Positions 1 to 64,000 of a DNA stretch of 64,000 nt are shown here, one piece after another. Where the stretch lies: assembly GCF_001685415.1 (NCBI RefSeq), contig NZ_CP014989.1, positions 2,170,001-2,234,000 of the forward strand, given 5' to 3'. The notes beneath the pieces are model-generated. The model did not search any database, was not told the origin of the DNA, and saw only the letters and a list, made by a program, of their open reading frames with translations. This DNA comes from Serinicoccus hydrothermalis. GTDB lineage: Bacteria > Actinomycetota > Actinomycetes > Actinomycetales > Dermatophilaceae. Position 1 is the first letter of the stretch; each line of letters starts with the position of its first letter. The position numbers and the translations under genes are program-made.

Positions 1-70
1 ACCGCCGCGAGCAGGCGTCGATCACGAACGCGACGTAGACCGTGCCCAGCCAGGTCGGGACGTAAGTGTT
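1..70 (-). pseudogene. IS3-family transposase OrfB fragment
   Basis: Read on the minus strand, the first 70 bases encode TYVPTWLGTVYVAFVIDACS and two further Arg. This is the beta-strand segment just after the first catalytic Asp of IS3-type (rve, DDE) transposases. The upstream part of the protein is not present in the same frame beyond about position 72, so the gene is cut at its 5' side here. Its 3' side leaves the window. It marks the left part of the accessory region as a site of past IS activity. Identification rests on a short but characteristic stretch. Confidence 0.6.
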
Positions 71-241
71 ATGTCCAGCAGCCAGCAGCGCATAACACGC
101 ATTCGACTCAGCCCGTGGTCATGTGCACCTCGGTGTGTTGAGCTGCTGGCGGAGTCTGACGCGGCAGTGCTGAGGGGTGGTCAGGCGGTAGCCCAGCCAG
201 GAACGGACGCTGCGGTCCTTCGGGCGGGATTGGTTGGGCTG

Positions 242-2881
242 CTACTTGGTTGCTGCGAAGATCCCGCTGGCACCGATCTCCGCGTCGCCGGCGATGTGGT
301 TGAGCATCGTGTAGTGCCCAGCCTCCGGGAAGGTCGTCTCGACGAAGCCGCCCTGGGCTGGTAGCAGCCCGAGCGTCTGGGAGCCCGCGGAGTGGTAGTC
401 CGGTGGGTCGAGCGGTCCGCGGCCGTCCTTGAGCAGGTAGGTGCCCTCCTTGTAGACGGTGTCGAACTGGGTCCCGACGATGTGGAAGGACAGCGGCCGG
501 TTCGGGCCGATGTCGAGGACCCAGACGCGCACCCGCTCACCGACCTTCGCGGTCAGCGGCTGGTCGACGTACTGGTTCACCAGTCCGTTGAACATCACGG
601 CGTCCGCTTGGCCCACGGCCGCTTTTGCCGCGTTGACCGGGCCGCCCTGCTCGCTGAGGTAGAGCTCGGACTGGGTGATGACGTAGGACCGGTCGACCTT
701 GGCCAGGTCCGGTGGCTCGATGATGACGGCGCCGGCCATCCCGGCCGCGATGTGAGCCGTCATCGGCATCGTCTTGCAGTGGTACATCCAGATGCCGGAC
801 CGGTTGGCGGTGAAGGTGTACTCCAGACTCTCCCCGGGCGCGATGTCGCGCATCGGGACGTCCGGTGAGATCTCGCTCGCGTGGAAGTCGACGGAGTGGG
901 CCATGCTGCCGTTGTTGACGAGGGTGACCACGAAGGTGTCGCCGACACGGCCGCGCAGGACGGGCGCGACGGATCCGCCGTTGTAGGTCCACCGCGTCTG
1001 GAGGACCCCCTGCGCGACCTCTGTCTTGACGTCCTCGACGGTGAGGGTGACGTGGCGTACCCGCTCTTGCGTCAGGGGCGGCAGGACCGGGTCGATGCCC
1101 TTGAAGTCGGCCCCCCACTTCTTCATGAAGTCGATCTGCGGTGAGGCGCCGGCCGGTCCGCTCGTGTCTTCCGCGCCCGACACGGCAGCGCCGGTCGTCC
1201 TGACGGCGAAGACCATTCCCATCTGGCGGTGGCCGACGACAGAGCACCACCCGTCGATGTCGCCGTCGACGACACCGACCTCGACCGTCGCGCTCTGGCC
1301 GGGCGAGAGGCGTCCGCTCGATGCGCCGTTGGCCAGGACGATGTCGTGAACGTTCGTGGAGTCGGTGTTCTTCAGCTCGATGACGAGCTTGTCTCCGGGT
1401 GGTACGGACACCTCGGCGGGGTGGAAGCGCATGTCCTTGGCGGTGACCTCCACCGTGGTGGTCCGGCCGGTCGGGGTGACCGCCGAGGCGGACTGGCGTT
1501 CGCGCCTGCCCGACGTCATGTTCAGGCCGGCGGCGGTGGGGTCGAGGCCGACGCCGATGGTCGCGCCGACGGCGATGACCGCCGCCCCGGTGATGAGCTC
1601 GGCGCGCGACCAGGACGTGGCCAGCGGCGCGACCCGCTGCGGGGGGGCGCCGTCGGGGGCGGGAGGCCGCTCCGCGGCAGCCCGCCTGCCCTTGACCGCG
1701 GCGTAGACCCCGCGCCCCAGGATGGGGATCGACAGCGCGAGCGCGAGCAGGGTGAGCACCGACAGGACGACCCTGACCAGGCTCGGCACCGGTAGCAGGG
1801 CCAGGGCCAGGGCGCCGTTGGCGACGACGACCCGGGCCGTCGCCCAGCGCTCCATCTCCCGTATCCCGAGCCGGAGCACGTGGGGGCCCCCACCGATGGC
1901 GACCGGCAGCAGGTAGGACAGTGCGCCGAGGACGACCTGCAGGGCGAAACCGACGACGAAGATCGTGGTGAGGATGCCGTAGTTGTCGGACAGGTCGGCC
2001 CAGGAGCCGCGCTCCAGCAGCGACCAGGCCATCAGCCCGAGGCCGATGGGCAGCCAGAGCAGCCCGGCGCCCGCGGACAGGGCCGGGAAGCTGGCCGGCG
2101 GGCGGTTCCGGGCGGCCGTGACGATCGGCCGGTAGACCCAGAGGGTCCCGACGAGGTAGGCGACGACCCCCGCCGCCGCGACGAGCGCGAGGTCGACTAG
2201 CGGCCCGGCGACGACCAGTACGAGGCCGAGGACGAGGATCGGCAGTGCCTGTTTCGAGGCGGACTCGGCGTTCGGCGCCATCCGGGTGCGCAGCATGGTC
2301 GGCCACAACGTGACCAGGGTGCCGAGCACGGTCAGCCCGACCCACCCGAGTAGGTTGACCATGCTGTGCGCGACGAGGAGGCGCCCGTGCCACGGGTCGG
2401 CGAGGCCGCGGGCGAGCAGCACGCCGAACGTCGCGCCGACCGGCAGCAGCAGCGCCGCGATGATGTAGTAGCGCACGGTGATCCGGAACCGGCCGGGCAG
2501 CGCGGCGCGCAGCCGGCGCCCGAGCGCGATCGCGTGCCACACGATGGCGACCGAGATGAGCGTGGCCCCGGCCAGGGTCAGCGCCCAGATGTTCGTCGGG
2601 ACGCCGATGAACACGAGGATGATCCCGACCTGGAAGATGCTGAGGCGGGCCGTCTGCCAGCGACGGTCTTCGAACCCCGCCTTCGTCTTGAGCAGCGCGT
2701 CGGTGAAGTGGACGCTCCACACCATCGCCGAGTGGGTCACGACGCCGAGGACGACGAGGTGGACCATGAGCCACCGTGACGACGCGAAGAACGGGTGGAC
2801 CAGCGCGACGAGGAAGGCGATGAACAGCCAGATCGCGACGGGACGGTCACGCATGAACCACGTGCCGCGGGAGGTGCTCAT
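242..2881 (-). CDS. nirK: Membrane-anchored copper nitrite reductase (NirK-type) with extra cupredoxin domain
   Basis: This 879-residue protein has three parts. Residues 1 to about 450 hold 12 or so hydrophobic segments with scattered His. A cupredoxin domain at about 475-570 carries a complete type 1 copper set (His in NVHDIV, then C, H and M in WCSVVGHRQMGM). The C-terminal two-domain copper nitrite reductase module follows: HSVDFHA near 662, YHCKTMPMTAHIAAGM near 700-714 (type 1 Cys, His and Met plus a type 2 His), and NHIAGDAEIG near 863. NirK reduces nitrite to nitric oxide on the outer face of the membrane. The start ATG overlaps the stop of the upstream membrane gene (ATGA), so the two are translationally coupled. 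Ordinary NirK is about 350 residues, so the membrane domain and added cupredoxin form an internal electron-delivery extension (inference). Confidence 0.88.
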   Translation of the reverse strand: MSTSRGTWFMRDRPVAIWLFIAFLVALVHPFFASSRWLMVHLVVLGVVTHSAMVWSVHFTDALLKTKAGFEDRRWQTARLSIFQVGIILVFIGVPTNIWALTLAGATLISVAIVWHAIALGRRLRAALPGRFRITVRYYIIAALLLPVGATFGVLLARGLADPWHGRLLVAHSMVNLLGWVGLTVLGTLVTLWPTMLRTRMAPNAESASKQALPILVLGLVLVVAGPLVDLALVAAAGVVAYLVGTLWVYRPIVTAARNRPPASFPALSAGAGLLWLPIGLGLMAWSLLERGSWADLSDNYGILTTIFVVGFALQVVLGALSYLLPVAIGGGPHVLRLGIREMERWATARVVVANGALALALLPVPSLVRVVLSVLTLLALALSIPILGRGVYAAVKGRRAAAERPPAPDGAPPQRVAPLATSWSRAELITGAAVIAVGATIGVGLDPTAAGLNMTSGRRERQSASAVTPTGRTTTVEVTAKDMRFHPAEVSVPPGDKLVIELKNTDSTNVHDIVLANGASSGRLSPGQSATVEVGVVDGDIDGWCSVVGHRQMGMVFAVRTTGAAVSGAEDTSGPAGASPQIDFMKKWGADFKGIDPVLPPLTQERVRHVTLTVEDVKTEVAQGVLQTRWTYNGGSVAPVLRGRVGDTFVVTLVNNGSMAHSVDFHASEISPDVPMRDIAPGESLEYTFTANRSGIWMYHCKTMPMTAHIAAGMAGAVIIEPPDLAKVDRSYVITQSELYLSEQGGPVNAAKAAVGQADAVMFNGLVNQYVDQPLTAKVGERVRVWVLDIGPNRPLSFHIVGTQFDTVYKEGTYLLKDGRGPLDPPDYHSAGSQTLGLLPAQGGFVETTFPEAGHYTMLNHIAGDAEIGASGIFAATK

Positions 2882-4056
2882 GAACGACTCCGGGTGGGTG
2901 CAGTCTTGCTCGAGGTGGATGCTGTGCCGCTGGGCTTGATCCCGCCGGGCGGTGCCTGGCCGCGGGGTTTGTGCGCGACCGGCCCGGCGACGCTGGACGC
3001 GATGGCGATGACGAGGAACAGCAGCAGGGCGACGATGTTGATGACCGATCCGACCTGCCAGAGCGGGTAGAGCTCACCGAGGTCGCCTGCGAGGATCCGC
3101 AGGGCCAGGCCGACGTGCATGAGCACCAAGGGGATCCACATGATGGGCCGGTAGGGCAGGGGCCGGCGCAGGACCGCTGGCAGGATGACGGGCGCGTGGG
3201 CCATGACCATCGAGATCGCGAAGCCGAGCATCGTGGCGTGGACGACGAGGTCGTAGAGGTCACCCTCGAGCTGGGCGCCACCGACGACCCACGTCACCGC
3301 GGCGAGGAGGAGCCAGACGTAGCCGCCGAGCAGGGAGGCTGCGCTGAACCGGGGCAGGCCGGTCGCCCGGATCGTCTTACGGGCGACGTCGTGCCGGACG
3401 AGCCAGACCACGAGGGAGACGATGACAAGACCGGTCAGGCGCGCGCCGAAGTCCGGCCAGAGCAGCGTCATGACCAGGGTGATGGTCAGGGCTGCGGAGT
3501 GCAGGACCAGGGTCCGGCCACCGGTCGGTGGCATGTGCAGTCTGGCCAGCTCGACCCGCTCGGCGCAGATCGTGAGGACCACGAAGCCGACGAGCCACGG
3601 CAGCAGCCACGGGATCTCGACCTGGAGCCAGAGGAACGACCCGATGGCGAGGCAGACGGCGCCGAGCAGTTCGACGATGACGACGTCGTCGTGGTTGCGC
3701 CGGAACAGGGCGGCGTAGACGAGGGCGAAGGCGATCGCCCCGTCGAGGAGCAGGAGCTTGCCGACCGAGACCGGCAGGGGGGTGAGCAGCGCGATGCCGC
3801 CGAGGCCGAGCAGCAGGGGGGCGGCGAAGCCGAGCCGGTCGCGGAGCGCGACGGCCCGCTCCATCGCGATCAGGGTCCCGAGGAAGCCGCCGACCATGAG
3901 CATGCCGTGCAGGTCGCCCATTCGGGCCGCCTCGACCGGGGCGCCGACACCGACGAGCATGAGCGCGGCGTTGACCCCGGCGAGCATGGCGACGCCGGCC
4001 GGGACCAGGAACACTGCACGACGCGACAGCGGCTGGCCGGACTGCTTATTTTCCAC
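2878..4056 (-). CDS. NnrS-like polytopic membrane protein upstream of nirK
   Basis: A 392-residue protein with about 12 membrane segments and conserved-looking His in LHGMLMVGGF (near 45) and in a segment containing HATMLGFAISMVMAHAP (near 280). It resembles the NnrS / heme-copper-oxidase-like membrane proteins that sit beside denitrification genes and help cells tolerate nitric oxide. I chose the GTG at 4056 because the protein becomes typical there (VENKQSGQPLSRR); the longer open frame upstream to 4737 overlaps the next gene and is compositionally out of frame. The stop overlaps the nirK start. Upstream at 4063-4076 lies a small dyad, GATT-N6-AATC, which could be an operator. The name is by family resemblance; substrate or cofactor is not visible. 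Confidence 0.7.
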   Translation of the reverse strand: MENKQSGQPLSRRAVFLVPAGVAMLAGVNAALMLVGVGAPVEAARMGDLHGMLMVGGFLGTLIAMERAVALRDRLGFAAPLLLGLGGIALLTPLPVSVGKLLLLDGAIAFALVYAALFRRNHDDVVIVELLGAVCLAIGSFLWLQVEIPWLLPWLVGFVVLTICAERVELARLHMPPTGGRTLVLHSAALTITLVMTLLWPDFGARLTGLVIVSLVVWLVRHDVARKTIRATGLPRFSAASLLGGYVWLLLAAVTWVVGGAQLEGDLYDLVVHATMLGFAISMVMAHAPVILPAVLRRPLPYRPIMWIPLVLMHVGLALRILAGDLGELYPLWQVGSVINIVALLLFLVIAIASSVAGPVAHKPRGQAPPGGIKPSGTASTSSKTAPTRSRS

Positions 4057-4268
4057 AACTCTGATTGTAGGTAATCTGCAAACCCTCTTAGGCGAGCCTG
4101 CGCCTGGTCCAGGAGGCCTGCACCACGGGCGGTGCACCCGACGTGCGCCACTCATCACGGGTGCCCCCGGGCGCCAGCCCGACGCCGCCCACCCAAGAGG
4201 CACGCCGCCCGGCTGTCGCTCGTCTGGATCACCAGCCCGGACGCGTGCTGGCGTCCTTGTTGATCGGC

Positions 4269-6218
4269 TCACCCTGGTGCGTGAGAACGTCGCAGGCCCG
4301 GCGCGCGGTTGCGGTCGAGAAGAACAATGACCATGAGCACGATGGTCAGCGATGTGCCCAGGCCCCAGGCCAAGACGCCGCCGAGCTGCTGGTCGGCGAG
4401 CAGGTCCGGCACCCACGGCACGGCGATCGTCTTGTAGAATTCCGGCCCGAGCAGGAACGCGCCCTGCATGAGCGCCAGGGCGAAGAAGGCATGCCCGGCG
4501 AGCGTGACACCCAGGACGATCACCCGGATCGGCGTCGACCACCTGGGCGGGCCGGGGTCGGTGCCCACGAGCGACCAGACGAAGACGTAACCGGTGAGCG
4601 TGAAGTGCACGACCATGAACACGTGCCCGATGTGCGTCGTCAGCGACCAGTGCAGCAACGGGGTCCGGTAGAAGGCGAGAAGGCTGGCGAACAGTAGAGT
4701 CCCGGCGGTCACCGGGTTGAGGATGAACGAGGCCCACCGCGGGTGCACCACCGCAGACACGACCTCGCGCGGGCCGAGGGTGTTGTCACCCCGCGCCGGC
4801 AGGGCACGGAGCGTGAGGGTGAACGCGTTGGCCGGCACGAGCAGGATCGGCACAGCCATCATCAGGCCCGTGAACGTGGCCGTGTGCACTGAGAACATGA
4901 CGCGGCCGTAGGCGCCTGGGCCGCCGCTGGTGAGCCACATGAAAAGAACCCAGCCCAGCACCCACAGCACCAGCTTGTGCAGCGGCCAGTGGTCACTGCG
5001 GCGCCGGAGCCGGACGACGCCTGCGACGTAGAGCCCGATGGCGACCAGGGCCACCAGGGTGAAGAGCCAGTCGGTGCGCCAGGTCAGGAACAGCCGCGCC
5101 CAGGTGAACGGTTCCGGCAGCGGCCAGCCGGTGAGGTCGAGCGTGAGCGTGAGGTCGACCGGCTCGGGCACGGGCGTGGGTGTGCCGCCCAGCACGACGC
5201 CGAGGGAGACCGCGGCGGCCATGAGCACGATCTCAACCAGCGCGACCTGGCCGAACCGGCGTGGCGAGTCGACGCCGCGCGCGACCACGGCGCGACGCTG
5301 CGCCCAGCCGGCGACGCCGAGGATCGCCAGGAGCGCCACCTTGAGCAGCAGCACGACCCCGTAGGGGGTGGCCAGGTTGGCGAAAGAACCCACCGTCACG
5401 GTGGCGAACAGAACGCCTGAGAGCCCCACCGCCACGTAGCACCAGGTCGCCACGGTAGAAAAGCGCCGCACCGCGTCGGGCAACGCCTTACCAAGCACGG
5501 GCAGGAGGGCGGCGATCGCCATCAGGCCGCCGACCCAGACGGTCAGCCCTACCAGGTGCAGGTTGAGGGCGACCACTGCCGTTCTGTGGCCGAGAGCGCT
5601 GGCGGAATGACCGGCGAAAGCCAGCGGCACCAGCGCGACCAACGCCAGAAGAAGGGTCCACGCAAGCGCAGCACGGGTGCGCGCGTAGGCGGTCATCGCC
5701 ACCACCGGCACCACAAGGAGCGCCACGCCGAGGTAGAGCCGGAGCAGCTCCATGGACCAGACGTTGGTGAGGAGCACGGTGAGGTAGTCCGGGGACGAGA
5801 GCGGTATGCCGGCCAGCTCACCCAGGGTGAGGTAGAGCACCACGATCGCGCTGACCAGCCAGATGAGCGAGGACAGGAAGGCCAGCTGGGCGGCCGTCTC
5901 CCGGCGCCGCGTCGACCGTCCCTCGCGGACCAGGAAGGCCGCGACCAGCAGCAGCCCGATCGTGAACGACGCAGCAAGGTCGTGCACGACCCCGACCAGC
6001 GGCAACCCCCAGCGCACGAGCGGGCCCGCATCACCCAGCGCCAGCGGCGCGGCCGCGCCGGACAGGGCGGCCACGGGCACCGCGATCACCAGCGCGACGA
6101 GCGTCGCCGTGACCGGCACACCCAAGGCGCGAACGGTGCCCGGCACCCGCCTCTCGGCAAGGTTGCCAGGGCCAGGGCTGAGGGACGCAGCGCGTGGCTG
6201 GGGCGACATACCCGCCAT
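4269..6218 (-). CDS. CopD-CtaG fusion: copper import / cytochrome oxidase copper assembly membrane protein
   Basis: About 650 residues with roughly 16 membrane segments. The N-terminal half (to about 350) matches the CopD/YcnJ copper-transport domain. The C-terminal half (from about 370) matches caa3-type CtaG, with the MFSVH motif, HIGHVFMVVHFTLTGY and the TDPGP turn. Such fusions are common in actinomycetes and supply copper across the membrane to extracytoplasmic copper enzymes. Here the downstream gene is a copper nitrite reductase, which is a plausible client. Candidate starts are ATG 6248, 6218 and 6209; none has a clear Shine-Dalgarno, and I prefer 6218 or 6209 because the first ten residues look like leader. 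The second His of the usual CtaG HMxxH motif is Thr/Phe here. Confidence 0.82.
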   Translation of the reverse strand: MAGMSPQPRAASLSPGPGNLAERRVPGTVRALGVPVTATLVALVIAVPVAALSGAAAPLALGDAGPLVRWGLPLVGVVHDLAASFTIGLLLVAAFLVREGRSTRRRETAAQLAFLSSLIWLVSAIVVLYLTLGELAGIPLSSPDYLTVLLTNVWSMELLRLYLGVALLVVPVVAMTAYARTRAALAWTLLLALVALVPLAFAGHSASALGHRTAVVALNLHLVGLTVWVGGLMAIAALLPVLGKALPDAVRRFSTVATWCYVAVGLSGVLFATVTVGSFANLATPYGVVLLLKVALLAILGVAGWAQRRAVVARGVDSPRRFGQVALVEIVLMAAAVSLGVVLGGTPTPVPEPVDLTLTLDLTGWPLPEPFTWARLFLTWRTDWLFTLVALVAIGLYVAGVVRLRRRSDHWPLHKLVLWVLGWVLFMWLTSGGPGAYGRVMFSVHTATFTGLMMAVPILLVPANAFTLTLRALPARGDNTLGPREVVSAVVHPRWASFILNPVTAGTLLFASLLAFYRTPLLHWSLTTHIGHVFMVVHFTLTGYVFVWSLVGTDPGPPRWSTPIRVIVLGVTLAGHAFFALALMQGAFLLGPEFYKTIAVPWVPDLLADQQLGGVLAWGLGTSLTIVLMVIVLLDRNRAPGLRRSHAPG

Positions 6219-6376
6219 GCTAGGGAACGACCGCGAACGGCTAACCACCCCCTACGCAAGCCTGCCCCGCCGGCAGCAGGATCGCCATGCCAGGGTTCGG
6301 TGGGCGCCCATCCACGGCCGGGGCCCCACGACTTCCCGCAAGGGGCAGCAAGAACGCGGCTGGGTAGCATGCCCTC

Positions 6377-6997
6377 ATGGTGAGAGCGTTCCTTGCTGTT
6401 CTGTGTTCTGTGGCGTTCACGGTGCTGCTGGTTCCAGCGGCGATGGCTCACGACCAGCTGGTCGGCAACAACCCGTCCGATGATGAGCGGGTCTCGACGC
6501 CCCCGACGGAGGTGGTGCTGGACTTCTCCGGGCAGCTCTCCGAACTCGGGGCACAGGTCCAGGTGACTGGTCCAGACGGTGACGCCGCCGACGGGGCGCC
6601 GATAGTTTCCGGCGAGCGGCTCAGCCAGCCGCTGGAAGACGCATTGCCAGCGGGGGACTACACGGTCGTGTGGCGGGTGACCTCCTCGGACGGCCACCCC
6701 ATCTCGGGGGAGTTCAACTTCACTCTGACACCGGCAGCATCCACGACGCCTGCCGAGGCGCCACCGACGACGGAACCTACTGGTGAGGCCGCGACACCAG
6801 CTGGCACGGCTAACGAGACGGCGACCAGTGAGATGCCCAAGACGTCCCGAACCCCAGCAGAGGTCCCTTCCCAGGAGAACGCCTCCCCCGATGCGCCAGA
6901 TCAGGGGTCAGCGCTGTCTGTCTGGGTCTGGCTCCTGGGCGGCGCCGGCGTGCTTGCCGTCCTGGGGACAGTCCTGATGAGGCGCCGCCCAGGCTAG
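6377..6997 (+). CDS. copC: CopC-domain copper-binding protein, secreted and C-terminally anchored
   Basis: A 206-residue protein with a signal peptide ending AAMA-HDQL, giving mature N-terminal His as in CopC, where that His is a Cu(II) ligand. The CopC domain runs to about residue 122 and includes DGHPISGEF, the second conserved His. A Pro/Thr/Ala-rich linker follows, then one membrane segment (WVWLLGGAGVLAVLG) and a basic tail, so the domain is tethered outside the cell. It is divergent from the CopD-CtaG gene across about 130 bp, which matches the usual CopC/CopD partnership in copper handling. Confidence 0.88.
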   Translation: MVRAFLAVLCSVAFTVLLVPAAMAHDQLVGNNPSDDERVSTPPTEVVLDFSGQLSELGAQVQVTGPDGDAADGAPIVSGERLSQPLEDALPAGDYTVVWRVTSSDGHPISGEFNFTLTPAASTTPAEAPPTTEPTGEAATPAGTANETATSEMPKTSRTPAEVPSQENASPDAPDQGSALSVWVWLLGGAGVLAVLGTVLMRRRPG

Positions 6998-7439
6998 ACG
7001 CCGCCCAGGCAACTATGCCGCGCAGCAAGGATGCAGGTCATCCGTGCCGTTCAGACAATGTCAAGATCCGCAGGCGCCCGCCCCGACGATCTGCCCCCTC
7101 GAGGCACGCCCGGTACCGGCCGACGATGGCCCGGGGCCACTCCCATACCGCAAGGTCGCGTTGAGGTGCCTACATCCGGTCACCCAGGTTAGGTGCATCG
7201 GGCTAGCCGGAGAAGGGCCGAGCACGTGGACCATCCGGTACAGGCCATTCGCGACCACCGGGGCGGGTCTGCTGAGCACCGCGCACGGCCGAAATCCGGA
7301 GGTCCCTGGAGGTTCTGCCCGGCAACGACTGTCACCCGAGGCCACTTATCTAAGCCTGGCCCAGCGCAGCTAGATTTGCCGCAGGCCGACGTCTGGAGGT
7401 CGAAGTCCTGGAGCTGGTTGCACGATAGGAGCGGTACAC
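6998..7439. other. Gene-poor stretch
   Basis: About 440 bases between copC and a small membrane ORF. Several short open frames exist on both strands, but none has a recognisable domain, a good ribosome site or a plausible composition. I see no repeats or clear terminator. It may be decayed sequence. Confidence 0.4.
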
Positions 7440-7568
7440 GTGAAGCGTAAGGAGCATAATCCAGATCGACGACGACGCTGGGGTATTAGGTTGACCATGC
7501 TTGGTTTCGGCCTGGTGACGGTGGCCTATATCGCCACGATGATCACGATGTACCTCATCGGTCGATGA
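7440..7568 (+). CDS. Small single-pass membrane protein (42 aa)
   Basis: A GTG-started ORF that begins with a charged, Arg-rich stretch (KRKEHNPDRRRRWG) followed by one hydrophobic helix (about residues 18-40) and a stop. A good ribosome site, AGGAG at 7427-7431, lies eight bases before the GTG. The layout of basic cytosolic N-terminus and one helix fits a small membrane protein. It could also be the surviving 5' end of a longer membrane gene such as an M48-type protease. Function unknown. Confidence 0.45.
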   Translation: MKRKEHNPDRRRRWGIRLTMLGFGLVTVAYIATMITMYLIGR

Positions 7569-7854
7569 ACCGCCGCAGCTGTCCTGCCGCGGTTCCGGGC
7601 TCGGTCGGGACGCACGGGGCCGCCATCGGACTTCACACTGGAACTCGATAGGTCAGCATGGGCTGACTGTTGCCCCGTGTGGATGCACCAACCCGTGGTG
7701 GGTGCGGAGGTTGCGGACCGGGCTGATGGGCGCGGATCCGGCTGTTCGTGCTGGATCGGGCTTGCCCGCGCCGCCGGCGAACACGTGGCTGGGGCGCGTC
7801 TGGTGTCACGGGGTGCGGTCGGACGGGCCTCTGCCACCGTGTCGCCGGTGGCGA
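7569..7854. other. Gene-poor stretch before the ccsB end
   Basis: About 290 bases with no supportable gene. The open frames here are low-complexity shadows rich in Arg, Pro and Ala. No terminator hairpin of convincing strength was seen, although the converging genes on either side would need one. Confidence 0.35.
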
Positions 7855-8877
7855 TCACGCGGCAACCCCCGAGTAAGAGTGCAGGCCGGTGATGAGCAGG
7901 TTCACCACGGTGTAGTTGAGGATGATGCACAGCATCCCGACCAGCGCCACCCAGGTCGCCCGCCGCTTGGTCCAGCTACTGGTGGCTCGGGCATGCAGGT
8001 AGGCCGCGTAGACCGCCCAGATGACGAAGGTCCACACCTCCTTGGGGTCCCACCCCCAGTAGCGGCCCCAGGCCACCTCGGCCCAGATGGCACCGGTGAT
8101 GAGCACCACGGTCCACAGCGGGAAAGCGAAGATGTGGATCCCGTAGGTCATCGTCTCCAGCTTGGAAGCCTGCGGCAGACCGGCGAGCCAGCCTCGGACC
8201 CGGCCCTTGCGCTCGGCGGAGTCGCGCAGCAGGAAGGCGATGCCCAGGGCGGCGCCGATGATGAACAGTGCGACCGACAGGGTGGCGAGCGTGACGTGGA
8301 TCGACAGCCACATCGTGTTGTCCAGGGCCGGCATGAGCTGGGAGGCCTCGGTGTACCAGATCTTTCCCGCGGTGAGGATCGCCATGACCGGGAGCACGAC
8401 GAAGGGTCCCAGCCAGAGCCGGTCGCGCTTGGTGCTCCACAGCGCGAAGACGACCAGCGCGAAGGAGGCGCTGACGATGGCGAACTCGTACATGTTGCCC
8501 AACGGCCAGCGCTGCACCGACAGGCCCCTCAGCACGGTGCCTCCGACGACCCCGAAGGTTGCTATCCAGGTCAGCTGCATACCGATGATCCCCCAGCGGC
8601 GGGTGACCCCGCTTGGGTGGCTGACGCTGGGTGGTTCGACCGCCGCGGCGGACGGTGACTCGTCAAGGGGCTCGGGCGTCCCGACGCGTCCCTCGTGCCC
8701 GGGAACGGCTAGGACACTGATGCGCGTCTGCTCGTGGGCCCTGACGTCGGCACGACGCTCCTTGGCTGCGCCCGTCAGGGCCAGGTGCGCGGAGAAGGAG
8801 ATGAGGGCCAGCGCGAGCACGGCCAGCGAGGCCCAGACGGCGATGTCGCTGGCCAGTGACAGCTGCGGGTCAGTCAT
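7855..8877 (-). CDS. ccsB: Cytochrome c biogenesis heme-handling protein CcsB/ResC
   Basis: A 340-residue polytopic protein with the tryptophan-rich WWD heme motif WGRYWGWDPKEVW near residue 280 and conserved His (SIHVTLATLS, GIHIFAFPL, LHSYSGVAA). This is the ResC/CcsB/CcsA partner of system II cytochrome c maturation; with ResB it exports heme and attaches it to CxxCH apocytochromes outside the membrane. The start is ATG 8877 (MTDPQLS), which overlaps the ResB stop by eight bases; the longer open frame to 9078 runs into resB. It is the last gene of the TlpA-CcdA-ResB-CcsB operon. Confidence 0.93.
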   Translation of the reverse strand: MTDPQLSLASDIAVWASLAVLALALISFSAHLALTGAAKERRADVRAHEQTRISVLAVPGHEGRVGTPEPLDESPSAAAVEPPSVSHPSGVTRRWGIIGMQLTWIATFGVVGGTVLRGLSVQRWPLGNMYEFAIVSASFALVVFALWSTKRDRLWLGPFVVLPVMAILTAGKIWYTEASQLMPALDNTMWLSIHVTLATLSVALFIIGAALGIAFLLRDSAERKGRVRGWLAGLPQASKLETMTYGIHIFAFPLWTVVLITGAIWAEVAWGRYWGWDPKEVWTFVIWAVYAAYLHARATSSWTKRRATWVALVGMLCIILNYTVVNLLITGLHSYSGVAA

Positions 8878-10543
8878 TCCTTGTCCTCGTCTCGCTCCAG
8901 GGCTGCCGGGTGGTCGTCGGGGTGCTGACGATCCGCGAGAGGACGTCGTCGACGACGGTCTGCAGCCCGGGGTCGCTGCCCTTGGGCAGTCCCGCGACCC
9001 TGACGTCAGTATGCCGTGCAGCACCCGTTTCGTCGAAGCCCGGGGCGACCCGGACGTAGATCCTGCGTCGTTTGACACCCAGCATGAGCCCGAGCCCGAG
9101 CACGGCGACGCCGGCGAGGGCTAGCGCGGGCATCCGGCCCGGGTCATGACGCACCAGCAGACCGGCCCACCGGATCACGTTCTCGAACTCCACCCGGGTG
9201 CCGTCGGGCAGCTCGTAGTACTCACCCGGACGCAGCAACATCGCGACCGGGTCGCCGTCCGCGTCTGTCACCTGGGTCATCTGGTCGGTGTCGAGGGCGA
9301 AGACGGACTGCGGGCGGCCGTCGGGGAACATCTCACCCTCGAAGGGGGTCAGCGCCAGGGTCGGGTCGACCAGGCCGGGGAAGGAGGAGAGCATCCCCAG
9401 CTCGGGGTCGATCTGCAGGGTCGGCAGGAAACCACCGACGAGGCCGAGCCCAGGATCCTGGCCGGTGACCTTGATCACGCCCTCGCTGGCGTAGTTGTTG
9501 TCCTGCGGCAGGAAGGTGACCGCGTCGGAGAACAGCAGCTTCCCGTCGGGGGACCGCACGGTCACGACCGGGGCGTAACCGTTGCCGAGCAGGAAGATCG
9601 AGTCGCCCCCGACCGACACGGGGTAGTTGACCGCGAGCTGCTGCTGCTCGGCCTCCCGGCCCGGGATCTCGACGGTGGCCAGCCCCTCGAAGCGGCGGGG
9701 CTGCCCGAACTGCGCACCCTCTGCCTGGGTCTCGAAGTCGACCTCGAGTTGGTTCAGCTCGACGGTGAAGGTCGGGATGGCGCTGGCGTCGGTGAGCGGA
9801 CCGAAATTCAGGGTGTCGAAGGTCCCCGGGCCGGCGGTCCAGGACTCGCCCTCCTTGATAATGATCTCGCCGCGCCAGCCGAAGAGGTTGCCGGCGGCGA
9901 AGGCGACGATCACGCCGAGGAGGGCGGTGTGGAAGAGGAGGTTGCCGGTCTCCTTCAGGTAGCCCTTCTCCCCGCTCACCGCGAGCTCGCCCTCCTCGGC
10001 GGTCCGGAGCCGGTAGCCCTTGGCTTTGAGCGCCTGCCGGGCCGCGGCCAGCACCACGCCAGGTTCGGCGTCGACCTCGCCGTGCGCCGTGGCCGGAAAA
10101 CGGGTCAGACGCCGCGGGGTCCGTGGCGGCTGGGCGCGGAGGCTGGTCAGGTGCTGTCTCGTCCGGGGCGCGATGCACCCGATGAGGCTGATCATCAGGA
10201 GCAGATAGATCGAGGCGAACCATGGGGAGGAGAAGACGTCGAAGAGGAAGAACCGGTCCAGCCACGGCGCGATCCCCGGGTTCTCCTCGAAGAAACCGCG
10301 GACCTGGACCGGATCGACCGAGCGTTGCGGGAAGATCGAGCCGGGAATGGATGCGGCGGCCAGCAGCAGCAGCAGGTAGATCGCGGTGCGCATGCTGGTC
10401 AGCTGTCGCCACGCCCACCTGGCCCACCCTCCCAGGCCCAGGCGGGGGCCGCCGAGCTCGGTGCGGTTCTTGGGGTAGTCCGGCGCGATCCGCTCTGGCG
10501 AAGGACCGCCCGCGGCAACCTCGTGGTGCTGGTCGGTGCTCAT
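8870..10543 (-). CDS. resB: Cytochrome c biogenesis protein ResB
   Basis: A 557-residue membrane protein that begins MSTDQHHEVAAGG and has ResB features: paired N-terminal helices around SMRTAIYLLLLLAAASIPGS and SPWFASIYLLLMISLIGC, a third helix (FHTALLGVIVAFAAGN), a large extracytoplasmic beta-rich region and a last helix near residue 520 (ALALAGVAVLGLGLMLGV). It works with CcsB to deliver and ligate heme to c-type cytochromes. The ATG overlaps the CcdA stop (TGATG), and the end overlaps the CcsB start, so translation is coupled along the operon. Confidence 0.92.
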   Translation of the reverse strand: MSTDQHHEVAAGGPSPERIAPDYPKNRTELGGPRLGLGGWARWAWRQLTSMRTAIYLLLLLAAASIPGSIFPQRSVDPVQVRGFFEENPGIAPWLDRFFLFDVFSSPWFASIYLLLMISLIGCIAPRTRQHLTSLRAQPPRTPRRLTRFPATAHGEVDAEPGVVLAAARQALKAKGYRLRTAEEGELAVSGEKGYLKETGNLLFHTALLGVIVAFAAGNLFGWRGEIIIKEGESWTAGPGTFDTLNFGPLTDASAIPTFTVELNQLEVDFETQAEGAQFGQPRRFEGLATVEIPGREAEQQQLAVNYPVSVGGDSIFLLGNGYAPVVTVRSPDGKLLFSDAVTFLPQDNNYASEGVIKVTGQDPGLGLVGGFLPTLQIDPELGMLSSFPGLVDPTLALTPFEGEMFPDGRPQSVFALDTDQMTQVTDADGDPVAMLLRPGEYYELPDGTRVEFENVIRWAGLLVRHDPGRMPALALAGVAVLGLGLMLGVKRRRIYVRVAPGFDETGAARHTDVRVAGLPKGSDPGLQTVVDDVLSRIVSTPTTTRQPWSETRTRND

Positions 10544-11292
10544 CAGATCGCCGTCGTGAAGTTGCTGGTGAGGCGTGTCTGAACCCAGGCCATCGCCTCG
10601 GCCCACACCCCGAGCAGCATCAGCAGTCCGAGGAGGACGAGCAGTCCGCCACCGGCGCGCTGCACGAGCAGGTAGTGGTCGCGCAACCAGCGGGAGGCGC
10701 GGCTGACCGAGCCGAGGCCGGCGGCGATGAGCGTGAAGGGCACGCCCAGACCCAGGCTGTATGCGGTGCCGAGCACCAGGGCACGGCCCACCTGGTCGTC
10801 GCCGGGCAGGATCGAGGTGCCGAGGGTCTGGATCGCGGCCAGGGCCGGGCCGGTGCACGCGCTGAAGCCCAGGCCAAAGGCGATCCCCAGCAGCGGTGCC
10901 CCGGCGACCCCGGCGGCCGGACGCCACGTCACCCGCACTGCGGCCGTCGGCTGCAGTACCATCACCAGCCCGAGGACGAGGACGACGACACCGCCGATGC
11001 GCAGCAGCAGCCCCTGATGTTGCGCCAGGGCCAGCCCGAGGGAGGAGATGACCACACTCATCGCCAGGAACACCACGGTGAAGCCCGCCACGAACAGCAG
11101 GGACCCCACGAGCACGCGCCACCGCTCCGAACGTGACCGGGCATCGGCTGGCTGGGCCGTCATACCCCCGACGTAGCCCAGGAAGCCGGGCACGAGCGGC
11201 AGCACGCAGGGGCTTGCGAAGGACACCAGACCGGCCAGCGCCGCGATCGCGGCAGCCAGCAGCAACGGCCCGGACAGGACGACCTCGCTCAC
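10543..11292 (-). CDS. ccdA: CcdA-family thiol-disulfide transporter
   Basis: A 249-residue, six-helix protein with the two signature Cys motifs SFASPCVLPLVPGFLGY (near 25-41) and GFSACTGPALAAI (near 140). CcdA moves electrons from cytoplasmic thioredoxin across the membrane to keep apocytochrome Cys reduced through the TlpA/ResA-type partner encoded just upstream. The start is GTG (MSEVV), overlapping the TlpA stop by four bases. Confidence 0.93.
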   Translation of the reverse strand: MSEVVLSGPLLLAAAIAALAGLVSFASPCVLPLVPGFLGYVGGMTAQPADARSRSERWRVLVGSLLFVAGFTVVFLAMSVVISSLGLALAQHQGLLLRIGGVVVLVLGLVMVLQPTAAVRVTWRPAAGVAGAPLLGIAFGLGFSACTGPALAAIQTLGTSILPGDDQVGRALVLGTAYSLGLGVPFTLIAAGLGSVSRASRWLRDHYLLVQRAGGGLLVLLGLLMLLGVWAEAMAWVQTRLTSNFTTAI

Positions 11293-11912
11293 CGGGCCTC
11301 CTCGTCGGCAGCGGGCTCGGCCAGAACGTCCTCGACGAGCCCGCGCAGCGTCGAGGCGTCGACCTGGCCGCTGACCCGGGCAGCCAGGCGTCCCTGGCCG
11401 TCCAGGACCATCGTCGTCGGGGTCGCGACGGCCAGCCCCTGCAGCTGCGCGCGGGTGCGGCCGCCGTCGTCCTGCAGGGAGGGGTAGGAGACGTCGTACT
11501 TCTCCTGGAACGCCAGGGCGTTGGGCACCGAGTCACGGCTGTTGACCCCGATGAACTGCACCGGCTCACCGGCGTCACGAAAACCGGTGGCGACCTCCTC
11601 CAGGTCTGGCGCCTCGGCGATGCACGGTCCGCACCACGAACCCCAGACGTTGACGACGACGACCTCCCCGAGGTGGTCCTGGGAGGACCATGCCTTCTCC
11701 TCCAGGGTGGTGCCCTCGAGGGTGATGACCGTCTCGCGCTCCTCGGCGGTGAGCACCTGGATGGTGCCGTCGCCGGCGACGTAACCCTTCTGGTCCCCCT
11801 GTCGCATCTGATCATTGATCGACGAGCGGTCGCCACCGCAGCCGGCGAGAGCCAAGGAGACCGCCGCGAGCAGGGCGACCGCACCGGCGCAGCGCTTCGA
11901 GGACAGCTTCAC
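11289..11912 (-). CDS. TlpA/ResA-like thioredoxin lipoprotein
   Basis: The protein has an N-terminal lipoprotein signal with lipobox LALAGC, then a TlpA-type thioredoxin fold with WGSWCGPCIAEAP and cis-Pro region ATPTTMVLD. It would reduce apocytochrome disulfides on the outer face of the membrane with electrons from CcdA. I prefer the GTG at 11912 (MKLSSKRC) because it gives a normal signal peptide; an ATG at 11951 adds 13 Arg/Trp-rich residues. It is the first gene of the four-gene system II operon. Confidence 0.88.
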   Translation of the reverse strand: MKLSSKRCAGAVALLAAVSLALAGCGGDRSSINDQMRQGDQKGYVAGDGTIQVLTAEERETVITLEGTTLEEKAWSSQDHLGEVVVVNVWGSWCGPCIAEAPDLEEVATGFRDAGEPVQFIGVNSRDSVPNALAFQEKYDVSYPSLQDDGGRTRAQLQGLAVATPTTMVLDGQGRLAARVSGQVDASTLRGLVEDVLAEPAADEEAR

Positions 11913-11951
11913 GGGCCCACCACGCACTCGCCACCATCGGTCGGCGCGCAC

Positions 11952-12278
11952 AGGATCGTGCCAGGGCAGGCGGAGAACATACCGACAGGCTAGCCAGGGC
12001 TCCCGCGACCCCCCGGTGCGGGCCCGATCACCGCCAGGTCCACATCGAACAGGCCGGTCGTCTGCGGCCTCCGGGAACGCCTCGCTCGGACAGGTGAGGT
12101 CCCCGGTGACTGCGATCAGCGGATGGTGCCCGACCTGCCCTGTCCCCTTCGGGCACTTCGGTCGGTGTGGAGCGCGATGTCCCGTCCACCCGCGAAGAAC
12201 GGCACTACCGTCCGGTGCCCGGGCCGAGAGGCGATGCTGAGACGCTCACCCGTCAGATGCCCCACGCTTCAGGCGGGG
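11952..12278. other. Intergenic region between the ccs operon and lnt
   Basis: About 330 bases upstream of the TlpA-first operon and downstream of the lnt stop (same strand). The operon promoter must lie here, but no clear -35/-10 pair stands out. No convincing gene is present. Confidence 0.35.
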
Positions 12279-13904
12279 TCATGGTCTGGAGCTGGGCATG
12301 CGGCGGGCCACCGAGCGTGCGGTCCGCAGCGCACCGACGAGCACGATAAGTGCTGCGGCAGGGACGAGCCAGGGGCCGGTGCGGAGGGCGAGCGTCTGGT
12401 CGGTGCGCAGGGGGAGCACTCCTTCCAGGGTCGCCTCGGTGTAGAGTCGGGTGCGGTCGTGGACGGTGCCGTCCGGGGTGATCAGGCCGGAGACGCCGAC
12501 GTTGCTGATGTGCACCACTGAGCGGCCGTACTCGAGGGCGCGTACGCGAGAGACGGCGATGTGCTGGGCCGCCTGGTCGCCCTCGCCGAACCAGGCGTTG
12601 CTGGTCGGCACGACGAGCAGCTCGGCACCGCCGGAGACCAGGTCGCGCATGGCGGGGTCGAAGAGTACCTCGAAGCAGATCGCCAGCCCGAGCACCACGT
12701 CTCCGCTTTCGGGCAGGGGCAGGCTCATGACGCCTGGTTCCCGGCCTGGGGCGAGGTCGGTGATCCGGTCCACCCAGGGGCTGAGGTGGCGCATCAGCGG
12801 CCGCATCGGCATGACCTCGCCGAACGGTGCCAGGTAGATCTTGGCGTAGACATCCGCCAGGCCCTGCCCGGGCAGGTAGCCGAAGACCATGTTGGAGGGC
12901 GCCGGTTCGCCGCCCTTCCGGGAGATGCCGCCGAGCACGACCGGTGCCCCGATCGCGTCGACGGCCTGCATGATCCGGGCCGTGGTGTCCTGCCCGCTCC
13001 GTGGGTCGAGCGGGTCGAGGTCCGTGGCGCCCTCGGGCCACAGCACCAGCTCCGGGGCCGTGGCCTGTCCGCGGGTGACGCGCTCGGCCAGGTCCTGGGT
13101 GCGGTCGGTGTAGCGCGCCAGGATCGTGCCGGGTTCGGCGCTGAGGGTGCGGCTGAAGCCCTCGGGCAGGTCAGCCTGGACCGCGGCCACGGAGATGGGC
13201 TCACCTTGCGTCGGACGGGGCACCAGCGTCGGAGCGAGCACCAGCACGGCAGCCACGAGGAGAACGCCGCAGGCTCGGCGGCGGTCCGTGCGGCCCGGCT
13301 GCAGCAGCCGTTGCGCGGTCACGGCGAGCAGTCCGCCGCACAGGGCGACGAGGAAACCCAGCCCGGCGACGGCGACGATGCTGACCGCCCCGAGCAGGGG
13401 TGAGTCGGCCTGGCTGAACCCCAGCCGGGCCCACGGGAACCCGCCGAAGGGCGTGACCGAGCGGGCCCATTCCACCAGCACCCAGGCCGCGGCGCCTGTG
13501 ACCGGGCGGACGGCACCGTGCCGTTGCAGCAGGGCGAGCACGCTCCCCAGGGCGGCCGGGTAGCAGGCGGAGGCGATGCTCATCGCCAGCCATGGCGCGG
13601 TCCCGGCGTAGGTCCCGGCCCAGGTGAACATGGGAGTGAACCATGCGAGCCCGAGCAGCAGCCCGGCAAGTCCGCCGGCCCACCACCGGGCGCCCGCGGT
13701 GGCCAGGGCCAGGGCGGCGCAGCCGACGATCGCCAGCCACCACACGTCGTACCCCGGAAAGGCCAACCACAGCGCCAGCCCGCCCAGAAGGCTGAGGAGC
13801 AGACGGCTGGCCAGTACCGGGACAGGCCTGGCCGCGTGGCAGGTCACCGGCCGGGTTGGGCGACGGGCACCGTGACGGCGCACCCGGTGAGCCACGCGAT
13901 TCAT
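12279..13904 (-). CDS. lnt: Apolipoprotein N-acyltransferase Lnt
   Basis: A 541-residue protein with about six membrane helices at the N-terminus and a nitrilase-fold domain from about 225 to 500. The catalytic triad is visible as Glu in WPEGATD (near 291), Lys in YAKIYLAPFGE (near 358) and Cys in AICFEVLFD (near 409). Lnt adds the third acyl chain to the N-terminal Cys of lipoproteins. The ATG at 13904 overlaps the stop of the preceding membrane gene (ATGA), which fixes the start. It is the last gene of a DsbA-VKOR-membrane protein-Lnt operon, an unusual location for a housekeeping lipoprotein enzyme; a second copy elsewhere in the genome is likely (inference). Confidence 0.92.
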   Translation of the reverse strand: MNRVAHRVRRHGARRPTRPVTCHAARPVPVLASRLLLSLLGGLALWLAFPGYDVWWLAIVGCAALALATAGARWWAGGLAGLLLGLAWFTPMFTWAGTYAGTAPWLAMSIASACYPAALGSVLALLQRHGAVRPVTGAAAWVLVEWARSVTPFGGFPWARLGFSQADSPLLGAVSIVAVAGLGFLVALCGGLLAVTAQRLLQPGRTDRRRACGVLLVAAVLVLAPTLVPRPTQGEPISVAAVQADLPEGFSRTLSAEPGTILARYTDRTQDLAERVTRGQATAPELVLWPEGATDLDPLDPRSGQDTTARIMQAVDAIGAPVVLGGISRKGGEPAPSNMVFGYLPGQGLADVYAKIYLAPFGEVMPMRPLMRHLSPWVDRITDLAPGREPGVMSLPLPESGDVVLGLAICFEVLFDPAMRDLVSGGAELLVVPTSNAWFGEGDQAAQHIAVSRVRALEYGRSVVHISNVGVSGLITPDGTVHDRTRLYTEATLEGVLPLRTDQTLALRTGPWLVPAAALIVLVGALRTARSVARRMPSSRP

Positions 13905-14461
13905 TGGTGGCGCGTGAGCGACAGGAACAGACCTACCGGGACGCTGGCGGCGAGCAGTGCAGCCAGGATCCGGTAGGCCGCGAGCCACCCAACTCGTGCT
14001 GTAGCCGTCTGTCTGACTGCGGACAGGAACATCACCAACGCGAGGAACAGCCCAAGGCCGCCAACAACGACGAGCGCCGGGGTACCGCTAAGGGTCCCGG
14101 TGATCACGGCGACATTGCCCGCGTTCCACGTCAGGAGCTCCCAGGTCGTCGTCGGCTGCGTCGGTGGCCGTCTGGGCAACAACGCCTGCCCTGCGCCGAG
14201 GCCGACCTGGGACACGCCCGCGACAAGAACGAGGTAGGCGGCCATCCACGAGCCGTGCTCGAAGCCGGTCGGACCGGTGATGGCGGCGACGAGCCCACCG
14301 GTGACGATGCAGGCGAGGCCGATCAGCACGAACGGGCGCATCGCGCTCCACCCACTCACGATCGCGTCGTCATCGACACCGGGGCTCGCCCGCATGCCTT
14401 GGTCTGATCCGCCCGTGCTTGGCAGTCCGTTGCGGTGCTGGCTCTCGCCAGGGTTCTCCAT
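13901..14461 (-). CDS. Unrecognised four- to five-helix membrane protein
   Basis: A 186-residue protein with a polar N-terminus (about 35 residues) and four or five hydrophobic helices (FVLIGLACIVTGGLVAAI, WMAAYLVLVAGVSQVGLG, WNAGNVAVITGTL, LVVVGGLGLFLALVMF, ILAALLAASVPVGLFL). The start is fixed by a perfect AGGAGG six bases before ATG 14461. It sits between VKOR and Lnt with four-base overlap into lnt. I do not recognise the family; its constant-looking place in this operon suggests a helper role in lipoprotein or disulfide metabolism (inference). Confidence 0.7.
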   Translation of the reverse strand: MENPGESQHRNGLPSTGGSDQGMRASPGVDDDAIVSGWSAMRPFVLIGLACIVTGGLVAAITGPTGFEHGSWMAAYLVLVAGVSQVGLGAGQALLPRRPPTQPTTTWELLTWNAGNVAVITGTLSGTPALVVVGGLGLFLALVMFLSAVRQTATARVGWLAAYRILAALLAASVPVGLFLSLTRHQ

Positions 14462-14493
14462 GTTCTTCCTCCTTGCACGGGTGCACGGCGGGC

Positions 14494-15081
14494 TCACCCG
14501 GTGAGGAGGCTGGCCCAGTAGTCGGCGAAGCGGATGGCGATGAGGACGGCGATGGCCAGGAGCCATGCCAGGTTGAGGGTGGGTGCGTACCGGGTCAGGG
14601 TCCGTGCCCGCGGGTCACGCCGGACCAGGTGGGTCGTGGTCGTGACGAAGGCGGTGATGGTGACGATCCAGACGACCATGCAGTAGGGGCACAGGGCGCC
14701 GATGACGTACAGGGACTGGTAGATGAGCCAGTGGACGAACAGCACACCGGCCGTGGTCCCGCCCTGGACCCCGACCCAGAACCAGGCACGTAGCCGGGCC
14801 CCGGCCAGGAGGGCAGCGCCGACGGTGGCCAGGGCGGCGAAACCGGCGACGCCCAGGACCGGGTTGGGAAAGCCCAGAACCTCTGCCTGCGGGGTGGCCA
14901 TGACCGAGCCGCAGCTCAGGACGGGGTTGATGCTGCAGGACGGGACGTAGGAAGGGTCCTGCAGGAGCAGGATTTTCTCGATCAGCAGCACGAACGCCGC
15001 GGCCAGACCGACCAGCCCGGTGACCAGCAGCACCCACCCCGTCACCCTCCCGGTGCGGGCGGCGCGGGTATCAGTCGGCAA
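14494..15081 (-). CDS. Vitamin K epoxide reductase (VKOR) family protein
   Basis: A four-to-five-helix protein of about 195 residues with the active-site pair in ALCPYCMVVW and the loop Cys pair in VPSCSINPVLSCGS. VKOR re-oxidises a DsbA-like partner with quinone and so replaces DsbB in actinomycetes. The DsbA-like partner gene is immediately upstream. The start is uncertain: TTG 15081 overlaps the partner's stop, and GTG 15045 gives a shorter N-terminus. Confidence 0.88.
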   Translation of the reverse strand: MPTDTRAARTGRVTGWVLLVTGLVGLAAAFVLLIEKILLLQDPSYVPSCSINPVLSCGSVMATPQAEVLGFPNPVLGVAGFAALATVGAALLAGARLRAWFWVGVQGGTTAGVLFVHWLIYQSLYVIGALCPYCMVVWIVTITAFVTTTTHLVRRDPRARTLTRYAPTLNLAWLLAIAVLIAIRFADYWASLLTG

Positions 15082-15733
15082 TGGCGGCCTCGATCGCGTC
15101 GCGGAAGTCAGCCTCGCTCTGCGGCTGCAGCAGCTGGCCATCCAGGAAGAAGGTGGGGGTGCCCTGCACGCCCAGGTCGATACCGTCCTGGTAGTCCCGC
15201 GCGATCCGCTCGGCGGTGGCCTCGTCGGCGACCGCGGCGTCGTAGGCGTCCATGTCCAGGCCCAACTCCTCGGCGAAGCCGCGGAACACGTCCGCCTTGG
15301 ACTCCTGCTGCTCGCCCCACTCGGCCTGGGTGGCGTACATGCGCTTGTACATCGCCTCGAACTGCCCCTGCTGCGCCGCGGCCTCGACCGCCACGGCCGC
15401 ATTGACCGCGTTGGCGTGACTGGGGATCGGGAAGTAGCGCGCGACCACCGTGAGCTGCCCGTCGTAGTCCTGACGCAGCTGCTCGACCAGCGGGTACGCC
15501 GCACGGCAGGCCTCGCACTCGAAGTCCAGGAACTCCACCAGGACCGGCGCGTCCGGGCCCTCCGCCTGGGACAGCACGTGGCTGTCCGGGCGCACCAGCT
15601 GGGCCGTGGACGTCCCGGCCGCAGCGTCCGAACTCGCCTGCGGGGAGTCGCCCCGGGCGAGCCAGAGGATGAACGCGACTCCCACGACGAACACGCCCAG
15701 CATGATGATCGAGATGGACAGCTGACGGTTCAC
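15071..15733 (-). CDS. DsbA-like thiol oxidase, membrane-anchored thioredoxin fold
   Basis: A 220-residue protein with one N-terminal membrane helix (IIMLGVFVVGVAFILWLA), then a DsbA/Thioredoxin_4 fold with active site FECEACRAAYP (CEAC) and cis-Pro loop GTPTFFLDG. It introduces disulfides into exported proteins and is re-oxidised by the VKOR encoded next in the operon. It starts the four-gene operon and is divergent from the ArsR-CDF operon across about 80 bp. Confidence 0.9.
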   Translation of the reverse strand: MNRQLSISIIMLGVFVVGVAFILWLARGDSPQASSDAAAGTSTAQLVRPDSHVLSQAEGPDAPVLVEFLDFECEACRAAYPLVEQLRQDYDGQLTVVARYFPIPSHANAVNAAVAVEAAAQQGQFEAMYKRMYATQAEWGEQQESKADVFRGFAEELGLDMDAYDAAVADEATAERIARDYQDGIDLGVQGTPTFFLDGQLLQPQSEADFRDAIEAAIAD

Positions 15734-15753
15734 ATGGCCTCCACGGGCTGGGT

Positions 15754-15792
15754 TTGACAGGACGACGTGCTCTGCGATGATACTTGATCATC
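15754..15792 (+). promoter_or_regulatory. Promoter and ArsR-type operator between dsbA-like and arsR
   Basis: A TTGACA at 15754-15759 is followed by a perfect dyad, GATGAT-N5-ATCATC (15776-15792), just before the arsR start. A -10-like GATACT lies inside the dyad at 15779-15784. The spacing is long (19). The dyad in the promoter core is where ArsR/SmtB repressors normally sit, and it may also affect the divergent dsbA-like operon. Confidence 0.6.
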
Positions 15793-15802
15793 TGCTCAGA
15801 GA

Positions 15803-16228
15803 TTGGGGATGTTCGTGACCGAGGTTGTCGGGCTGGACGGTTGCACCGTGGCCTGTGTCCACCCTGAGAAGGTGGCGATGGTCTGGGCCAACTCTCCCGA
15901 CCCGGAGCAGCTGGGCCAGGTGGCGGCGATGTTCAAGCTGCTCGGGGACCCGACCAGGGCCCGGCTGCTGTACGCGGTGCTGGAGGCGGGTGAACTGTGC
16001 GTGTGCGACCTGTCCGCGGCCACCGGCATCGCCGAGGCCACGGTCTCCCAGGCGCTGCGGCTGCTGCGCGCCTCCGGCGTGGTGACCGGGCGCCGGCAGG
16101 GGCGCAATGTGTTCTACCGGCTCTCCGACGCCCACGTCCGGATGCTGCTGGACCTGTCCCGTGAGCACGTCGACCACGACCCTCCCGCCGTCACCTCGGC
16201 GGCGCAGCACGGGAAGGTGCTGTCGTGA
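15803..16228 (+). CDS. ArsR/SmtB-family metal-sensing repressor (CadC/CzrA-like)
   Basis: About 141 residues with a winged helix and the metal motif GELCVCDLSAATG in the recognition-helix region. Additional Cys lie at the N-terminus (DGCTVACVH), as in CadC-type sensors where N-terminal and ELCVCDL Cys bind Cd/Pb/Zn. The C-terminus is His-rich (SREHVDHDPP). Possible starts are TTG 15803, ATG 15809 and GTG 15815; none has a strong ribosome site. Its stop overlaps the CDF transporter GTG by four bases, so it controls and is co-translated with that exporter. Confidence 0.9.
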   Translation: MGMFVTEVVGLDGCTVACVHPEKVAMVWANSPDPEQLGQVAAMFKLLGDPTRARLLYAVLEAGELCVCDLSAATGIAEATVSQALRLLRASGVVTGRRQGRNVFYRLSDAHVRMLLDLSREHVDHDPPAVTSAAQHGKVLS

Positions 16229-17121
16229 GTGCCGGGCACGGGCACGGCTCGGCCGGCACCCGGCACCGGTGGCGCCTGGTCGTCGCGTTCGCACTGACCG
16301 CCGGGTTCTTCAGCGTCGAGCTCGTCGCCGGGCTGCTGTCACAGTCGCTGGCGCTGCTCGCAGACGCGGGCCACATGGCCGCCGACGTGGTCACCCTGGG
16401 CATGGCCCTGCTGGCCACCTCGATCGCCACCCGACCGGACCGCACCGGTAGGCGCACGTTCGGCTCCTACCGGGCTGAGATCTTCGCCTCCGGCTTCGCC
16501 GTGCTGATGATGGCCGGGGTGTCGGTCTACATCGCCATCGAGGCCTTCGGGCGGCTGGGCCAGCCGGCCGAGCCGGCCTCCGGGGTGATGCTCGTCGTCG
16601 GTGTCGTCGGCCTGGCCGTCAACATCGTCGCCCTGCTGCTGCTGCGCGGCGGGGCGGGGGAGAGCCTGAACGTCAAGGGTGCCTACCTGGAGGTGATGGC
16701 GGATGCGCTCGGCTCGGTCGGTGTCATCGCCGCCGGACTGCTCATCACCTTCACCGGCGCGGCGGTGTGGGACACCGTGATCGCCCTGGCCATCGCCGTC
16801 TTCGTGCTCGTCCGTGCCGTCATGCTCGGCCGCGAGGTGCTGGCGGTGCTCGGCCAGCACGCACCCAAGGACGTCGAGCCCGCCGACATCGTCCGTGCCC
16901 TGGAAGAGCTGCCCGGGGTGGACGACGTGCACGACCTGCACGTGTGGACCCTCACCTCCGGGATGGACGTCGCCACCGCCCACCTGACCACCGCCGAGCA
17001 GGCCGACAGCCAGGTGGTCCTGGACGCCGCCACCGAGGTCCTGCGCACCCGCTTCGGCATCGCCCACGCCACCCTGCAGGTCGAGTCCGCCGACCACACC
17101 TGCGAAGGGGCCACCTGGTAG
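16225..17121 (+). CDS. Cation diffusion facilitator (CzcD/ZitB-like Zn/Cd exporter)
   Basis: A 298-residue, six-helix CDF protein with a His-rich N-terminus (SAGHGHGSAGTRHRW), the helix 2 site HMAAD (HxxxD) in LLADAGHMAAD, and helix 5 site EVMAD in YLEVMADALGS. The cytosolic C-terminal domain includes VHDLHVWTL. In E. coli ZitB-type proteins the helix 5 site is HxxxD; here the first position is Glu. It exports Zn or Cd in exchange for protons and is coupled to the upstream sensor gene (GTGA overlap). Confidence 0.9.
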   Translation: MSAGHGHGSAGTRHRWRLVVAFALTAGFFSVELVAGLLSQSLALLADAGHMAADVVTLGMALLATSIATRPDRTGRRTFGSYRAEIFASGFAVLMMAGVSVYIAIEAFGRLGQPAEPASGVMLVVGVVGLAVNIVALLLLRGGAGESLNVKGAYLEVMADALGSVGVIAAGLLITFTGAAVWDTVIALAIAVFVLVRAVMLGREVLAVLGQHAPKDVEPADIVRALEELPGVDDVHDLHVWTLTSGMDVATAHLTTAEQADSQVVLDAATEVLRTRFGIAHATLQVESADHTCEGATW

Positions 17122-17173
17122 CTGGTCAGGGGACGGCAGCGGCCGGGCTGGCGAGAGCAGGCATGGGCACGTC

Positions 17174-17203
17174 TATAGTTCAGCGTCCCATGTATAGTTC
17201 AGC
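17174..17203 (+). promoter_or_regulatory. cmtR promoter with repeated TATAGTTCAGC box
   Basis: The box TATAGTTCAGC occurs twice (17174-17184 and 17193-17203) just before the cmtR GTG at 17206. The second copy includes a good -10 (TATAGT) placed so that transcription would begin at or next to the GTG, giving a leaderless mRNA. Together with TGCTGACTA just inside the gene it forms an imperfect dyad. The same box precedes the second cmtR copy near 23840, which supports a CmtR operator role. Confidence 0.55.
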
Positions 17204-17205
17204 AA

Positions 17206-17568
17206 GTGCTGACTATTGCTTCTCGTCTCGATGTGATGAACCGTCTGGGCCGGGCGATGGCGGACCCGACCCGGTCGCGGATCCTGATGACCCTGCTGGA
17301 GCGGCCCGCCTACCCCGCTGAGCTGGCCCGAGACCTGGACCTGACGCGGTCGAATGTGTCGAACCATCTGGCGTGTCTGCGCGACTGCGGGATCGTGGTC
17401 GGCGAGCCGGAGGGCCGGCAGACTCGCTATGAGATCACCGACGCCCACCTGGCGCGGGCGCTCAACGCCCTGGTGGAGACCACCCTGGCGGTCGATGAGG
17501 ATGCTCCGTGCCTGGATCCGGCCTGTCCGGTGCAGGGCTGCTGTGAGTCTGCAGGGGAGATGCGCTGA
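17206..17568 (+). CDS. cmtR: CmtR-type ArsR-family Cd/Pb sensor, copy 1
   Basis: A 120-residue winged-helix protein that closely follows the mycobacterial CmtR pattern: LGRAMADPTRSRIL, YPAELARDL, LTRSNVSNHLACLRDCGIVV and a Cys-containing C-terminus (APCLDPACPVQGCC). CmtR binds Cd(II) or Pb(II) through Cys in the helix and the C-terminal tail and then leaves the DNA. The stop overlaps the ATPase start (TGATG). A second, about 80 percent identical copy lies at 23471-23830 on the other strand. Confidence 0.92.
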   Translation: MLTIASRLDVMNRLGRAMADPTRSRILMTLLERPAYPAELARDLDLTRSNVSNHLACLRDCGIVVGEPEGRQTRYEITDAHLARALNALVETTLAVDEDAPCLDPACPVQGCCESAGEMR

Positions 17569-19544
17569 TGGCTGACGCATGCTGCGCCCCCGCCCCGGCT
17601 CCCGGCTCGGCTGGGGAACCGGCACCGCATACGCCCTGGTGGAAGGACGGCAGCGTCCAGATCCCGATCTCCTCGGGGCTGGCGCTCCTGACAGGACTGT
17701 TCACCGGGTGGTCGGGACTGGAGACGGTCGCACTGGTGATGTTCTGGGCCGCGCTGCTGCTGGGGGCCTCTCAGTTCGCGCCCGAGGCGCTGCGCGCGCT
17801 GGTGACCCGGCGTCGGCTGGGCATCGGCCTGCTGATGACCATCAGCGCCACCGGTGCGGTTCTCCTGGGGTACATCGGGGAGGCCGCCGCCCTGGCGTTC
17901 CTCTACTCGATCGCCGAGGCACTGGAGCACCGGGCGATGGACAAGGCCCGCTCCGGGCTGCGGGCACTGCTGGACCTGATTCCTGCCACGGCCACGGTCG
18001 TGGAGTCAAGCGGCGAGGTCCGTGACGTTGCGGCCGAGTCTCTGGTCGTGGGTCAGGTGTTACGGCTCAAGGCCGGGGAACGGCTGGCCACCGACGGCGT
18101 GGTCCGCTCCGGGCACAGCAGCTTGGATACCTCAGCCATCACCGGGGAGTCCATCCCGGTGGAGGTGGCACCCGGTGACGAGGTGCTCGCCGGGTCCATC
18201 AACACCTCCGGGGTCCTGGAGGTCGAGGCCACTGCGGCAGGGACAGACAACTCGCTGACCACGGTGGTCGAGCTGGTCGAGCAGGCCCAGGCCGACAAGG
18301 GCGAACGTGCCCGCATGGCCGACCGGATCGCCCGGCCGCTCGTCCCGGGCGTATTGGTCCTGGCCGTGCTGGTCGCCGCGATCGGCTCGATGTTCGGCGA
18401 TCCGATGGAGTGGATCACCCGCGGCCTCGTCGTCCTCGTGGCAGCATCGCCCTGCGCCCTGGGAATCTCGGTGCCGGTCACGGTGATCTCCGCGATCGGC
18501 GGCGGCAGCAGGTTCGGGCTGGTCGTGAAGTCCGGTGCCGCCTTCGAGCGGCTGGGTGACATCAAGCACCTGGCGCTGGACAAGACCGGCACCCTGACCC
18601 GCAACGAGCCGACTGTCGCCGCGGTGCTGACCACCGCAGGCCACAGCGAGGACGACGTGCTCAACTGGGCAGCAGCACTGGAAGCCCACAGCACCCACCC
18701 CCTTGCAACGGCCATCACCCGCGCGGCCGCGTACGTCCCGGGTGCCGAGGCGGTCACCGAGCACCCCGGGCAGGGCATCACCGGCACCGTCGACGGGCTG
18801 GCGGTCGCCGTGGGAAGTCCCCGCTGGCTGACTCCCGGCGCGCTCGGTGACCGAGTCGCCGAGCTGGAGGAACGCGGCAGCACGGTGGTGATCATCCACC
18901 GCAACGAGCAGCCCGCAGGCGCTGTCGGTGTCCGGGACGAGCTGCGTCCCGAGGCGGCAGAAGTGATCCAGATCCTTCATCGGCAGGGCATCGCCACGAC
19001 CATGCTTACCGGCGACAACGCCCGTACCGCACGAGCCATCGCCACCGAAGCCGGCATCACCGACGTCCGCGCCGAGCTGCGGCCGGCGGACAAGGCCCGC
19101 GAGATCGCCGCCCTGGCCAAGGACACCCCTACGGCCATGATCGGCGATGGGATCAACGACGCTCCGGCGCTGACGTCAGCGGATGTCGGCATCGCGATGG
19201 GCGCGACCGGCTCCGATGCCGCGGTCGAGTCCGCCGACGTAGCCTTCACCGGCGAAGACCTCCGCCTGATCGCCCACGGACTGCACCACGCGCGCCGGGG
19301 GCGACGGATCATGAACCAGAACATCGCACTGTCACTAGCGATCATCGTGGTACTACTGCCGCTATCCATCACCGGCACGCTCGGACTGGCCGCCGTCGTC
19401 CTCATCCACGAGCTCGCCGAAGTCGTCGTCATCGGCAACGGCCTCCGGGCCGCCCACACCCGCCACTCCCCGACCACCACGACGAGCCACCAACAGACAG
19501 CCACAACCCACCACCACGAGAACAAGCTGCACCACGCCCACTGA
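17568..19544 (+). CDS. P1B-type heavy-metal efflux ATPase (SPC motif)
   Basis: A 658-residue P1B ATPase without an N-terminal HMA domain; instead it starts MADACCAP and ends in a His-rich tail of about 30 residues. It has TGES, the membrane metal motif ASPCALG, the phosphorylation site DKTGTLT, HP in STHPLA, and GDGINDAP, all intact. SPC rather than CPC, with IHELAE in the last helix, places it nearer the P1B-4 group (Co, Ni, Fe, also Cd/Zn in some members). Control by CmtR points to Cd/Pb/Zn export. It is the main heavy-metal pump of the island. Confidence 0.92.
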   Translation: MADACCAPAPAPGSAGEPAPHTPWWKDGSVQIPISSGLALLTGLFTGWSGLETVALVMFWAALLLGASQFAPEALRALVTRRRLGIGLLMTISATGAVLLGYIGEAAALAFLYSIAEALEHRAMDKARSGLRALLDLIPATATVVESSGEVRDVAAESLVVGQVLRLKAGERLATDGVVRSGHSSLDTSAITGESIPVEVAPGDEVLAGSINTSGVLEVEATAAGTDNSLTTVVELVEQAQADKGERARMADRIARPLVPGVLVLAVLVAAIGSMFGDPMEWITRGLVVLVAASPCALGISVPVTVISAIGGGSRFGLVVKSGAAFERLGDIKHLALDKTGTLTRNEPTVAAVLTTAGHSEDDVLNWAAALEAHSTHPLATAITRAAAYVPGAEAVTEHPGQGITGTVDGLAVAVGSPRWLTPGALGDRVAELEERGSTVVIIHRNEQPAGAVGVRDELRPEAAEVIQILHRQGIATTMLTGDNARTARAIATEAGITDVRAELRPADKAREIAALAKDTPTAMIGDGINDAPALTSADVGIAMGATGSDAAVESADVAFTGEDLRLIAHGLHHARRGRRIMNQNIALSLAIIVVLLPLSITGTLGLAAVVLIHELAEVVVIGNGLRAAHTRHSPTTTTSHQQTATTHHHENKLHHAH

Positions 19545-20288
19545 CTCCGAACAACTGGGCTCGCGGGCTGGACAAGAACATGAAGGCCAATCCGGCCTAT
19601 TTCACAACCCGGGGTGGCTCCTCCGACCTGAACGTGGGCCGGGTGACCGCGTTGTTCCGCGCTGCGTGCAACGTGCTGCTCGAAGGTGCCTCGGATACCT
19701 AGCTAGGACGGGTTGATCCACCGGCTCGACAAGATCGACACCAAGGAGGGGCTGGACTCCCTCTGATACCTCGCCGAGCAGCACGTCCCCTGCGCCGTCC
19801 TGCTGTACGAGCGCTACCTTGGACGGCCGTTCGCCAGCCACCGCGACGGTGTCTCCGAGCTCGTCGGTGACGTGATGGAGAATGCCATCGAGGACCTGCT
19901 GGCAAAGGCCCGCATCCCCATTCCGCAAGACCAAGCGGGCCGATCGGGTGCCGGGGCTTCGATCAGGCCACCTGACTTCTTCAGCCCCGATGAACTCGAC
20001 CCCACAGTCATCATCGAAGCCAAGATCACCGGCGACGACGGCACGGCCCGCGACAAGGTCGCCCGCATCCTGCGCCTGGCGGCCATGCGCGACGAACGCG
20101 AGAGGGCCGGTCGCCCGGCGTTCGAGGTGGTGGCCTGCATCGACGGCCGAGGCTTCGGTGTGCGCCGCGAGGACATGAGCCACATGATCGTCGCGACCCG
20201 CGGCAAGGTCTTCACGGCGAACTCCCTGAAGGACCTGATCGCCGACACCCGGCTGTCCGAGCTCCTGCCGACGCCGCCAGACCACTGA
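19545..20288 (+). pseudogene. Decayed PD-(D/E)XK-like nuclease gene
   Basis: In one frame from about 19722 the sequence reads LDKIDTKEGLDSL, a TGA at 19764-19766, then YLAEQHVPCAVLLYERYLG and on through FFSPDELDPTVIIEAKITGD to a stop at 20286-20288. The D-x(n)-E-A-K arrangement followed by DDGTARDK resembles restriction-type nucleases. Between about 19920 and 19975 the neighbouring frame reads KTKRADRVPG, which fits the family better, so two compensating frameshifts are likely. The only intact piece is 19872-20288 (138 residues). An earlier fragment at 19560-19702 (in a third frame) may belong to the same or another wreck. I regard it as nonfunctional. Confidence 0.55.
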
Positions 20289-20733
20289 CGGGAGAGCCGC
20301 TGACACCGAAGGTGGAGATGTTGGTCGCACGCTAAATGCCGCGAGTCGGGCGCTACTTTGCACAGCCCGTGCCGGCAGTGCCAGGTCATGCAAGGTTGAC
20401 CGGGTCGGACGTGCAACCTTCGCTGCATCTCGACACGGTTGTCGAGATGCAGCCAATCTTGCGCAGCGACCGTCCCTATGTAACATTCCCCACGGTTATC
20501 CGTAAGAGCGATCTTCTGTTGAGATGCAGCCAAGTTCGCACAAACGACCGCCGTATGCGGCAATAGGCGGGCGTGATGGACACCATCACTTTACGTTATG
20601 GAGGAGTTGGCTGTACGGGCTCAGGGTTACATCGTCCGCGCTCCGGCTCCGGCCGAAGCACGTCGATCCGCGTAGTCCAGCCAGCCGTCGGAATGTGGCG
20701 GAACTACTGCACCGACCGTCTCACCGGCTCTCC
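20289..20733. other. Noncoding stretch with repeat copy A
   Basis: About 440 bases without a gene between the nuclease wreck and the end of merA. It holds the first copy of a dispersed element (see 20353-20452) with a strong hairpin. Short open frames here are not supported by composition or ribosome sites. Confidence 0.45.
20353..20452 (+). repeat. Dispersed element copy A with 13-bp hairpin
   Basis: It starts CTACTTTGC and ends, 70 bases later, in CTGCATCTCGACA followed by a 4-base loop and its perfect complement TGTCGAGATGCAG (20423-20452). An inner imperfect inverted pair, GCAAGGTTG and CAACCTT, lies just before the hairpin. The same order and spacing recurs at 23983-24073 (copy B), and the 3' part at 27337-27380 (copy C). 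No reading frame is kept between copies, so it is a noncoding repeat, perhaps a mobile-element end or an attachment or regulatory site. Confidence 0.6.
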
Positions 20734-22101
20734 TCAGGCGCAGCAGCTGGTGGGCATGGTCGAGCGGAATAGACCGGCTGCTATGCGCAGGGCTTCGCTC
20801 ATCGTGAGGTAGGGCGCCCACGTGTCGGTCAGGTCGTCGACGGTGAGGCCGAACTTGATGGCGTACGTCGCGGCAAGCATGAGCTCCCCGGCACCGTCGA
20901 GCGCAGCATGCACCCCCAGGATCTTGCGGGTCTGGGTGTCGATGACGAGCTTGAGGACCCCGCGGGTGTCCTGGTTGACCAGGGCGCGCGGAATGTCCTG
21001 CGCGCTCAGGACCCGGCTCTCAGCGTGGTGGCCGAGTTCCAGGGCTCGGGCTTCGGTCAGTCCGGCGCTGGCGAGTTGAGGAGTGGTGAACGTGACTCCG
21101 GGCAGGCCGCGGTAGTCCACGGTAGACAGCTCGCCGAGCGCACCGGACGCGGCGACCCGGCCCGTTTGCGCGGCAACGTAGATGTACTGCGGGGCACCGC
21201 AGACGTCCCCGGCGGCGAACACCCGCTGGTTGGTCGTGCGCTGGTTCTCATCCACGACGATGAAGCCGCGGGCGTCCGTGCCGATCCCGGCGGCCTCCAG
21301 TCCCAGACCGGTGGTGTTGGCGTAGCGGCCGGTGGCGACCAGCAGGCGCTGGCCCTGGACCTGAGCACCGCTGACCGTGGTGACCTTGACCCCTTCGGCG
21401 GTGGGTTCCACTTCCCGCCCGTGCTCCTCGACCACCGTGATCCCGTCCTGCGCGAAGACGCTTCGCAGCACGTCAGCGACCTCGGGTTCGGCGTAGGGGG
21501 CGATCCGGCCCACGAGGGTGACGTCAACGCCCAGCTGGGCCCATAGCTGAGCCTGCTCCAGACCGACATAGCCCCCACCCAGCACGACCATCGAGACGGG
21601 CAGGTCCTGCTGTTCCATCGCGGTGCTCGACGTCAGGTACTCGATCTCGCTCATGCCGGTCAGGTCCGGAATGAGCGGGGCTGCTCCGGTGGCGATCACG
21701 TACGACGCCGCGCGCAACATCTGGTCCTCGACCTGCAGCGTGTGCTCGTCCAGAAACCGCGCATGCCCGTAGGTGATGGCAAACTCGTGCGCCTCGGCGA
21801 CATCGACGTACTTCGCCTGGCGCAGGTGCTCGACCAACCCCTGCTTCTGGTTCATCAGCTCCCCCACCTCGGGGGCATCAGCACTGGTGGGCACACCCTG
21901 AAACGGGCTGGTCAGCGCCCGGTGGCGCCGGCCAGCTGCAGCGAGCAAGCTCTTGCTCGGGATGCATCCCACGTTCAGACAGGTACCGCCGAGCGGACCA
22001 TGCTCGACCAGCAGCACGCTCTTTCCGCGGGAGCGCGCCTCGATCCCGGCGGCCATGGCCGCACCCCCGGTGCCGATGACGATCAAGTCGTACTGGACCA
22101 T
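20734..22101 (-). CDS. merA: Mercuric reductase MerA (short form, no HMA domain)
   Basis: A 455-residue pyridine nucleotide-disulfide oxidoreductase with FAD motif GTGGAAMAAG, redox Cys pair in GGTCLNVGCIPSKSL (near 38-52), NAD motif VVLGGGYVGLEQA and FAD motif VFAAGDV. The C-terminus ends TSCCA, the vicinal Cys pair that hands Hg(II) to the active site and is diagnostic for MerA. The N-terminal metal-binding domain found in many MerA proteins is absent. It reduces Hg(II) to volatile Hg(0) with NADPH. No merT, merP or merB is nearby, so Hg uptake must rely on other routes. It is divergent from a merR gene. Confidence 0.93.
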   Translation of the reverse strand: MVQYDLIVIGTGGAAMAAGIEARSRGKSVLLVEHGPLGGTCLNVGCIPSKSLLAAAGRRHRALTSPFQGVPTSADAPEVGELMNQKQGLVEHLRQAKYVDVAEAHEFAITYGHARFLDEHTLQVEDQMLRAASYVIATGAAPLIPDLTGMSEIEYLTSSTAMEQQDLPVSMVVLGGGYVGLEQAQLWAQLGVDVTLVGRIAPYAEPEVADVLRSVFAQDGITVVEEHGREVEPTAEGVKVTTVSGAQVQGQRLLVATGRYANTTGLGLEAAGIGTDARGFIVVDENQRTTNQRVFAAGDVCGAPQYIYVAAQTGRVAASGALGELSTVDYRGLPGVTFTTPQLASAGLTEARALELGHHAESRVLSAQDIPRALVNQDTRGVLKLVIDTQTRKILGVHAALDGAGELMLAATYAIKFGLTVDDLTDTWAPYLTMSEALRIAAGLFRSTMPTSCCA

Positions 22102-22138
22102 GACTGCTCTCTTCCGGTCGGGACGCAGGGTCGCTTAG

Positions 22139-22170
22139 ACCGTAAGGCTTCCAGTGCACTGGAAGGTCAA
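22139..22170 (-). promoter_or_regulatory. MerR-type promoter for merA with 16-bp palindrome
   Basis: On the minus strand, TTGACC (22170-22165) and TACGGT (22144-22139) are separated by 20 bases, the long spacer typical of MerR-activated promoters. The spacer carries a perfect palindrome, TTCCAGTGCACTGGAA (22149-22164). This is the classic layout in which MerR untwists the spacer on binding metal and activates the divergent gene, here merA. Confidence 0.85.
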
Positions 22171-22186
22171 GAGCTACGGTGCAGGT

Positions 22187-22612
22187 ATGCGCATCGGAGA
22201 GTTGGCCGCGGCAACCGGCGTGAGCACAAAGACCATCCGGTTCTACGAAACGGCCGGCGTGCTACCGGCGCCCGCACGGACCACATCGGGCTACCGGCAG
22301 TACGACGCCAGCGCGGCGGACCGGCTCGCATTCATCAGAGCCGCACAGGCAGCGGGACTGACCCTCGCCCAAATCCGAGATGTCATCTCAGCCCGCGACA
22401 TCAGCGAAGCACCCTGCCACCACGTCGCCACCCTGCTGGCCGACCACGCCGCCGCACTCCAAGCACGGCTCTCTCAACTCAGCGAACTGCTCGAGCATGT
22501 GCGCTGGCTCAGCCATCGGGCGACCACGCTGGATCCCGGCCAGTGCCTCCCCCAGCATGTCTGCCACGCCATCCCGACCAGCCAACTGACGGACCGCTCC
22601 TCCAGCCGCTGA
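22187..22612 (+). CDS. merR: MerR-family metal-responsive regulator
   Basis: A 141-residue protein starting MRIGELAAATGVSTKTIRFY, the canonical MerR helix-turn-helix. A dimer helix follows, with Cys in SEAPCHHVATLL (near 79) and a C-terminal pair in GQCLPQHVCH, in keeping with Hg(II)-type binding by three Cys across the dimer. The start is ATG 22187; the longer frame begins inside the operator. It is divergent from merA over a MerR-type promoter. CueR/ZntR-type specificity cannot be excluded from sequence alone, but the merA partner favours mercury. Confidence 0.88.
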   Translation: MRIGELAAATGVSTKTIRFYETAGVLPAPARTTSGYRQYDASAADRLAFIRAAQAAGLTLAQIRDVISARDISEAPCHHVATLLADHAAALQARLSQLSELLEHVRWLSHRATTLDPGQCLPQHVCHAIPTSQLTDRSSSR

Positions 22613-22874
22613 ACACCACATCCGGTATGCCGATCCCGCGACTACTCCACCGCACCCTCCTGCTGCGCGTGACACTGCACACCTTCGGCATCCCTCGGGT
22701 ACGCCGGCAGCCCCGCGACCCGCTCTGACACACCCTCCGATTCTTCGGTGGCCAGCTGGAGGTTTGGCAGTCTGCCGCTACTGCGCTCCGTCGGCTCTTC
22801 CAGGGAACCTCAGGAGTGCTCGGCAAGCGGAGGCCGGGTAACTGGTGCACGGTCGTAAGTCCCGACGGCTCTGG
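22613..22874. other. Intergenic between merR and cadD
   Basis: About 260 bases between converging genes. No gene is supported. It contains one GGTATGCC (22624-22631). No strong terminator hairpin was seen. Confidence 0.35.
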
Positions 22875-23474
22875 TCAGAGGCCAAAGGCTCCGCCACTGA
22901 CCAAGATGGCGATGCCCAGTCCGATGAGGACGATGGGGAACAGGATGTGCTCCCACCGCTCAAGGACTTCGGCGATCGGGGGGCGGGTGGCCACGAACTT
23001 GGCCAGCATGACAAGGACCGCGACCAGCCCGAGGAAGACGATGCAGTAAGCCACCACGGCCGCCGGTCCCACGCTGAGGAAGACCGGGACGTAGACGCCG
23101 ATGTTGTCCCCACCGTTGGCGAAGGTGACCCCCGCGACCGTCCAGACGGCGACGTTCTTGCCGGTGACCTTGGCATCGTCACCATCGTCGTCGTTCCCGC
23201 GCCAGGCCTCCCATGCGGCCCACAGACCCAAGACCAACGGGATGAGTCCGAAGTACGGGATGACTGCCGAGGGCAGGAACGCGTCCGCGCCCAGGGTGAC
23301 GAGCACTGCCGCGCCAAGGATGCCCGCGAACCCCAGGTACTGGCCCAGCACGATCCGGGCCGTGGTTCCGGACTGTCCTGCGCCGCGCGCGAAGAACAGC
23401 GAGAGCACGATGATGTCGTCGATGTTGGTCGCGATGAACAGGCCGATCGCCTGCAGGACCGAGGACAGGATCAT
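22875..23474 (-). CDS. cadD: CadD-family cadmium resistance transporter
   Basis: A 199-residue, five-to-six-helix protein with TNIDDIIVLSLFFARG near the N-terminus and TFANGGDNIGVYVPVF in the second half. These are the two acidic repeats of the CadD/LysE-like resistance family. The start is ATG 23474 because it overlaps the CmtR stop (ATGA); the longer frame runs into cmtR. It probably exports Cd(II), under CmtR copy 2. Confidence 0.88.
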   Translation of the reverse strand: MILSSVLQAIGLFIATNIDDIIVLSLFFARGAGQSGTTARIVLGQYLGFAGILGAAVLVTLGADAFLPSAVIPYFGLIPLVLGLWAAWEAWRGNDDDGDDAKVTGKNVAVWTVAGVTFANGGDNIGVYVPVFLSVGPAAVVAYCIVFLGLVAVLVMLAKFVATRPPIAEVLERWEHILFPIVLIGLGIAILVSGGAFGL

Positions 23475-23830
23475 GCGCCAGCCTCGGCGGCGCAACATCT
23501 GGCGATCGAGCAAGCCGGATCGAGACACGGGGCGTTCTCGTCCACTGCGAGGGCAACCTCGACCAGCGCGGTCAGCGCCCGCGCCAGGTGCGGATCCGCG
23601 ATCTCATAGCGTGTGCGGCGGCCTTCGAGCTCGGCGACCACGATGCCGCAGTCTCGCAGGCAGGTCAGATGGTTGGACACGTTCGAGCGCGTCAGGCCAA
23701 GGTCGCGCGCCAACTCCGCCGGGTAGGCAGGCCGCTCAAGCAGCACCAGGAGAAGCCGTGACCGGGTGGGATCCGCCAGCGCCCGGCCCAGCCGGTTCAT
23801 CACATCCAGACGAGAAGCAATGGTCAGCAC
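23471..23830 (-). CDS. cmtR: CmtR-type ArsR-family Cd/Pb sensor, copy 2
   Basis: A 119-residue near-duplicate of the sensor at 17206-17568, with the same start MLTIASRLDVMNRLGRA and the LTRSNVSNHLTCLRDCGIVV segment. It differs mainly at the C-terminus (APCLDPACSIARCCAAEAGA). It is coupled to cadD by a four-base overlap. The GTG start at 23830 follows a TATAGT -10 at 23843-23838 so closely that the mRNA is probably leaderless. Confidence 0.92.
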   Translation of the reverse strand: MLTIASRLDVMNRLGRALADPTRSRLLLVLLERPAYPAELARDLGLTRSNVSNHLTCLRDCGIVVAELEGRRTRYEIADPHLARALTALVEVALAVDENAPCLDPACSIARCCAAEAGA

Positions 23831-23860
23831 GCGCTGAACTATACAGCACTGACTGTACCA
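23831..23860 (-). promoter_or_regulatory. cmtR copy 2 promoter and operator
   Basis: On the minus strand the box TATAGTTCAGC precedes the GTG by about three bases, exactly as at copy 1, and a TACAGTCAGTGC stretch lies further upstream. The box is the only sequence shared by the two cmtR promoters outside the coding region, so it is the likely CmtR site. Confidence 0.55.
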
Positions 23861-23982
23861 ATAACGGTGACTGCAGCGCCTCCGATGCGTCGCTCCGCTC
23901 CGTTGTCAGGGGCCCCAGCCTGGCGCCTCCGCCAATGCGGACCACGTGGGAGGTGAACCACGCGCCCCCCTGGCGTGTGGCC

Positions 23983-24073
23983 CTACTTTGCGCGGATCGT
24001 CGGTTTGAGCGACAGTCGCGCAAGATCGACCCCTCACGATCGTGCAATCTTCACTGCATCTCGACACCAGTTG
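23983..24073 (+). repeat. Dispersed element copy B
   Basis: It aligns with copy A over its length: CTACTTTGC at the start, an inner GCAAGAT/CAATCTT pair, and CTGCATCTCGACAC 71 bases after the start (70 in copy A). Here the right arm of the hairpin is reduced to CAGTTGAG, so the strong stem of copy A is lost. It lies about 80 bases upstream of the nuclease-like gene at 24152, within the 320-base gap after cmtR. Confidence 0.55.
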
Positions 24074-24151
24074 AGAGCGGAGAACGGCGCGTTGCGGCAC
24101 GTCGACTGCTGTTGACGCAGCCCGATTCGTCTTGCGAAGGAAGGCACAACC

Positions 24152-25093
24152 ATGACTGCGACCAACGAGCATCCCGCAGCAAAGGCCCCAGGCATCTTTG
24201 AGGTCACGAAGAGGTTGAAATCCTGGGCGCGAGACGTCAGTGGCGACGCGACGGCGTTCGCAGCTTCGAGGGCCATCACCCATCACAACTGGCATGCTGC
24301 CGAGTCGATGCCCGCGCCCCGCCACTACGAGTCACCGGCGGCGCTCGACGCCCTGGAAGCCGTCAGAACAGGCGTGCTACCTCATGAAGCCTTCAACAAC
24401 GAAGCGATCGGCGACCTGCCCCGCACAACGACCGGCATGCAGGCTGCCGTCACGCTGAGGCTGTTGCACGACGCGGGTGCGCCGCTCGAGCTCATGAGCG
24501 TCCTGACGGCTGCTTACGGCGTGGACATCCATGACGTGCAGGAAGTTGTGGAGCGGAACCGGCTCGAGGGGACTGGTTCGGCCGGACTCCAACGGGGCGG
24601 TCGGCCCTATGTAGAGCCCTCCCGGGGGGTCGAGGACGGAGTCGTCAGCGGTGAGCCAGTCTTGGTCCCTTGGAACGCCGATGCGATCGACCGCGGCACG
24701 AAGGCGCACAAGGATCTTGAGGTCGAAGTGGCTGCACATGTCCGCGAAAGCGGACTCCTGCCGCTTTCACCCTGCGGCGGTGACGAGCCGTTCGACGTGG
24801 CCTGGGTGGCGGACAGCGTCCTCTATGTCTGCGAGGTCAAGAGCCTCACGGATGCAAATCAGGAGTCGCAGTTGCGACTGGGTCTCGGTCAACTGCTCGC
24901 GTATCTGTTCAGGACCAAAGCTGAGCACTGGCCGGACATCGACCGCATGCGGGGAGTGTTGGCGGTGGAGGGTCCGCCGAAACGACTCGACTGGGTGGAC
25001 ATCCGCGCGGAGCATGGCGTCACTCTCACCTGGCCCGGGCGCTTCCCCGAAGTGTGCGGCGAAGCGGCAGCGCAGCGGAACCCGAGCGACTGA
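24152..25093 (+). CDS. Hypothetical protein with PD-(D/E)XK-like C-terminal domain
   Basis: A 313-residue protein of lower GC than its neighbours. The N-terminal 150 residues have no motif I recognise. The C-terminal part has FDVAWVADSVLYVCEVKS (near 225-242), where Asp followed by E-V-K fits the core of PD-(D/E)XK nucleases, and a following helix QLRLGLGQLLAYLF as in restriction-like nucleases. No helicase or methylase is beside it. It may be a stand-alone defence or mobile-element nuclease. Function is inference from the motif only. Confidence 0.55.
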   Translation: MTATNEHPAAKAPGIFEVTKRLKSWARDVSGDATAFAASRAITHHNWHAAESMPAPRHYESPAALDALEAVRTGVLPHEAFNNEAIGDLPRTTTGMQAAVTLRLLHDAGAPLELMSVLTAAYGVDIHDVQEVVERNRLEGTGSAGLQRGGRPYVEPSRGVEDGVVSGEPVLVPWNADAIDRGTKAHKDLEVEVAAHVRESGLLPLSPCGGDEPFDVAWVADSVLYVCEVKSLTDANQESQLRLGLGQLLAYLFRTKAEHWPDIDRMRGVLAVEGPPKRLDWVDIRAEHGVTLTWPGRFPEVCGEAAAQRNPSD

Positions 25094-25320
25094 CCTCCCC
25101 ACCCTGCTATGGCACACCTTCAAGGTCCGCTGAACGGTGTCACAGCGCAGCGGTGGCGCGAGTAGTGGCCGTGGTCGGCTGGGAAAACGCGGCCGTGCTC
25201 GCAGCGACACAGATCCTCTTGCAACTCGAGTGGCCCATCCGTCTCGGACGCCACGACATGATTCCAGGAGTGCTCGAGCGTGGCTATCGCGTCACTGACG
25301 AGCTGGCCGCACTGCGCTAA
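25094..25320 (+). other. Short ORF tail, possible gene remnant
   Basis: A frame ending at 25320 reads VVGWENAAVLAATQILLQLE and HDMIPGVLERGYRVTDELAALR with protein-like composition, but it overlaps the end of the previous gene and has no clear start. It may be the end of a lost gene. I cannot assign it. Confidence 0.25.
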
Positions 25321-25373
25321 GCGTCTGGTCCTGCAGCCGAGTCATCGGCCCGCGCCTCACGTCGGCATCACCG

Positions 25374-26306
25374 TCACGGCCGGACGTTGAAGAGGTCGCG
25401 GGACAGCTTCTCGCTCAAGGGAGAGGTGCGGCGGAGGGCGTCGAGTTCCCAGCGTCCGGGTTGACGTCCACGACGCAGGTGAAACAGGCACAGGCTGAGC
25501 ATCAGCGCCCACCAGTCGATGAGGACCATCCGCCATTCCTGATCATTGAGCTTGGCTACCTTGTCGTAGGCCAGCAGCACGTCATCGTGACGGCACCGCC
25601 ACACCAGCATCGCCTCCGTGATTCGACGGTCGACTGTGGCCAGCTCGAGGTCCAGCACGCCGGTGAGACGTCCACCGGACCACAGGAGGTTGTGCCCTGC
25701 CAGGTCACCGTGAACCAGAGTCCGCGGGGACGCGTCCCAGTCCACGTCCTGTGCCCCAGCCCGGACCTGGTCCAGTCGTCTCAGCAGCCACCCTCGATCC
25801 TGCTCGTCGGCGCACTCGGCGAAGGACTGGGCGGCGTCGTCGTCGACAAGCACATTCAGATGGTCGAGACGATGAGGCTGCGGACCGAGTTCCTCGGCCA
25901 GGTCGACGAGGTTTCCCCACCGGGCGAACAGGTGCGCATGCTGGGTCGGGCTCATCTGGGCCGACGTGCCCGGGAGCCACTCTTCGAGCGTCCACCACGC
26001 GCCGCCAGATCGGAGAGGCTCCTCGATCGGAGCGGCCACCGGCCACCCAGCCCGATGCAACCGTGCCCGTGTCTGGGCCTGCCAGTCGATCGCCTCGCGC
26101 TGCATCGTCGGACCCAGTTCGAGAACATCGAGGTACCGCCGGAGCACCAGAGCGTCGTTCTTCCCTGAGACAAGCCAGTTCGTGCTGGACCGACCACCCA
26201 GTTCGCGCTCGAGTGAGACCTGGAACTCACGGGTCACGTCCATCACGGCAGGCACATCGGATGCTGGCGGGATCATCGCAGACACTTTCGCACGAGTTGG
26301 GTCCAC
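25374..26306 (-). CDS. APH-family phosphotransferase (kinase-like)
   Basis: A 310-residue protein with the aminoglycoside phosphotransferase/choline kinase fold: NTP-loop region near 40-55, catalytic loop LVHGDLAGHNLLW (near 205) and metal-binding GVLDLELA (near 223, in place of the usual DFE/DWE). The substrate is not predictable. Start is either ATG 26306 or an internal ATG (MIPPASD at 26276, MDVTREF at 26243). It sits alone between the accessory genes. Confidence 0.75.
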   Translation of the reverse strand: MDPTRAKVSAMIPPASDVPAVMDVTREFQVSLERELGGRSSTNWLVSGKNDALVLRRYLDVLELGPTMQREAIDWQAQTRARLHRAGWPVAAPIEEPLRSGGAWWTLEEWLPGTSAQMSPTQHAHLFARWGNLVDLAEELGPQPHRLDHLNVLVDDDAAQSFAECADEQDRGWLLRRLDQVRAGAQDVDWDASPRTLVHGDLAGHNLLWSGGRLTGVLDLELATVDRRITEAMLVWRCRHDDVLLAYDKVAKLNDQEWRMVLIDWWALMLSLCLFHLRRGRQPGRWELDALRRTSPLSEKLSRDLFNVRP

Positions 26307-26418
26307 CAGGGTGGTGTACGGCGGGTCCCGTGAGCGTGGACTGCATGGCTCTCACCGAGGCAGCGCATCGCTGTGCTGCACGACTCTCCTGGCCCTGCTG
26401 TGCGCGCGACTGCGGCTA

Positions 26419-26814
26419 CTACCCAGCGGGTATGCCGACGCCGGGCAGGTCGCTGAAGCGCGCCTTGACGTCGAGGGAAACAATCTGGCGTCCGGTCTGC
26501 CGTGCATGCGCAGCGATGATGAGGTCGTGGGCGCCACGGGGCTTTCCTGAGCGACGAACGTGGTCGAGCAGCGCGGCGTGCTCGGCTGCGGTCGACCTCG
26601 TGTAAGGCAGCACCTCGATCGTCTCCTCGACGTCCTGGATGAACTGCTCCCGCGCCTGCCGACGGGCAGTGTCCGCCGCCAGGGCGCCATGACGCAGCTC
26701 AGCGAGCGTGACCGCAGCGATGGCGATGTCGTCGGACTCGGAGATCCCAGTGGCGCGCTCGCCTTGGCGATCGAGCTGGATCAGGGCATTGGTGTCGAGG
26801 ATCAGGCGGGCCAT
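26419..26814 (-). CDS. VapC-type PIN-domain ribonuclease toxin
   Basis: A 131-residue PIN domain with acidic residues in ILDTNALIQLDR, LAELRHGA and GAHDLIIAAHA. VapC toxins cut tRNA or rRNA and are held by the antitoxin encoded upstream. The start overlaps the antitoxin frame by 13 bases. Confidence 0.85.
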   Translation of the reverse strand: MARLILDTNALIQLDRQGERATGISESDDIAIAAVTLAELRHGALAADTARRQAREQFIQDVEETIEVLPYTRSTAAEHAALLDHVRRSGKPRGAHDLIIAAHARQTGRQIVSLDVKARFSDLPGVGIPAG

Positions 26815-27068
26815 GGGTCTGCTGAGTCCACGGTGAGAAGGGAGTTGGCGCTTGTGGCCTCGGCGGCGAAATCGTCGTCGAGCGACAGACGTCCGGCGCG
26901 GCGGGCGAGGAAGCCGGCGACGGTGCGGGTCGTCGCCGGCACGATACGAGCGACGACCCGGCCATCTCGCTCGACGGTGTACTCCTCGCCGTCATGCTCG
27001 ACGCGGTCGAGCAGCGCGGAGAATCCCCGGGACGCGTCTCGTGCGGTGATGGTGGTCATGACACTCAT
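26802..27068 (-). CDS. Phd/YefM-type antitoxin
   Basis: About 85 residues, MTTITARDASRGFSALLDRVEHDGEEYTVERDG-like in pattern, the Phd/YefM DNA-binding fold, with a C-terminal toxin-binding tail. Starts are ATG 27068 or 27059; a TAGTAT -10 just upstream would make the 27059 start leaderless. A TGACAC-N13-GTGTCA dyad at 27059-27083 is a good autoregulatory operator. Confidence 0.82.
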   Translation of the reverse strand: MSVMTTITARDASRGFSALLDRVEHDGEEYTVERDGRVVARIVPATTRTVAGFLARRAGRLSLDDDFAAEATSANSLLTVDSADPWPA

Positions 27069-27274
27069 ACTACATCTGTGTCAGACAAGTCAGACCAAGA
27101 GTTCGCCACGTGCGGCCGGTTGAAAGCGCCGCATGGAGCCGACTGCCGCGGGCTCCTACGGCTCAACTGAGACGACCCCGACGCCACCGCAAATCACATG
27201 GCGTGCCTGAGTTCGACTGTTGGAGCGACGGACCGTCACTAACTGAAGGCGCCGGGGCGCCGCTACGCTCGGCC

Positions 27275-27358
27275 ATGGCGAGGCTCACGATCACTGTTGA
27301 CGCGGCGACCCTGAAGCGTGCGCGAGGGCGCGCCAAGTTACCCGGACGTGCTGTGTAA
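27275..27358 (+). pseudogene. Truncated VapB-type antitoxin ORF
   Basis: The reading frame starts MARLTITVDAATLKRARGRA, the typical N-terminus of a ribbon-helix-helix antitoxin, and is then broken where the third copy of the dispersed element begins (about 27337), ending seven residues later. No toxin follows. It looks like an antitoxin gene cut by insertion or recombination. Confidence 0.5.
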
Positions 27359-27380
27359 TCTTCGCTGCTCTCGACACCAG
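27337..27380 (+). repeat. Dispersed element copy C (3' part)
   Basis: It shares with copies A and B the series CAAGTTACCCGGACGTG (compare CAAGGTTGACCGGGTCGGACGTG broken by small gaps), AATCTTCGCTGC and TCTCGACACCAG. Two bases are lost from CTGCATC. It begins inside the cut antitoxin ORF and ends about 25 bases before the DHFR-like gene, at the point where the chromosomal GGTATGCC signature begins to appear. Possible junction of the acquired region. Confidence 0.5.
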
Positions 27381-27406
27381 CCCGATCGAGCGATGGAGGA
27401 ACTGAG

Positions 27407-27967
27407 ATGAGACCCCTCCGCTACGCCATCAACACCACCCTCGACGGCTGCTGCCACCACGAGGCGGGGCTGCCTCCCGACGCGGAGTCGATGCGTTTCT
27501 GGACCGAGGAGATGGGCCGTGCCGATGCGCTGATCTTCGGCCGCGTCACCTACCAGATGATGGAGTCCGCCTGGCGGCGCCCGCGCTCGGGCACGTGGCC
27601 CGCCTGGATGGCCGACTGGCAGAAACCCTTCGCCGAGATGATCGACCCGGCGACGAAGCACGTCGTGTCGAGCACGTTGAGCCGGGTCGACTGGAACGGG
27701 CGGCTGATCCGGGGCGACCTCGAGCGCGCCGTGGAGCAGCTCAAGCAGGAGTCCGGCAGGGGGCTGTTCGTGGGTGGGGTGACTCTCCCCCTGGCACTGG
27801 CCGACCTGGGGCTCATCGACGAGTACGTCTTCGTCGTGCACCCGGTCGTCGCCGGTCACGGGCCGACGCTCCTCGCCGGCCTGCACGAGCACAGACGGCT
27901 GAACCTGGTCGACCGTCAGGAGTTCCGGTCGGGGATCACCGCTCTGCGCTACCGCCCCCGCTCGTAG
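27407..27967 (+). CDS. Dihydrofolate reductase family protein (RibD C-terminal type)
   Basis: A 186-residue protein with the RibD_C/DHFR-like fold: YAINTTLDG at the start, DALIFGRVTYQMM, and GGVTLPLALADLGLIDEY near 125. These actinomycete proteins bind NADPH and act on unknown substrates. A second family member is at 43052-43606. The ribosome site is weak (GGAGG, CGATGGAGGAACTGAG about 8 bases before ATG). Confidence 0.85.
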   Translation: MRPLRYAINTTLDGCCHHEAGLPPDAESMRFWTEEMGRADALIFGRVTYQMMESAWRRPRSGTWPAWMADWQKPFAEMIDPATKHVVSSTLSRVDWNGRLIRGDLERAVEQLKQESGRGLFVGGVTLPLALADLGLIDEYVFVVHPVVAGHGPTLLAGLHEHRRLNLVDRQEFRSGITALRYRPRS

Positions 27968-27992
27968 TCGCCGGGCCGCGTGTCCGGGCGGC

Positions 27993-28757
27993 TCAGCAGT
28001 CAGCCGCGATCAGACCCTCCGCCCGGGCCCGTCCCCGGTAGATCGCCCGCCGGAGCTCGATCGCATACTCCTCCTGCTCCGGGGCGCCCAGCCGCCGGGC
28101 CGCCGCGACCTCCCCCTCGATGTCGTAGGCCACCCGCACGAACTGCAGCCCGAAGGGCTCGTCCGGCCCGCCGTCCACCGCCCCCTCGACGATGACATAG
28201 GACGCGGACGGCTCGTCGAGTGAGTTGCCGACGCTGCCGACGTTGAAGAGCGTCAGTCCACGCCGCACCTTGAGGTATGCCGCGTGGATGTCGCCGTAGC
28301 CGACCACCGTCGGCGTCGGACCCTCGCCCGTCGCCTCAGTCGCCGCGAACATCCCGTCGAACTCCTCGTCGCTGTGCTGCTGGAACACCCTGGTCAGGAT
28401 GCTCCCGGCCGAGGCGTGCAGCAGGCGCAGCCGACGACCACTGACGGTGAGGTCGTGGCAGAACGGCAGCCGCGTGAGCCACTCGCGCTGACCGGGCCGC
28501 ATCTGGTCGCGCCACCACCGCCCGGCCGACTCGAGCTCCACGTCAGGGCGCCCCAGGAAGTGGTCCCAGTTCCCGAGAACGGTGACCTCGCACCTCTCCT
28601 GGGTGAGCTCGATGCACTCGGCCCCCCGCGGCCCCTTGCCCACGAGGTCCCCGAGGTTGAGCACCCGGGTGATCCCCCGCCGCTCGATGTCATCGAGGAC
28701 CGCCCGGTATGCCGTGAGGTTGCCGTGGACGTCGGAGACGAGGGTGAGGCGGTCCAC
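27993..28757 (-). CDS. Metallophosphoesterase (YfcE/MPP-like)
   Basis: A calcineurin-like phosphoesterase of about 254 residues with metal motifs LVSDVHGN, NLGDLVGKGP, GNWDHFL, GYGDIH and NVGSVG in order. It probably acts on a phosphodiester or phosphomonoester. I prefer the GTG at 28757 (VDRLTLVSDVHGN), the normal family start; an ATG at 28814 adds 19 Pro/Thr-rich residues and would overlap the divergent promoter. Confidence 0.82.
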   Translation of the reverse strand: MDRLTLVSDVHGNLTAYRAVLDDIERRGITRVLNLGDLVGKGPRGAECIELTQERCEVTVLGNWDHFLGRPDVELESAGRWWRDQMRPGQREWLTRLPFCHDLTVSGRRLRLLHASAGSILTRVFQQHSDEEFDGMFAATEATGEGPTPTVVGYGDIHAAYLKVRRGLTLFNVGSVGNSLDEPSASYVIVEGAVDGGPDEPFGLQFVRVAYDIEGEVAAARRLGAPEQEEYAIELRRAIYRGRARAEGLIAADC

Positions 28758-28803
28758 GAACGTCAGTATGCCGGTGGCCGTGGTCGCCGGCGGCGGACGA
28801 CCG

Positions 28804-28833
28804 TTGACATGCAAGCGTGGACTTGCCTATTCT
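28804..28833 (+). promoter_or_regulatory. Leaderless arsR promoter with internal operator
   Basis: A perfect -35 TTGACA (28804-28809) and -10 TATTCT (28828-28833) are 18 bases apart. Transcription would start at about 28840, the first base of the GTG, so the mRNA should be leaderless. The spacer carries the dyad GCAAG-N6-CTTGC (28811-28826), a good repressor site. Confidence 0.75.
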
Positions 28834-28839
28834 TCCGCT

Positions 28840-29115
28840 GTGGGAGACATCTACGCGGCACTGGCGGATCCCACGCGACGACTCGTCCTGGACGAGCTGC
28901 AGCGACGGGACGGGCAGACCCTCTTCGAGCTCTGCGCCCGGCTCGTCACCGTGCACAGAGTGAGCATGACGAGGCAGGCCATCTCGCAGCACATCTCGGT
29001 GCTGGAGTCGGCAGGCCTGGTCGAGACAGCACGAGCCGGCCGCAGCAAGGTGCACCACTTCACCCCCTCGCCGTTGCGCGAGATCCACGACCGCTGGCCG
29101 GTCGACCCCACCTGA
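28840..29115 (+). CDS. ArsR-family helix-turn-helix regulator
   Basis: A 91-residue winged-helix protein: IYAALADPTRRLVLDEL, then MTRQAISQHISVLESAGLV (recognition helix) and HHFTPSPLREIHDRW. It has no metal-binding Cys motif. It belongs to the group often coupled to VOC or SRPBCC enzymes; the VOC gene follows eight bases later. The GTG 28840 start is set by the promoter; the longer upstream frame is a shadow. Confidence 0.85.
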   Translation: MGDIYAALADPTRRLVLDELQRRDGQTLFELCARLVTVHRVSMTRQAISQHISVLESAGLVETARAGRSKVHHFTPSPLREIHDRWPVDPT

Positions 29116-29123
29116 GGAGCCTC

Positions 29124-29537
29124 ATGAACCCCGTGATCACGCACACGTCCGTCTACGTCGACGATCAGGCGCAGGCGCTGACCTTCTACACCACCGTCCT
29201 CGGATTCGTGACGAAGACCGACATCCCTCTCGGCGACGACCGATGGCTGACCGTCGTGGGCAGCGAGGACCCCGACGGGGTCGAGCTGCTGCTGGAGCCC
29301 TCAGGTCACCCTGCCTTCCGGTCGTTCAAGGACGCCCTCGTCGCCGACGGCATCCCGCTGACGATGTTCGGTGTCGAGGACGTCGATGCCGCCTACGCGG
29401 AGCTGACGGACAAGGGCGTGCGCTTCACGCAGCCACCCACGGACATGGGCGCGGTGCGTACCGCGGTGCTCGACGACACCTGCGGCAACCTCATCCAGCT
29501 CACCCAGATGCTCGAGGCTGGAAGCGGCGAGATCTGA
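29124..29537 (+). CDS. VOC (glyoxalase/bleomycin resistance-like) family protein
   Basis: A 137-residue protein with the paired beta-alpha-beta-beta-beta units of the vicinal oxygen chelate fold: VYVDDQAQALTFYTTVLGF at the start and VLDDTCGNLIQLTQM at the end. Gene order ArsR-VOC as one operon suggests a stress or xenobiotic response. A GAGG lies seven bases before the ATG. It ends five bases from the converging aminotransferase gene. Confidence 0.85.
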   Translation: MNPVITHTSVYVDDQAQALTFYTTVLGFVTKTDIPLGDDRWLTVVGSEDPDGVELLLEPSGHPAFRSFKDALVADGIPLTMFGVEDVDAAYAELTDKGVRFTQPPTDMGAVRTAVLDDTCGNLIQLTQMLEAGSGEI

Positions 29538-29542
29538 GCCGG

Positions 29543-31583
<2,041 letters not shown>

Positions 31584-31587
<4 letters not shown>

Positions 31588-32456
31588 CCACGATGTCCCC
31601 GCGTGCCGAGCGCGCACTGGCGCTCACGACCACGCTCGCGACCCGGCACGGACTGCCGACCGACGACCTCCGCGTGCTGCACGACTCGTTCAGCGTGATC
31701 GTCCACCTCGCGCCCGCCCCCGTCGTGCTGCGGGTGCCGACGCTGACCGTGGTACCGCTCGCCGACGACGTCGCGCAGCGTCAGCGCGAGCTCGACGTCT
31801 CGGCCTGGCTCGTCGAGCAGGACTTCCCCGTCGTCGCGCCCAGCGACCTGCTGCCCCCGACGGTGCATGTCGTCGAGGGCGTCGCCATCACCGCCTGGCG
31901 CTGGGTGGAGCACCGCGACGAGGGCTTCGAGGCGGAGGTCTTCCTGCGGCGTATGCCTCTGGTCGCCCGGCTGCACCGGGCGCTCGAGGACTACCCCGGC
32001 GACCTCGCGGAGTGGGTGCCGCTCGAGGGCTGCGAGTCGATGCTCGACGACGTGGCCGCTTCCGAGGCCCTGCCCGGCGAGGACGTCGCCCGCGCCCGGC
32101 GGGAGCTGGCGGTCGTGCGCGAGCGCTGCTCGGCGGTCGACGGCCTGGTCCCGACCCACGGCGACGCGCCCTACTACAACGCCCTGGTCACCCCGCACGG
32201 CACGCTCGTCGGTGACCTCGAGCACGTCGGGCTGGCACCGCTGGAGTGGGACCTCGTGGGTTGCTCGGAGGAGATGCTGGAGGCATACACCGCGGCCGGG
32301 GGAGCGACCCCCGACCCCGAGCGCCTCAGCCTCATGGCCGTCGCCCGCAACGTCCAGCTCGTCGCCGCGCACGCCTTCGTCGCCTCCGTGCCCGAGCTCG
32401 GTCCCGGGATGGCGCCGCTGATGCAGGCCTGGCGCGAGACCCCCGAGATCACCTGA
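31584..32456 (+). CDS. APH-family phosphotransferase
   Basis: A 290-residue kinase-like protein: VVLRVPT (phosphate loop strand), THGDAPYYNALV (catalytic loop) and GDLEHVGLAPLEWDL (metal-binding loop). The substrate is unknown. It is translationally coupled to the PIN toxin gene (31584-31587), which is unusual for a kinase; the coupling may be accidental. Confidence 0.78.
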
Positions 32457-32525
32457 GCGCCCATCACCCGAATTCGAGGGGCTCTACCCCGCCGCAGGGT
32501 CGGAGCCGTCAGCGGTATGCCGGGG

Positions 32526-33116
32526 TCAGGCGGGCTCGACCGTCGTCACCATGACGCAGTTCTTCAGCCCCTTGGGCCGGTCGTAGGTGAACCCGAGCCG
32601 CTCGTAGAGCCGCCGCGTGCCGTTGTAGAGGAACGAGGACGACATCTTCTTCGTCTGGTTCGTCAGGTCGTGCGGGTAGCTCTCCACCACCCCGCCGCCG
32701 GCCCGCGCGACCATCTCCAGCGCGCCGGTGATCGCCAGCTCGGTCACGCCCCGCCGCCGGTATCGCCGGTCGACGAAGACGCAGGTGATCCGGAAGTCCG
32801 GGTCCCCGCTCTTCTCCGCGTCGTACTGCTTGCGGTGGTGGATGTTGGGCAGCTCCTCCGGCGGGCCGTACTCCGCCCAGGCGATCGCCTCGTCACCGTC
32901 CATGACCAGCGCCGCGTGTGCCCTGCCCTGCTCGACGTAGGCCTTCTTCATCGCCCGGCTGCCCTCGTAGCCCGGCCCGCGCTCGGCGCACGAGGGATGG
33001 AAATGGGTGCACCAGCACCCGCCGAAGATCCCGTTGTGGCGCTCGACCAGGCCCGCGAAGGCGTCCCAGGTCTGCGGGCTCAGCGGCTCGATCCGGTATG
33101 CCGTGTCCGTCGCCAT
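32526..33116 (-). CDS. GNAT-family N-acetyltransferase
   Basis: A 196-residue protein with the acetyl-CoA loop in FVDRRYRRRGVTELAITGAL (V-x3-R/Q-x-R/G-x-G/A type) and a Cys-His-rich early segment (GGCWCTHFHPSC). Substrate unknown. Confidence 0.82.
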   Translation of the reverse strand: MATDTAYRIEPLSPQTWDAFAGLVERHNGIFGGCWCTHFHPSCAERGPGYEGSRAMKKAYVEQGRAHAALVMDGDEAIAWAEYGPPEELPNIHHRKQYDAEKSGDPDFRITCVFVDRRYRRRGVTELAITGALEMVARAGGGVVESYPHDLTNQTKKMSSSFLYNGTRRLYERLGFTYDRPKGLKNCVMVTTVEPA

Positions 33117-33126
33117 CCCGCGCCCC

Positions 33127-33849
33127 TCAGCGCTCGTCCGGCGACGGATCTGCGATCGCGGAGGTGTCGACGCAGACCACGCCGGTGTTGCCCTCCTGGT
33201 CGGCGACCACGGTCATACCGGGTGCCTCGCTGTCGTCGACGACGGTGCCGCCCGCTGCCACCGCGGCGTCGATCCGCCTCCGGGCCTCCTCGAGACTGAC
33301 GTAGACCTCGACGTGGAACCGCTGGCGCGAGCCCTCGTCGGGAGCGCCGCCGAACCAGAGGTTGGGCACCCGCCCGGTGCCGTCCCGGACCTCGTCGCTC
33401 GGGGTGCCGCGACCCTGCGCCTCGGCCTCACCGGCCAGCAGCGCGGCCCAGACCGGGGCGACCGTGCCCGAGGCCGCGGTGTCGAGGCCGAGCTCGATGA
33501 CGCTGGCGCCCGCGGGATCGGCACTCAGCCCGTGGTCCTCGGCGACCTCAGTGATCCGCCGGGCGAGGTCCACGTCCTGCTGTGTCGGCCACTCGACGAC
33601 GTGCTCGGTGCCGTCCCCCTCGCGGTAGATCGCGTCGGCGGTGACCAGCTTGAGGTCGACATGGCGCTCACCCAGAGACACCACCTGCGGATGGTGCCCG
33701 AGGGCGTCGCCGGCCTCCCCCACCGCGGTGACGAAGCGCGCCCCCGCGGTGAAGTCGTCGACGAGGTAACGCGCGTGGAGTCCCTGCGCCAGCTTCACCC
33801 AGCCGATGAGCCCGGCGTACGCGATCTGGTCCCCCATGAGCATGTCCAT
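33127..33849 (-). CDS. Fusion of a pterin-carbinolamine-dehydratase-like and a VOC domain
   Basis: A 240-residue protein. Residues about 20-105 match pterin-4a-carbinolamine dehydratase, including the GHHPQVV motif and QQDVDLARRI; residues about 110-230 form a glyoxalase-like VOC domain ending GNTGVVCVD. The two-domain arrangement is known in actinomycetes as an unassigned enzyme. Several close ATG codons occur; 33849 is the first. Confidence 0.8.
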   Translation of the reverse strand: MDMLMGDQIAYAGLIGWVKLAQGLHARYLVDDFTAGARFVTAVGEAGDALGHHPQVVSLGERHVDLKLVTADAIYREGDGTEHVVEWPTQQDVDLARRITEVAEDHGLSADPAGASVIELGLDTAASGTVAPVWAALLAGEAEAQGRGTPSDEVRDGTGRVPNLWFGGAPDEGSRQRFHVEVYVSLEEARRRIDAAVAAGGTVVDDSEAPGMTVVADQEGNTGVVCVDTSAIADPSPDER

Positions 33850-33887
33850 GGTGGTGACCGTACTCGGACCGAGGCCACGAAGGTGGA

Positions 33888-33910
33888 GTGTCTGCGCGAT
33901 TCGCGGACAC
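33888..33910. terminator. Hairpin downstream of vapC
   Basis: GTGTC-T-GCG, five-base loop, CGC-G-GACAC: a nine-base stem with one mismatch, in the gap between the end of vapC and the start of the dehydratase-VOC gene. There is no T-run. It could end the vapBC transcript or be an operator. Confidence 0.35.
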
Positions 33911-33955
33911 GTCGCGTCCTCGACAGCACGCGCAGGGGTGCGCGATCAGAGGCGT

Positions 33956-34345
33956 CTATGTGCCGACGGGCCAGTGCACGACGGAGACATCGGCCATCGG
34001 GAAGTCCTTCGGGTTGCCCGTCACCAGTGGCGTGCCGGCCAGGGAGGCTATGGCCGCAATGAGGCAGTCGGCCTGGGCCAGCGTCCGGCCGCGAGCGGCG
34101 TTGTCGCGGCGCCAGCGACCGGCTAGCCAGGCGGCCTCACCCGTGACCGGCAGGATCACGAGCCCCTCGACAAGGGTCTGCGCTGCCTCTTCCTCGGCTG
34201 GACGCAGTCCGCGGACGACCTCCTCCACATTGATCGCGGTCGTGGCCGGGGTATCACCACGAGCCTGCATGTCGAGGACGCGTTGCGCCGCAGGTCGACC
34301 CCGAAGGTGGTCGATGAGCACGGTCGTGTCGAGAAGCTGCAGCAT
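33956..34345 (-). CDS. VapC-type PIN-domain toxin
   Basis: A 129-residue PIN protein: QLLDTTVLIDHLRG, INVEEVVRGL and QADCLIAAIA, then TGNPKDF. The ATG 34345 is preceded by GAGGGGGG at good spacing, so I use it instead of the TTG at 34360 that overlaps the antitoxin stop. Confidence 0.85.
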   Translation of the reverse strand: MLQLLDTTVLIDHLRGRPAAQRVLDMQARGDTPATTAINVEEVVRGLRPAEEEAAQTLVEGLVILPVTGEAAWLAGRWRRDNAARGRTLAQADCLIAAIASLAGTPLVTGNPKDFPMADVSVVHWPVGT

Positions 34346-34356
34346 TGGCACCCCCC

Positions 34357-34599
34357 TCAACCGGTGCGACGTTCGTCCGCCCGACGCGTCTGTCGGACCC
34401 AGGCGGCGGCGTCGTCGTCCCAGGCATGAGCGACGGCCTGGTCCAAGCTGCCCGCAGACTGGCGCAGTGCCTCGGCCCGGCGTGCGTCATCGAGCGCCTG
34501 GACGACGGCACGCCGCACGAAGGCGCTTCGCTCACGCGGTCCGGCGAGGCGGTCGACCTCGCGCACCACGTCGTCGTCGAGCTCTATGTGCATACGCAT
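34357..34599 (-). CDS. Ribbon-helix-helix antitoxin (VapB-like)
   Basis: An 80-residue protein starting MRMHIELDDDVVREVDRLAG, an Arc/MetJ-type DNA-binding domain, followed by an acidic/Arg-rich tail that would block the PIN toxin. It overlaps the toxin frame. Confidence 0.82.
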   Translation of the reverse strand: MRMHIELDDDVVREVDRLAGPRERSAFVRRAVVQALDDARRAEALRQSAGSLDQAVAHAWDDDAAAWVRQTRRADERRTG

Positions 34600-34668
34600 G
34601 TGTAAATCTTAGCCCCATAGGCAGGGGAAAAGTGGGTAGGTGTCAGACCCTTGCTGTATTGGTGGCAC

Positions 34669-35790
34669 ATGAAGATCACCGCACGCTTCGGGGAGGGGAG
34701 TGGTCGTGTCCTGCGTGCGGACGACGACCACGACTGGTGCATCTCTCACCCGGCAGAGGGTCCAAGGCCCAGGTTGTTCTGTCCTGATATCGAATGCGGA
34801 CAACGGCTCATCGCCGTAGAGCGGGCTCGTGACGATGGAGTGGTGACGCGCTTCTTCCGGTACGCCAGGAAGGCGATTCCCTGCGGCCATCTAGACTCGG
34901 ACACGCCCGTGGAGGTGTCGGCGCACAGCGGGACAACGGGACCGGAGACGGACGAGCATGCGTGGCTCAAGAAAATCGTCCACACATGGGCCATCGAGGC
35001 GGGATACGCATGCGCCGAGGTGGAAACAGTCCTGAGCGGCGGCATCAAGGCTGATGTCTTCGTACCCGGCGCGTGCAGGGGTCGCGTCGAGATCCAGCGT
35101 GTTGCCACCGATATCGAGGCGCGCTCCGCGCCTTATGACGACGTTCTATGGCTCTTGCGACAAGCTGACAGTGACGCTAATGCGAGATACATGTTCGACA
35201 TGCCGTGCGTGCAAGTCCGCATCTTGGTGCAGACGCCGCGAGGATTTCGCCCGGGTGCTCCGTGGTCCGACTCGGAGGAGCACCAGTACAAGATCATGGC
35301 CTCCTCGACCGTCCTCGGTCTGAACCCACGACGCGACGAACCCGGGGAGTCGTTCTTCGAGTCGCGGCCCATGCCTCTGCCACTCTTTCTCCGCCAGGTC
35401 TGGGGAGGAGTGCGCCGGTGGCATCCCCGTTCTGAACCGCACTACTACGGCGGGTGGATCCTTGACGAGGACTATCGCGCGTGGCAACGCTCGCGGTCGA
35501 GCGTGACTCCAGCTCCCCCAAGAGTGACCTCACCTCGTGCGCAGACGCAGTGCACCTCCACGGAGGCGGAAGGCTCCACCAAGGACGAAAGGACGTCATC
35601 AGAGAAGTCCGAGGATCCTCATCCAACACCTCCTCAGGTGCCTGCCGCGCCCTGCGTCGTCGACAGCCCTGGGGGGCAGGTGCCTGCCAGCGAAGTAGTC
35701 GGGCAGAAGGATCGGGGCGCACAGAAGTCAGAGCGTGGAGGAAGAACGATCTGGGAGCGGTTCATCGGCTGGTTCACAGGTGGCGTGTGA
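34669..35790 (+). CDS. CoiA-like nuclease-domain protein of low-GC composition
   Basis: A 373-residue protein. Near residue 37 lies a Cys pair (LFCPDIEC) and near 70 PCGHLD, suggesting a small zinc site. From about 93 it reads DEHAWLKKIVHTWAIEAGY, then GIKADVFVP and GRVEIQRV: the H-x(n)-A-D-V, E-I-Q layout of CoiA-like PD-(D/E)XK proteins, which act on incoming DNA. A charged, low-complexity linker (about 285-355) and a C-terminal WERFIGWFTGG tail follow. Its base composition is lower in GC than both sides and it lacks the GGTATGCC octamer, so it is a likely acquired gene next to a toxin-antitoxin pair. Function inferred. Confidence 0.55.
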   Translation: MKITARFGEGSGRVLRADDDHDWCISHPAEGPRPRLFCPDIECGQRLIAVERARDDGVVTRFFRYARKAIPCGHLDSDTPVEVSAHSGTTGPETDEHAWLKKIVHTWAIEAGYACAEVETVLSGGIKADVFVPGACRGRVEIQRVATDIEARSAPYDDVLWLLRQADSDANARYMFDMPCVQVRILVQTPRGFRPGAPWSDSEEHQYKIMASSTVLGLNPRRDEPGESFFESRPMPLPLFLRQVWGGVRRWHPRSEPHYYGGWILDEDYRAWQRSRSSVTPAPPRVTSPRAQTQCTSTEAEGSTKDERTSSEKSEDPHPTPPQVPAAPCVVDSPGGQVPASEVVGQKDRGAQKSERGGRTIWERFIGWFTGGV

Positions 35791-35853
35791 TTGGCACCGA
35801 CAAGGACTGAAGCACAAGTACCAGCCGTACCCACGGAGCTGATGGCACCCCCG

Positions 35854-36411
35854 TCACTGGTGGACGTGCGCGCGCTGCCCCTCACGGTCGAAGATCATGA
35901 TGAGCTCGGCCGGCCCGCCGACGGCCTCGACGGCGTGCGGCGTCATGGTGGAGAACTCCGCCGCCTCACCCGTGTCCACCTCGATCTCGCGGTCCCCGAG
36001 ACGCAGTCGCACGCGCCCCTCGATCACGACGAACCAGTCGTGCCCCGGGTGCACGCGCTGGTCCGGCCGGCTCCGGCTCGGCTCGACCCGCATCTTCATC
36101 GCGATGGTGCGTCCGTCGGGCCGGCTCAGCGGCCACGTCGTCTGCCCGCCCGAGCTGTGCGGCGCCGGCCGTATCACCACGTCCTCGTCACCCGGCGTCT
36201 CGAAGAGCGCGTCGAGGCTGACGCCGAGCGCCTGTGCGAGGGGCACGAGCACGTCCAGACCGAGCGTGCGCCGCCCGGTCTCGACCCGGCTGATCGTCGA
36301 GGGGCTGAGGTGGGTGCGCGCCGCGAGCTCCTCCAGCGAGTAGCCCAGGGTGGTCCGCAGGCTGCGCAGCCGGGCGCGGGCCAGCGCCTCGACGTCCGTG
36401 CTGGGGCTCAT
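35854..36411 (-). CDS. XRE-cupin transcriptional regulator
   Basis: A 185-residue protein: helix-turn-helix YSLEELAARTHLSPSTISRVETGRR-type in the first 65 residues and a cupin barrel with HPGHDWFVVIEGRV in the second half. Such proteins sense a small molecule and control a neighbour. It is divergent from the flavin-methyltransferase gene, the probable target. Confidence 0.88.
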   Translation of the reverse strand: MSPSTDVEALARARLRSLRTTLGYSLEELAARTHLSPSTISRVETGRRTLGLDVLVPLAQALGVSLDALFETPGDEDVVIRPAPHSSGGQTTWPLSRPDGRTIAMKMRVEPSRSRPDQRVHPGHDWFVVIEGRVRLRLGDREIEVDTGEAAEFSTMTPHAVEAVGGPAELIMIFDREGQRAHVHQ

Positions 36412-36432
36412 GCCATCAGCCTGCCGTGATCT

Positions 36433-36447
36433 TGCAAATTCTGCAAA
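36433..36447. promoter_or_regulatory. Repeated TGCAAA boxes in the xre-cupin/flavoprotein spacer
   Basis: Two TGCAAA boxes (36433-36438 and 36442-36447), nine bases apart on the same face of the helix, occupy the most AT-rich part of the 76-base spacer between the divergent genes. They are a plausible binding site for the XRE-cupin regulator. Confidence 0.4.
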
Positions 36448-36487
36448 CTGTTGAGCGTATGCCGCATGCCGGGTCTATCGTGGAGGC

Positions 36488-38107
36488 ATGGCTCACGAGC
36501 ACTCCCACGATCACGACCACTCCTCGCGACCTCCTGTCGAGCGCCACTGCGACGTGGCCGTGATCGGCGGCTCGGCGGCCGGGCTGGCGGCGGCCCTGCA
36601 GCTCGCCCGGCAGCGCCGCACCGTGGTGGTCGTCGACGACGGCACGCCCCGCAACGCACCGGCCGCGCACATGCACGGCTACCTCGGCCGCGAGGCGGCA
36701 CCGCCCTCCGAGCTCGTCGCCGTGGGTCGCGAGGAGGTGCGCCGCTACGGCGGTGAGGTGCTCACCGGCCGGGTGCTCGCCGTCCGGCCCGCCGCCGACG
36801 GACGCTTCCGCGTCGAGCTGAGCGGCGGGCATACCCTCCTCGCGCGCCGCGTCCTCGCCGCCACCGGGATCGTCGACGAGCTTCCCGACATCGAGGGGCT
36901 CGCGTCGCGCTGGGGGCAGGACGTCATCCACTGCCCCTTCTGCCACGGCTACGAGGTGCGCGACCAGCGCCTCGTCCAGGTCGTCACCCACCCGATGGGC
37001 CTCCACCCGACCCCGCTGCTGCGCCACCTCACCGACCGCCTCACCGTCGTGCTGCACGGCCTCGGCGACCTCGACGAGACCGCCGCGACGGCCCTGGACG
37101 CGATCGAGACGGCTGGCGTTACGGTCGAGCGCACCGACGTCACCCGCCTCACGACTCACCCGGACGGCTCCGTCGCGGGCGTCGAGCTGGCCGACGGTCG
37201 CACGCTCGAGGCCGACGCCGTGATGGTCGGCACCCGCTTCCGCGCCCGGCTCGACGCGCTGGCCCCGCTCGGGCTGGAGCCCAGCGCGCACCCCAGCGGC
37301 CTGGGTGAGGTGCTGGGGGTGGACCCGATGACCGGGCAGACCGCCGTCGCCGGGGTGTATGCCGCGGGCAACCTCACCGACCCCTCGCTGCAGGTGCTGC
37401 CCTCGGCGGCGCACGGCAGCCGGGTCGGCGCGATGATCGCCTTCAGCCTCGCCGACGAGGACCTGCGGGCCCGCGCCCGCACCTCGGGCGAGGAGGGCGA
37501 CTGGGACGCCCGCTACGGCGGCGAGCGCATGTGGAGCGGCAACCCCAACGGCACCCTCGTCGCCGAGGTGGAGGGTATGCCCCCCGCCCGCGCCCTCGAC
37601 GTCGGCGCCGGGGAGGGTGGGGACGCTCTCTGGCTGGCCGGGCGCGGGTGGGAGGTCACCGCCACCGACATCTCCGGTGCCGCGCTGCGGCAGGTCGGTG
37701 ACGCGGCGCAGAGCCGCGGCCTGGACGTGACGCTGCTGCACACGGACGCCAACGCCCCGGCTGCCTACGGCGGCAGCACCTTCGACCTGGTGTCGCTGCA
37801 GTACGGCTCCTTCCTGCGCACCCCGGAGCAGCGCGGGCTGCGCAACCTGCTGGGCGCGGTCGCCCCCGGCGGCACGCTGCTCGTCGTCAGCCACGACCAG
37901 GCGCCGATGCGCGAGCCCGTCGACCCGGCAGAGCAGACCCGGATGTGGGACCCGGAGGCATACCTCGGGGTGGAGGAGATCGCCGCGGCGCTGGCGCAGG
38001 AGCCGGGCTGGACGGTGCAGGTCCACGAGACCCGGCCCCGCCCGGCAGGTGCCGCCTCGACCCACCACGTCGACGACGTCGTGCTCCGGGCGGTCCGCAC
38101 CGGCTGA
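36488..38107 (+). CDS. Fusion of thioredoxin-reductase-like flavoprotein and SAM methyltransferase
   Basis: A 539-residue protein. It starts with a His-rich tag (HEHSHDHDH), then a TrxR-like FAD domain: VIGGSAAGLAAALQLA, redox pair CPFCHGYE (near 140) and VYAAGNLTDPS (near 290). From about 340 a class I methyltransferase follows with DVGAGEGGDALWLAGRG and VTATDISGAAL. The CxxC family includes dithiol oxidases such as gliotoxin oxidase; S-methylation would block the same thiols, so the fusion may protect or modify a reactive dithiol or selenium/tellurium species (inference). A divergent XRE-cupin regulator lies upstream. Confidence 0.85.
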   Translation: MAHEHSHDHDHSSRPPVERHCDVAVIGGSAAGLAAALQLARQRRTVVVVDDGTPRNAPAAHMHGYLGREAAPPSELVAVGREEVRRYGGEVLTGRVLAVRPAADGRFRVELSGGHTLLARRVLAATGIVDELPDIEGLASRWGQDVIHCPFCHGYEVRDQRLVQVVTHPMGLHPTPLLRHLTDRLTVVLHGLGDLDETAATALDAIETAGVTVERTDVTRLTTHPDGSVAGVELADGRTLEADAVMVGTRFRARLDALAPLGLEPSAHPSGLGEVLGVDPMTGQTAVAGVYAAGNLTDPSLQVLPSAAHGSRVGAMIAFSLADEDLRARARTSGEEGDWDARYGGERMWSGNPNGTLVAEVEGMPPARALDVGAGEGGDALWLAGRGWEVTATDISGAALRQVGDAAQSRGLDVTLLHTDANAPAAYGGSTFDLVSLQYGSFLRTPEQRGLRNLLGAVAPGGTLLVVSHDQAPMREPVDPAEQTRMWDPEAYLGVEEIAAALAQEPGWTVQVHETRPRPAGAASTHHVDDVVLRAVRTG

Positions 38108-38137
38108 CGGGGCGTCTGGAAGCCGGTTCGTCATCTG

Positions 38138-38159
38138 GGAGCCTGCACGAACAGGCTCC
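38138..38159. terminator. Hairpin between converging genes
   Basis: GGAGCCTG, loop CACGAA, CAGGCTCC: a perfect eight-base GC stem between the flavoprotein fusion and mraY, which converge here. No T-run follows, as is common in actinomycetes. It may act in both directions. Confidence 0.6.
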
Positions 38160-38196
38160 GGAATGACATACCGGCGCGCAGTTGACGAAGCGGCGC

Positions 38197-39309
38197 TCAG
38201 AGGTTGGCGAGCCACTCCGCGTAGAACAGGCCCAGACCCGCGGCGACGCAGATCCCGGCGATGATCCAGAAGCGCGCGACGATCGTCACCTCGGCCCAGC
38301 CGAGCAGCTCGAAGTGGTGGTGCAGCGGCGCCATGCGGAAGACCCGCCGGCCGGTGAGCTTGAAGCTGATGACCTGGATGATCACCGAGAAGGTGATGAT
38401 CACGAAGAGCCCGCCCAGCACGACGAGGAGCAGCTGGGTGTGCGTGAGGATCGCCATCCCCGCCAGCGCCGCCCCGAGCGAGAGCGAGCCGGTGTCGCCC
38501 ATGATGATCTGGGCCGGCGACGCGTTCCACCACAGGAACCCGAAGCAGGCGCCGGCGATCGCGGCGGAGACGACGGCGAGGTCGAGCGGGTCGCTGATCC
38601 GGTAGCACCCCACCCCGGGCTCGACGGCGCAGCTCTGGCTCGCCTGCCACATCGCGATGACCGTGTATGCCCCGAACACCATGGTCGACGCCCCGGTCGC
38701 CAGCCCGTCGAGACCGTCGGTGATGTTGACCCCGTTCGACGCGCCGGTGATGAGCAGGTTGGACCAGAGCAGGAAGAGCAGGACCCCTAGGACCGGTCCG
38801 GCGAAGGCCAGGTCGAGCGGGGTGTCGCGGACGAAGGAGATGGCGGTCGAGGCGGGGGAGCGGCCGTCGTCGTCCTTCACGAGCAGCGCCGCGAGGGCGA
38901 AGACGACGGTCACCGCGGCCTGGCCCACGAGCTTCTGCCCGGAGGTGAGGCCGAGGCTGCGCTCCTTGCTGATCTTGGTGTAGTCGTCGAAGAAGCCGAT
39001 GAGCCCCAGGCCGGTGAGCAGGAAGAGCACGAGCAGCGCGCTGAGCGAGATCGGTCTGGCCTCCACGTCGAGCGAGCCGGTGGCCCCGAGCAGGAGCAGC
39101 AGGAGGTGGGAGCCGAAGTAGCCGGCCAGCGCCGCCCCGATGATCACCGCCCCGCCCATGGTGGGCTTGCCCCGCTTGACGTGGTGGTGGGTGAGGTCGT
39201 CGCGGATGAACTGCCCGTAGCGGCGGCGGACGAGGAAACGGATGAAGGCCGGCGTGCACAGCAGCGCGAGCGTCATGGAGATGCCGGCGGCCAGCATCAC
39301 GTCGATCAT
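38197..39309 (-). CDS. mraY: Phospho-N-acetylmuramoyl-pentapeptide transferase MraY (isolated gene)
   Basis: A 370-residue, ten-helix protein with the MraY signatures FFDDYTKI (near 105), NGVNITDGLDGLA (near 190), MGDTGSLSLG (near 265) and PLHHHFELLGW (near 327). It transfers phospho-MurNAc-pentapeptide to undecaprenyl phosphate, making lipid I. It normally sits in the dcw division cluster between murF and murD; here neither neighbour is a cell-wall gene. All catalytic motifs are intact. Confidence 0.93.
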   Translation of the reverse strand: MIDVMLAAGISMTLALLCTPAFIRFLVRRRYGQFIRDDLTHHHVKRGKPTMGGAVIIGAALAGYFGSHLLLLLLGATGSLDVEARPISLSALLVLFLLTGLGLIGFFDDYTKISKERSLGLTSGQKLVGQAAVTVVFALAALLVKDDDGRSPASTAISFVRDTPLDLAFAGPVLGVLLFLLWSNLLITGASNGVNITDGLDGLATGASTMVFGAYTVIAMWQASQSCAVEPGVGCYRISDPLDLAVVSAAIAGACFGFLWWNASPAQIIMGDTGSLSLGAALAGMAILTHTQLLLVVLGGLFVIITFSVIIQVISFKLTGRRVFRMAPLHHHFELLGWAEVTIVARFWIIAGICVAAGLGLFYAEWLANL

Positions 39310-39415
39310 CCGGTCCTCCTGGGTGCTGGCGGGTGGCGGGTGGCGGCGCTGACGCTACCCGACCCCCGGCGCCTGGCCGCCGGACGAACCCGGCGCGCGC
39401 GGCCGATCTGCCAGG

Positions 39416-40189
39416 ATGTGGGGCGTGGCCGAGCGCGTGTGGTTCCCCAGCACGAGCGGCCCGCGGCTGGCCGGCCTCGTCGACCACCCTGAGGGACAGG
39501 TGCGCGGCTGGGGTGTCTTCTCCCACGGCTTCACGCTCGGCAAGGACAGCCCCGCCGCGAGCCGCATCTGCAAGCAGCTGGCCCGCGAGGGGATCGGGAT
39601 GCTGCGCTTCGACAACCTGGGCCTGGGCGGCTCGGAGGGCGACTGGGGCGACGGTTCGTTCTCGCACAAGGTCGCCGACACCGCGCAGGCCGTGCGCTTC
39701 ATGAATGACACCGGCCACGACGTGCGGCTGCTCGTGGGCCACTCCTTCGGTGGCGCTGCCGTGCTGGCGGCCGCGCACGAGGTCGACTCGGTGCTGGCCG
39801 TGGCCAGCGTCGGAGCCCCGTACGAGCCCAGCCACGTCGAGCACAACTACGACGCCCTCATGGAGCGGATCATGGGCGAGGGCGAGGCGCCCTTCCTCGT
39901 GGGCGGCAAGGCGCTGACGCTGCGGCGCCACTTCATCGAGGACGTGCGGGCGGCCGACCTGCACGACCAGATCCGCACGCTGCGCCGGGCGCTGCTCGTC
40001 ATGCACTCCCCGACCGACAACACCGTGGGCATCCGCAACGCCAGCGAGATCTTCCGCGCCGCCCGGCACCCGCGCAGCTTCGTGTCGCTGGAGGGCGCGG
40101 ACCACCTGCTCACCGGGCGCGACCAGGCCGGCCGCGCGGCCAGGATCATCAGCGCCTGGGTCGACCCCTACCTCGCGGGGGCGACATGA
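39416..40189 (+). CDS. Alpha/beta hydrolase
   Basis: A 257-residue protein with oxyanion-region SHGFTLGKDS, nucleophile elbow VGHSFGGAA (Ser near 104), Asp in HSPTDNTVGI and His in GADHLLTG. It resembles the hydrolase half of the hydrolase-OsmC proteins, but the OsmC part is absent. A GTG nine bases further in (39425) could be the true start. Confidence 0.85.
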   Translation: MWGVAERVWFPSTSGPRLAGLVDHPEGQVRGWGVFSHGFTLGKDSPAASRICKQLAREGIGMLRFDNLGLGGSEGDWGDGSFSHKVADTAQAVRFMNDTGHDVRLLVGHSFGGAAVLAAAHEVDSVLAVASVGAPYEPSHVEHNYDALMERIMGEGEAPFLVGGKALTLRRHFIEDVRAADLHDQIRTLRRALLVMHSPTDNTVGIRNASEIFRAARHPRSFVSLEGADHLLTGRDQAGRAARIISAWVDPYLAGAT

Positions 40190-40231
40190 GTCCTTGCCTC
40201 GTTGTCGGTGGCCGGACCTAGGGTTTCTCGC

Positions 40232-40681
40232 ATGATCGCGTGGGACGACATCACCGCAGCCATCGGCCTGGCCCTCTCGGGTGAGGGGGAGCGTGGCGCC
40301 CAGCGGCTGCGTGGCCTGTGGGAGCAGACCCGCGACCCCGACCACGCCCAGCGCTGCGTCCTGGCCCACTACCTCGCCGACCTCGAGGCCGAGCTGGACG
40401 ACGAGGTGGCCTGGGACGAGCGAGCCTTGGCTGAGTACCCGCACGTCCGCGACGAGGACTTGGCTCCCGTCGGCATCGCGAGTGCCGCCGGCCTGGCCCC
40501 GAGCCTGCACCTCAACCTCGGCGACGGCTACCTGCGCCAAGGGCAGACGCGTGAGGCGCAGGCCCAGCTCGACGCCGGTCTCGCGTCGGCCGACGCGCTC
40601 CCCGACGACGGATACGGCGCGATGATCCGCCAGGGCCTGCTGCGTCTGGCCGACCGCGTCGCCGAGGTCACCGGGACCTGA
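40232..40681 (+). CDS. Small TPR-like helical protein
   Basis: A 149-residue, all-helical protein with a TPR-like repeat (LHLNLGDGYLRQGQTREAQA near 90-110). Similar short actinomycete proteins are called tetratricopeptide proteins with no known role. ATG 40232 matches the family start (MIAWDDI). Its last 14 bases overlap the converging sigma gene. Confidence 0.65.
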   Translation: MIAWDDITAAIGLALSGEGERGAQRLRGLWEQTRDPDHAQRCVLAHYLADLEAELDDEVAWDERALAEYPHVRDEDLAPVGIASAAGLAPSLHLNLGDGYLRQGQTREAQAQLDAGLASADALPDDGYGAMIRQGLLRLADRVAEVTGT

Positions 40682-41816
40682 ACCGGGCCGCCTGCCGGGT
40701 CAGGTGGTCGCGCTCGGCGGTGCTGCTCGCGCGGGCGGCGGCGCGGGCATACAGCTCCGCGGCCTGGGTGGTCTCGCCGGAGCGTTCGAGGAGGAAGGCG
40801 TGCGCCGCCTCACGCCGGGGTATGCCCTCGGGCACCTCCTCCAGCGCGCGCAGCCCGGCCTGCGGGCCGTCCGCCTCGCCCACCGCGACCGCCCGGTTGA
40901 GGGCGACCACGGGGCTACCGGTGAGCGCGAGCAGCTCGTCGTACCAGCCCACGACCTGCGGCCAGTCCGTCTCCTGCGCGCTCGGGGCGTCCGCGTGCAG
41001 CGCGGCGATCGCCGCCTGCGCCTGGAACTCGCCGAGCCGGTCGGCGGCCAGCGCCGCGTGGAGCAGGTCGACCGCCTCAGCCGCGAGCGCCGTGTCCCAG
41101 CGGGAGCGGTCCTGGTCGGCGAGCGTGACGAGGGAGCCGTCGGCGGCGAAGCGGCTGGCGCGCCGCGCGTGGTGGAGCAGCATGAGCGCCAGCAGCCCCG
41201 TGGCCTCCGGGTCGTCGGTCTGCCCGACGAGCTCCCGGGCGAGCCGGATCGCCTCGGCGGCGAGGTCGACCTCGCCGCCGTAGCCCTCGTTGAAGACGAG
41301 GTAGAGCACCCGCAGCACCCGGCCGAGGTCGCGCTCGCCCTCCGCGTCGAGCCCCTGCTCGGCGATGGTGCGTTTGGCCCGGCTGATCCGCTGGGCCATC
41401 GTCGACTCGGGCACGAGGTATGCCTCCGCGACCTGGCGCGTGGTCAGCCCGCCGACCGCACGCAGCGTCAGCGCCACGGCCGAGGAGGGGCTGAGCGCGG
41501 GGTGGCAGCACAGGAAGAGCAGGTGGAGGGTGTCGTCGGCCTGCTCGGTCGGCCCGGGCGGCGGCTCCTCCAGGTCGGCCCGCTCGCGCCGGTGCCGGGC
41601 CGACTCCGAGCGCACGTGGTCCAGCCACCGGCGCCAGGCGACGGTGACCAGCCACGCCTGCGGGTCCGACGGCATACCCTCCGGCCAGCGGGTGACCGCC
41701 TCGATGAGGGCCTCCTGCACGGCGTCCTCGGCCGACGCGAAGTCTGCTCCGCGCCGGACGAGGACGCCCAGCACCCGGGGGCCGAGCTGCCGCAGCAGGT
41801 CCTCGACGGTGGTCAT
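40668..41816 (-). CDS. ECF42-type sigma factor with C-terminal TPR-like extension
   Basis: A 382-residue protein with sigma region 2 (FASAEDAVQEALIEAVTRWP), region 4 (LTTRQVAEAYLVPESTMAQR) and a long helical C-terminal extension (about 190 residues), the layout of ECF42 sigma factors. These do not use an anti-sigma; they pair with a DGPF/YCII protein, found one base upstream here. It would direct RNA polymerase to its own small regulon. Confidence 0.88.
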   Translation of the reverse strand: MTTVEDLLRQLGPRVLGVLVRRGADFASAEDAVQEALIEAVTRWPEGMPSDPQAWLVTVAWRRWLDHVRSESARHRRERADLEEPPPGPTEQADDTLHLLFLCCHPALSPSSAVALTLRAVGGLTTRQVAEAYLVPESTMAQRISRAKRTIAEQGLDAEGERDLGRVLRVLYLVFNEGYGGEVDLAAEAIRLARELVGQTDDPEATGLLALMLLHHARRASRFAADGSLVTLADQDRSRWDTALAAEAVDLLHAALAADRLGEFQAQAAIAALHADAPSAQETDWPQVVGWYDELLALTGSPVVALNRAVAVGEADGPQAGLRALEEVPEGIPRREAAHAFLLERSGETTQAAELYARAAARASSTAERDHLTRQAARFRSR

Positions 41817-41817
41817 G

Positions 41818-42237
41818 TCAGGCGTCGGCCGTGGGCTCCCGGGTGAGGAAGGGCCGCACCTCGAGCCACTCGCAGATCGGCTCGCCGCCCTGACCCGGGG
41901 CCGCGGACAGCTCGGCCGCCGCCTCGTGGGCGCGCTCCTCGCTGTCGACGTCGATGATCATCCAGCCCGCGATGAGGTCCTTGGTCTCGGCGAAGGGACC
42001 GTCGGTGACTGGCGGCTTGCCCTCGCCGCCGTAACGGACGAAGGTGCCCTCGGGGGAGAGCGCCTGGCCGTCGACGAACTCGCCGCGCTCGCGCAGCCCG
42101 TCCGCGAAGTCGTCCATGAACGTCAGGTGGGCGTCGATCTCCTCCTGCGTCCACTGCTCCATCGGCACGTCGGTGCCGGGCAGCGGGGCCGGCCCGGAGC
42201 TGCGACGGTAGTGCTTGAGCAACAGGTACTTCGCCAT
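41818..42237 (-). CDS. DGPF/YCII-domain protein, partner of ECF42
   Basis: A 139-residue protein starting MAKYLLLKHYRR with the signature VTDGPFAETKDLIAG. These are the standard genomic partners of ECF42 sigma factors, probably their targets or modulators. A strong AGGAGG lies six bases before the ATG. Its stop is one base before the sigma start. Confidence 0.88.
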   Translation of the reverse strand: MAKYLLLKHYRRSSGPAPLPGTDVPMEQWTQEEIDAHLTFMDDFADGLRERGEFVDGQALSPEGTFVRYGGEGKPPVTDGPFAETKDLIAGWMIIDVDSEERAHEAAAELSAAPGQGGEPICEWLEVRPFLTREPTADA

Positions 42238-42338
42238 GATGTCCTCCTGGTGTCCGTGGCGACCATGGTGGCAGCCATCTGCCCAGGGGACGGAGACGTC
42301 GCGCGGTTCTCGACATCCACGGAGACCTGGGCACAGAT

Positions 42339-42385
42339 GTCTACTTTTGCCACCCAAGGTAGATGTCGTAGGTAGAATGGTAGAC
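42339..42385 (+). promoter_or_regulatory. vapB operator with repeated GGTAGA boxes
   Basis: Just before vapB the box GGTAGA occurs three times in the same direction (42358, 42371, 42379) and once inverted as GTCTAC (42339). Repeated boxes next to the antitoxin start fit autoregulation by a VapB dimer array. Confidence 0.5.
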
Positions 42386-42640
42386 ATGAGCCTGAACATC
42401 AAGAATCCGCGTGTACACGACCTCGCGCGGCAGGCGGCGGCCCGCACCGGACGTTCCCAGACCAGCGTCATCGAGCTCGCCCTCCGACAACTCCTCGACG
42501 GGCTGCCGACGGAGGACGTCGCGAGCGGTAGGACCCGCGTCGACGCGATCCTGGCCGATCTGGACCTCCACCTGGGTCGGCACGACCTGACGTTGCTCGA
42601 CCACGACGACCTCTACGACGACGCCGGTTTGCCGACGTGA
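42386..42640 (+). CDS. vapB: VapB-type antitoxin
   Basis: An 84-residue protein starting MSLNIKNPRVHDLARQAAA, the Rv0623-like VapB pattern, with an acidic C-terminus (LDHDDLYDDAGLPT). It overlaps the toxin start by four bases (GTGA). Confidence 0.88.
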   Translation: MSLNIKNPRVHDLARQAAARTGRSQTSVIELALRQLLDGLPTEDVASGRTRVDAILADLDLHLGRHDLTLLDHDDLYDDAGLPT

Positions 42641-43029
42641 TCGTCGACACCTCCGCGATCGTGGCGATCCTGCGGGACGAGCCCGAGCGGCCCGCGATCC
42701 TCGCCGCGCTCGCCGGGGCGCCGGCAGCACGTATGTCCACCGGGACGCGGTTGGAGCTGGCCATCGTCATCCGGCGGCTTGAGGACCCGGTCGTGGAGCG
42801 GCGCGTCGAGGATCTCCTGGAGGCGCTGCGCATCACGGTCGAGCCGTTCACCGTCGCCCAAGGCGCCGTCGCGCAGCGGGCCTTCGCAGACTTCGGCCGG
42901 GGGAGCGGACACCCGGCTCGACTCAACTTCGGTGACTGCTTCGCGTATGCCCTCGCCCGCGAGAGCGGCGAGCCGCTGCTCTTCAAGGGTGACGACTTCA
43001 CGCATACCGACCTCACGCCGGCTCTGTGA
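42637..43029 (+). CDS. vapC: VapC-type PIN-domain toxin
   Basis: A 130-residue PIN ribonuclease: MIVDTSAIVAILRDEPE, TRLELAIVI, FGDCFAYALA and LLFKGDDFTHTD, all the conserved acidic sites of Rv0624/VapC30-type toxins. It is co-translated with vapB. Confidence 0.9.
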   Translation: MIVDTSAIVAILRDEPERPAILAALAGAPAARMSTGTRLELAIVIRRLEDPVVERRVEDLLEALRITVEPFTVAQGAVAQRAFADFGRGSGHPARLNFGDCFAYALARESGEPLLFKGDDFTHTDLTPAL

Positions 43030-43051
43030 CGTCGCCGGCGGGGGACTGCCC

Positions 43052-43606
43052 TCAGAGCTCGTAGGCCAGGTGCACGACGCCGTTGCCGAAGCGGTGCACG
43101 TCGACGAGGCGCAGGTCGAGCCGCAGGTCCGCGGGCAGCCAGGGGGTGCCTGCGCCCAGGACGACCGGGCTCGCGTAGTACTCCACCGCGTCGACGATCC
43201 CGGCCCGCAGCGCGTGCGCGGCGAGCTCCGGCCCGCCGATCGAGACGTCCCCCTCCGCCGCGTCGACATAGGCGCGCAGCCGCCCGGGGTCCACGTCGCG
43301 CTCCAGCGTGGTGTGCGCGGTGTCCACCCCGGTGAGCGTCCGGGAGAAGACCACCTTGGGGCGGCCGCGCCACTGCTCGCCGTACTGCCGCTCCTCCGGC
43401 TCCGCGTCCGGCCCGGTGCCGTAGGTCTCCCAGACCTTCATCACCTCGTAGAGGCGGCGGCCGTAGAGCTCCGCGCTGACCAGCTTGTCCCGTTCGTTGA
43501 GGTAGGCGTGGACCTCGGCGTCCGGCGCGCTCCAGTCGAACTCGCCCTCCGCGTCGGCGACGTAGCCGTCCAGCGACCCGATCCCGGCATACACGAGGCG
43601 TCCCAT
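43052..43606 (-). CDS. Dihydrofolate reductase family protein (RibD C-terminal type)
   Basis: A 184-residue protein with VYAGIGSLDGYVAD, LYGRRLYEVM and SIGGPELAAHALRAGIVDAV. It is the same broad family as the gene at 27407 but only distantly similar. Start is MGRLVYAG at 43606; another ATG lies three codons upstream. Confidence 0.85.
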   Translation of the reverse strand: MGRLVYAGIGSLDGYVADAEGEFDWSAPDAEVHAYLNERDKLVSAELYGRRLYEVMKVWETYGTGPDAEPEERQYGEQWRGRPKVVFSRTLTGVDTAHTTLERDVDPGRLRAYVDAAEGDVSIGGPELAAHALRAGIVDAVEYYASPVVLGAGTPWLPADLRLDLRLVDVHRFGNGVVHLAYEL

Positions 43607-43662
43607 GGCGCCCATCCTCGCCCCGGGAGGACCTGGGTGCCAGCGAGCCCTAGGGTCGGCGC

Positions 43663-44841
43663 ATGACGACCTCCCCCCGGCGTGCCGTCGCCACGATCGT
43701 GCTGGCGATGCTGCTCGGGAGCTCGGTGTGGTTCAGCGCCAACAGCGCCGCCGACGGTCTGCGCGTCGAGTGGGGCCTGGACGCCGGCGGGGTCGGGCGG
43801 CTCACGCTGGCGGTCCAGCTGGGCTTCGCGGTGGGCACGATCGCCATGGCCATGACCAGTCTGGCCGACCGCTTCCGGTCCAGCCGCGTCTTCGCCGTCT
43901 CCGCGGTGGTCGCCGCCCTGACCAACGCCGGCTTCGCGCTGCTCGCCTCCGGCCTCGCGGAGGGCATGGTGTGGCGCTTCCTCACCGGCGTCACGCTGGC
44001 CGGGGTCTACCCGCTCGGGATGAAGATGGTCGTCTCCTGGGCACCGGAGCGGGCCGGCTCCACGCTCGGCTGGCTCGTCGGGATGCTCACCCTCGGCACC
44101 GCGCTCCCGCACGGCATCCGCGCCGTCGGCGTCGGTCTCGACTGGTCCCAGGTCATGCTCACCTCCTCCGTCCTCGCCCTGGTCGCGGCGGCGGTCGTGC
44201 TCCGGCTCGGTGACGGGCCGCACCTGCCCACCGCCTCGCCGGACGGGCTGCGCTGGGGTGCGGTGCTGCGCGCGTTCACCGTCCCCGACTACCGCTTCGC
44301 CGCGCTCGGCTACTTCGGCCACATGTGGGAGCTGTATGCCCTCTGGACCGTCGTCCCGCTGCTGGTCGCGGACGCGCTGTCCCCGGCCTCGGCCGAGGTG
44401 TCGGCGTGGTCCTTCGCCGTCATCGGCGTCGGCGCGGTCGGCTGCGTCGTCGGCGGGTGGCTGTCGGCCAGCTGGGGCAGCGGGCGGGTGGCCGCGGTGG
44501 CGCTCGCGACCTCGGGGGTGATGTGCGCGGCCTACCCGCTGCTCGCCGGCGGCCCCTCCTGGCTGGTCCTGCTCGCGCTGCTCCTGTGGGGCGTCGCGGT
44601 CATCACCGACTCGCCGCAGTTCTCCGCGCTCAGCTCGCGCGCCTGCCCGCCGCACCTCGTGGGCAGCGCCCTCGCGATCCAGAACAGCGCCGGCTTCGCG
44701 ATCAGCGCGGTCTCGATCGTGCTCGCCTCCGCCGCGTATGCCGGCCTCGGCCCGGCGATCGCGTGGCTGCTGCTCCCCGGCCCGGTGCTGGGCCTGCTCG
44801 CGATGGCCCGGGAGCGCCGCCGCGCCGCGCTCGAGGCGTGA
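43663..44841 (+). CDS. MFS transporter
   Basis: A 392-residue protein with twelve membrane segments, the loop 2-3 motif [11 protein letters not shown] and a family-typical start ([19 protein letters not shown]). Substrate cannot be predicted. It stands alone between a DHFR-like gene and a toxin-antitoxin pair. Confidence 0.85.
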
Positions 44842-44854
44842 CGGCCCGAGGGCC

Positions 44855-45256
44855 TCACACCTTGATGACGTCAACGGCTCCGAGCTCGGCCAGGACGGCG
44901 AAGTCGTCGTCCTGGGTGACCAGGGCAAGGCCGTGGCTCACGGCGACCGAGGCGATCCACAGATCGTTGACGTTCATCCGCTGACCGGCGTCGCGCAGTC
45001 GCACCCGCAGCTCGGCCCAGACCTGTGCGGCCCTCGTGTCGATCGGCAGGACCTCCGCGTCGAGCGCGACGTGCAGCGTGTCCAGCCGGCGGGAGCGCGA
45101 CACGCTGTCACCAGCGGCGAGCACGCCGGCCTGCAGCTCCGCCACGGTGACCACGCACACCGCGGCCTCCTCAGGGAGCAGGTCGCGGTCCACTGGTCGG
45201 CCCAGCTCGCCGGAGATCCAGACGCTGGTGTCGACCAGAGCACGCCTTGAAGCCAC
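44855..45256 (-). CDS. VapC-type PIN-domain toxin
   Basis: A 133-residue PIN protein: RRALVDTSVWISGEL, VTVAELQAGV, NVNDLWIASVAVSHG and VTQDDDF. The GTG at 45256 is used; the longer frame is in the antitoxin region. It pairs with the Phd-type antitoxin just upstream. Confidence 0.88.
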   Translation of the reverse strand: MASRRALVDTSVWISGELGRPVDRDLLPEEAAVCVVTVAELQAGVLAAGDSVSRSRRLDTLHVALDAEVLPIDTRAAQVWAELRVRLRDAGQRMNVNDLWIASVAVSHGLALVTQDDDFAVLAELGAVDVIKV

Positions 45257-45257
45257 G

Positions 45258-45518
45258 TCAGTCGAGCCCGCGGAGGTCGTCGGTGCTGCCCTCGGTGATC
45301 CAGGCCAGGTCCTCCGCCAGGCTCGGGTCCGGCTGCTGGCGGTCGAGGAGGGCGACCAGGTCCTCGCGGGGTATGCCCGGACGGCGCTGCGCCTGGACCC
45401 GCCGCAGCTCGGCGACCGGCCGTCCGTGAACGGTGACGGTGTAGACCTCGCCCCGACCCACCTCGGCCAGGACGCTCGAGGTGTGGTTGCGCAGGTCCCG
45501 CGAGGCGATCGTCGGCAT
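45258..45518 (-). CDS. Phd/YefM-type antitoxin
   Basis: An 86-residue protein starting MPTIASRDLRNHTSSVLAEV, the Phd fold, with HGRPVAELRRV and an acidic C-terminal tail. Its stop is one base before the toxin GTG. Confidence 0.85.
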   Translation of the reverse strand: MPTIASRDLRNHTSSVLAEVGRGEVYTVTVHGRPVAELRRVQAQRRPGIPREDLVALLDRQQPDPSLAEDLAWITEGSTDDLRGLD

Positions 45519-45545
45519 GTGCGCAAATGTAGCACTTTGTGCACA
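45518..45545. promoter_or_regulatory. Antitoxin operator dyad
   Basis: TGTGCGCAAA, eight bases, then TTTGTGCACA: ten-base arms with one mismatch, covering the antitoxin start codon. This is a strong candidate for antitoxin autoregulation. It is the most AT-rich spot locally. Confidence 0.6.
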
Positions 45546-45618
45546 GATGACCGGCCCTGCCGGTACCCCCCGCCGCCAGATGGCGCGCCCGGACGCCGCG
45601 GTGCGGCAGGCTGGGCCC

Positions 45619-46614
45619 ATGGCGAGCAACCAGTCGACGCGGATCCGCCGGGCGGTGGCGCGGTATGCCGCGGGCCACGAGGCCCTGAGGGCCGCCACCG
45701 ACGCCTACGTCGGCGTCGTCACCCGGATGTTGGACGACGCGGGCATCAACTACCTCGCGGTGAGCGGGCGGACCAAGAGCGTGGAGTCCTTCGCCGGCAA
45801 GGCGGCCCGGCGCAGCCGTGGGGGCCGGCTCGTCCATCCCAAGCCGCTCACCGACATCACCGACCAGATCGGCGTCCGGGTCGTCACCTACGTGCAGGCC
45901 GATGTGGACGCCGTCGCCCAGCTCCTCGCGGCGCAGCTCGACGTGCGCGACGACCGCGACATGGGCCAGGAGACCGCGGCGGAGGGACGCTTCGGCTACT
46001 CCAGCCGCCACCTGCTCGTGGCCCTGGACGAGGAACGGGCGCGGGAGGCGGGCATACCCCCGGAGCAACCCGCGTCGGTCCAGATCCGCACCGTGCTGCA
46101 GCACGCGTGGGCCGAGTTCGAGCACGACATCCGCTACAAGGGGTCGGTGCCGGAGGAGCACGCGCACGACTTCGACCGCCGCTTCACCCTCGCCGCCGGG
46201 CTGCTGGAGCTGGCCGACCAGCAGTTCACCGCGATCCGGGACCGGCACCGCGAGGAGCTGACGTCGCCGGCCGACGCCCTCGACGACGACCCGCGGATCA
46301 GCCCCACCGACCTCGCGGCCTTCCTCGCGGGCCAGTTCGTCGACGCCGGGTGGTCGCGCACCGATCACTACGCCTGGATCAGCGGCCTGCTGCTCGAGCT
46401 CGGGATCAGCTCGTTGTCCGAGCTGCGCGAGGTGCTGCGCGACGTCGACGTCGAGGACATCGAGGCACGGATGGGCTACCGCTACCCGCCCGGTGCCGTC
46501 CGCCGGCTCGACGACTCCCTGCTCCAGGTCTTCGGGGACAGGTATGTCGCTCTGCACGGCAACGCGCACCGCCAGGACCTGCTCACCACCCGGCTGGCGC
46601 GGCTGCACGCCTAG
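45619..46614 (+). CDS. Small alarmone synthetase (RelA/SpoT synthetase domain)
   Basis: A 331-residue protein with the (p)ppGpp synthetase fold: GRTKSVESFAGKAARR, LTDITDQIGVRVVTYV, FGYSSRHLLV and VQIRTVLQHAWAEFEHDIRY. No hydrolase (HD), TGS or ACT domain is present, so it is a stand-alone synthetase; the C-terminal 120 residues are helical and unassigned. It makes (p)ppGpp from GTP/GDP and ATP in stress. It is next to a divergent toxin-antitoxin pair. The start is ATG 45619. Confidence 0.88.
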   Translation: MASNQSTRIRRAVARYAAGHEALRAATDAYVGVVTRMLDDAGINYLAVSGRTKSVESFAGKAARRSRGGRLVHPKPLTDITDQIGVRVVTYVQADVDAVAQLLAAQLDVRDDRDMGQETAAEGRFGYSSRHLLVALDEERAREAGIPPEQPASVQIRTVLQHAWAEFEHDIRYKGSVPEEHAHDFDRRFTLAAGLLELADQQFTAIRDRHREELTSPADALDDDPRISPTDLAAFLAGQFVDAGWSRTDHYAWISGLLLELGISSLSELREVLRDVDVEDIEARMGYRYPPGAVRRLDDSLLQVFGDRYVALHGNAHRQDLLTTRLARLHA

Positions 46615-46639
46615 CCCGACGGGGTGGCAGACTCGCCGG

Positions 46640-47677
46640 ATGCGCGCCCTGGTCCTGTCCGCCGCCCGATCCACGCCTCGGGTGCAGCAGATCGCCGAGC
46701 CGGTCGCCCCGCCGGACGGCGTGGTCGTGCAGGTCCACGCGACCGGGCTGTGCCGCAGCGACTGGCACGCCTGGGCGGGACACGAGGACATCGCCTTCCC
46801 GCACGTCCCCGGTCACGAGCTCGCCGGGGTCGTCACCGAGGTCGGCGATCAGGTGCGGCGGTGGCGCCCGGGTGACCGCGTGACGGTGCCGTTCGTGTGC
46901 GGGTGCGGCCGGTGCGGGTGGTGCCGCTCGGGTCAGGCACAGGTGTGCCCGGACCAGCAGCAGCCCGGTTTCACCCACCACGGGTCGTTCGCCGAGCTGG
47001 TGGCCCTGCACGCGGCCGACACCAACCTCGTCGCCGTGCCCCCCACCATCGAGCTCACGACGGCGGCGAGCCTGGGGTGCCGGTTCGCCACGGCAAACCG
47101 AGCCGTCGTCGCCCGGGCGCAGGTGGCGCCGCAGGAGTGGGTGAGCGTCCTCGGCGCCGGCGGGGTCGGCCTGAGCGTCGCGATGATCGCCCGGGCGGTG
47201 GGCGCACGCGTGGTCGCGGTCGACCGCAACCCGCAGGCCCTGGCGGTCGCCGCCGGGCTGGGGGTCGAGCACACCGTCCTCGCCGACGGCCGCGACGTCC
47301 CGCAGGCCATCCACGACCTCACCGGTGGGGGCAGCCACGTCTCCGTGGACGCCGTCGGCAGCGAGCAGACGTGCAGCGACGCGCTGCTGGGCCTGCGTCG
47401 TCGCGGGCGGCACGTCCAGGTCGGGCTCCTGCCCGGGGCGGTCGGCCACCCCCGGGTGCCCCTGGAGCGGGTCATCGGGTGGGAGCTGGACCTGCTGGGG
47501 AGCCACGGCATGCCGGCCGTCGACTACCCGGAGATGCTGGCCCTCATCGAGCAGGGCTCGCTGGCGCCCGAGCGGCTCGTCGAGCGTGTCGTCGGGCTGG
47601 AGGAGGCGGCCGAGCTGCTGCCGGTCCTCGACCGCGCGGTCGTCGCCGGCATGACCCTCCTCGACCCGAGCCGCTGA
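46640..47677 (+). CDS. Zinc-dependent alcohol dehydrogenase
   Basis: A 345-residue medium-chain dehydrogenase: catalytic zinc site GLCRSDWHAW and GHELAGVV, structural zinc Cys in VCGCGRCGWCRSGQAQVC, and NAD(P) motif VLGAGGVGLSVA. It oxidises an unknown alcohol or polyol. It is 25 bases from the alarmone synthetase end and may be co-transcribed. Confidence 0.88.
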   Translation: MRALVLSAARSTPRVQQIAEPVAPPDGVVVQVHATGLCRSDWHAWAGHEDIAFPHVPGHELAGVVTEVGDQVRRWRPGDRVTVPFVCGCGRCGWCRSGQAQVCPDQQQPGFTHHGSFAELVALHAADTNLVAVPPTIELTTAASLGCRFATANRAVVARAQVAPQEWVSVLGAGGVGLSVAMIARAVGARVVAVDRNPQALAVAAGLGVEHTVLADGRDVPQAIHDLTGGGSHVSVDAVGSEQTCSDALLGLRRRGRHVQVGLLPGAVGHPRVPLERVIGWELDLLGSHGMPAVDYPEMLALIEQGSLAPERLVERVVGLEEAAELLPVLDRAVVAGMTLLDPSR

Positions 47678-47728
47678 CGTGGCCCTCGCGGACGCGAGGC
47701 GTCCGCGAGGGGTCCTACGCTCGGGGCC

Positions 47729-48127
47729 ATGGCCACTCCCTGGACGCTCGGCTGCGACGCGCAGGACCCCCAGCGGCAGGCGACCTTCTGGGCCGCGGCG
47801 CTGGGCTACGTCCGGGAGCCGGGGTTCGAGGAGCCGGACGCCGCCTCGATCGTCGACCCGGACGGCGTCGGCCCCGCGATCGGCTGGCTGCGGGTGCCCG
47901 AGGCCAAGAGCGCGAAGAACCGGATCCACCTCGACATCCGCGTCGCGGGCGAGCCGCCGTGGGACTGGCCGGTGCGGGCCGGGCTCATCCGGGCGAAGGT
48001 CGAGCAGCTGCGGGGGCTCGGCGCCAGCACCGTGCGCGAGGAGGCCTACACCGACGAGGAGGGCCGGAGCATCCTCGGTCACGTCGTCATGCAGGACCCG
48101 GAGGGCAACGAGTTCTGCGTCGCCTGA
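47729..48127 (+). CDS. VOC family protein
   Basis: A 132-residue glyoxalase-like protein (WTLGCDAQDPQRQATFWAAA, HVVMQDPEGNEFCVA at the end). Typical actinomycete stand-alone VOC; function unknown. Confidence 0.82.
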   Translation: MATPWTLGCDAQDPQRQATFWAAALGYVREPGFEEPDAASIVDPDGVGPAIGWLRVPEAKSAKNRIHLDIRVAGEPPWDWPVRAGLIRAKVEQLRGLGASTVREEAYTDEEGRSILGHVVMQDPEGNEFCVA

Positions 48128-48262
48128 CCGGCGCGCCCTCGCTCCCGGCGTCGGCGAGGCGGGCCTGGGCGCGCCACAAACCCGTCGACATCGGCCAGGG
48201 ACCCGGCCATCCTGGAGGCGCCGCGCGCACCCGCGCGCAGGCGCACCAGGAGGAGAGCTGCG

Positions 48263-49285
48263 ATGACCACCATGCCCCGTCTCGACGACACGGCGCTGTC
48301 AGCAGCCGCCGCGGAGGACGGTTTCAGCGGTCTCGTCAGCCTCGACGTCCCCGGGCACGAGCCGGTGACCCGCGCCTTCGGGTATGCCGAGCGCGCCTTC
48401 CAGGTGCCCCACTCCCGGTCCACCCGCTACGCCCTCGCCAGCGGCGGCAAGACCTTCACCGCTCTCGCGGTGCTGCGGCTGGTCGAGCAGGGGCGGTTGC
48501 GCCTGGACGAGCCGGTGCGCGGCGTGCTGGGCGAGGACCTGCCGCTCGTGGACGACGCGGTGACGCCCCTGCACCTGCTGAGCCACACCTCCGGCATCGG
48601 TGACTACCTGGACGAGTCGGCCGGGTGGGAGATCGACGACTACGTGCTGCCCGTGCCCGTCCACACCCTCGTCGACGCCGAGGCCTTCCTGCCCGTGCTG
48701 GACGGCTACCCCCAGGCCTTCGCCCCCGGGGAGCGCTTCGCCTACTGCAACGGTGGCTACGTCGTGCTGGCGCTGGTCGTGGAGCGGCGCAGCGGCCAGG
48801 GCTACCAGCGGTTCGTCGAGGAGGAGGTCTGCGGGCGGGCCGGATTGACCAGCACCGGGTTCCTGCGCAGCGACGAGCTGCCCGCGGACGCGGCACGGGG
48901 CTACCTCGACGCCACCGGACTGCGCACCAACGTCCTGCACCTGCCCGTCCTCGGCAACGGTGACGGTGGCATCGTCAGCACGGCGCCGGACCTGCACCGC
49001 TTCTGGGGCGCCTTGCTGCAGGGGCGCATCGTGGGTCCGGCGCTGCTCGAGCTGCTCACCACGCCGCGGCACGACGTCCCCGACGAGGGGCTGCGGCACG
49101 CCGCCGGTCTCTGGCTGCACGCCACCGCACCCCTGCTGGTGATGGAGGGCTGCGACGCCGGGGTGTCCTTCCGCTCCACGCACGACCCCGCGACGGGCGC
49201 GACCCTGAGCGTGCTCGGCAACACCTCCACCGGGGCCTGGCCCGTCATCGGTGAGCTGGTCGACCTGCTGGTCGCGGCTGGTTAG
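48263..49285 (+). CDS. Beta-lactamase-family serine hydrolase
   Basis: A 340-residue protein with the class C-like active site SGGK (in LASGGKTFTALAVL, near 61) and YCNGGY (YxN, near 161). It has no signal peptide, so it is likely cytoplasmic and acts on an ester or amide rather than on antibiotics. AGGAGG precedes the ATG. It overlaps the converging gene by four bases. Confidence 0.85.
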   Translation: MTTMPRLDDTALSAAAAEDGFSGLVSLDVPGHEPVTRAFGYAERAFQVPHSRSTRYALASGGKTFTALAVLRLVEQGRLRLDEPVRGVLGEDLPLVDDAVTPLHLLSHTSGIGDYLDESAGWEIDDYVLPVPVHTLVDAEAFLPVLDGYPQAFAPGERFAYCNGGYVVLALVVERRSGQGYQRFVEEEVCGRAGLTSTGFLRSDELPADAARGYLDATGLRTNVLHLPVLGNGDGGIVSTAPDLHRFWGALLQGRIVGPALLELLTTPRHDVPDEGLRHAAGLWLHATAPLLVMEGCDAGVSFRSTHDPATGATLSVLGNTSTGAWPVIGELVDLLVAAG

Positions 49286-49800
49286 CCGCCCTGCGGCGGG
49301 TCGCTGAGCCGGGCGACCAGGACGTCCAGGCCGCGGCGTGCGGCCTGGTCGGCGAGGCGCACGCGCTCGAGCATCTGCTGAGCCGCCCCGAGGTCTCGCG
49401 TCGCACGCCGCTCCGCCTCCCGGCAGGCCTCCACGCCCTCCTCGCGCTCCCTCCGGTCCGCGACCCGGTCGTCGCCGTAGCGCTGCACCTCGGCCGCGGC
49501 CAGGTCGACCGCGCGGTCGACCAGGAACCGGTAGGACGTCCGCAGCTTCTTCTCCGTGGTCTTGCGGGCCAGCCCGTCCACCTCCTCCTCCACGCCCTGG
49601 CGCATGAAGGGCAGCGGGTCGGAGGTGTAGGCCGCCTGGGCGACCGCCTGCTCGGCGGCGGCGCGCCGCTCCTGGGCGTCGGTCAGCGCCCGCTCGGCCT
49701 CGCGCACGGCGGCGGTCGCCGCCTCGAGATGAGGCCCGAGGCGCGAGTCCAACGCATACGTCAGCTGCTCGCGCTCACCTGGGTCGAGCCCGTCCGCCAT
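49282..49800 (-). CDS. Hypothetical coiled-coil protein
   Basis: A 172-residue, mostly helical, Ala/Arg/Glu-rich protein with heptad-like stretches (about 20-60 and 110-160). No catalytic motif or signal peptide. I do not recognise it. Confidence 0.55.
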   Translation of the reverse strand: MADGLDPGEREQLTYALDSRLGPHLEAATAAVREAERALTDAQERRAAAEQAVAQAAYTSDPLPFMRQGVEEEVDGLARKTTEKKLRTSYRFLVDRAVDLAAAEVQRYGDDRVADRREREEGVEACREAERRATRDLGAAQQMLERVRLADQAARRGLDVLVARLSDPPQGG

Positions 49801-49905
49801 GGCTGCGCCTCCTCCGTGTCCGATGGCCCTAGCCTCTCATCCGGGCGGGTCCGGCAGGAGAGGCGTGGCGTGGGCACGACCCGGCGGTGGTCGGTGTGGG
49901 CGACC

Positions 49906-50766
49906 TCAGAAGACCGGCTTGCCCCCGGTCACCCCGAGCACCGTGCCGGAGACGTAGCTCGCCTCGTCGGAGGCCAGGAAGACGTAGGCCGCGGCCACCT
50001 CGACGGGGTGCCCGGCCCGACCCAGCGGGGTGTCCGAGCCGAAGCCCTCGACCTTGTCGGCGGCCATGGTCGCCGGGATGAGCGGGGTCCAGATCGGGCC
50101 GGGGGCGACGGCGTTGACCCGGATGCCCCGCGGTCCCAGCTCGGCCGCCATGTTGACGACGAGGTTGTTGAGCGCGGCCTTGGTGGCGGCGTAGTCGAGC
50201 AGGTGGTCGGACGGGGAGTAGGCCTGGACCGAGGTCGTGACGATGACCGACCCGCCCGGGCTCAGCTCCTCGGCCAGCTCGCGCACCAGCCAGAACGGCG
50301 AGAAGACGTTGGTCGCGAAGGTCCGCTCGATCTGCTCGGGCGGGAAGTCCTCGAGCAGGTCGTGGGTCATCTGGTATGCCGCATTCGCCACCAGAACGTC
50401 GAGCCCGCCGAGGGCCTTCACGGCGTCCCGGGCCAGCTGCTCGTTGGCGTCCCGCCGGGTCAGGTCGACGGCGAAGAGATGACAGGTGCCGCCGGCCGCC
50501 TCGACCAGCTCGCGCGTGCGCTCGGCGTCCTCCTGCTCCTGCGGCAGGTGGGCCACCGCGACGGCCGCGCCCTCCTGGGCGAAGGTCAGCGCGACCGCGC
50601 GACCGATGCCGGAGTCACCGCCGGTGACGAGCGCCCGCCGACCGGTCAGGCGGTCCCGGCCGGTCCACGACTGCTCGCCGTGGTCGGGTTGCGGGTCGAG
50701 GTCGGCGACCCGGCCCGGCCAGTCCTGGTGCTGACCGGGGAGTGCGGACAGGTCTGCTCTGGTCAT
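49906..50766 (-). CDS. Short-chain dehydrogenase (YghA/stress SDR type)
   Basis: A 286-residue SDR with an N-terminal extension (DWPGRVADLDPQPDHGEQ), typical of the stress-linked YghA/YdaD group. Cofactor loop is TGGDSGIGRA, catalytic residues are Ser in TTSVQAYS and YAATKAAL. It lies 33 bases downstream of katE and has GGAGAA at good spacing, so the two probably form one stress operon. Confidence 0.88.
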   Translation of the reverse strand: MTRADLSALPGQHQDWPGRVADLDPQPDHGEQSWTGRDRLTGRRALVTGGDSGIGRAVALTFAQEGAAVAVAHLPQEQEDAERTRELVEAAGGTCHLFAVDLTRRDANEQLARDAVKALGGLDVLVANAAYQMTHDLLEDFPPEQIERTFATNVFSPFWLVRELAEELSPGGSVIVTTSVQAYSPSDHLLDYAATKAALNNLVVNMAAELGPRGIRVNAVAPGPIWTPLIPATMAADKVEGFGSDTPLGRAGHPVEVAAAYVFLASDEASYVSGTVLGVTGGKPVF

Positions 50767-50799
50767 GGTTCTCCTGGGGGTGGACGAAGCGGGGTCGGG

Positions 50800-53001
50800 T
50801 CAGACGTCGCGGGCCCAGTGGCGCAGCGCGCCGCAGGCCGCGAGGAACTCCTGGGGGTCGACACTGCCCAGGTCGTGGCAGGCCTCGTCGAGGCTGCCGT
50901 CGATGCCGCCGGCCTCGAGCAGCGCCCGGGCGCCGGGCAGGTGGCCGATGACCTTGTAGTGGCTGAAGGCGTCCGAGACGAAGTCCCGCGTGGCCGGGTG
51001 GCCGGCGAGCTCCTCGGCGCCGGTGCCGTCGCCCAGCAGGGCCACCGCGTCGAAGAGCACCGAGGGGGCGCCGTCGATCTTGTGGTCCACGGGACGTCGG
51101 GTGCCGTCCGCGAGGGTGACCCCGCCCACCTTGAGGCCGATGGTCTCGACCAGGGCCCCGCCCTGCTCGAAGGTGTCCCGGAGCGTGTCCAGCACCGTGG
51201 CCTCGACCCCGTCGGTCACGAGGATCCCGAGCTTGCGCCCGGCGAAGCTCTCCGGTGCCCGCGTCGTCATGCTCAGGGCCGGGGACTCGGGCAGGTCGTG
51301 CCTCGGGGCCTGGTGCGCCTCGGTCGCGTCCGGCAGCTCCATGCCGAGACCGTCGGCCACACCGGCGGCGAGCTCCTCGTCCACGTTGCGCAGGTTGGCC
51401 ACGACACGGGTGCGGATCTGCGGGATCTCGCACTTGGAGAGCTCGAAGACGAAGGCCATCCGGATGTGCTGCTGCTCGGTCGCGCTCTGGCTGCGCCAGA
51501 ACTGCCCGGCCTGGGAGTAGTGGTCGGCGAAGGACTCCGGTCGGGTGCGTCGGGTGTCGCCGCTCTCGTGCCGGGCCACGCTGCGGTAGCCCCGCTCGGC
51601 GTCCGCGCGCGGACCGGCCGCCGCCCCGGTGAAGGAGTTCGGCTCGTAGGTGGCGCGGCCGGACTGCGCGCCGGTCTGCATGTGCCCGTCCCGCTGGAAG
51701 TGGGCCACGGGGCACCGGGGGGCGTTGATGGGCAGCTGGGTGAAGTTGGGGCTGCCGAGCCGCTTGAGCTGGGTGTCGAGGTAGGAGAAGTTGCGGCCCT
51801 GCAGCAGCGGGTCGTTGGTGAAGTCGATCCCCCGGACGATGTTCTGGGTGCAGAAGGCCACCTGCTCGGTCTCGCTGAAGACGTTGTCCACCGTCCGCTC
51901 CAGCCGCAGGGTGCCGATGACCCGCAGGGGCACCTGCTCCTCGGGGATGACCTTGGTCGCGTCGAGGACGTCGAACTCGAACCGGTCGGCGAACTCGTCG
52001 TCGAAGGTCTGCACGGCGAGGTCCCACTCCGGCAGGTCACCGTTCTGGATGGCCTGCCACAGGTCCTTGCGGTGGAAGTCGGGGTCCGCGCCGTTGATCT
52101 TCACCGCCTCGTTCCACACGACCGACTGCAGGCCCTGGCGAGGGACCCAGTGGAACTTCACGTAGGTGCTGGCCCCGTCAGCGTCGACGAACCGGAAGGT
52201 GTGCACGCCGAACCCCTGCATGAAGCGGAACGAGCGGGGGATGGCGCGGTCCGACATCTGCCACAGCAGCATGTGCGTGGACTCCGGCATGAGCCCGGCG
52301 AAGTCCCAGAAGGTGTCGTGCGCGGATTGCGCCTGCGGCCAGCCCCGGTCCTGCTCCTCCTTCACCGCGTGCACGAGGTCGGGGAACTTCACCGCGTCCT
52401 GCACGAAGAAGACGGGGATGTTGTTGCCAACGAGGTCCCAATTGCCCTCGTCGGTGTAGAACTTCACCGCGAAACCGCGCACGTCGCGGGCGAGGTCGAA
52501 GGAGCCCAGGTTCCCGGCGACCGTGGAGAACCGGACGAAGACCGGCGTCTGCTTGCCCGCCTCGGCGAACAGCGAGGCGCAGGTGAGGTCGGAGAGGTCC
52601 TCGGCCGCGGTGAAGGTGCCGTGGGCGCCGTACCCGCGGGCGTGGACCACCCGCTCCGGGATGCGCTCGTGGTCGAAGTGGAAGATCTTCTCGCGCAGCG
52701 CGAAGTCCTCGAGCAGGGTGGGGCCGCGCTCGCCCGCGGTCAGGGAGTTCTGGTCGTCCGCGAGCGGCAGGCCCTGGGCAGTGGTGAGGACCTGCTGGTC
52801 CGGACCCGGCTGCTGGTGCAGCTCACCGCCCTTCCCCGGCTGCGTCCGCGGCGTGTAGACCGGGTTGTCGGCGGCCTGACCCGCGGTGCTGGGGGTCGGC
52901 GGGCTGGGCACCTCCGGGGCCGGAGGGTAGGAAGGCGCGGCCGGCTGGTGCCGGTGCGCCGCGGGGGTCGGGGTGGTGGCGTCGCCGTCGTGGTGGCCCA
53001 T
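50800..53001 (-). CDS. katE: Large-subunit (clade 2) monofunctional catalase KatE/HPII
   Basis: A 733-residue catalase. Catalytic His lies in [13 protein letters not shown] (near 120), Asn in the [12 protein letters not shown] region and the heme Tyr in [17 protein letters not shown]. From about 590 a DJ-1/GATase-like domain follows ([17 protein letters not shown]), which marks clade 2 enzymes. It destroys hydrogen peroxide and is typical of stationary phase or desiccation survival. The N-terminal 60 residues are Pro/His-rich. Confidence 0.93.
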
Positions 53002-53124
53002 GTCGATCTCCTCGGTCGTCGGGGCGTGCCCCGGCGAGGTCGTCAGCCGGCGGCACGAACACCGTCGACGCTAGCCGCCGTGGCGCCGTCCCGCGCGCTC
53101 ATCCGCCAGGGGGCCCGAGGGCGG

Positions 53125-53613
53125 TCACGGCACGAGGGGCAGCATCCTCGCCAGGTCCGCACGGATCGTCGCCGGACGGGTGGTGGGGGCGTAGCGCTGC
53201 AGCACCCGGCCGTCCGGACCCACGAGGAACTTGGTGAAGTTCCAGGTGATGCGCCGTCCCAGCAGCCCCTTCTTCTGCTGTTTGAGCCACCGGTAGAGGG
53301 GGTGCGCACCGGAGCCGTTGACCTCCACCTTGGCGAACATCGGGAAGCTCACGCCGTAGTTGCGGTGGCAGAAGTCCCCGATCTCCTCGGCGTCGCCGGG
53401 CTCCTGGCCGCCGAACTGGTTGCACGGGAAACCGAGCACGACCAGACCGTCGTCGGCCAGCTCGGCATACAGCTCCTCCAGGCCCGCGAGCTGCGGGGTG
53501 AGGCCGCACCGGCTGGCGGTGTTGACCACGAGCACCGCCCGCCCGGCGTAGGCGCCGAGGTCCTGCTGCTCGCCCGCGAGGGTCTCGGCGGTGAAGTCGT
53601 GCAGGCTCCTCAC
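53125..53613 (-). CDS. Glutathione-peroxidase-family thiol peroxidase, copy 1
   Basis: A 162-residue protein: peroxidatic Cys in NTASRCGLTPQ, GFPCNQFGGQEPG, a probable resolving Cys in GDFCHRNYG and WNFTKFLV (Trp/Asn of the catalytic tetrad). With Cys in place of Sec it uses thioredoxin or mycothiol rather than glutathione. It overlaps the upstream MT0933-like gene by four bases (GTGA). A second copy is at 61147-61635. Confidence 0.9.
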   Translation of the reverse strand: MRSLHDFTAETLAGEQQDLGAYAGRAVLVVNTASRCGLTPQLAGLEELYAELADDGLVVLGFPCNQFGGQEPGDAEEIGDFCHRNYGVSFPMFAKVEVNGSGAHPLYRWLKQQKKGLLGRRITWNFTKFLVGPDGRVLQRYAPTTRPATIRADLARMLPLVP

Positions 53614-53819
53614 GCGCGCTGCTCGTCGTCGCCGAGAGCCGCCTTCCCGGCCTTGTCGGAGGCGGAGCGGATTTGGCTGGAGTACTTCCCCTTGGTCTGC
53701 CGGTCGGCGAAACCGGCAGCCTTGTCCAGGTAGGACCTGGTCTTCTCGGGGTTCTTGCGGGCGAAGCGGCGGGCCGCGTCGGCGGCGGCGCCGAGGGCGG
53801 CAATCTTGCGGAACGGCAT
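53610..53819 (-). CDS. MT0933-like (Rv0909-type) small protein, copy 1
   Basis: A 69-residue basic, helical protein with the family pattern RKIAALGAAADAARRFARKN, LDKAAGFADRQTKGKYSSQI and SDKAGKAALG. Pfam-type name is MT0933 antitoxin (Rv0909), but no toxin lies beside it. It is followed by the peroxidase gene. The start is MPFRK at 53819. Confidence 0.7.
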   Translation of the reverse strand: MPFRKIAALGAAADAARRFARKNPEKTRSYLDKAAGFADRQTKGKYSSQIRSASDKAGKAALGDDEQRA

Positions 53820-53954
53820 TCGGGATCCTCTGCTCGACGGTGTCACGAACCTGTCACCTGCTCAACGCGCCAGCCAACCACACGTTCCCGCCCCCGTGCG
53901 CGGACCGGGGCGGCACGCCGCGCGCCGCGTGCGGGCGCCTCCTACCGTGAGGAC

Positions 53955-54917
53955 ATGCAGATCGGATTCAAGCTCTTCGCCGAGAACTACTCCCCCACCG
54001 AGCTCGTCCGCCAGGCCGTGGAGGCCGAGCGTGCCGGCTTCGACTTCGTCGAGATCAGCGACCACTTCCACCCCTGGCTGCCCGAGCACGAGCACTCGCC
54101 GTTCGCCTGGTCGGTGCTCGCAGCCATCGCCGCCTCGACCGAGCGCATCGGCCTGGCGACCGGGGTCACCTGCCCGACGATCCGCTACCACCCGGCGATC
54201 ATCGCCCAGGCCGCGGCGACCACCCAGATCCTCTCCGGCGGTCGCTTCACGCTGGGCGTGGGCTCCGGCGAGCGGCTCAACGAGCACGTCGTCGGCCAGG
54301 GCTGGCCGGAGGTCCGGGACCGCCACCAGCTGCTCCGGGAGGCGCTGGAGATCATCCGGCTGCTGTGGCAGGGCGGCTACCACTCCTACCGCGGCGAGTT
54401 CCTCACCATCGAGGACGCCCGCGTCTTTGACCTCCCGGACACCCTCCCGGACATCGTCGTGGCCATCGGCGGCCCGCAGGCGGCGCGGCTCGCCGCGGAC
54501 CTCGGTGACGGCATCTTCACCACCGACCCGGACGCCTCGCTCATCGAGGCCTTCGAGCAGGCCGGTGGCTCCGGGCCGCGCTACACCGAGGTGCCGCTGG
54601 CCTGGGCCACGGACGAGCAGGCGGCTGCCGAGTCCGCGCACCGCATGTTCCGCTTCGGCCTGGGCAGCTGGCGGGTCAACAGCGAGTTGCCCAACCCGGC
54701 CCACTTCGACGCCGCGACCCAGTTCATCACCCCGGACTCGATGCGCGAGGTCTTCGCCTGCGGCCCCGACGTGGAGCGTCACCTGGAGGTGGCCCGGCAG
54801 TTCTCCGACGCGGGCTTCGACCGGCTCGCCCTCATCAGCGCCGGCCCGGACGTCGACGGCTTCATGCGCTTCTTCACCGACGAGCTGCGCCCCCGGCTGT
54901 CCGAGCTGTCGACGTAG
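53955..54917 (+). CDS. LLM-class F420-dependent oxidoreductase
   Basis: A 320-residue luciferase-like TIM-barrel protein (MQIGFKLFAENYSP, ISDHFHPWLPEHEHSPFAW, LGVGSGERLNEHVVGQGWPE) of the TIGR03557-type F420 family. F420 use is inferred from the family; it implies that the organism makes F420. Start is ATG 53955 with GAGG just upstream. Confidence 0.85.
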   Translation: MQIGFKLFAENYSPTELVRQAVEAERAGFDFVEISDHFHPWLPEHEHSPFAWSVLAAIAASTERIGLATGVTCPTIRYHPAIIAQAAATTQILSGGRFTLGVGSGERLNEHVVGQGWPEVRDRHQLLREALEIIRLLWQGGYHSYRGEFLTIEDARVFDLPDTLPDIVVAIGGPQAARLAADLGDGIFTTDPDASLIEAFEQAGGSGPRYTEVPLAWATDEQAAAESAHRMFRFGLGSWRVNSELPNPAHFDAATQFITPDSMREVFACGPDVERHLEVARQFSDAGFDRLALISAGPDVDGFMRFFTDELRPRLSELST

Positions 54918-55032
54918 GACGACGCCTCTGGGTGGGGCGGTGGGGGTGCGACCTCACCGACCTGCAGCCCGCCACCCGCGCGGGTCGCCCCCGCCACGTG
55001 CGTGGCTCGGGCACCACGCGTAGCACTCTGCG

Positions 55033-55082
55033 GGGACATGTGCGTCCGCCCGGGACATAACGCGACCGGACGGACATGTCCC
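55033..55082. repeat. Long inverted repeat in the convergent spacer
   Basis: GGGACATGTGCGTCCG (55033-55048) and CGGACGGACATGTCCC (55067-55082) are complementary at 15 of 16 bases. The 18-base loop contains another GGGACAT. It sits between the F420 enzyme and the GbcB-like gene, which converge, so a bidirectional terminator is likely. The 280-base spacer has no other feature. Confidence 0.55.
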
Positions 55083-55197
55083 AGCAGCCTGTGGCCCGTG
55101 AGCTTCGTGAGGCTGCAGCCGAGCGGACCGCTCGTCTGGCGACGACATGCCTCCGCGATGCGCTGCCGGAGCCGGGTCATGGTCATGCCAGCCGGGA

Positions 55198-56289
55198 TCA
55201 GGCCTCGACGACGCAGTCCTCGAGCGGGGTGGAGCAGCACAGCAGGACCTTGTCGGCGGCGATCTCGCGGGGCCGGATCCCGCCGCCGTGCCGCATGTCC
55301 ACGCTGCCGGCCAGCAGCTGGCTCTTGCAGGTCCCGCAGACCCCCTCGGCGCAGGAGGACGGCAGGCTGAGGCCGGCCCGCGCGGCGGCGGCGAGGATCG
55401 TCTGACCGGGGGCGCAGGTCACCTCCCTGCCGCTGCGGGTGAGGGTGACGGTGTGCGTCCGCGCCTCGGCCGCGGGGGTGCCTCCCCGGCCGTCCCCGCC
55501 CTCGCCGGTCAGCACCGCGCCGGCCGGGTCGAGCACGAAGGACTCCTGGTGGCACCGCGCCGGGTCGCAGCCGAGCTCGGCCAGCAGGCCGCGCACGGCG
55601 TCCATGTAGGGCCGTGGTCCGCAGGTGAACACCTCCCGGCCGGCCGCGTCGGGCGCCAGCTCGGCGAGCATCCCGGCGGTGAGCCGCCCGCGGGCACCAC
55701 GCCATACCTCGTCCTCGCTGTCGCCCTCGCAGACCACCGCCACCCGCAGCCACGGCAGGGCCGCCGCGAGGTCCTCGAGCTCGCGGCGGAAGACGATGTC
55801 GGCCGGGGTCCGGGCGCTGTGGACGAAGACGACGTCGTGCGGGCCCGGCGTGCCGACCAGGGTCCGCAGCATCGACATGAGCGGGGTGACGCCGCTGCCG
55901 GCGGAGAGCAGCAGGTGCGCCGCCGCCGGGTGCTCGTGGGTGCTGAAGACGCCCATCGGCCCGCTCACCCGCAGCCGGTCCCCGACCCCGAGCCGGTCGT
56001 GCAGCCACGTCGACACCGGACCCTGCCGCTTCACCGTGAGCGTGAGGGTGCCGGCCTGCAGCGGGGAGGAGGCGATGGTGTAGCACCGGCTGGTCTCCCG
56101 GCCGTCCACGTCCGCCGTCACCGTGACGTACTGCCCCGGCCGGAACGACAGCGCCGCGCCGCCCGGCAGCGCGAGGGTGATGCTGCGCACGTCGTGGGTG
56201 ACCTGCTCGACGTGGACGCACACCAGCGGCTCGTCCACGTGGTCGAGGTATGTCGTGGCGCCCGTCCCGCGGACCAGCACCTCGGTCAT
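55198..56289 (-). CDS. Ferredoxin-reductase component (GbcB-like: FAD/NAD + 2Fe-2S)
   Basis: A 363-residue protein: FAD-binding domain with TSRCYTIASSP, NAD domain SAGSGVTPLMSMLR and FTCGPRPYMDAV, then a C-terminal plant-type ferredoxin with CAEGVCGTCKSQ (Cys ligands) and a last Cys in LLCCSTP. It passes electrons from NAD(P)H to the Rieske oxygenase encoded just upstream, whose stop it overlaps (ATGA). Confidence 0.88.
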   Translation of the reverse strand: MTEVLVRGTGATTYLDHVDEPLVCVHVEQVTHDVRSITLALPGGAALSFRPGQYVTVTADVDGRETSRCYTIASSPLQAGTLTLTVKRQGPVSTWLHDRLGVGDRLRVSGPMGVFSTHEHPAAAHLLLSAGSGVTPLMSMLRTLVGTPGPHDVVFVHSARTPADIVFRRELEDLAAALPWLRVAVVCEGDSEDEVWRGARGRLTAGMLAELAPDAAGREVFTCGPRPYMDAVRGLLAELGCDPARCHQESFVLDPAGAVLTGEGGDGRGGTPAAEARTHTVTLTRSGREVTCAPGQTILAAAARAGLSLPSSCAEGVCGTCKSQLLAGSVDMRHGGGIRPREIAADKVLLCCSTPLEDCVVEA

Positions 56290-57578
56290 CGGGCCAGCTC
56301 CGCGCGCAGCCGCGCGACGTACCACGCGACGAAGGACTCCACCTGGCGCTCGCTGGGCGAGTAAGGGCCGGGGATGTAGGCCGGGTCGGCCACGCCCTGC
56401 TGCGCCCGGGCGCAGAACTCGCCGTCCTCCTCGTTGGTGTGGTCCCACACCTGGGTGAGCCGCTCCAGGTCGTAGTCCTCTCCCTCGACCGCGTCCTCGT
56501 GGACCAGCCAGGTGGTGCGCACCAGGGTCCGGTCCGGCCCGAGGGGCAGCACCGCGAAGGTCACGACGTGGTCGGACAGGAAGTGGAACCACCCGTTGGG
56601 TTGGGTGTGCACCGAGGCGCGGCCCAGCCGGGGGGTGTCGAAGTCGGCCAGCAGGCGGCGCGAGGCGACCGTCCCGTCGAGCGTGTAGGACTCGCCGGCG
56701 CCGTCCAGCGCCTCGCGCTGCACGCGGAAGGCAGTGACCCGGTCCTCCTCCAGCGCCTCCACCTCGGCGAAGGCCATCCCCCGCGCCAGGCAGGCCGCCT
56801 CGAGCTCGGCCTCGGCGGCGAGGTAGCGCTCGTGCGCCGGCATGAGCCGGGCCGGGATCCTGTCCCGGTCGTAGCCGTAGGTCGGGAAGAAGGTGCAGGT
56901 CAGCTCGGGGTGGCCGCCCTCGCAGTGGTAGCACTCCCGGTTGTTCTCCATCACCAGCTTCCAGTTGGCGTGCTCGACGAGGTCGTGCTGGGCGGCGACC
57001 TTGGTGCGCAGCGGCTGGTGGGGGTCGAGGTAGGGCGCGACGGTGGCCGTCATCTCCTCGACGTCGGCCGGCGGCTCGTCGGCGAGGCAGACGAAGACCA
57101 GCCCGGACACGGTCCGCACGTGCACCCTCCGGAGCCCGAAGCAGGACCGGTCGAAGGTCGGCGCCTGGTCGCCGGCGTGCAGCAGGGTGCCGTCGGTGGC
57201 GTAGGTCCAGCGGTGGTAGCCGCAGACGATGTTGCCCACGGACCCGGAGCGCTCGGTGAGCACCCGGGAGCCGCGGTGCCGGCAGACGTTGCGCAGCGCC
57301 GACACCTGCTCGTCGTCGTCTCGCACGACGATGACGGAGTAGGGCCCGATGTCGACGGTGACGAAGTCGCCGGGCTCGCGGATCTCGGCCTCGGTCGCCA
57401 CGAAGATCCAGCTCCGTGCCCACACGGCGGCGAGGTCGAGGTCGAAGACCTCGGGGCTGGTGTAGAAGGGCGCGTCCAGGCTGAAGCCCGGCGCCCGGTC
57501 GGCCACGAGCCGGGCGAGGTCGGTGGTCCCGGGGGCGGTGGGGGTGCTCGTCGCGGTGGCGGTGGTGAGGGTGGTCAT
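56286..57578 (-). CDS. Rieske oxygenase, glycine-betaine/stachydrine demethylase type (GbcA-like)
   Basis: A 430-residue protein with Rieske ligands CRHRGSR and CGYHRW (near 99-123) and mononuclear iron site NNRECYHCEGGHPEL (near 215). This matches GbcA/Stc2-type oxygenases that remove a methyl from quaternary amines as formaldehyde. The partner reductase follows. Substrate (glycine betaine, proline betaine or another) cannot be settled from sequence. Confidence 0.85.
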   Translation of the reverse strand: MTTLTTATATSTPTAPGTTDLARLVADRAPGFSLDAPFYTSPEVFDLDLAAVWARSWIFVATEAEIREPGDFVTVDIGPYSVIVVRDDDEQVSALRNVCRHRGSRVLTERSGSVGNIVCGYHRWTYATDGTLLHAGDQAPTFDRSCFGLRRVHVRTVSGLVFVCLADEPPADVEEMTATVAPYLDPHQPLRTKVAAQHDLVEHANWKLVMENNRECYHCEGGHPELTCTFFPTYGYDRDRIPARLMPAHERYLAAEAELEAACLARGMAFAEVEALEEDRVTAFRVQREALDGAGESYTLDGTVASRRLLADFDTPRLGRASVHTQPNGWFHFLSDHVVTFAVLPLGPDRTLVRTTWLVHEDAVEGEDYDLERLTQVWDHTNEEDGEFCARAQQGVADPAYIPGPYSPSERQVESFVAWYVARLRAELAR

Positions 57579-57602
57579 CGGGTCCTCCTTCGGGTATGCC
57601 GG

Positions 57603-59693
57603 TCAGATGGCCAGGCAGAGGCGCAGGGCGTCGTAGGTGGCGGCGTGGATGTTGCGGCTGGCGACGGCGTCGCCGATCCGGAAGAGCTGGAAGCCGGTGC
57701 CCGGCGAGAGCGCGGCGCCCGCCCCGCCGGGAGCGGCCAGGGCTGCCGGGCCGCTCCCGGCGCCCACGAGCTGGGGCTGCACCGCGAGCAGTGCCTCGTG
57801 GTCGACGGCGCCGCCGTTGACCGAGAGCGGGGCCATCTCGTGGTAGAGGTCGTCGTTGGGCAGCGTGCCGTGCTCCACGACGACCTGGTCCACCCGCCGC
57901 TCGACCTCCGCGCCGGAGTAGTCGTGCCGCAGCCGCGCGACCAGCCCGCCCTCGGGGTGCCGGGCGACCCCGACGAGGCGGGTGGCGAGGGTGACCCCGA
58001 CGTGGTGCTCGTCGAAGGCCCGCAGGTAGGCCGGTGAGTTCATCCCGCCGACGAGCGGGGCCAGCATCCGCTCGGGGGTGACGAACTGCACCTGCGCCCC
58101 GCGGCTGGCGAGCAGCTCGGCGGCGTCCACCCCGGGCTCGGCGCCGTTGTCGTCGTAGACGAGCACGGTGCCGCCGGAGCGCACCTCCCCGGACATGACG
58201 TCCCAGGTGTCGCGCACCAGCCCCTGGCCCTGCGCGAGGAAGGTGCGGTTCGGCATACCCCCGGTCGCGACAATGACGACGTCGGGCTCCTCGGCCAGCA
58301 CGGTCTGCGCCTCGGCGAAGACCCCGAGGCGCAGGTCGACCCCGGTGTGCTTGAGCTCGCTGACCCGCCAGTCGACCACCCCGATGAGGTCGCGGCGGCG
58401 GCTCGGGCGGGAGGCGAGCCGGACCTGCCCGCCGGGCAGGTCGTCGGCCTCGAGGATGACGACGTCGTGACCGCGCTCGCCGAGCACCCGGCCCGCCTCC
58501 AGCCCGGCCGGGCCGGCGCCGACGACGACGACCCGGCGGCGCACCGGCGCCGGCGGGACGACGTGGCTGAGGGTGAGCTCGCGGCCGGTCGCCGGGTTGT
58601 GGATGCACTTGGCGTCGCCGGACTCGTAGATCGCGTCGAGGCAGTAGTTGGCGCCCACGCAGGGCCGGACCCGGTCCTCCTCGCCCGCGGTGATCTTGGC
58701 GACGAGGTAGGGGTCGGCCATCTGCGGACGGGTCATGCCGACGAGGTCGAGCAGGCCGTCGCGGATGGCGTGCCGCGCGGTCGCCGCGTCGGTGATCCGG
58801 GAGGCGTGCATGACCGGGATGTCGATCTCGCGGCGGATCTGCCCGGCGAACTCGAGGAAGGGCGCCGAGGGGGTGCCCATCGACGGGATCACCTTGGACA
58901 GTGTCGCGTCGCTGTCGATGGTGCCCTTGATGACGCTGAGCAGGTCGACGCCGTCCTCGGTGAAGGCGCGCAGTGCGGTGAGCGCCTCCTCCTGCTGCAG
59001 CCCGTCCGGCCGGTCCTCGTCCATGGACATCCGGATCGCCAGGACCGGCTGGGGGCCGAGGGCCTCGCGCACCGCGCGGATCACCCGGCGGGGGAAGGCC
59101 ATCCGGTGCTCCAGCGAGCCGCCCCACGCGTCGTCCCGGTGGTTGGTGGCGGGGGAGAGGAAGGCGTCGAGCAGGTGCCCGTAGCTCTGCAGCTCGATGC
59201 CGTCCAGGCCACCCTCGACGCAGCGCTGCGCGGCGCTGACGTAGTCGTCGACGATGCGGTCCAGGTCCCACTCCTCGGCGACCTTGGGGAAGGCCCGGTG
59301 CGCGGGCTCGCGCAGCGGGGAGGGGTAGACCGTCGGCAGCCAGTCCGCGGTGTAGTTGCTGGTCCGCCGCCCGAGGTGGGTGACCTGGCACATCACCGCC
59401 GCCCCCTCCTCGTGCACGGCGTCGGTGAGCCGGCGCATCCACGGCACGATCTCGTCGCGGTGCAGCTCGAGGTTGCCGAAGGCCGGCGGGCTGTCGCGGG
59501 CGATCACGGCCGAGCCGCCGATCATCGTGAGCCCGACGCCGCCGCGGGCCTTCTCCAGGTGGTAGGCGAGGTAGCGCTCGCGCGGCAGCCCGCCCTCGGC
59601 GTAGGCCGGCTCGTGGCTGGTGCTGACCACCCGGTTGCGCAGCCGCATACCCTTGACCGTGAAGGGGTCCAGGAGTGGGTCGAGGGTGCGCAT
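57603..59693 (-). CDS. DgcA-like NADH:flavin oxidoreductase (TMADH family, N-demethylase)
   Basis: A 696-residue protein of the TMADH/2,4-dienoyl-CoA reductase family: FMN TIM barrel (1-370), iron-sulfur region with CVGANYCLDAIYESG and a later AKCIHNPATG, then FAD domain VVVVGAGPAGLEAGRVLGE. In TMADH the cluster uses C-x2-C-x3-C-x11-C; here the second Cys is Ala. It would demethylate the secondary or tertiary amine made by the Rieske step. It is the first gene of the three-gene operon, 25 bases before gbcA. Confidence 0.82.
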   Translation of the reverse strand: MRTLDPLLDPFTVKGMRLRNRVVSTSHEPAYAEGGLPRERYLAYHLEKARGGVGLTMIGGSAVIARDSPPAFGNLELHRDEIVPWMRRLTDAVHEEGAAVMCQVTHLGRRTSNYTADWLPTVYPSPLREPAHRAFPKVAEEWDLDRIVDDYVSAAQRCVEGGLDGIELQSYGHLLDAFLSPATNHRDDAWGGSLEHRMAFPRRVIRAVREALGPQPVLAIRMSMDEDRPDGLQQEEALTALRAFTEDGVDLLSVIKGTIDSDATLSKVIPSMGTPSAPFLEFAGQIRREIDIPVMHASRITDAATARHAIRDGLLDLVGMTRPQMADPYLVAKITAGEEDRVRPCVGANYCLDAIYESGDAKCIHNPATGRELTLSHVVPPAPVRRRVVVVGAGPAGLEAGRVLGERGHDVVILEADDLPGGQVRLASRPSRRRDLIGVVDWRVSELKHTGVDLRLGVFAEAQTVLAEEPDVVIVATGGMPNRTFLAQGQGLVRDTWDVMSGEVRSGGTVLVYDDNGAEPGVDAAELLASRGAQVQFVTPERMLAPLVGGMNSPAYLRAFDEHHVGVTLATRLVGVARHPEGGLVARLRHDYSGAEVERRVDQVVVEHGTLPNDDLYHEMAPLSVNGGAVDHEALLAVQPQLVGAGSGPAALAAPGGAGAALSPGTGFQLFRIGDAVASRNIHAATYDALRLCLAI

Positions 59694-59737
59694 ACGGCGA
59701 GTCTGCGGTCAGCGGCGCCTGCGCACCAGCGCCGAAA

Positions 59738-59757
59738 AGTGCACGTTCTCGTGCACA
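59738..59757. promoter_or_regulatory. LysR binding site between dgcA-like and lysR genes
   Basis: GTGCAC, six bases, GTGCAC (59739-59744 and 59751-59756): two palindromic hexamers spaced as one LysR site with a T-N11-A core, between the divergent genes. It sits ten bases before the LysR start. Probable operator for both. Confidence 0.5.
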
Positions 59758-59765
59758 CTGGCTGC

Positions 59766-60665
59766 ATGATCGACCGGCGCCTGCAGGTGCTGCGGATGGT
59801 GGCCCAGCGCGGCAAGGTGACGGCTGCCGCGGAGGCGCTCAGCTACACCCCCTCGGCGGTCTCCCAGCAGCTGCGCGCGCTCGGGCGCGAGCTCGGGGTG
59901 GAGCTGCTGGTGCAGGACGGTCGCGGGGTCCGGCTCAGTCCCGCGGCCCAGGTGCTCCTGGACCGCACCGACGACCTGGTATGCCGGTGGGAGGAGATCC
60001 GCGCCGAGGTCGCCCGGGTGGCGCGGACCGGGGGCGGGGTGCTGCGGCTGGCCGGCTTCTCGACGGCCGCGTCAGCCCTGCTCCCGGGGGTGGCGGCACG
60101 CGTCCGCGCCGAGGTCGGGAGCGAGGTGCAGATCGTCGAGGCCGACCCGGAGGAGTGCTTCGAGCTGCTGCTCACCGGCCGCGCCGACGTGGCGGTCGTC
60201 GTGGCCCTGTCCGGCCTGCCGGCCAGCACCGACCCGCGCTTCGAGCAGCGCGCCCTGCTCGAGGACCCCATCGACCTGCTCGTGCACGACGGCCACCCGC
60301 TCGCGGGGAGGGAGTGGGTGTCCCTGCGTGACCTGGCCGGCGAGCGCTGGATCATGGACCGGCCGGGGCGGCCCTACCACGAGCTGCTCCAGACGGCCTG
60401 CACCGGCGCCGGCTTCACCCCCTCGGTCGCGCACTACGCCGCGGAGTGGGACACCGGGGCGGCGCTGGTCGGCGCGGACCTCGGCATCGCCCTCATCCCG
60501 CGCCTGGCGCAGATCCCGGCGGCCTACCCCGTGGTGCGGGTGCCGCTGCACGGTGACCCGGCGCCGGCCCGGCACCTGCGCACCGGCATCCGCCGCGGCA
60601 GCGGCGAGCACCCGGGCGTCGCCACGGCGCTCGCGGCGCTGCAGGAGGCGGCGGCCGGCCGCTGA
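59766..60665 (+). CDS. LysR-type regulator of the betaine-demethylation operon
   Basis: A 299-residue LysR protein: helix-turn-helix MVAQRGKVTAAAEALSYTPSAV pattern at the N-terminus and a substrate-binding domain. Divergence from the dgcA-gbcA-gbcB operon makes it the likely regulator. The start ATG 59766 is the normal family start; the frame upstream is a shadow of the dgcA gene. Confidence 0.88.
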   Translation: MIDRRLQVLRMVAQRGKVTAAAEALSYTPSAVSQQLRALGRELGVELLVQDGRGVRLSPAAQVLLDRTDDLVCRWEEIRAEVARVARTGGGVLRLAGFSTAASALLPGVAARVRAEVGSEVQIVEADPEECFELLLTGRADVAVVVALSGLPASTDPRFEQRALLEDPIDLLVHDGHPLAGREWVSLRDLAGERWIMDRPGRPYHELLQTACTGAGFTPSVAHYAAEWDTGAALVGADLGIALIPRLAQIPAAYPVVRVPLHGDPAPARHLRTGIRRGSGEHPGVATALAALQEAAAGR

Positions 60666-60716
60666 GCCGCTGGGACGGCTTTGGGTCAGGGCGCCCGGCC
60701 CCACGGTCGCGACCCA

Positions 60717-60782
60717 CTCCTACGCAGAAGCTGTTCCTCTGCCCTGATGCATCACCGCAGAGGAACACTTTCTGCGTAGGAG
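60717..60782. repeat. 66-base near-perfect palindrome
   Basis: Outer arms CTCCTACGCAGAA and TTCTGCGTAGGAG match perfectly. A 3-base mismatch zone (T-A pair and G-T wobble, one C-C clash) leads to the inner arms GTTCCTCTGC and GCAGAGGAAC, also perfect. The loop itself is the palindrome TGATGCATCA flanked by CC. It lies 52 bases after the LysR stop, between converging genes, and is much larger than a normal terminator. Confidence 0.75.
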
Positions 60783-60824
60783 TCCGGTGGCTGGCAGCTT
60801 CTGCGGAGGAGTCCGGTGGCTGGC
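60770..60824 (+). repeat. Direct repeat, 26-base unit
   Basis: Two copies of a 26-base unit starting TTCTGCG and ending GTGGCTGGC (60770-60795 and 60799-60824), identical but for one base (T or G), 29 bases apart. The first copy shares its start with the right arm of the 66-base palindrome. The arrangement suggests a small repeat element with partial duplication. Confidence 0.6.
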
Positions 60825-60834
60825 GCGGTCCGCG

Positions 60835-61071
60835 TCAGGACGAGGACGGCGGGGGCGTGCTGCTCGTGGTACCTCCCTGGTCGCCGCCGAGCGCGGCCTG
60901 GCTGGCCTTGTCGCTCGCCGAGCGGATCTGGGAGGAGTACTTGCCCTTGGTCTGCTTGTCGGCGAAGTCCGCGGCCTTGTCCAGGTAGGACTGCGTCTTC
61001 TGCGGGTTCTTGCGGGCGAAGCGACGGGCTGCGCCCAGGGCGGCACCGATCGCGGCGATCCTGCGGGCCAT
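60835..61071 (-). CDS. MT0933-like small protein, copy 2
   Basis: A 78-residue protein very similar to copy 1 (RRIAAIGAALGAARRFARKN, LDKAADFADKQTKGKYSSQI, SDKASQAALG), with a Ser/Thr/Pro tail instead of the peroxidase-overlapping end. Here it follows the peroxidase gene, the reverse of copy 1. Confidence 0.7.
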   Translation of the reverse strand: MARRIAAIGAALGAARRFARKNPQKTQSYLDKAADFADKQTKGKYSSQIRSASDKASQAALGGDQGGTTSSTPPPSSS

Positions 61072-61146
61072 GGTGGTCCTCTCGTCGGGGAAGTGTCCTG
61101 GTGAGGCTCAACGCCCCGGGGCGCGAGAAGTTTCCCGACGCCGTGC

Positions 61147-61635
61147 TCAGGACCCGGTCGGCAGGACCTTCTCGATGTCCGCGCGGATCGCCAAGGGGTC
61201 GGTGGTGGGGGCATACCGTCCGACGACCGAGCCGTCCGGGGCGATGAGGAACTTGGTGAAGTTCCACTTGATCCGGCCGCCGAGCAGGCCCTTCTTCTGC
61301 GAGCGCAGCCAGGCGAAGAGCGGGTGCGCGTCGTCGCCGTTGACGTCGACCTTGGCGAACATCGGGAAGCTCACGCCGTAGTTGCGCTGGCAGAACTCCC
61401 CGATCTCCTGCGCGTCGCCGGGCTCCTGGTTGCCGAACTGGTTGTACGGGAAACCGAGCACGACCAGGCCCCGGTCCGCGAGCTCGCTGTGGAGGTGCTC
61501 CAGGCCCTCGAGCTGCGGCGTGAAGCCGCACCTGCTGGCCGTGTTGACGACCAGGACCGCCCGGCCGGCGTAGTCGCCGAGGTCCTGCTGGTCACCGGTG
61601 AGCGTCTCGGCCTCGAAGTCGTGCAGCGTCGTCAT
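61147..61635 (-). CDS. Glutathione-peroxidase-family thiol peroxidase, copy 2
   Basis: A 162-residue close paralogue of the gene at 53125. Peroxidatic Cys (NTASRCGFTPQ), probable resolving Cys (GEFCQRNYG) and WNFTKFLI are kept, but the Cys of the GFPCNQFG motif is Tyr (GFPYNQFGNQEPG). Yeast Gpx3 does not need that Cys, so activity should be retained. ATG 61635 is used; another lies three codons upstream. Confidence 0.88.
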   Translation of the reverse strand: MTTLHDFEAETLTGDQQDLGDYAGRAVLVVNTASRCGFTPQLEGLEHLHSELADRGLVVLGFPYNQFGNQEPGDAQEIGEFCQRNYGVSFPMFAKVDVNGDDAHPLFAWLRSQKKGLLGGRIKWNFTKFLIAPDGSVVGRYAPTTDPLAIRADIEKVLPTGS

Positions 61636-61648
61636 GGTGCCCATCCCA

Positions 61649-62542
61649 TCACGGGGTCGGGCCGGCGGCCGGTCGGCCCGCCCGGGCGTAGGCCTCCCGG
61701 ACGACCGCGCAGAGCTCGTCGAGGTAGGCCGGCGGGTCCTGGCGCCACCAGATGAGGTGGACCGCCACGGTGGGCGCGTCCCGGAGGCGACGGAAGACGA
61801 CGCCGGTGCGGGAGTACTGCGCCGCGGTCGCCTGCGAGGTGAGACCGATCGCCCGGCCCGCCGCGATGACGGTGAGCCACTCGTCGGTGCCGCGGACCTC
61901 GCGGAATGCCCCCGGGGCCTGCTGCGGGGTCCACAGGTCGGGCGTGGTCGTGCCGGTGGCGACGTCGAGGGCGACGGTCTGCCCGGCGAAGTCGGCCATC
62001 CGCAGGAGGCGCCGGCGGGCCAGCGGGTGCGCGGAGGGCAGCGCGGCCATCCGGTCCTCGTGGCCGAGGAGAGCGCTCGCCAGCTGGGAGACGCCGGGGT
62101 CGCGCCGGACGACGGCCACCTCGGCGATGCCCTCGGTCAGCCCGGCGAAGCGGGTGGCGCTGTTGACGAAGGTGAGCTCGGAGCCGGGGTGGCGGCGCGC
62201 CCACTCGCGCTGCACCGTCGCGGTGTGCCCGCCGAGGGCGGCCCAGGCATACCCCACCCGCACCTCGCGTCCCTCGTCCTGCGCGGCGCGGAGCACCGCC
62301 TCCGCCTCGTCCTGCAGCCGGCGCGCGTGGGCGACGACCCGGCGGCCGGCGACGGTGAGGGTCACGATCCGGCCGCCGCGCTGCAGCAGCCGCACCCCGA
62401 GGGCACGCTCGAGCGCTCCGACATGCCGCGAGACCGAGGCCTGGGTGGTCCGCAGCGCGATCGCGGCGTCGGTGAACGTTCCCTCGTCGACGACGGCGAG
62501 GAAGGAGCGCAGGTCCCGCAGCGAGAGGTCGGCCGGAGGCAT
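61649..62542 (-). CDS. LysR-type regulator of the EamA gene
   Basis: A 297-residue LysR protein with MPPADLSLRDLRSFLAVVDE and ALRTTQASVSRHVGALER, then a full substrate-binding domain. It is divergent from the EamA exporter across 68 bases with a shared operator. Start is ATG 62542, inside the operator. Confidence 0.85.
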   Translation of the reverse strand: MPPADLSLRDLRSFLAVVDEGTFTDAAIALRTTQASVSRHVGALERALGVRLLQRGGRIVTLTVAGRRVVAHARRLQDEAEAVLRAAQDEGREVRVGYAWAALGGHTATVQREWARRHPGSELTFVNSATRFAGLTEGIAEVAVVRRDPGVSQLASALLGHEDRMAALPSAHPLARRRLLRMADFAGQTVALDVATGTTTPDLWTPQQAPGAFREVRGTDEWLTVIAAGRAIGLTSQATAAQYSRTGVVFRRLRDAPTVAVHLIWWRQDPPAYLDELCAVVREAYARAGRPAAGPTP

Positions 62543-62557
62543 ACGAGAAGTGTATGC
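62539..62557. promoter_or_regulatory. LysR operator overlapping its own start
   Basis: GCATAC, seven bases, GTATGC: a perfect dyad with a T-N11-A core that overlaps the LysR ATG and faces the EamA gene. A TATAGA -10-like box follows at about 62582. It also contains one GGCATAC/GTATGC pair of the genome motif. Confidence 0.55.
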
Positions 62558-62610
62558 AGATCCGCTCGCGTGCATTTCCCGTATAGAACTGGTCCTCGCA
62601 GACTGCTGGT

Positions 62611-63591
62611 ATGTCGGTCACGCAGCCCCCCGCCCTCGCCACGGCGCCCCGGTCCCGCACCAGCCCGCGGGACGTGCTGCTCATGCTCACCGCGGCGGCG
62701 AGCACGCAGACGGGGGCCGCGTGGGGCAGCCACGCCTTCCCCGCGATCGGCCCGGCCGGCGTGGTCGCGGTGCGCCAGCTCGTGGCCTCCGCCGTGCTGC
62801 TGCCGCTCACCCGGCCGGCGGTCCACCGGCTGACGCGCGCGCAGTGGCTCCGGGTGCTGTGGCTCGCGGCGATGTTCGCCGGGATGAACCTCGGGCTCTA
62901 CGCCGCGGTCGAGCGGATCGGCCTCGGCCTGGCGGTGACCCTGGAGTTCCTCGGCCCGCTGGCGGTCGCCCTGCTCGGCTCGCGCTCGGTACGCGACCTC
63001 GCGCTAGCTGTGGTCGCCGGGATCGGCGTGTACGTGCTCGTGCTGCCCGGGCCGAGCAGCGACTACCTCGGCGTCGCCTTCGGCCTCGTCGCGGCCGCCT
63101 GCTGGGGCGGCTACATCCTGGCCAACCGCGCGGTGGGCCAGGCGCTGCCGGGGGTGCAGGGGACGGCGCTCGCGACCGCGGTCTCGGCGACGGCATACCT
63201 CCCGGTGCTCGTGTGGCTCAGCGTCACCGGCCGGTTCACGACCGAGGCCTTCGGGTATGCCGTCGTCGCCGGCGTCCTGTCCACCGTCGTGCCCTACACC
63301 CTCGACCTGCTCGTGCTGCGCCGCGTGCCGGCCAGCGTCTTCGGCATCGCGATGAGCGCCCATCCGGTGCTCGCCGCGCTCGTCGGGATGGTCCTGCTCG
63401 GGCAGCTCCTCGCGCTGCACGAGTGGGTCGGCATGGCGGTGATCGTCCTCGCCAACGCCGTGACCATGTCCGGCCTGGGGCGGGGACCGCGGCGCCGCAG
63501 CCCGCGCGAGCGCACCGCCCGACCGGGCACCCCTTCCGTCCGTCGGGCATGCTGGGGTGCAGCCCCAGCCCCAGCCCGAGGAGGCGGATCG
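62611..63591 (+). CDS. EamA/RhaT-family transporter, frame open at its 3' end
   Basis: From ATG 62611 about 300 residues form a ten-helix DMT exporter: two EamA repeats, AAWGSHAFPAIGPAGVVAVR early and GVLSTVVPYTLDLLVLRRVP late. The frame has no stop at the expected end; it continues through an Arg/Pro-rich linker (PRRRSPRERTARPGTPSV) straight into the SRPBCC domain at 63592 and on to the window end. The transporter is probably a metabolite or amino-acid exporter under the divergent LysR. Fusion or internal initiation are both possible. Confidence 0.75.
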
Positions 63592-64000
63592 ATGCGACCC
63601 CTGACCGATGAGGTCACCCTGCACATGGCGGCCCCGCCCGAGGAGGTGTGGGCGCTGGTCAGCGATGTCACGCGGATCGGGGAGTTCAGCCCCGAGACGG
63701 TGGCCGGGCGCTGGACCGGCGGCTCCACCGGGCCGGAGGAGGGCGCGACCTTCGCCGGCAAGGTGGTGCGCAACGGGCGGGGGCCGACCTACTGGACCGC
63801 GTGCAAGGTGACCCGCCTGGAGCCGGAGCGGTTCTTCGAGTTCTCCGTGGGCACGAAGAAGGTCGCCATCAACAACTGGGGCTACCGGCTGGAGCCCTCG
63901 GGCGAGGGCACCGACGTGACCGAGTACTACCGGCTCGAGCCGGTGCTGCCGCTGCGGATCTACTGGGCTCTGCTCGGGCGGCTGCGGGGCCGCACCAACG
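63592..64000 (+). CDS. SRPBCC-family protein, partial
   Basis: From ATG 63592 the frame reads MRPLTDEVTLHMAAPPEEVW and VSDVTRIGEFSPETVAGRW, the start of a START/polyketide-cyclase-like lipid-binding fold, and is still open at 64000 (about 136 residues seen). A perfect AGGAGG lies seven bases before the ATG, so it can start by itself although it is in frame with the upstream EamA gene. It leaves the window. Confidence 0.75.
   Translation, partial: MRPLTDEVTLHMAAPPEEVWALVSDVTRIGEFSPETVAGRWTGGSTGPEEGATFAGKVVRNGRGPTYWTACKVTRLEPERFFEFSVGTKKVAINNWGYRLEPSGEGTDVTEYYRLEPVLPLRIYWALLGRLRGRTN

Follow-up and report, generated by a model that had tools for sequence, protein, structure and literature searches.

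GTATGCC, an asymmetric genome signature of Serinicoccus hydrothermalis with strand-wise spacing, and its possible role as a self-DNA recognition word

Uptake-type watermarks have previously come from two Gram-negative families, and the HIP1 word from cyanobacteria. Chi, read by RecBCD or AddAB, is a short asymmetric word read with polarity; RecC is the Chi reader of RecBCD, and Chi of E. coli and other bacteria is skewed with replication. MmeI-type enzymes modify an asymmetric site on one strand only. DNA uptake sequences (DUS) of Neisseriaceae, as described in part of PMC3630211, form family-wide dialects built round a fixed three-base CTG core, are asymmetric and number about 900 to 5900 in a genome, and are missing from some family members, while a portion of PMC2397512 gives about one copy per 1–1.5 kb and a scarcity in acquired DNA. 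The USS of Pasteurellaceae are described in sections of PMC7811141, PMC2346458, and PMC1939737 as spaced at ∼1 kb, lacking chromosomal orientation bias, and under-represented in new DNA. HIP1 and the alternate HIPs, according to an excerpt of PMC4390886, are very frequent, lineage-specific octamers that are swapped for other words in some relatives. GTATGCC, a word of the Gram-positive actinobacterium Serinicoccus hydrothermalis (family Dermatophilaceae), resembles DUS, USS, and the HIPs in the features just named, apart from the CTG core, and is, like Chi, a short asymmetric word, with a spacing that would fit a polar reading.

In the complete 3,597,394-base genome, the octamer GGTATGCC occurred 1065 times on the plus and 1115 times on the minus strand (2180 copies), as compared to 4 and 7 (11 copies) for the reversed word, and the 7-mer GTATGCC occurred 1573 and 1604 times, as compared to 80 and 69 for its reversed form. 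In an 800-kb sample (40 evenly spaced 20-kb stretches of the 3597-kb genome), the octamer exceeded its first-order Markov expectation 58-fold and its second-order expectation 28-fold, with enrichment ranging from 18- to 58-fold depending on model and on use of the core or octamer; the highest-order Markov model masks GTATGCC because its sub-words are enriched too. An earlier sequence-only reading had proposed a genome signature independent of reading frame and gene function and had called for a codon-shuffled model. Applied to the 800-kb sample, this model bore the proposal out, with 634 coding copies observed versus 57.2 (sd 8.4) after synonymous shuffling. Enrichment was present in all six reading frames, and motif density between genes was approximately that within genes. 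The commonest frame, Tyr-Ala (TAT GCC), accounted for 317 of the 634 coding copies, or half, as might be expected if codon or dicodon usage, or base composition, produced the word incidentally. However, that explanation is refuted by the synonymous shuffling and is hardly credible given the enrichment in all frames, the equal intergenic density, and the absence of the motif from other-family relatives of similar base composition. The nearly equal coding and intergenic densities also distinguish GTATGCC from USS, which is a different word and acts independently of orientation (PMC1939737, in part). The preferred spelling in S. hydrothermalis was [G]GTATGCC[G/C], and no flank conservation was detected beyond −2 and +7, which lends no support to a repeat element with conserved flanks. 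Palindromic neighbors were not strongly enriched (GGTATACC, 4 versus 1.7 expected; GGCATGCC, 22 versus 49 expected). GTATGCC is an asymmetric genome signature unrelated to gene content.

The window, the whole 64,000-nt stretch of chromosome analyzed, contained 28 exact octamers, as compared to 0.73 in shuffled sequence (largest value 4 in 100 shuffles). Eighteen were on the plus strand (5803..5810, 22624..22631, 26429..26436, 28274..28281, 28706..28713, 30739..30746, 32514..32521, 33095..33102, 37574..37581, 40819..40826, 41417..41424, 45370..45377, 45662..45669, 48381..48388, 50373..50380, 57593..57600, 59978..59985, and 63254..63261) and 10 on the minus strand (30009..30016, 31473..31480, 36828..36835, 37957..37964, 41671..41678, 46051..46058, 58252..58259, 61210..61217, 62246..62253, and 63192..63199). 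Fifteen more GTATGCC cores lacked the leading G, giving 43 cores (GTATGCC/GGCATAC), of which 4 lay within the first 28 kb and 39 beyond it; these octamer and core counts reproduced those first made by eye. The right part had been described as about ten times richer. The two parts did differ, by 7.6-fold in cores per kb, but the right part proved normal and the left exceptional: 39 cores in 36 kb (segment 27996..64000) compare with 32 expected from the genome mean of 0.88 cores per kb, whereas the left 28 kb held 4 as compared to about 25 expected. With the whole-genome count, the codon shuffle, and this left–right difference, neither a match to shuffled-codon expectation nor uniformity across the window, either of which had been offered as grounds for abandoning the signature, was observed. 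The motif-poor segment proper (1..27000; 4 cores versus about 24 expected) is a metal-handling region that encodes a multicopper oxidase, CtaG/CopD, ResB, an apolipoprotein N-acyltransferase-like protein, VKOR, a P-type metal ATPase, and a mercuric-reductase-like flavoprotein, along with CcdA-, CDF-, and ArsR-like proteins recognized from their translations. This segment was probably acquired horizontally. Pfam scans were run on raw open reading frames, and in one set of 10 frames 8 had no match, several of these lying antisense.

Strand skew relative to replication, which the sequence-only reading had suggested mapping, was absent. Plus and minus copies numbered 181 and 205 on one replichore and 194 and 180 on the other, and strand z across 60 motif-rich family genomes had an sd of 0.82 and a largest value of 2.3. 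In contrast, spacing within each strand was far from random. Neighboring sites lay on opposite strands in 470 cases and on the same strand in 250 (p 2e-16), and the density of same-strand pairs relative to random was 0.26 at 0–60 bp, 0.21 at 60–125 bp, 0.34 at 125–250 bp, 0.67 at 250–375 bp, and 0.45 at 375–500 bp, while that of opposite-strand pairs over 0–500 bp was ∼1. Copies on the same strand thus avoid one another up to about 600 bp, and copies on opposite strands are placed independently. Among 15 other species pooled, pairs within 500 bp were on the same strand in 23 cases and on opposite strands in 53, and in a set of 150 comparably frequent 7-mers that contained GTATGCC, its same-strand share was the lowest. 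This strand-wise avoidance is a new observation. Close inverted pairs occurred at chance level only, without the excess seen at Neisseria terminators, which lends no support to a terminator role and constitutes one difference from DUS. A signal for chromosome organization or segregation (KOPS-like, or a nucleoid-protein site) or for replication, which would be consistent with the spread of the motif over the whole chromosome sample, is disfavored by the lack of skew on either replichore; orientation toward the terminus of the KOPS type was not seen, and the independent placement of opposite strands and the species dialects described below leave such a role very improbable.

The strand-wise spacing would fit a Chi-like signal, at which a helicase-nuclease resecting double-strand breaks (AdnAB or another) would switch from degradation to recombination upon meeting a correctly oriented GTATGCC. 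Polar reading would explain both the redundancy of same-strand copies within about 600 bp and the independence of opposite strands, and site turnover with kept spacing (see below) fits selection on gap length. AdnAB, moreover, is reported only from Actinobacteria in the part of PMC6452273 consulted. Because breaks have two ends, both orientations would be needed, each evenly spaced. Unlike Chi of E. coli and other bacteria, GTATGCC shows no replication skew, and its 18- to 58-fold enrichment is far above Chi values. RecC was found in 21 of the 60 motif-rich family genomes and in 22 of the 40 motif-poor ones and does not track the motif, disfavoring RecBCD in particular; what survives of the Chi-like role first suggested is a reading by another end-processing enzyme. 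Whole-word change within the genus, if GTAGCGGC and GTACGGCG are correct, would also be fast for Chi. Taken together, a Chi-like signal is considered unlikely, though it is the foremost rival of the reading favored below.

Within the genus, 30 of 31 genomes carried GTATGCC at high frequency, and in the family 60 of 119 were rich in it, with no enrichment elsewhere in the order and phylum samples. The bases flanking the core varied by species. Two motif-poor genomes were read in detail, G474 (one of 40 motif-poor family genomes) and G022 (from the genus set), and both carry other GTA-words. In G022, GTAGCGGC was present in 13 copies in 28.9 kb sampled afterwards and was enriched 5.6-fold over a second-order model, with the reversed word nearly as common (38 and 30). 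In G474, GTACGGCG occurred 15 times versus 5.1 expected in genes of stretches sampled afterwards, only modestly ahead of other words, with GTACGACG close behind (14 versus 4.4). Neither GTAGCGGC nor GTACGGCG displayed strand-wise spacing at the available copy numbers. These whole-word dialects are weaker than GTATGCC, and the flank dialects are firmer. A codon-shuffle scan of other families (G024, G027–G031, G034, and G036, 13–55 kb of genes each, and G026) detected no comparable word; this is weak evidence, since, with such short samples, the scan likewise failed to pick up the word known from G013 or GTAGCGGC in a 40-kb part of G022. Individual sites turn over between species: conservation of the motif versus permuted control words was 0.285 versus 0.257 at <80% identity, 0.244 versus 0.428 at 80–85%, and 0.600 versus 0.589 at 85–97%, at or below the permuted-control level in these between-species comparisons. 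The 34.5 kb covered of two comEC prophages contained 3 copies, whereas their flanks had 3 in 13.5 kb and the sample from one host had 25 in 60 kb.

The frequency, lineage specificity, and replacement of the word in some relatives are reminiscent of HIP1, and a methyltransferase modifying one strand, with a linked repair or mutation process, might create and keep copies. HIP1 is similarly frequent and has cognate methylases (PMC4390886, in part), and one-strand modification of the MmeI type could yield strand-wise effects. However, HIPs are palindromic as described in that source, while GTATGCC is asymmetric, its palindromic neighbors are not strongly enriched, and no methylase is tied to it. 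The MmeI type, the one methylase class covered, had no match in the S. hydrothermalis genome. It scored over the cut-off in 12 of the 60 genomes rich in the motif and in 15 of the 40 poor in it, and does not track it. Strand-wise spacing would not follow from a methylation target alone. The methylation or restriction target proposed earlier retains only a small share of belief, and a HIP1-like origin appears improbable.

A DNA uptake sequence was absent from the roles first suggested for the word. GTATGCC may be a signal by which DNA machinery recognizes its own DNA, and the favored, tentative reading, at somewhat below even chances, is that of a self-DNA word working by analogy with Neisseria and Haemophilus DNA uptake sequences. 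In common with these, GTATGCC is asymmetric, over-represented on both strands without replication skew, varied into flank dialects around a constant core, and scarce in newly acquired DNA (the two comEC prophages and the presumably foreign left part of the window). Competence machinery is also encoded, with ComEC and ComEA (SLBB + HHH) adjoining in S. hydrothermalis and Tad-type ATPases present. Transformation of Micrococcus luteus requires two tad loci plus comEA/comEC, according to part of PMC4322843. ComEC was found in 29 of 31 genus genomes, but as it was as common in motif-poor (40/40) as in motif-rich (57/60) family genomes, its presence does not predict GTATGCC, and it was rejected as a discriminating gene. 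A PilB-type ATPase was likewise discarded as the common reader, being patchy in the genus and not seen in S. hydrothermalis (table judged by eye, at most 44 ATPase candidates scored per genome). No reader protein was identified, and GTATGCC, known from sequence alone, differs from DUS in having no known ComP-like reader, as it does in its Gram-positive host, GTA core, same-strand-only spacing, and site turnover.

Further observations count against the uptake-type reading. Classical uptake sequences act regardless of orientation (PMC1939737, in part), and an orientation-blind word would be expected to be spaced jointly on both strands, whereas only same-strand exclusion was seen. A portion of PMC2397512 describes strong conservation of DUS in Neisseria, while individual GTATGCC sites are no better conserved between species than permuted control words. 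For the self-DNA word, DNA of relatives would enter by natural transformation through ComEA, ComEC, and Flp/Tad pili, as in M. luteus, and a copy on the entering strand would raise the odds of uptake, protection, or recombination of that strand. Pieces bearing the word would replace those without it, such that the word would accumulate by molecular drive. If the strands enter singly, another copy on the same strand of an incoming piece would be redundant and a copy on the other strand would not, and a changing reader protein would give rise to dialects.

A bolder form of this proposal, held with a little less confidence, is that GTATGCC represents the first self-recognition (“watermark”) system in Gram-positives, with a constant GTA core and a changing remainder (GTATGCCG, GTAGCGGC, and GTACGGCG), read on single strands. 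That each chromosome strand bears its own evenly spaced set as a result of such reading is conceivable to the same degree. A literature search found nothing on the GTATGCC word or on uptake sequences in Dermatophilaceae, and we know of no report of natural transformation in this family. Known uptake sequences are read blind to orientation, and single-strand reading, if confirmed, would be a new mode beside them. Strand-wise spacing offers a quantitative clue, applicable to any such system, that can tell an orientation-blind word from one read on single strands or with polarity. If Actinobacteria also possess a family-wide word with dialects, self-marking of this type would seem to have arisen a further time, in Gram-positive cells. 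If true, the self-DNA reading would point to a capacity for natural transformation in this large environmental family, for which we know of no case, and the spelling of DNA might help in transforming these genera.

The whole Serinicoccus hydrothermalis genome (one contig of 3,597,394 bases, in which the window spans 2,170,001–2,234,000; G000 among the compared genomes, which carry G-numbers) contains the octamer GGTATGCC 1065 times on the plus and 1115 times on the minus strand, compared to 4 and 7 copies of the reversed word, a control with the letters written backwards. Its 7-mer core, GTATGCC, occurs 1573 and 1604 times, against 80 and 69 for the reversed core. In the window, 28 octamers (18 plus, 10 minus; 0.73 in dinucleotide-preserving shuffles) and 43 cores were detected, four of the cores at or before 28 kb and 39 beyond, reproducing both counts of the sequence-only reading. 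That reading had described over-representation in the right half; the disparity of 39 to 4 stands, but at the genome-wide average, 0.88 cores per kb, 25 copies would be expected up to 28 kb and 32 beyond it, such that the right part is of typical density and the left part is depleted. A Pfam scan of the left part, which has slightly lower G+C, detected multicopper oxidase, CtaG/CopD, ResB, apolipoprotein N-acyltransferase, VKOR, P-type ATPase, and pyridine-nucleotide flavoprotein domains, and we infer that this part was acquired recently. Window positions 1–27000, of low motif density, encode a probably acquired cluster for metal handling and cytochrome biogenesis, with copper, mercuric-reductase-like, metal-ATPase, and CDF-like members (“mercuric-reductase-like” for the flavoprotein and “metal” for the ATPase are our own reading).

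The form of the word was examined in 40 evenly spaced 20-kb stretches of G000 (800 of 3597 kb). GTATGCC and its extensions lead the 6-, 7-, and 8-mer rankings there. GTATGCC was observed 760 times versus 29 expected from dinucleotides and 43 from trinucleotides, and GGTATGCC 530 times versus 9 (58-fold) and 19, respectively. Position by position, variation is least tolerated within GTATGC; the word's first G and last C are favored rather than fixed (enrichment remains 22-fold for TGTATGCC). At −2 T is seldom found, as is A at +7. Palindromic neighbors showed no strong enrichment in the 800 kb (GGTATACC, 4 versus 1.7 expected; GGCATGCC, 22 versus 49). Outside −2 to +7 only codon-like periodicity was detected, and the possibility that the word is the end of a longer repeat was therefore rejected. 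Small tandem repeats at sampled loci L070:8704–8764 and L059:17881–17935 (30-bp and 27-bp units), outside called genes, each include a motif copy.

Genes were called by comparing all six frames, which assigned 88% of the 800 kb as coding. They contain 634 copies of GTATGCC versus 57.2 (sd 8.4) after within-gene synonymous codon shuffling, and the excess, 6- to 17-fold, extends to every one of the six frame-and-orientation classes, with one class, Tyr-Ala, holding half of the genic copies (317 of 634). Density is 9.0 per 10 kb within genes and 10.8 between them (105 copies), excluding 21 border-straddling copies. The signature is thus independent of frame and gene function, as had been claimed, and the suggested codon-shuffle control, run on these 800 kb, leaves it far above expectation. 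Strands are balanced (375 plus, 385 minus; chi-square 20.8 over 40 stretches, below chance expectation). A replication-strand skew, raised earlier, is absent, with plus/minus counts of 181/205 and 194/180 on the two replichores, taking an origin near 2.03 Mb, inferred from gene positions common to G000 and G021, and a terminus assumed opposite.

Adjacent copies alternate in orientation (470 opposite versus 250 same, p = 2e-16). Relative to random placement with counts preserved for each stretch and strand, pairs on the same strand occur at 0.26 of expectation at 0–60 bp, 0.21 at 60–125, 0.34 at 125–250, 0.67 at 250–375, 0.45 at 375–500, and 0.80 at 500–625, reaching 1 near 0.7–1 kb, with an excess of same-strand intervals at 1–3 kb. 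Opposite-strand pairs range over 0.71–1.42 with no trend in either arrangement (largest z 2.1), so each strand carries a separate, evenly spaced set. In a comparison of 150 (of 187) 7-mers with 600–950 copies, one of them GTATGCC, same-strand pairs make up on average 0.547 of those within 500 bp. The lowest share, 0.272, belongs to GTATGCC; next come its own overlap GCATACC and, after it, near-palindromes. Fifteen other species pooled (446 sites) yielded 23 same-strand versus 53 opposite-strand pairs within 500 bp. By reasoning rather than simulation, orientation-blind reading of duplex should space both strands jointly; the observed pattern would result if single strands were read, or if a moving enzyme read with polarity. 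The strand-wise spacing fits a polar, Chi-like signal, but the lack of strand skew and independence from RecC (21 of 60 genomes rich in GTATGCC and 22 of 40 poor ones; p = 0.06, in the wrong direction) make this reading unlikely.

Among 119 genomes of the family, which we take to be the Dermatophilaceae/Intrasporangiaceae group, 60 were rich, 40 poor, and 19 intermediate by our own cut-offs. Among the 31 genus genomes compared (we infer GTDB’s Ornithinimicrobium in the broad sense), 30 carry 285–2180 copies of GGTATGCC and 394–1901 of GTATGCCG (reversed-word controls up to 293); Ornithinicoccus halotolerans (G022) has 38 (control 7) and 50 (control 15). A single genus can have both rich members (G442, G494) and a poor one (G474). 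Across the order (396 genomes), no genome outside the family much exceeded, by eye, three times its control (highest, 217 versus 67); across the phylum (246 genomes), the only conspicuous genomes are the three of the family, and the rest of those with more than 100 copies reach by eye ∼3.5 times control. The reversed control CCGTATG is itself unusually frequent in G430, G415, G509, and G110 (∼760–1300 copies) and other genomes of the family, and may represent a second dialect or an extended one, for example CCGTATGCC.

In samples of 60–108 kb per species (800 kb for G000), the common word is GTATGCCG. The preceding base is mostly G in G000, G002, G004, G010, G011, G013, G016, G038, and G041, and A in Ornithinimicrobium sp. 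F0845 (G018; 18/31); in G006, G009, G012, and G014 no one base prevails. At the second position 3′ of GTATGCC, G009 (22/40) and G014 (13/27) have A and G013 (13/15) has T; G000 has become less strict about the base directly 3′ of the core (402 G and 246 C among 760 copies). Both poor genomes read have other words. GTATGCC occurs once in 137 kb of G022. Among frame-independent octamers GTAGCGGC ranks first there, with 38 copies in 108 kb, a density of 3.5 per 10 kb, compared with 0.5 in G000; of the other species, G038 (1.75) and G004 (1.1) come highest. Its genic count, 38 versus 8.2 codon-shuffled, is the best lead among octamers there, and another 13 copies lie in 28.9 kb fetched afterward; against a trinucleotide model its enrichment is 5.6-fold, below several codon-linked words, and its reversed form, common in all species, almost equals it in number (30 in G022), so this control gives no support. 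Nine consecutive GTAGCGGC copies lie on one strand at L123:3525–14909 of G022, versus the alternation of GTATGCC in other species, reflecting chance or skew. In G474, GTACGGCG leads (52 in 80 kb), occurring in all six frames, with 10 copies in 9.3 kb of intergenic sequence across all four stretches and 15 versus 5.1 shuffled in genes of stretches fetched afterward; its lead is small, and GTACGACG nearly equals it (14 versus 4.4). Spacing gave these two words no support at small numbers (same/opposite, 5/4 in G022 and 7/13 in G474). All three words start with GTA, reminiscent of the Neisseriaceae DUS (uptake sequence) dialects, in which, according to PMC3630211, CTG is constant and the remainder changes.

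Individual sites turn over. Where sampled loci were aligned by blastn across species (>97% identity dropped; pairs counted in both directions, hence non-independent numbers), exact matches at 85–97% identity were 18/30 for GTATGCC and 1928/3273 for permuted-letter words, 10/41 and 1609/3756 at 80–85%, and 68/239 and 6297/24464 below 80%. Positions are thus not kept above the background of permuted words, while density and spacing are.

The reader of the word was not found among the genes profiled (ComEC, RecC, and MmeI-type methylase). A methylation-linked word is improbable; of the methylases, the MmeI type was the one profiled, and it scored above cut-off in 12 of 60 rich and 15 of 40 poor genomes, with no match in G000. 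Something else altogether is about as improbable, and signals organizing the chromosome are very improbable. In G000, comEA (SLBB, helix-hairpin-helix) adjoins comEC, which has competence and metallo-beta-lactamase domains. The genome also has ATPase loci of the Tad/Flp type, “Tad” being read from T2SSE/T2SSF matches and neighbors; Micrococcus luteus transformation requires comEA/comEC and two tad loci, as PMC4322843 describes. ComEC was detected in 57 of 60 rich genomes (the other three being fragmented drafts) and 40 of 40 poor ones; it would be expected everywhere if poor genomes use other dialects, as G022 and G474 suggest, and therefore carries no discriminating weight.

Prophages of ∼40 kb split comEC in G002 (about L111:2200 and L112:11310) and G017 (L113:2540 and L114:3975). 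Each has inserted where the conserved SGxNV stretch is encoded and has a large serine recombinase adjoining the 3′ part. A break of the comEC Pfam match at about this position is also seen in G459, G493, and perhaps G510 of the family, and the gene thus seems to serve as an attachment site for phages, as comK does in Listeria. At L110:5041–7946 of G014, a 666-residue comEC frame matches Pfam domain positions 1–110 only and is followed by ∼900 bases with no called gene, possibly a broken copy. The two prophages in comEC, which were partly read, contain 3 copies of the word in 34.5 kb, versus 3 in 13.5 kb of their flanks and 25 in 60 kb sampled from one of the hosts.

Enrichment, fixed-core dialects, lack of skew, the ∼1-kb scale, and scarcity in the metal region and prophages resemble uptake sequences, and we tentatively suggest, by analogy, that GTATGCC works like one. 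It is not classed as a DUS because two features expected of DUS/USS (the latter the uptake sequences of Pasteurellaceae) were tested and not seen. Reading of the word on the entering single strand would fit the strand-wise spacing. Duffin and Seifert reportedly described a strand preference in gonococcal transformation in 2012. The spacing does not fit orientation-blind uptake as presented in PMC1939737. For uptake sequences, a published explanation (PMC7811141, PMC2397512) is molecular drive by transformation; in this family, GTATGCC may work in a similar manner.
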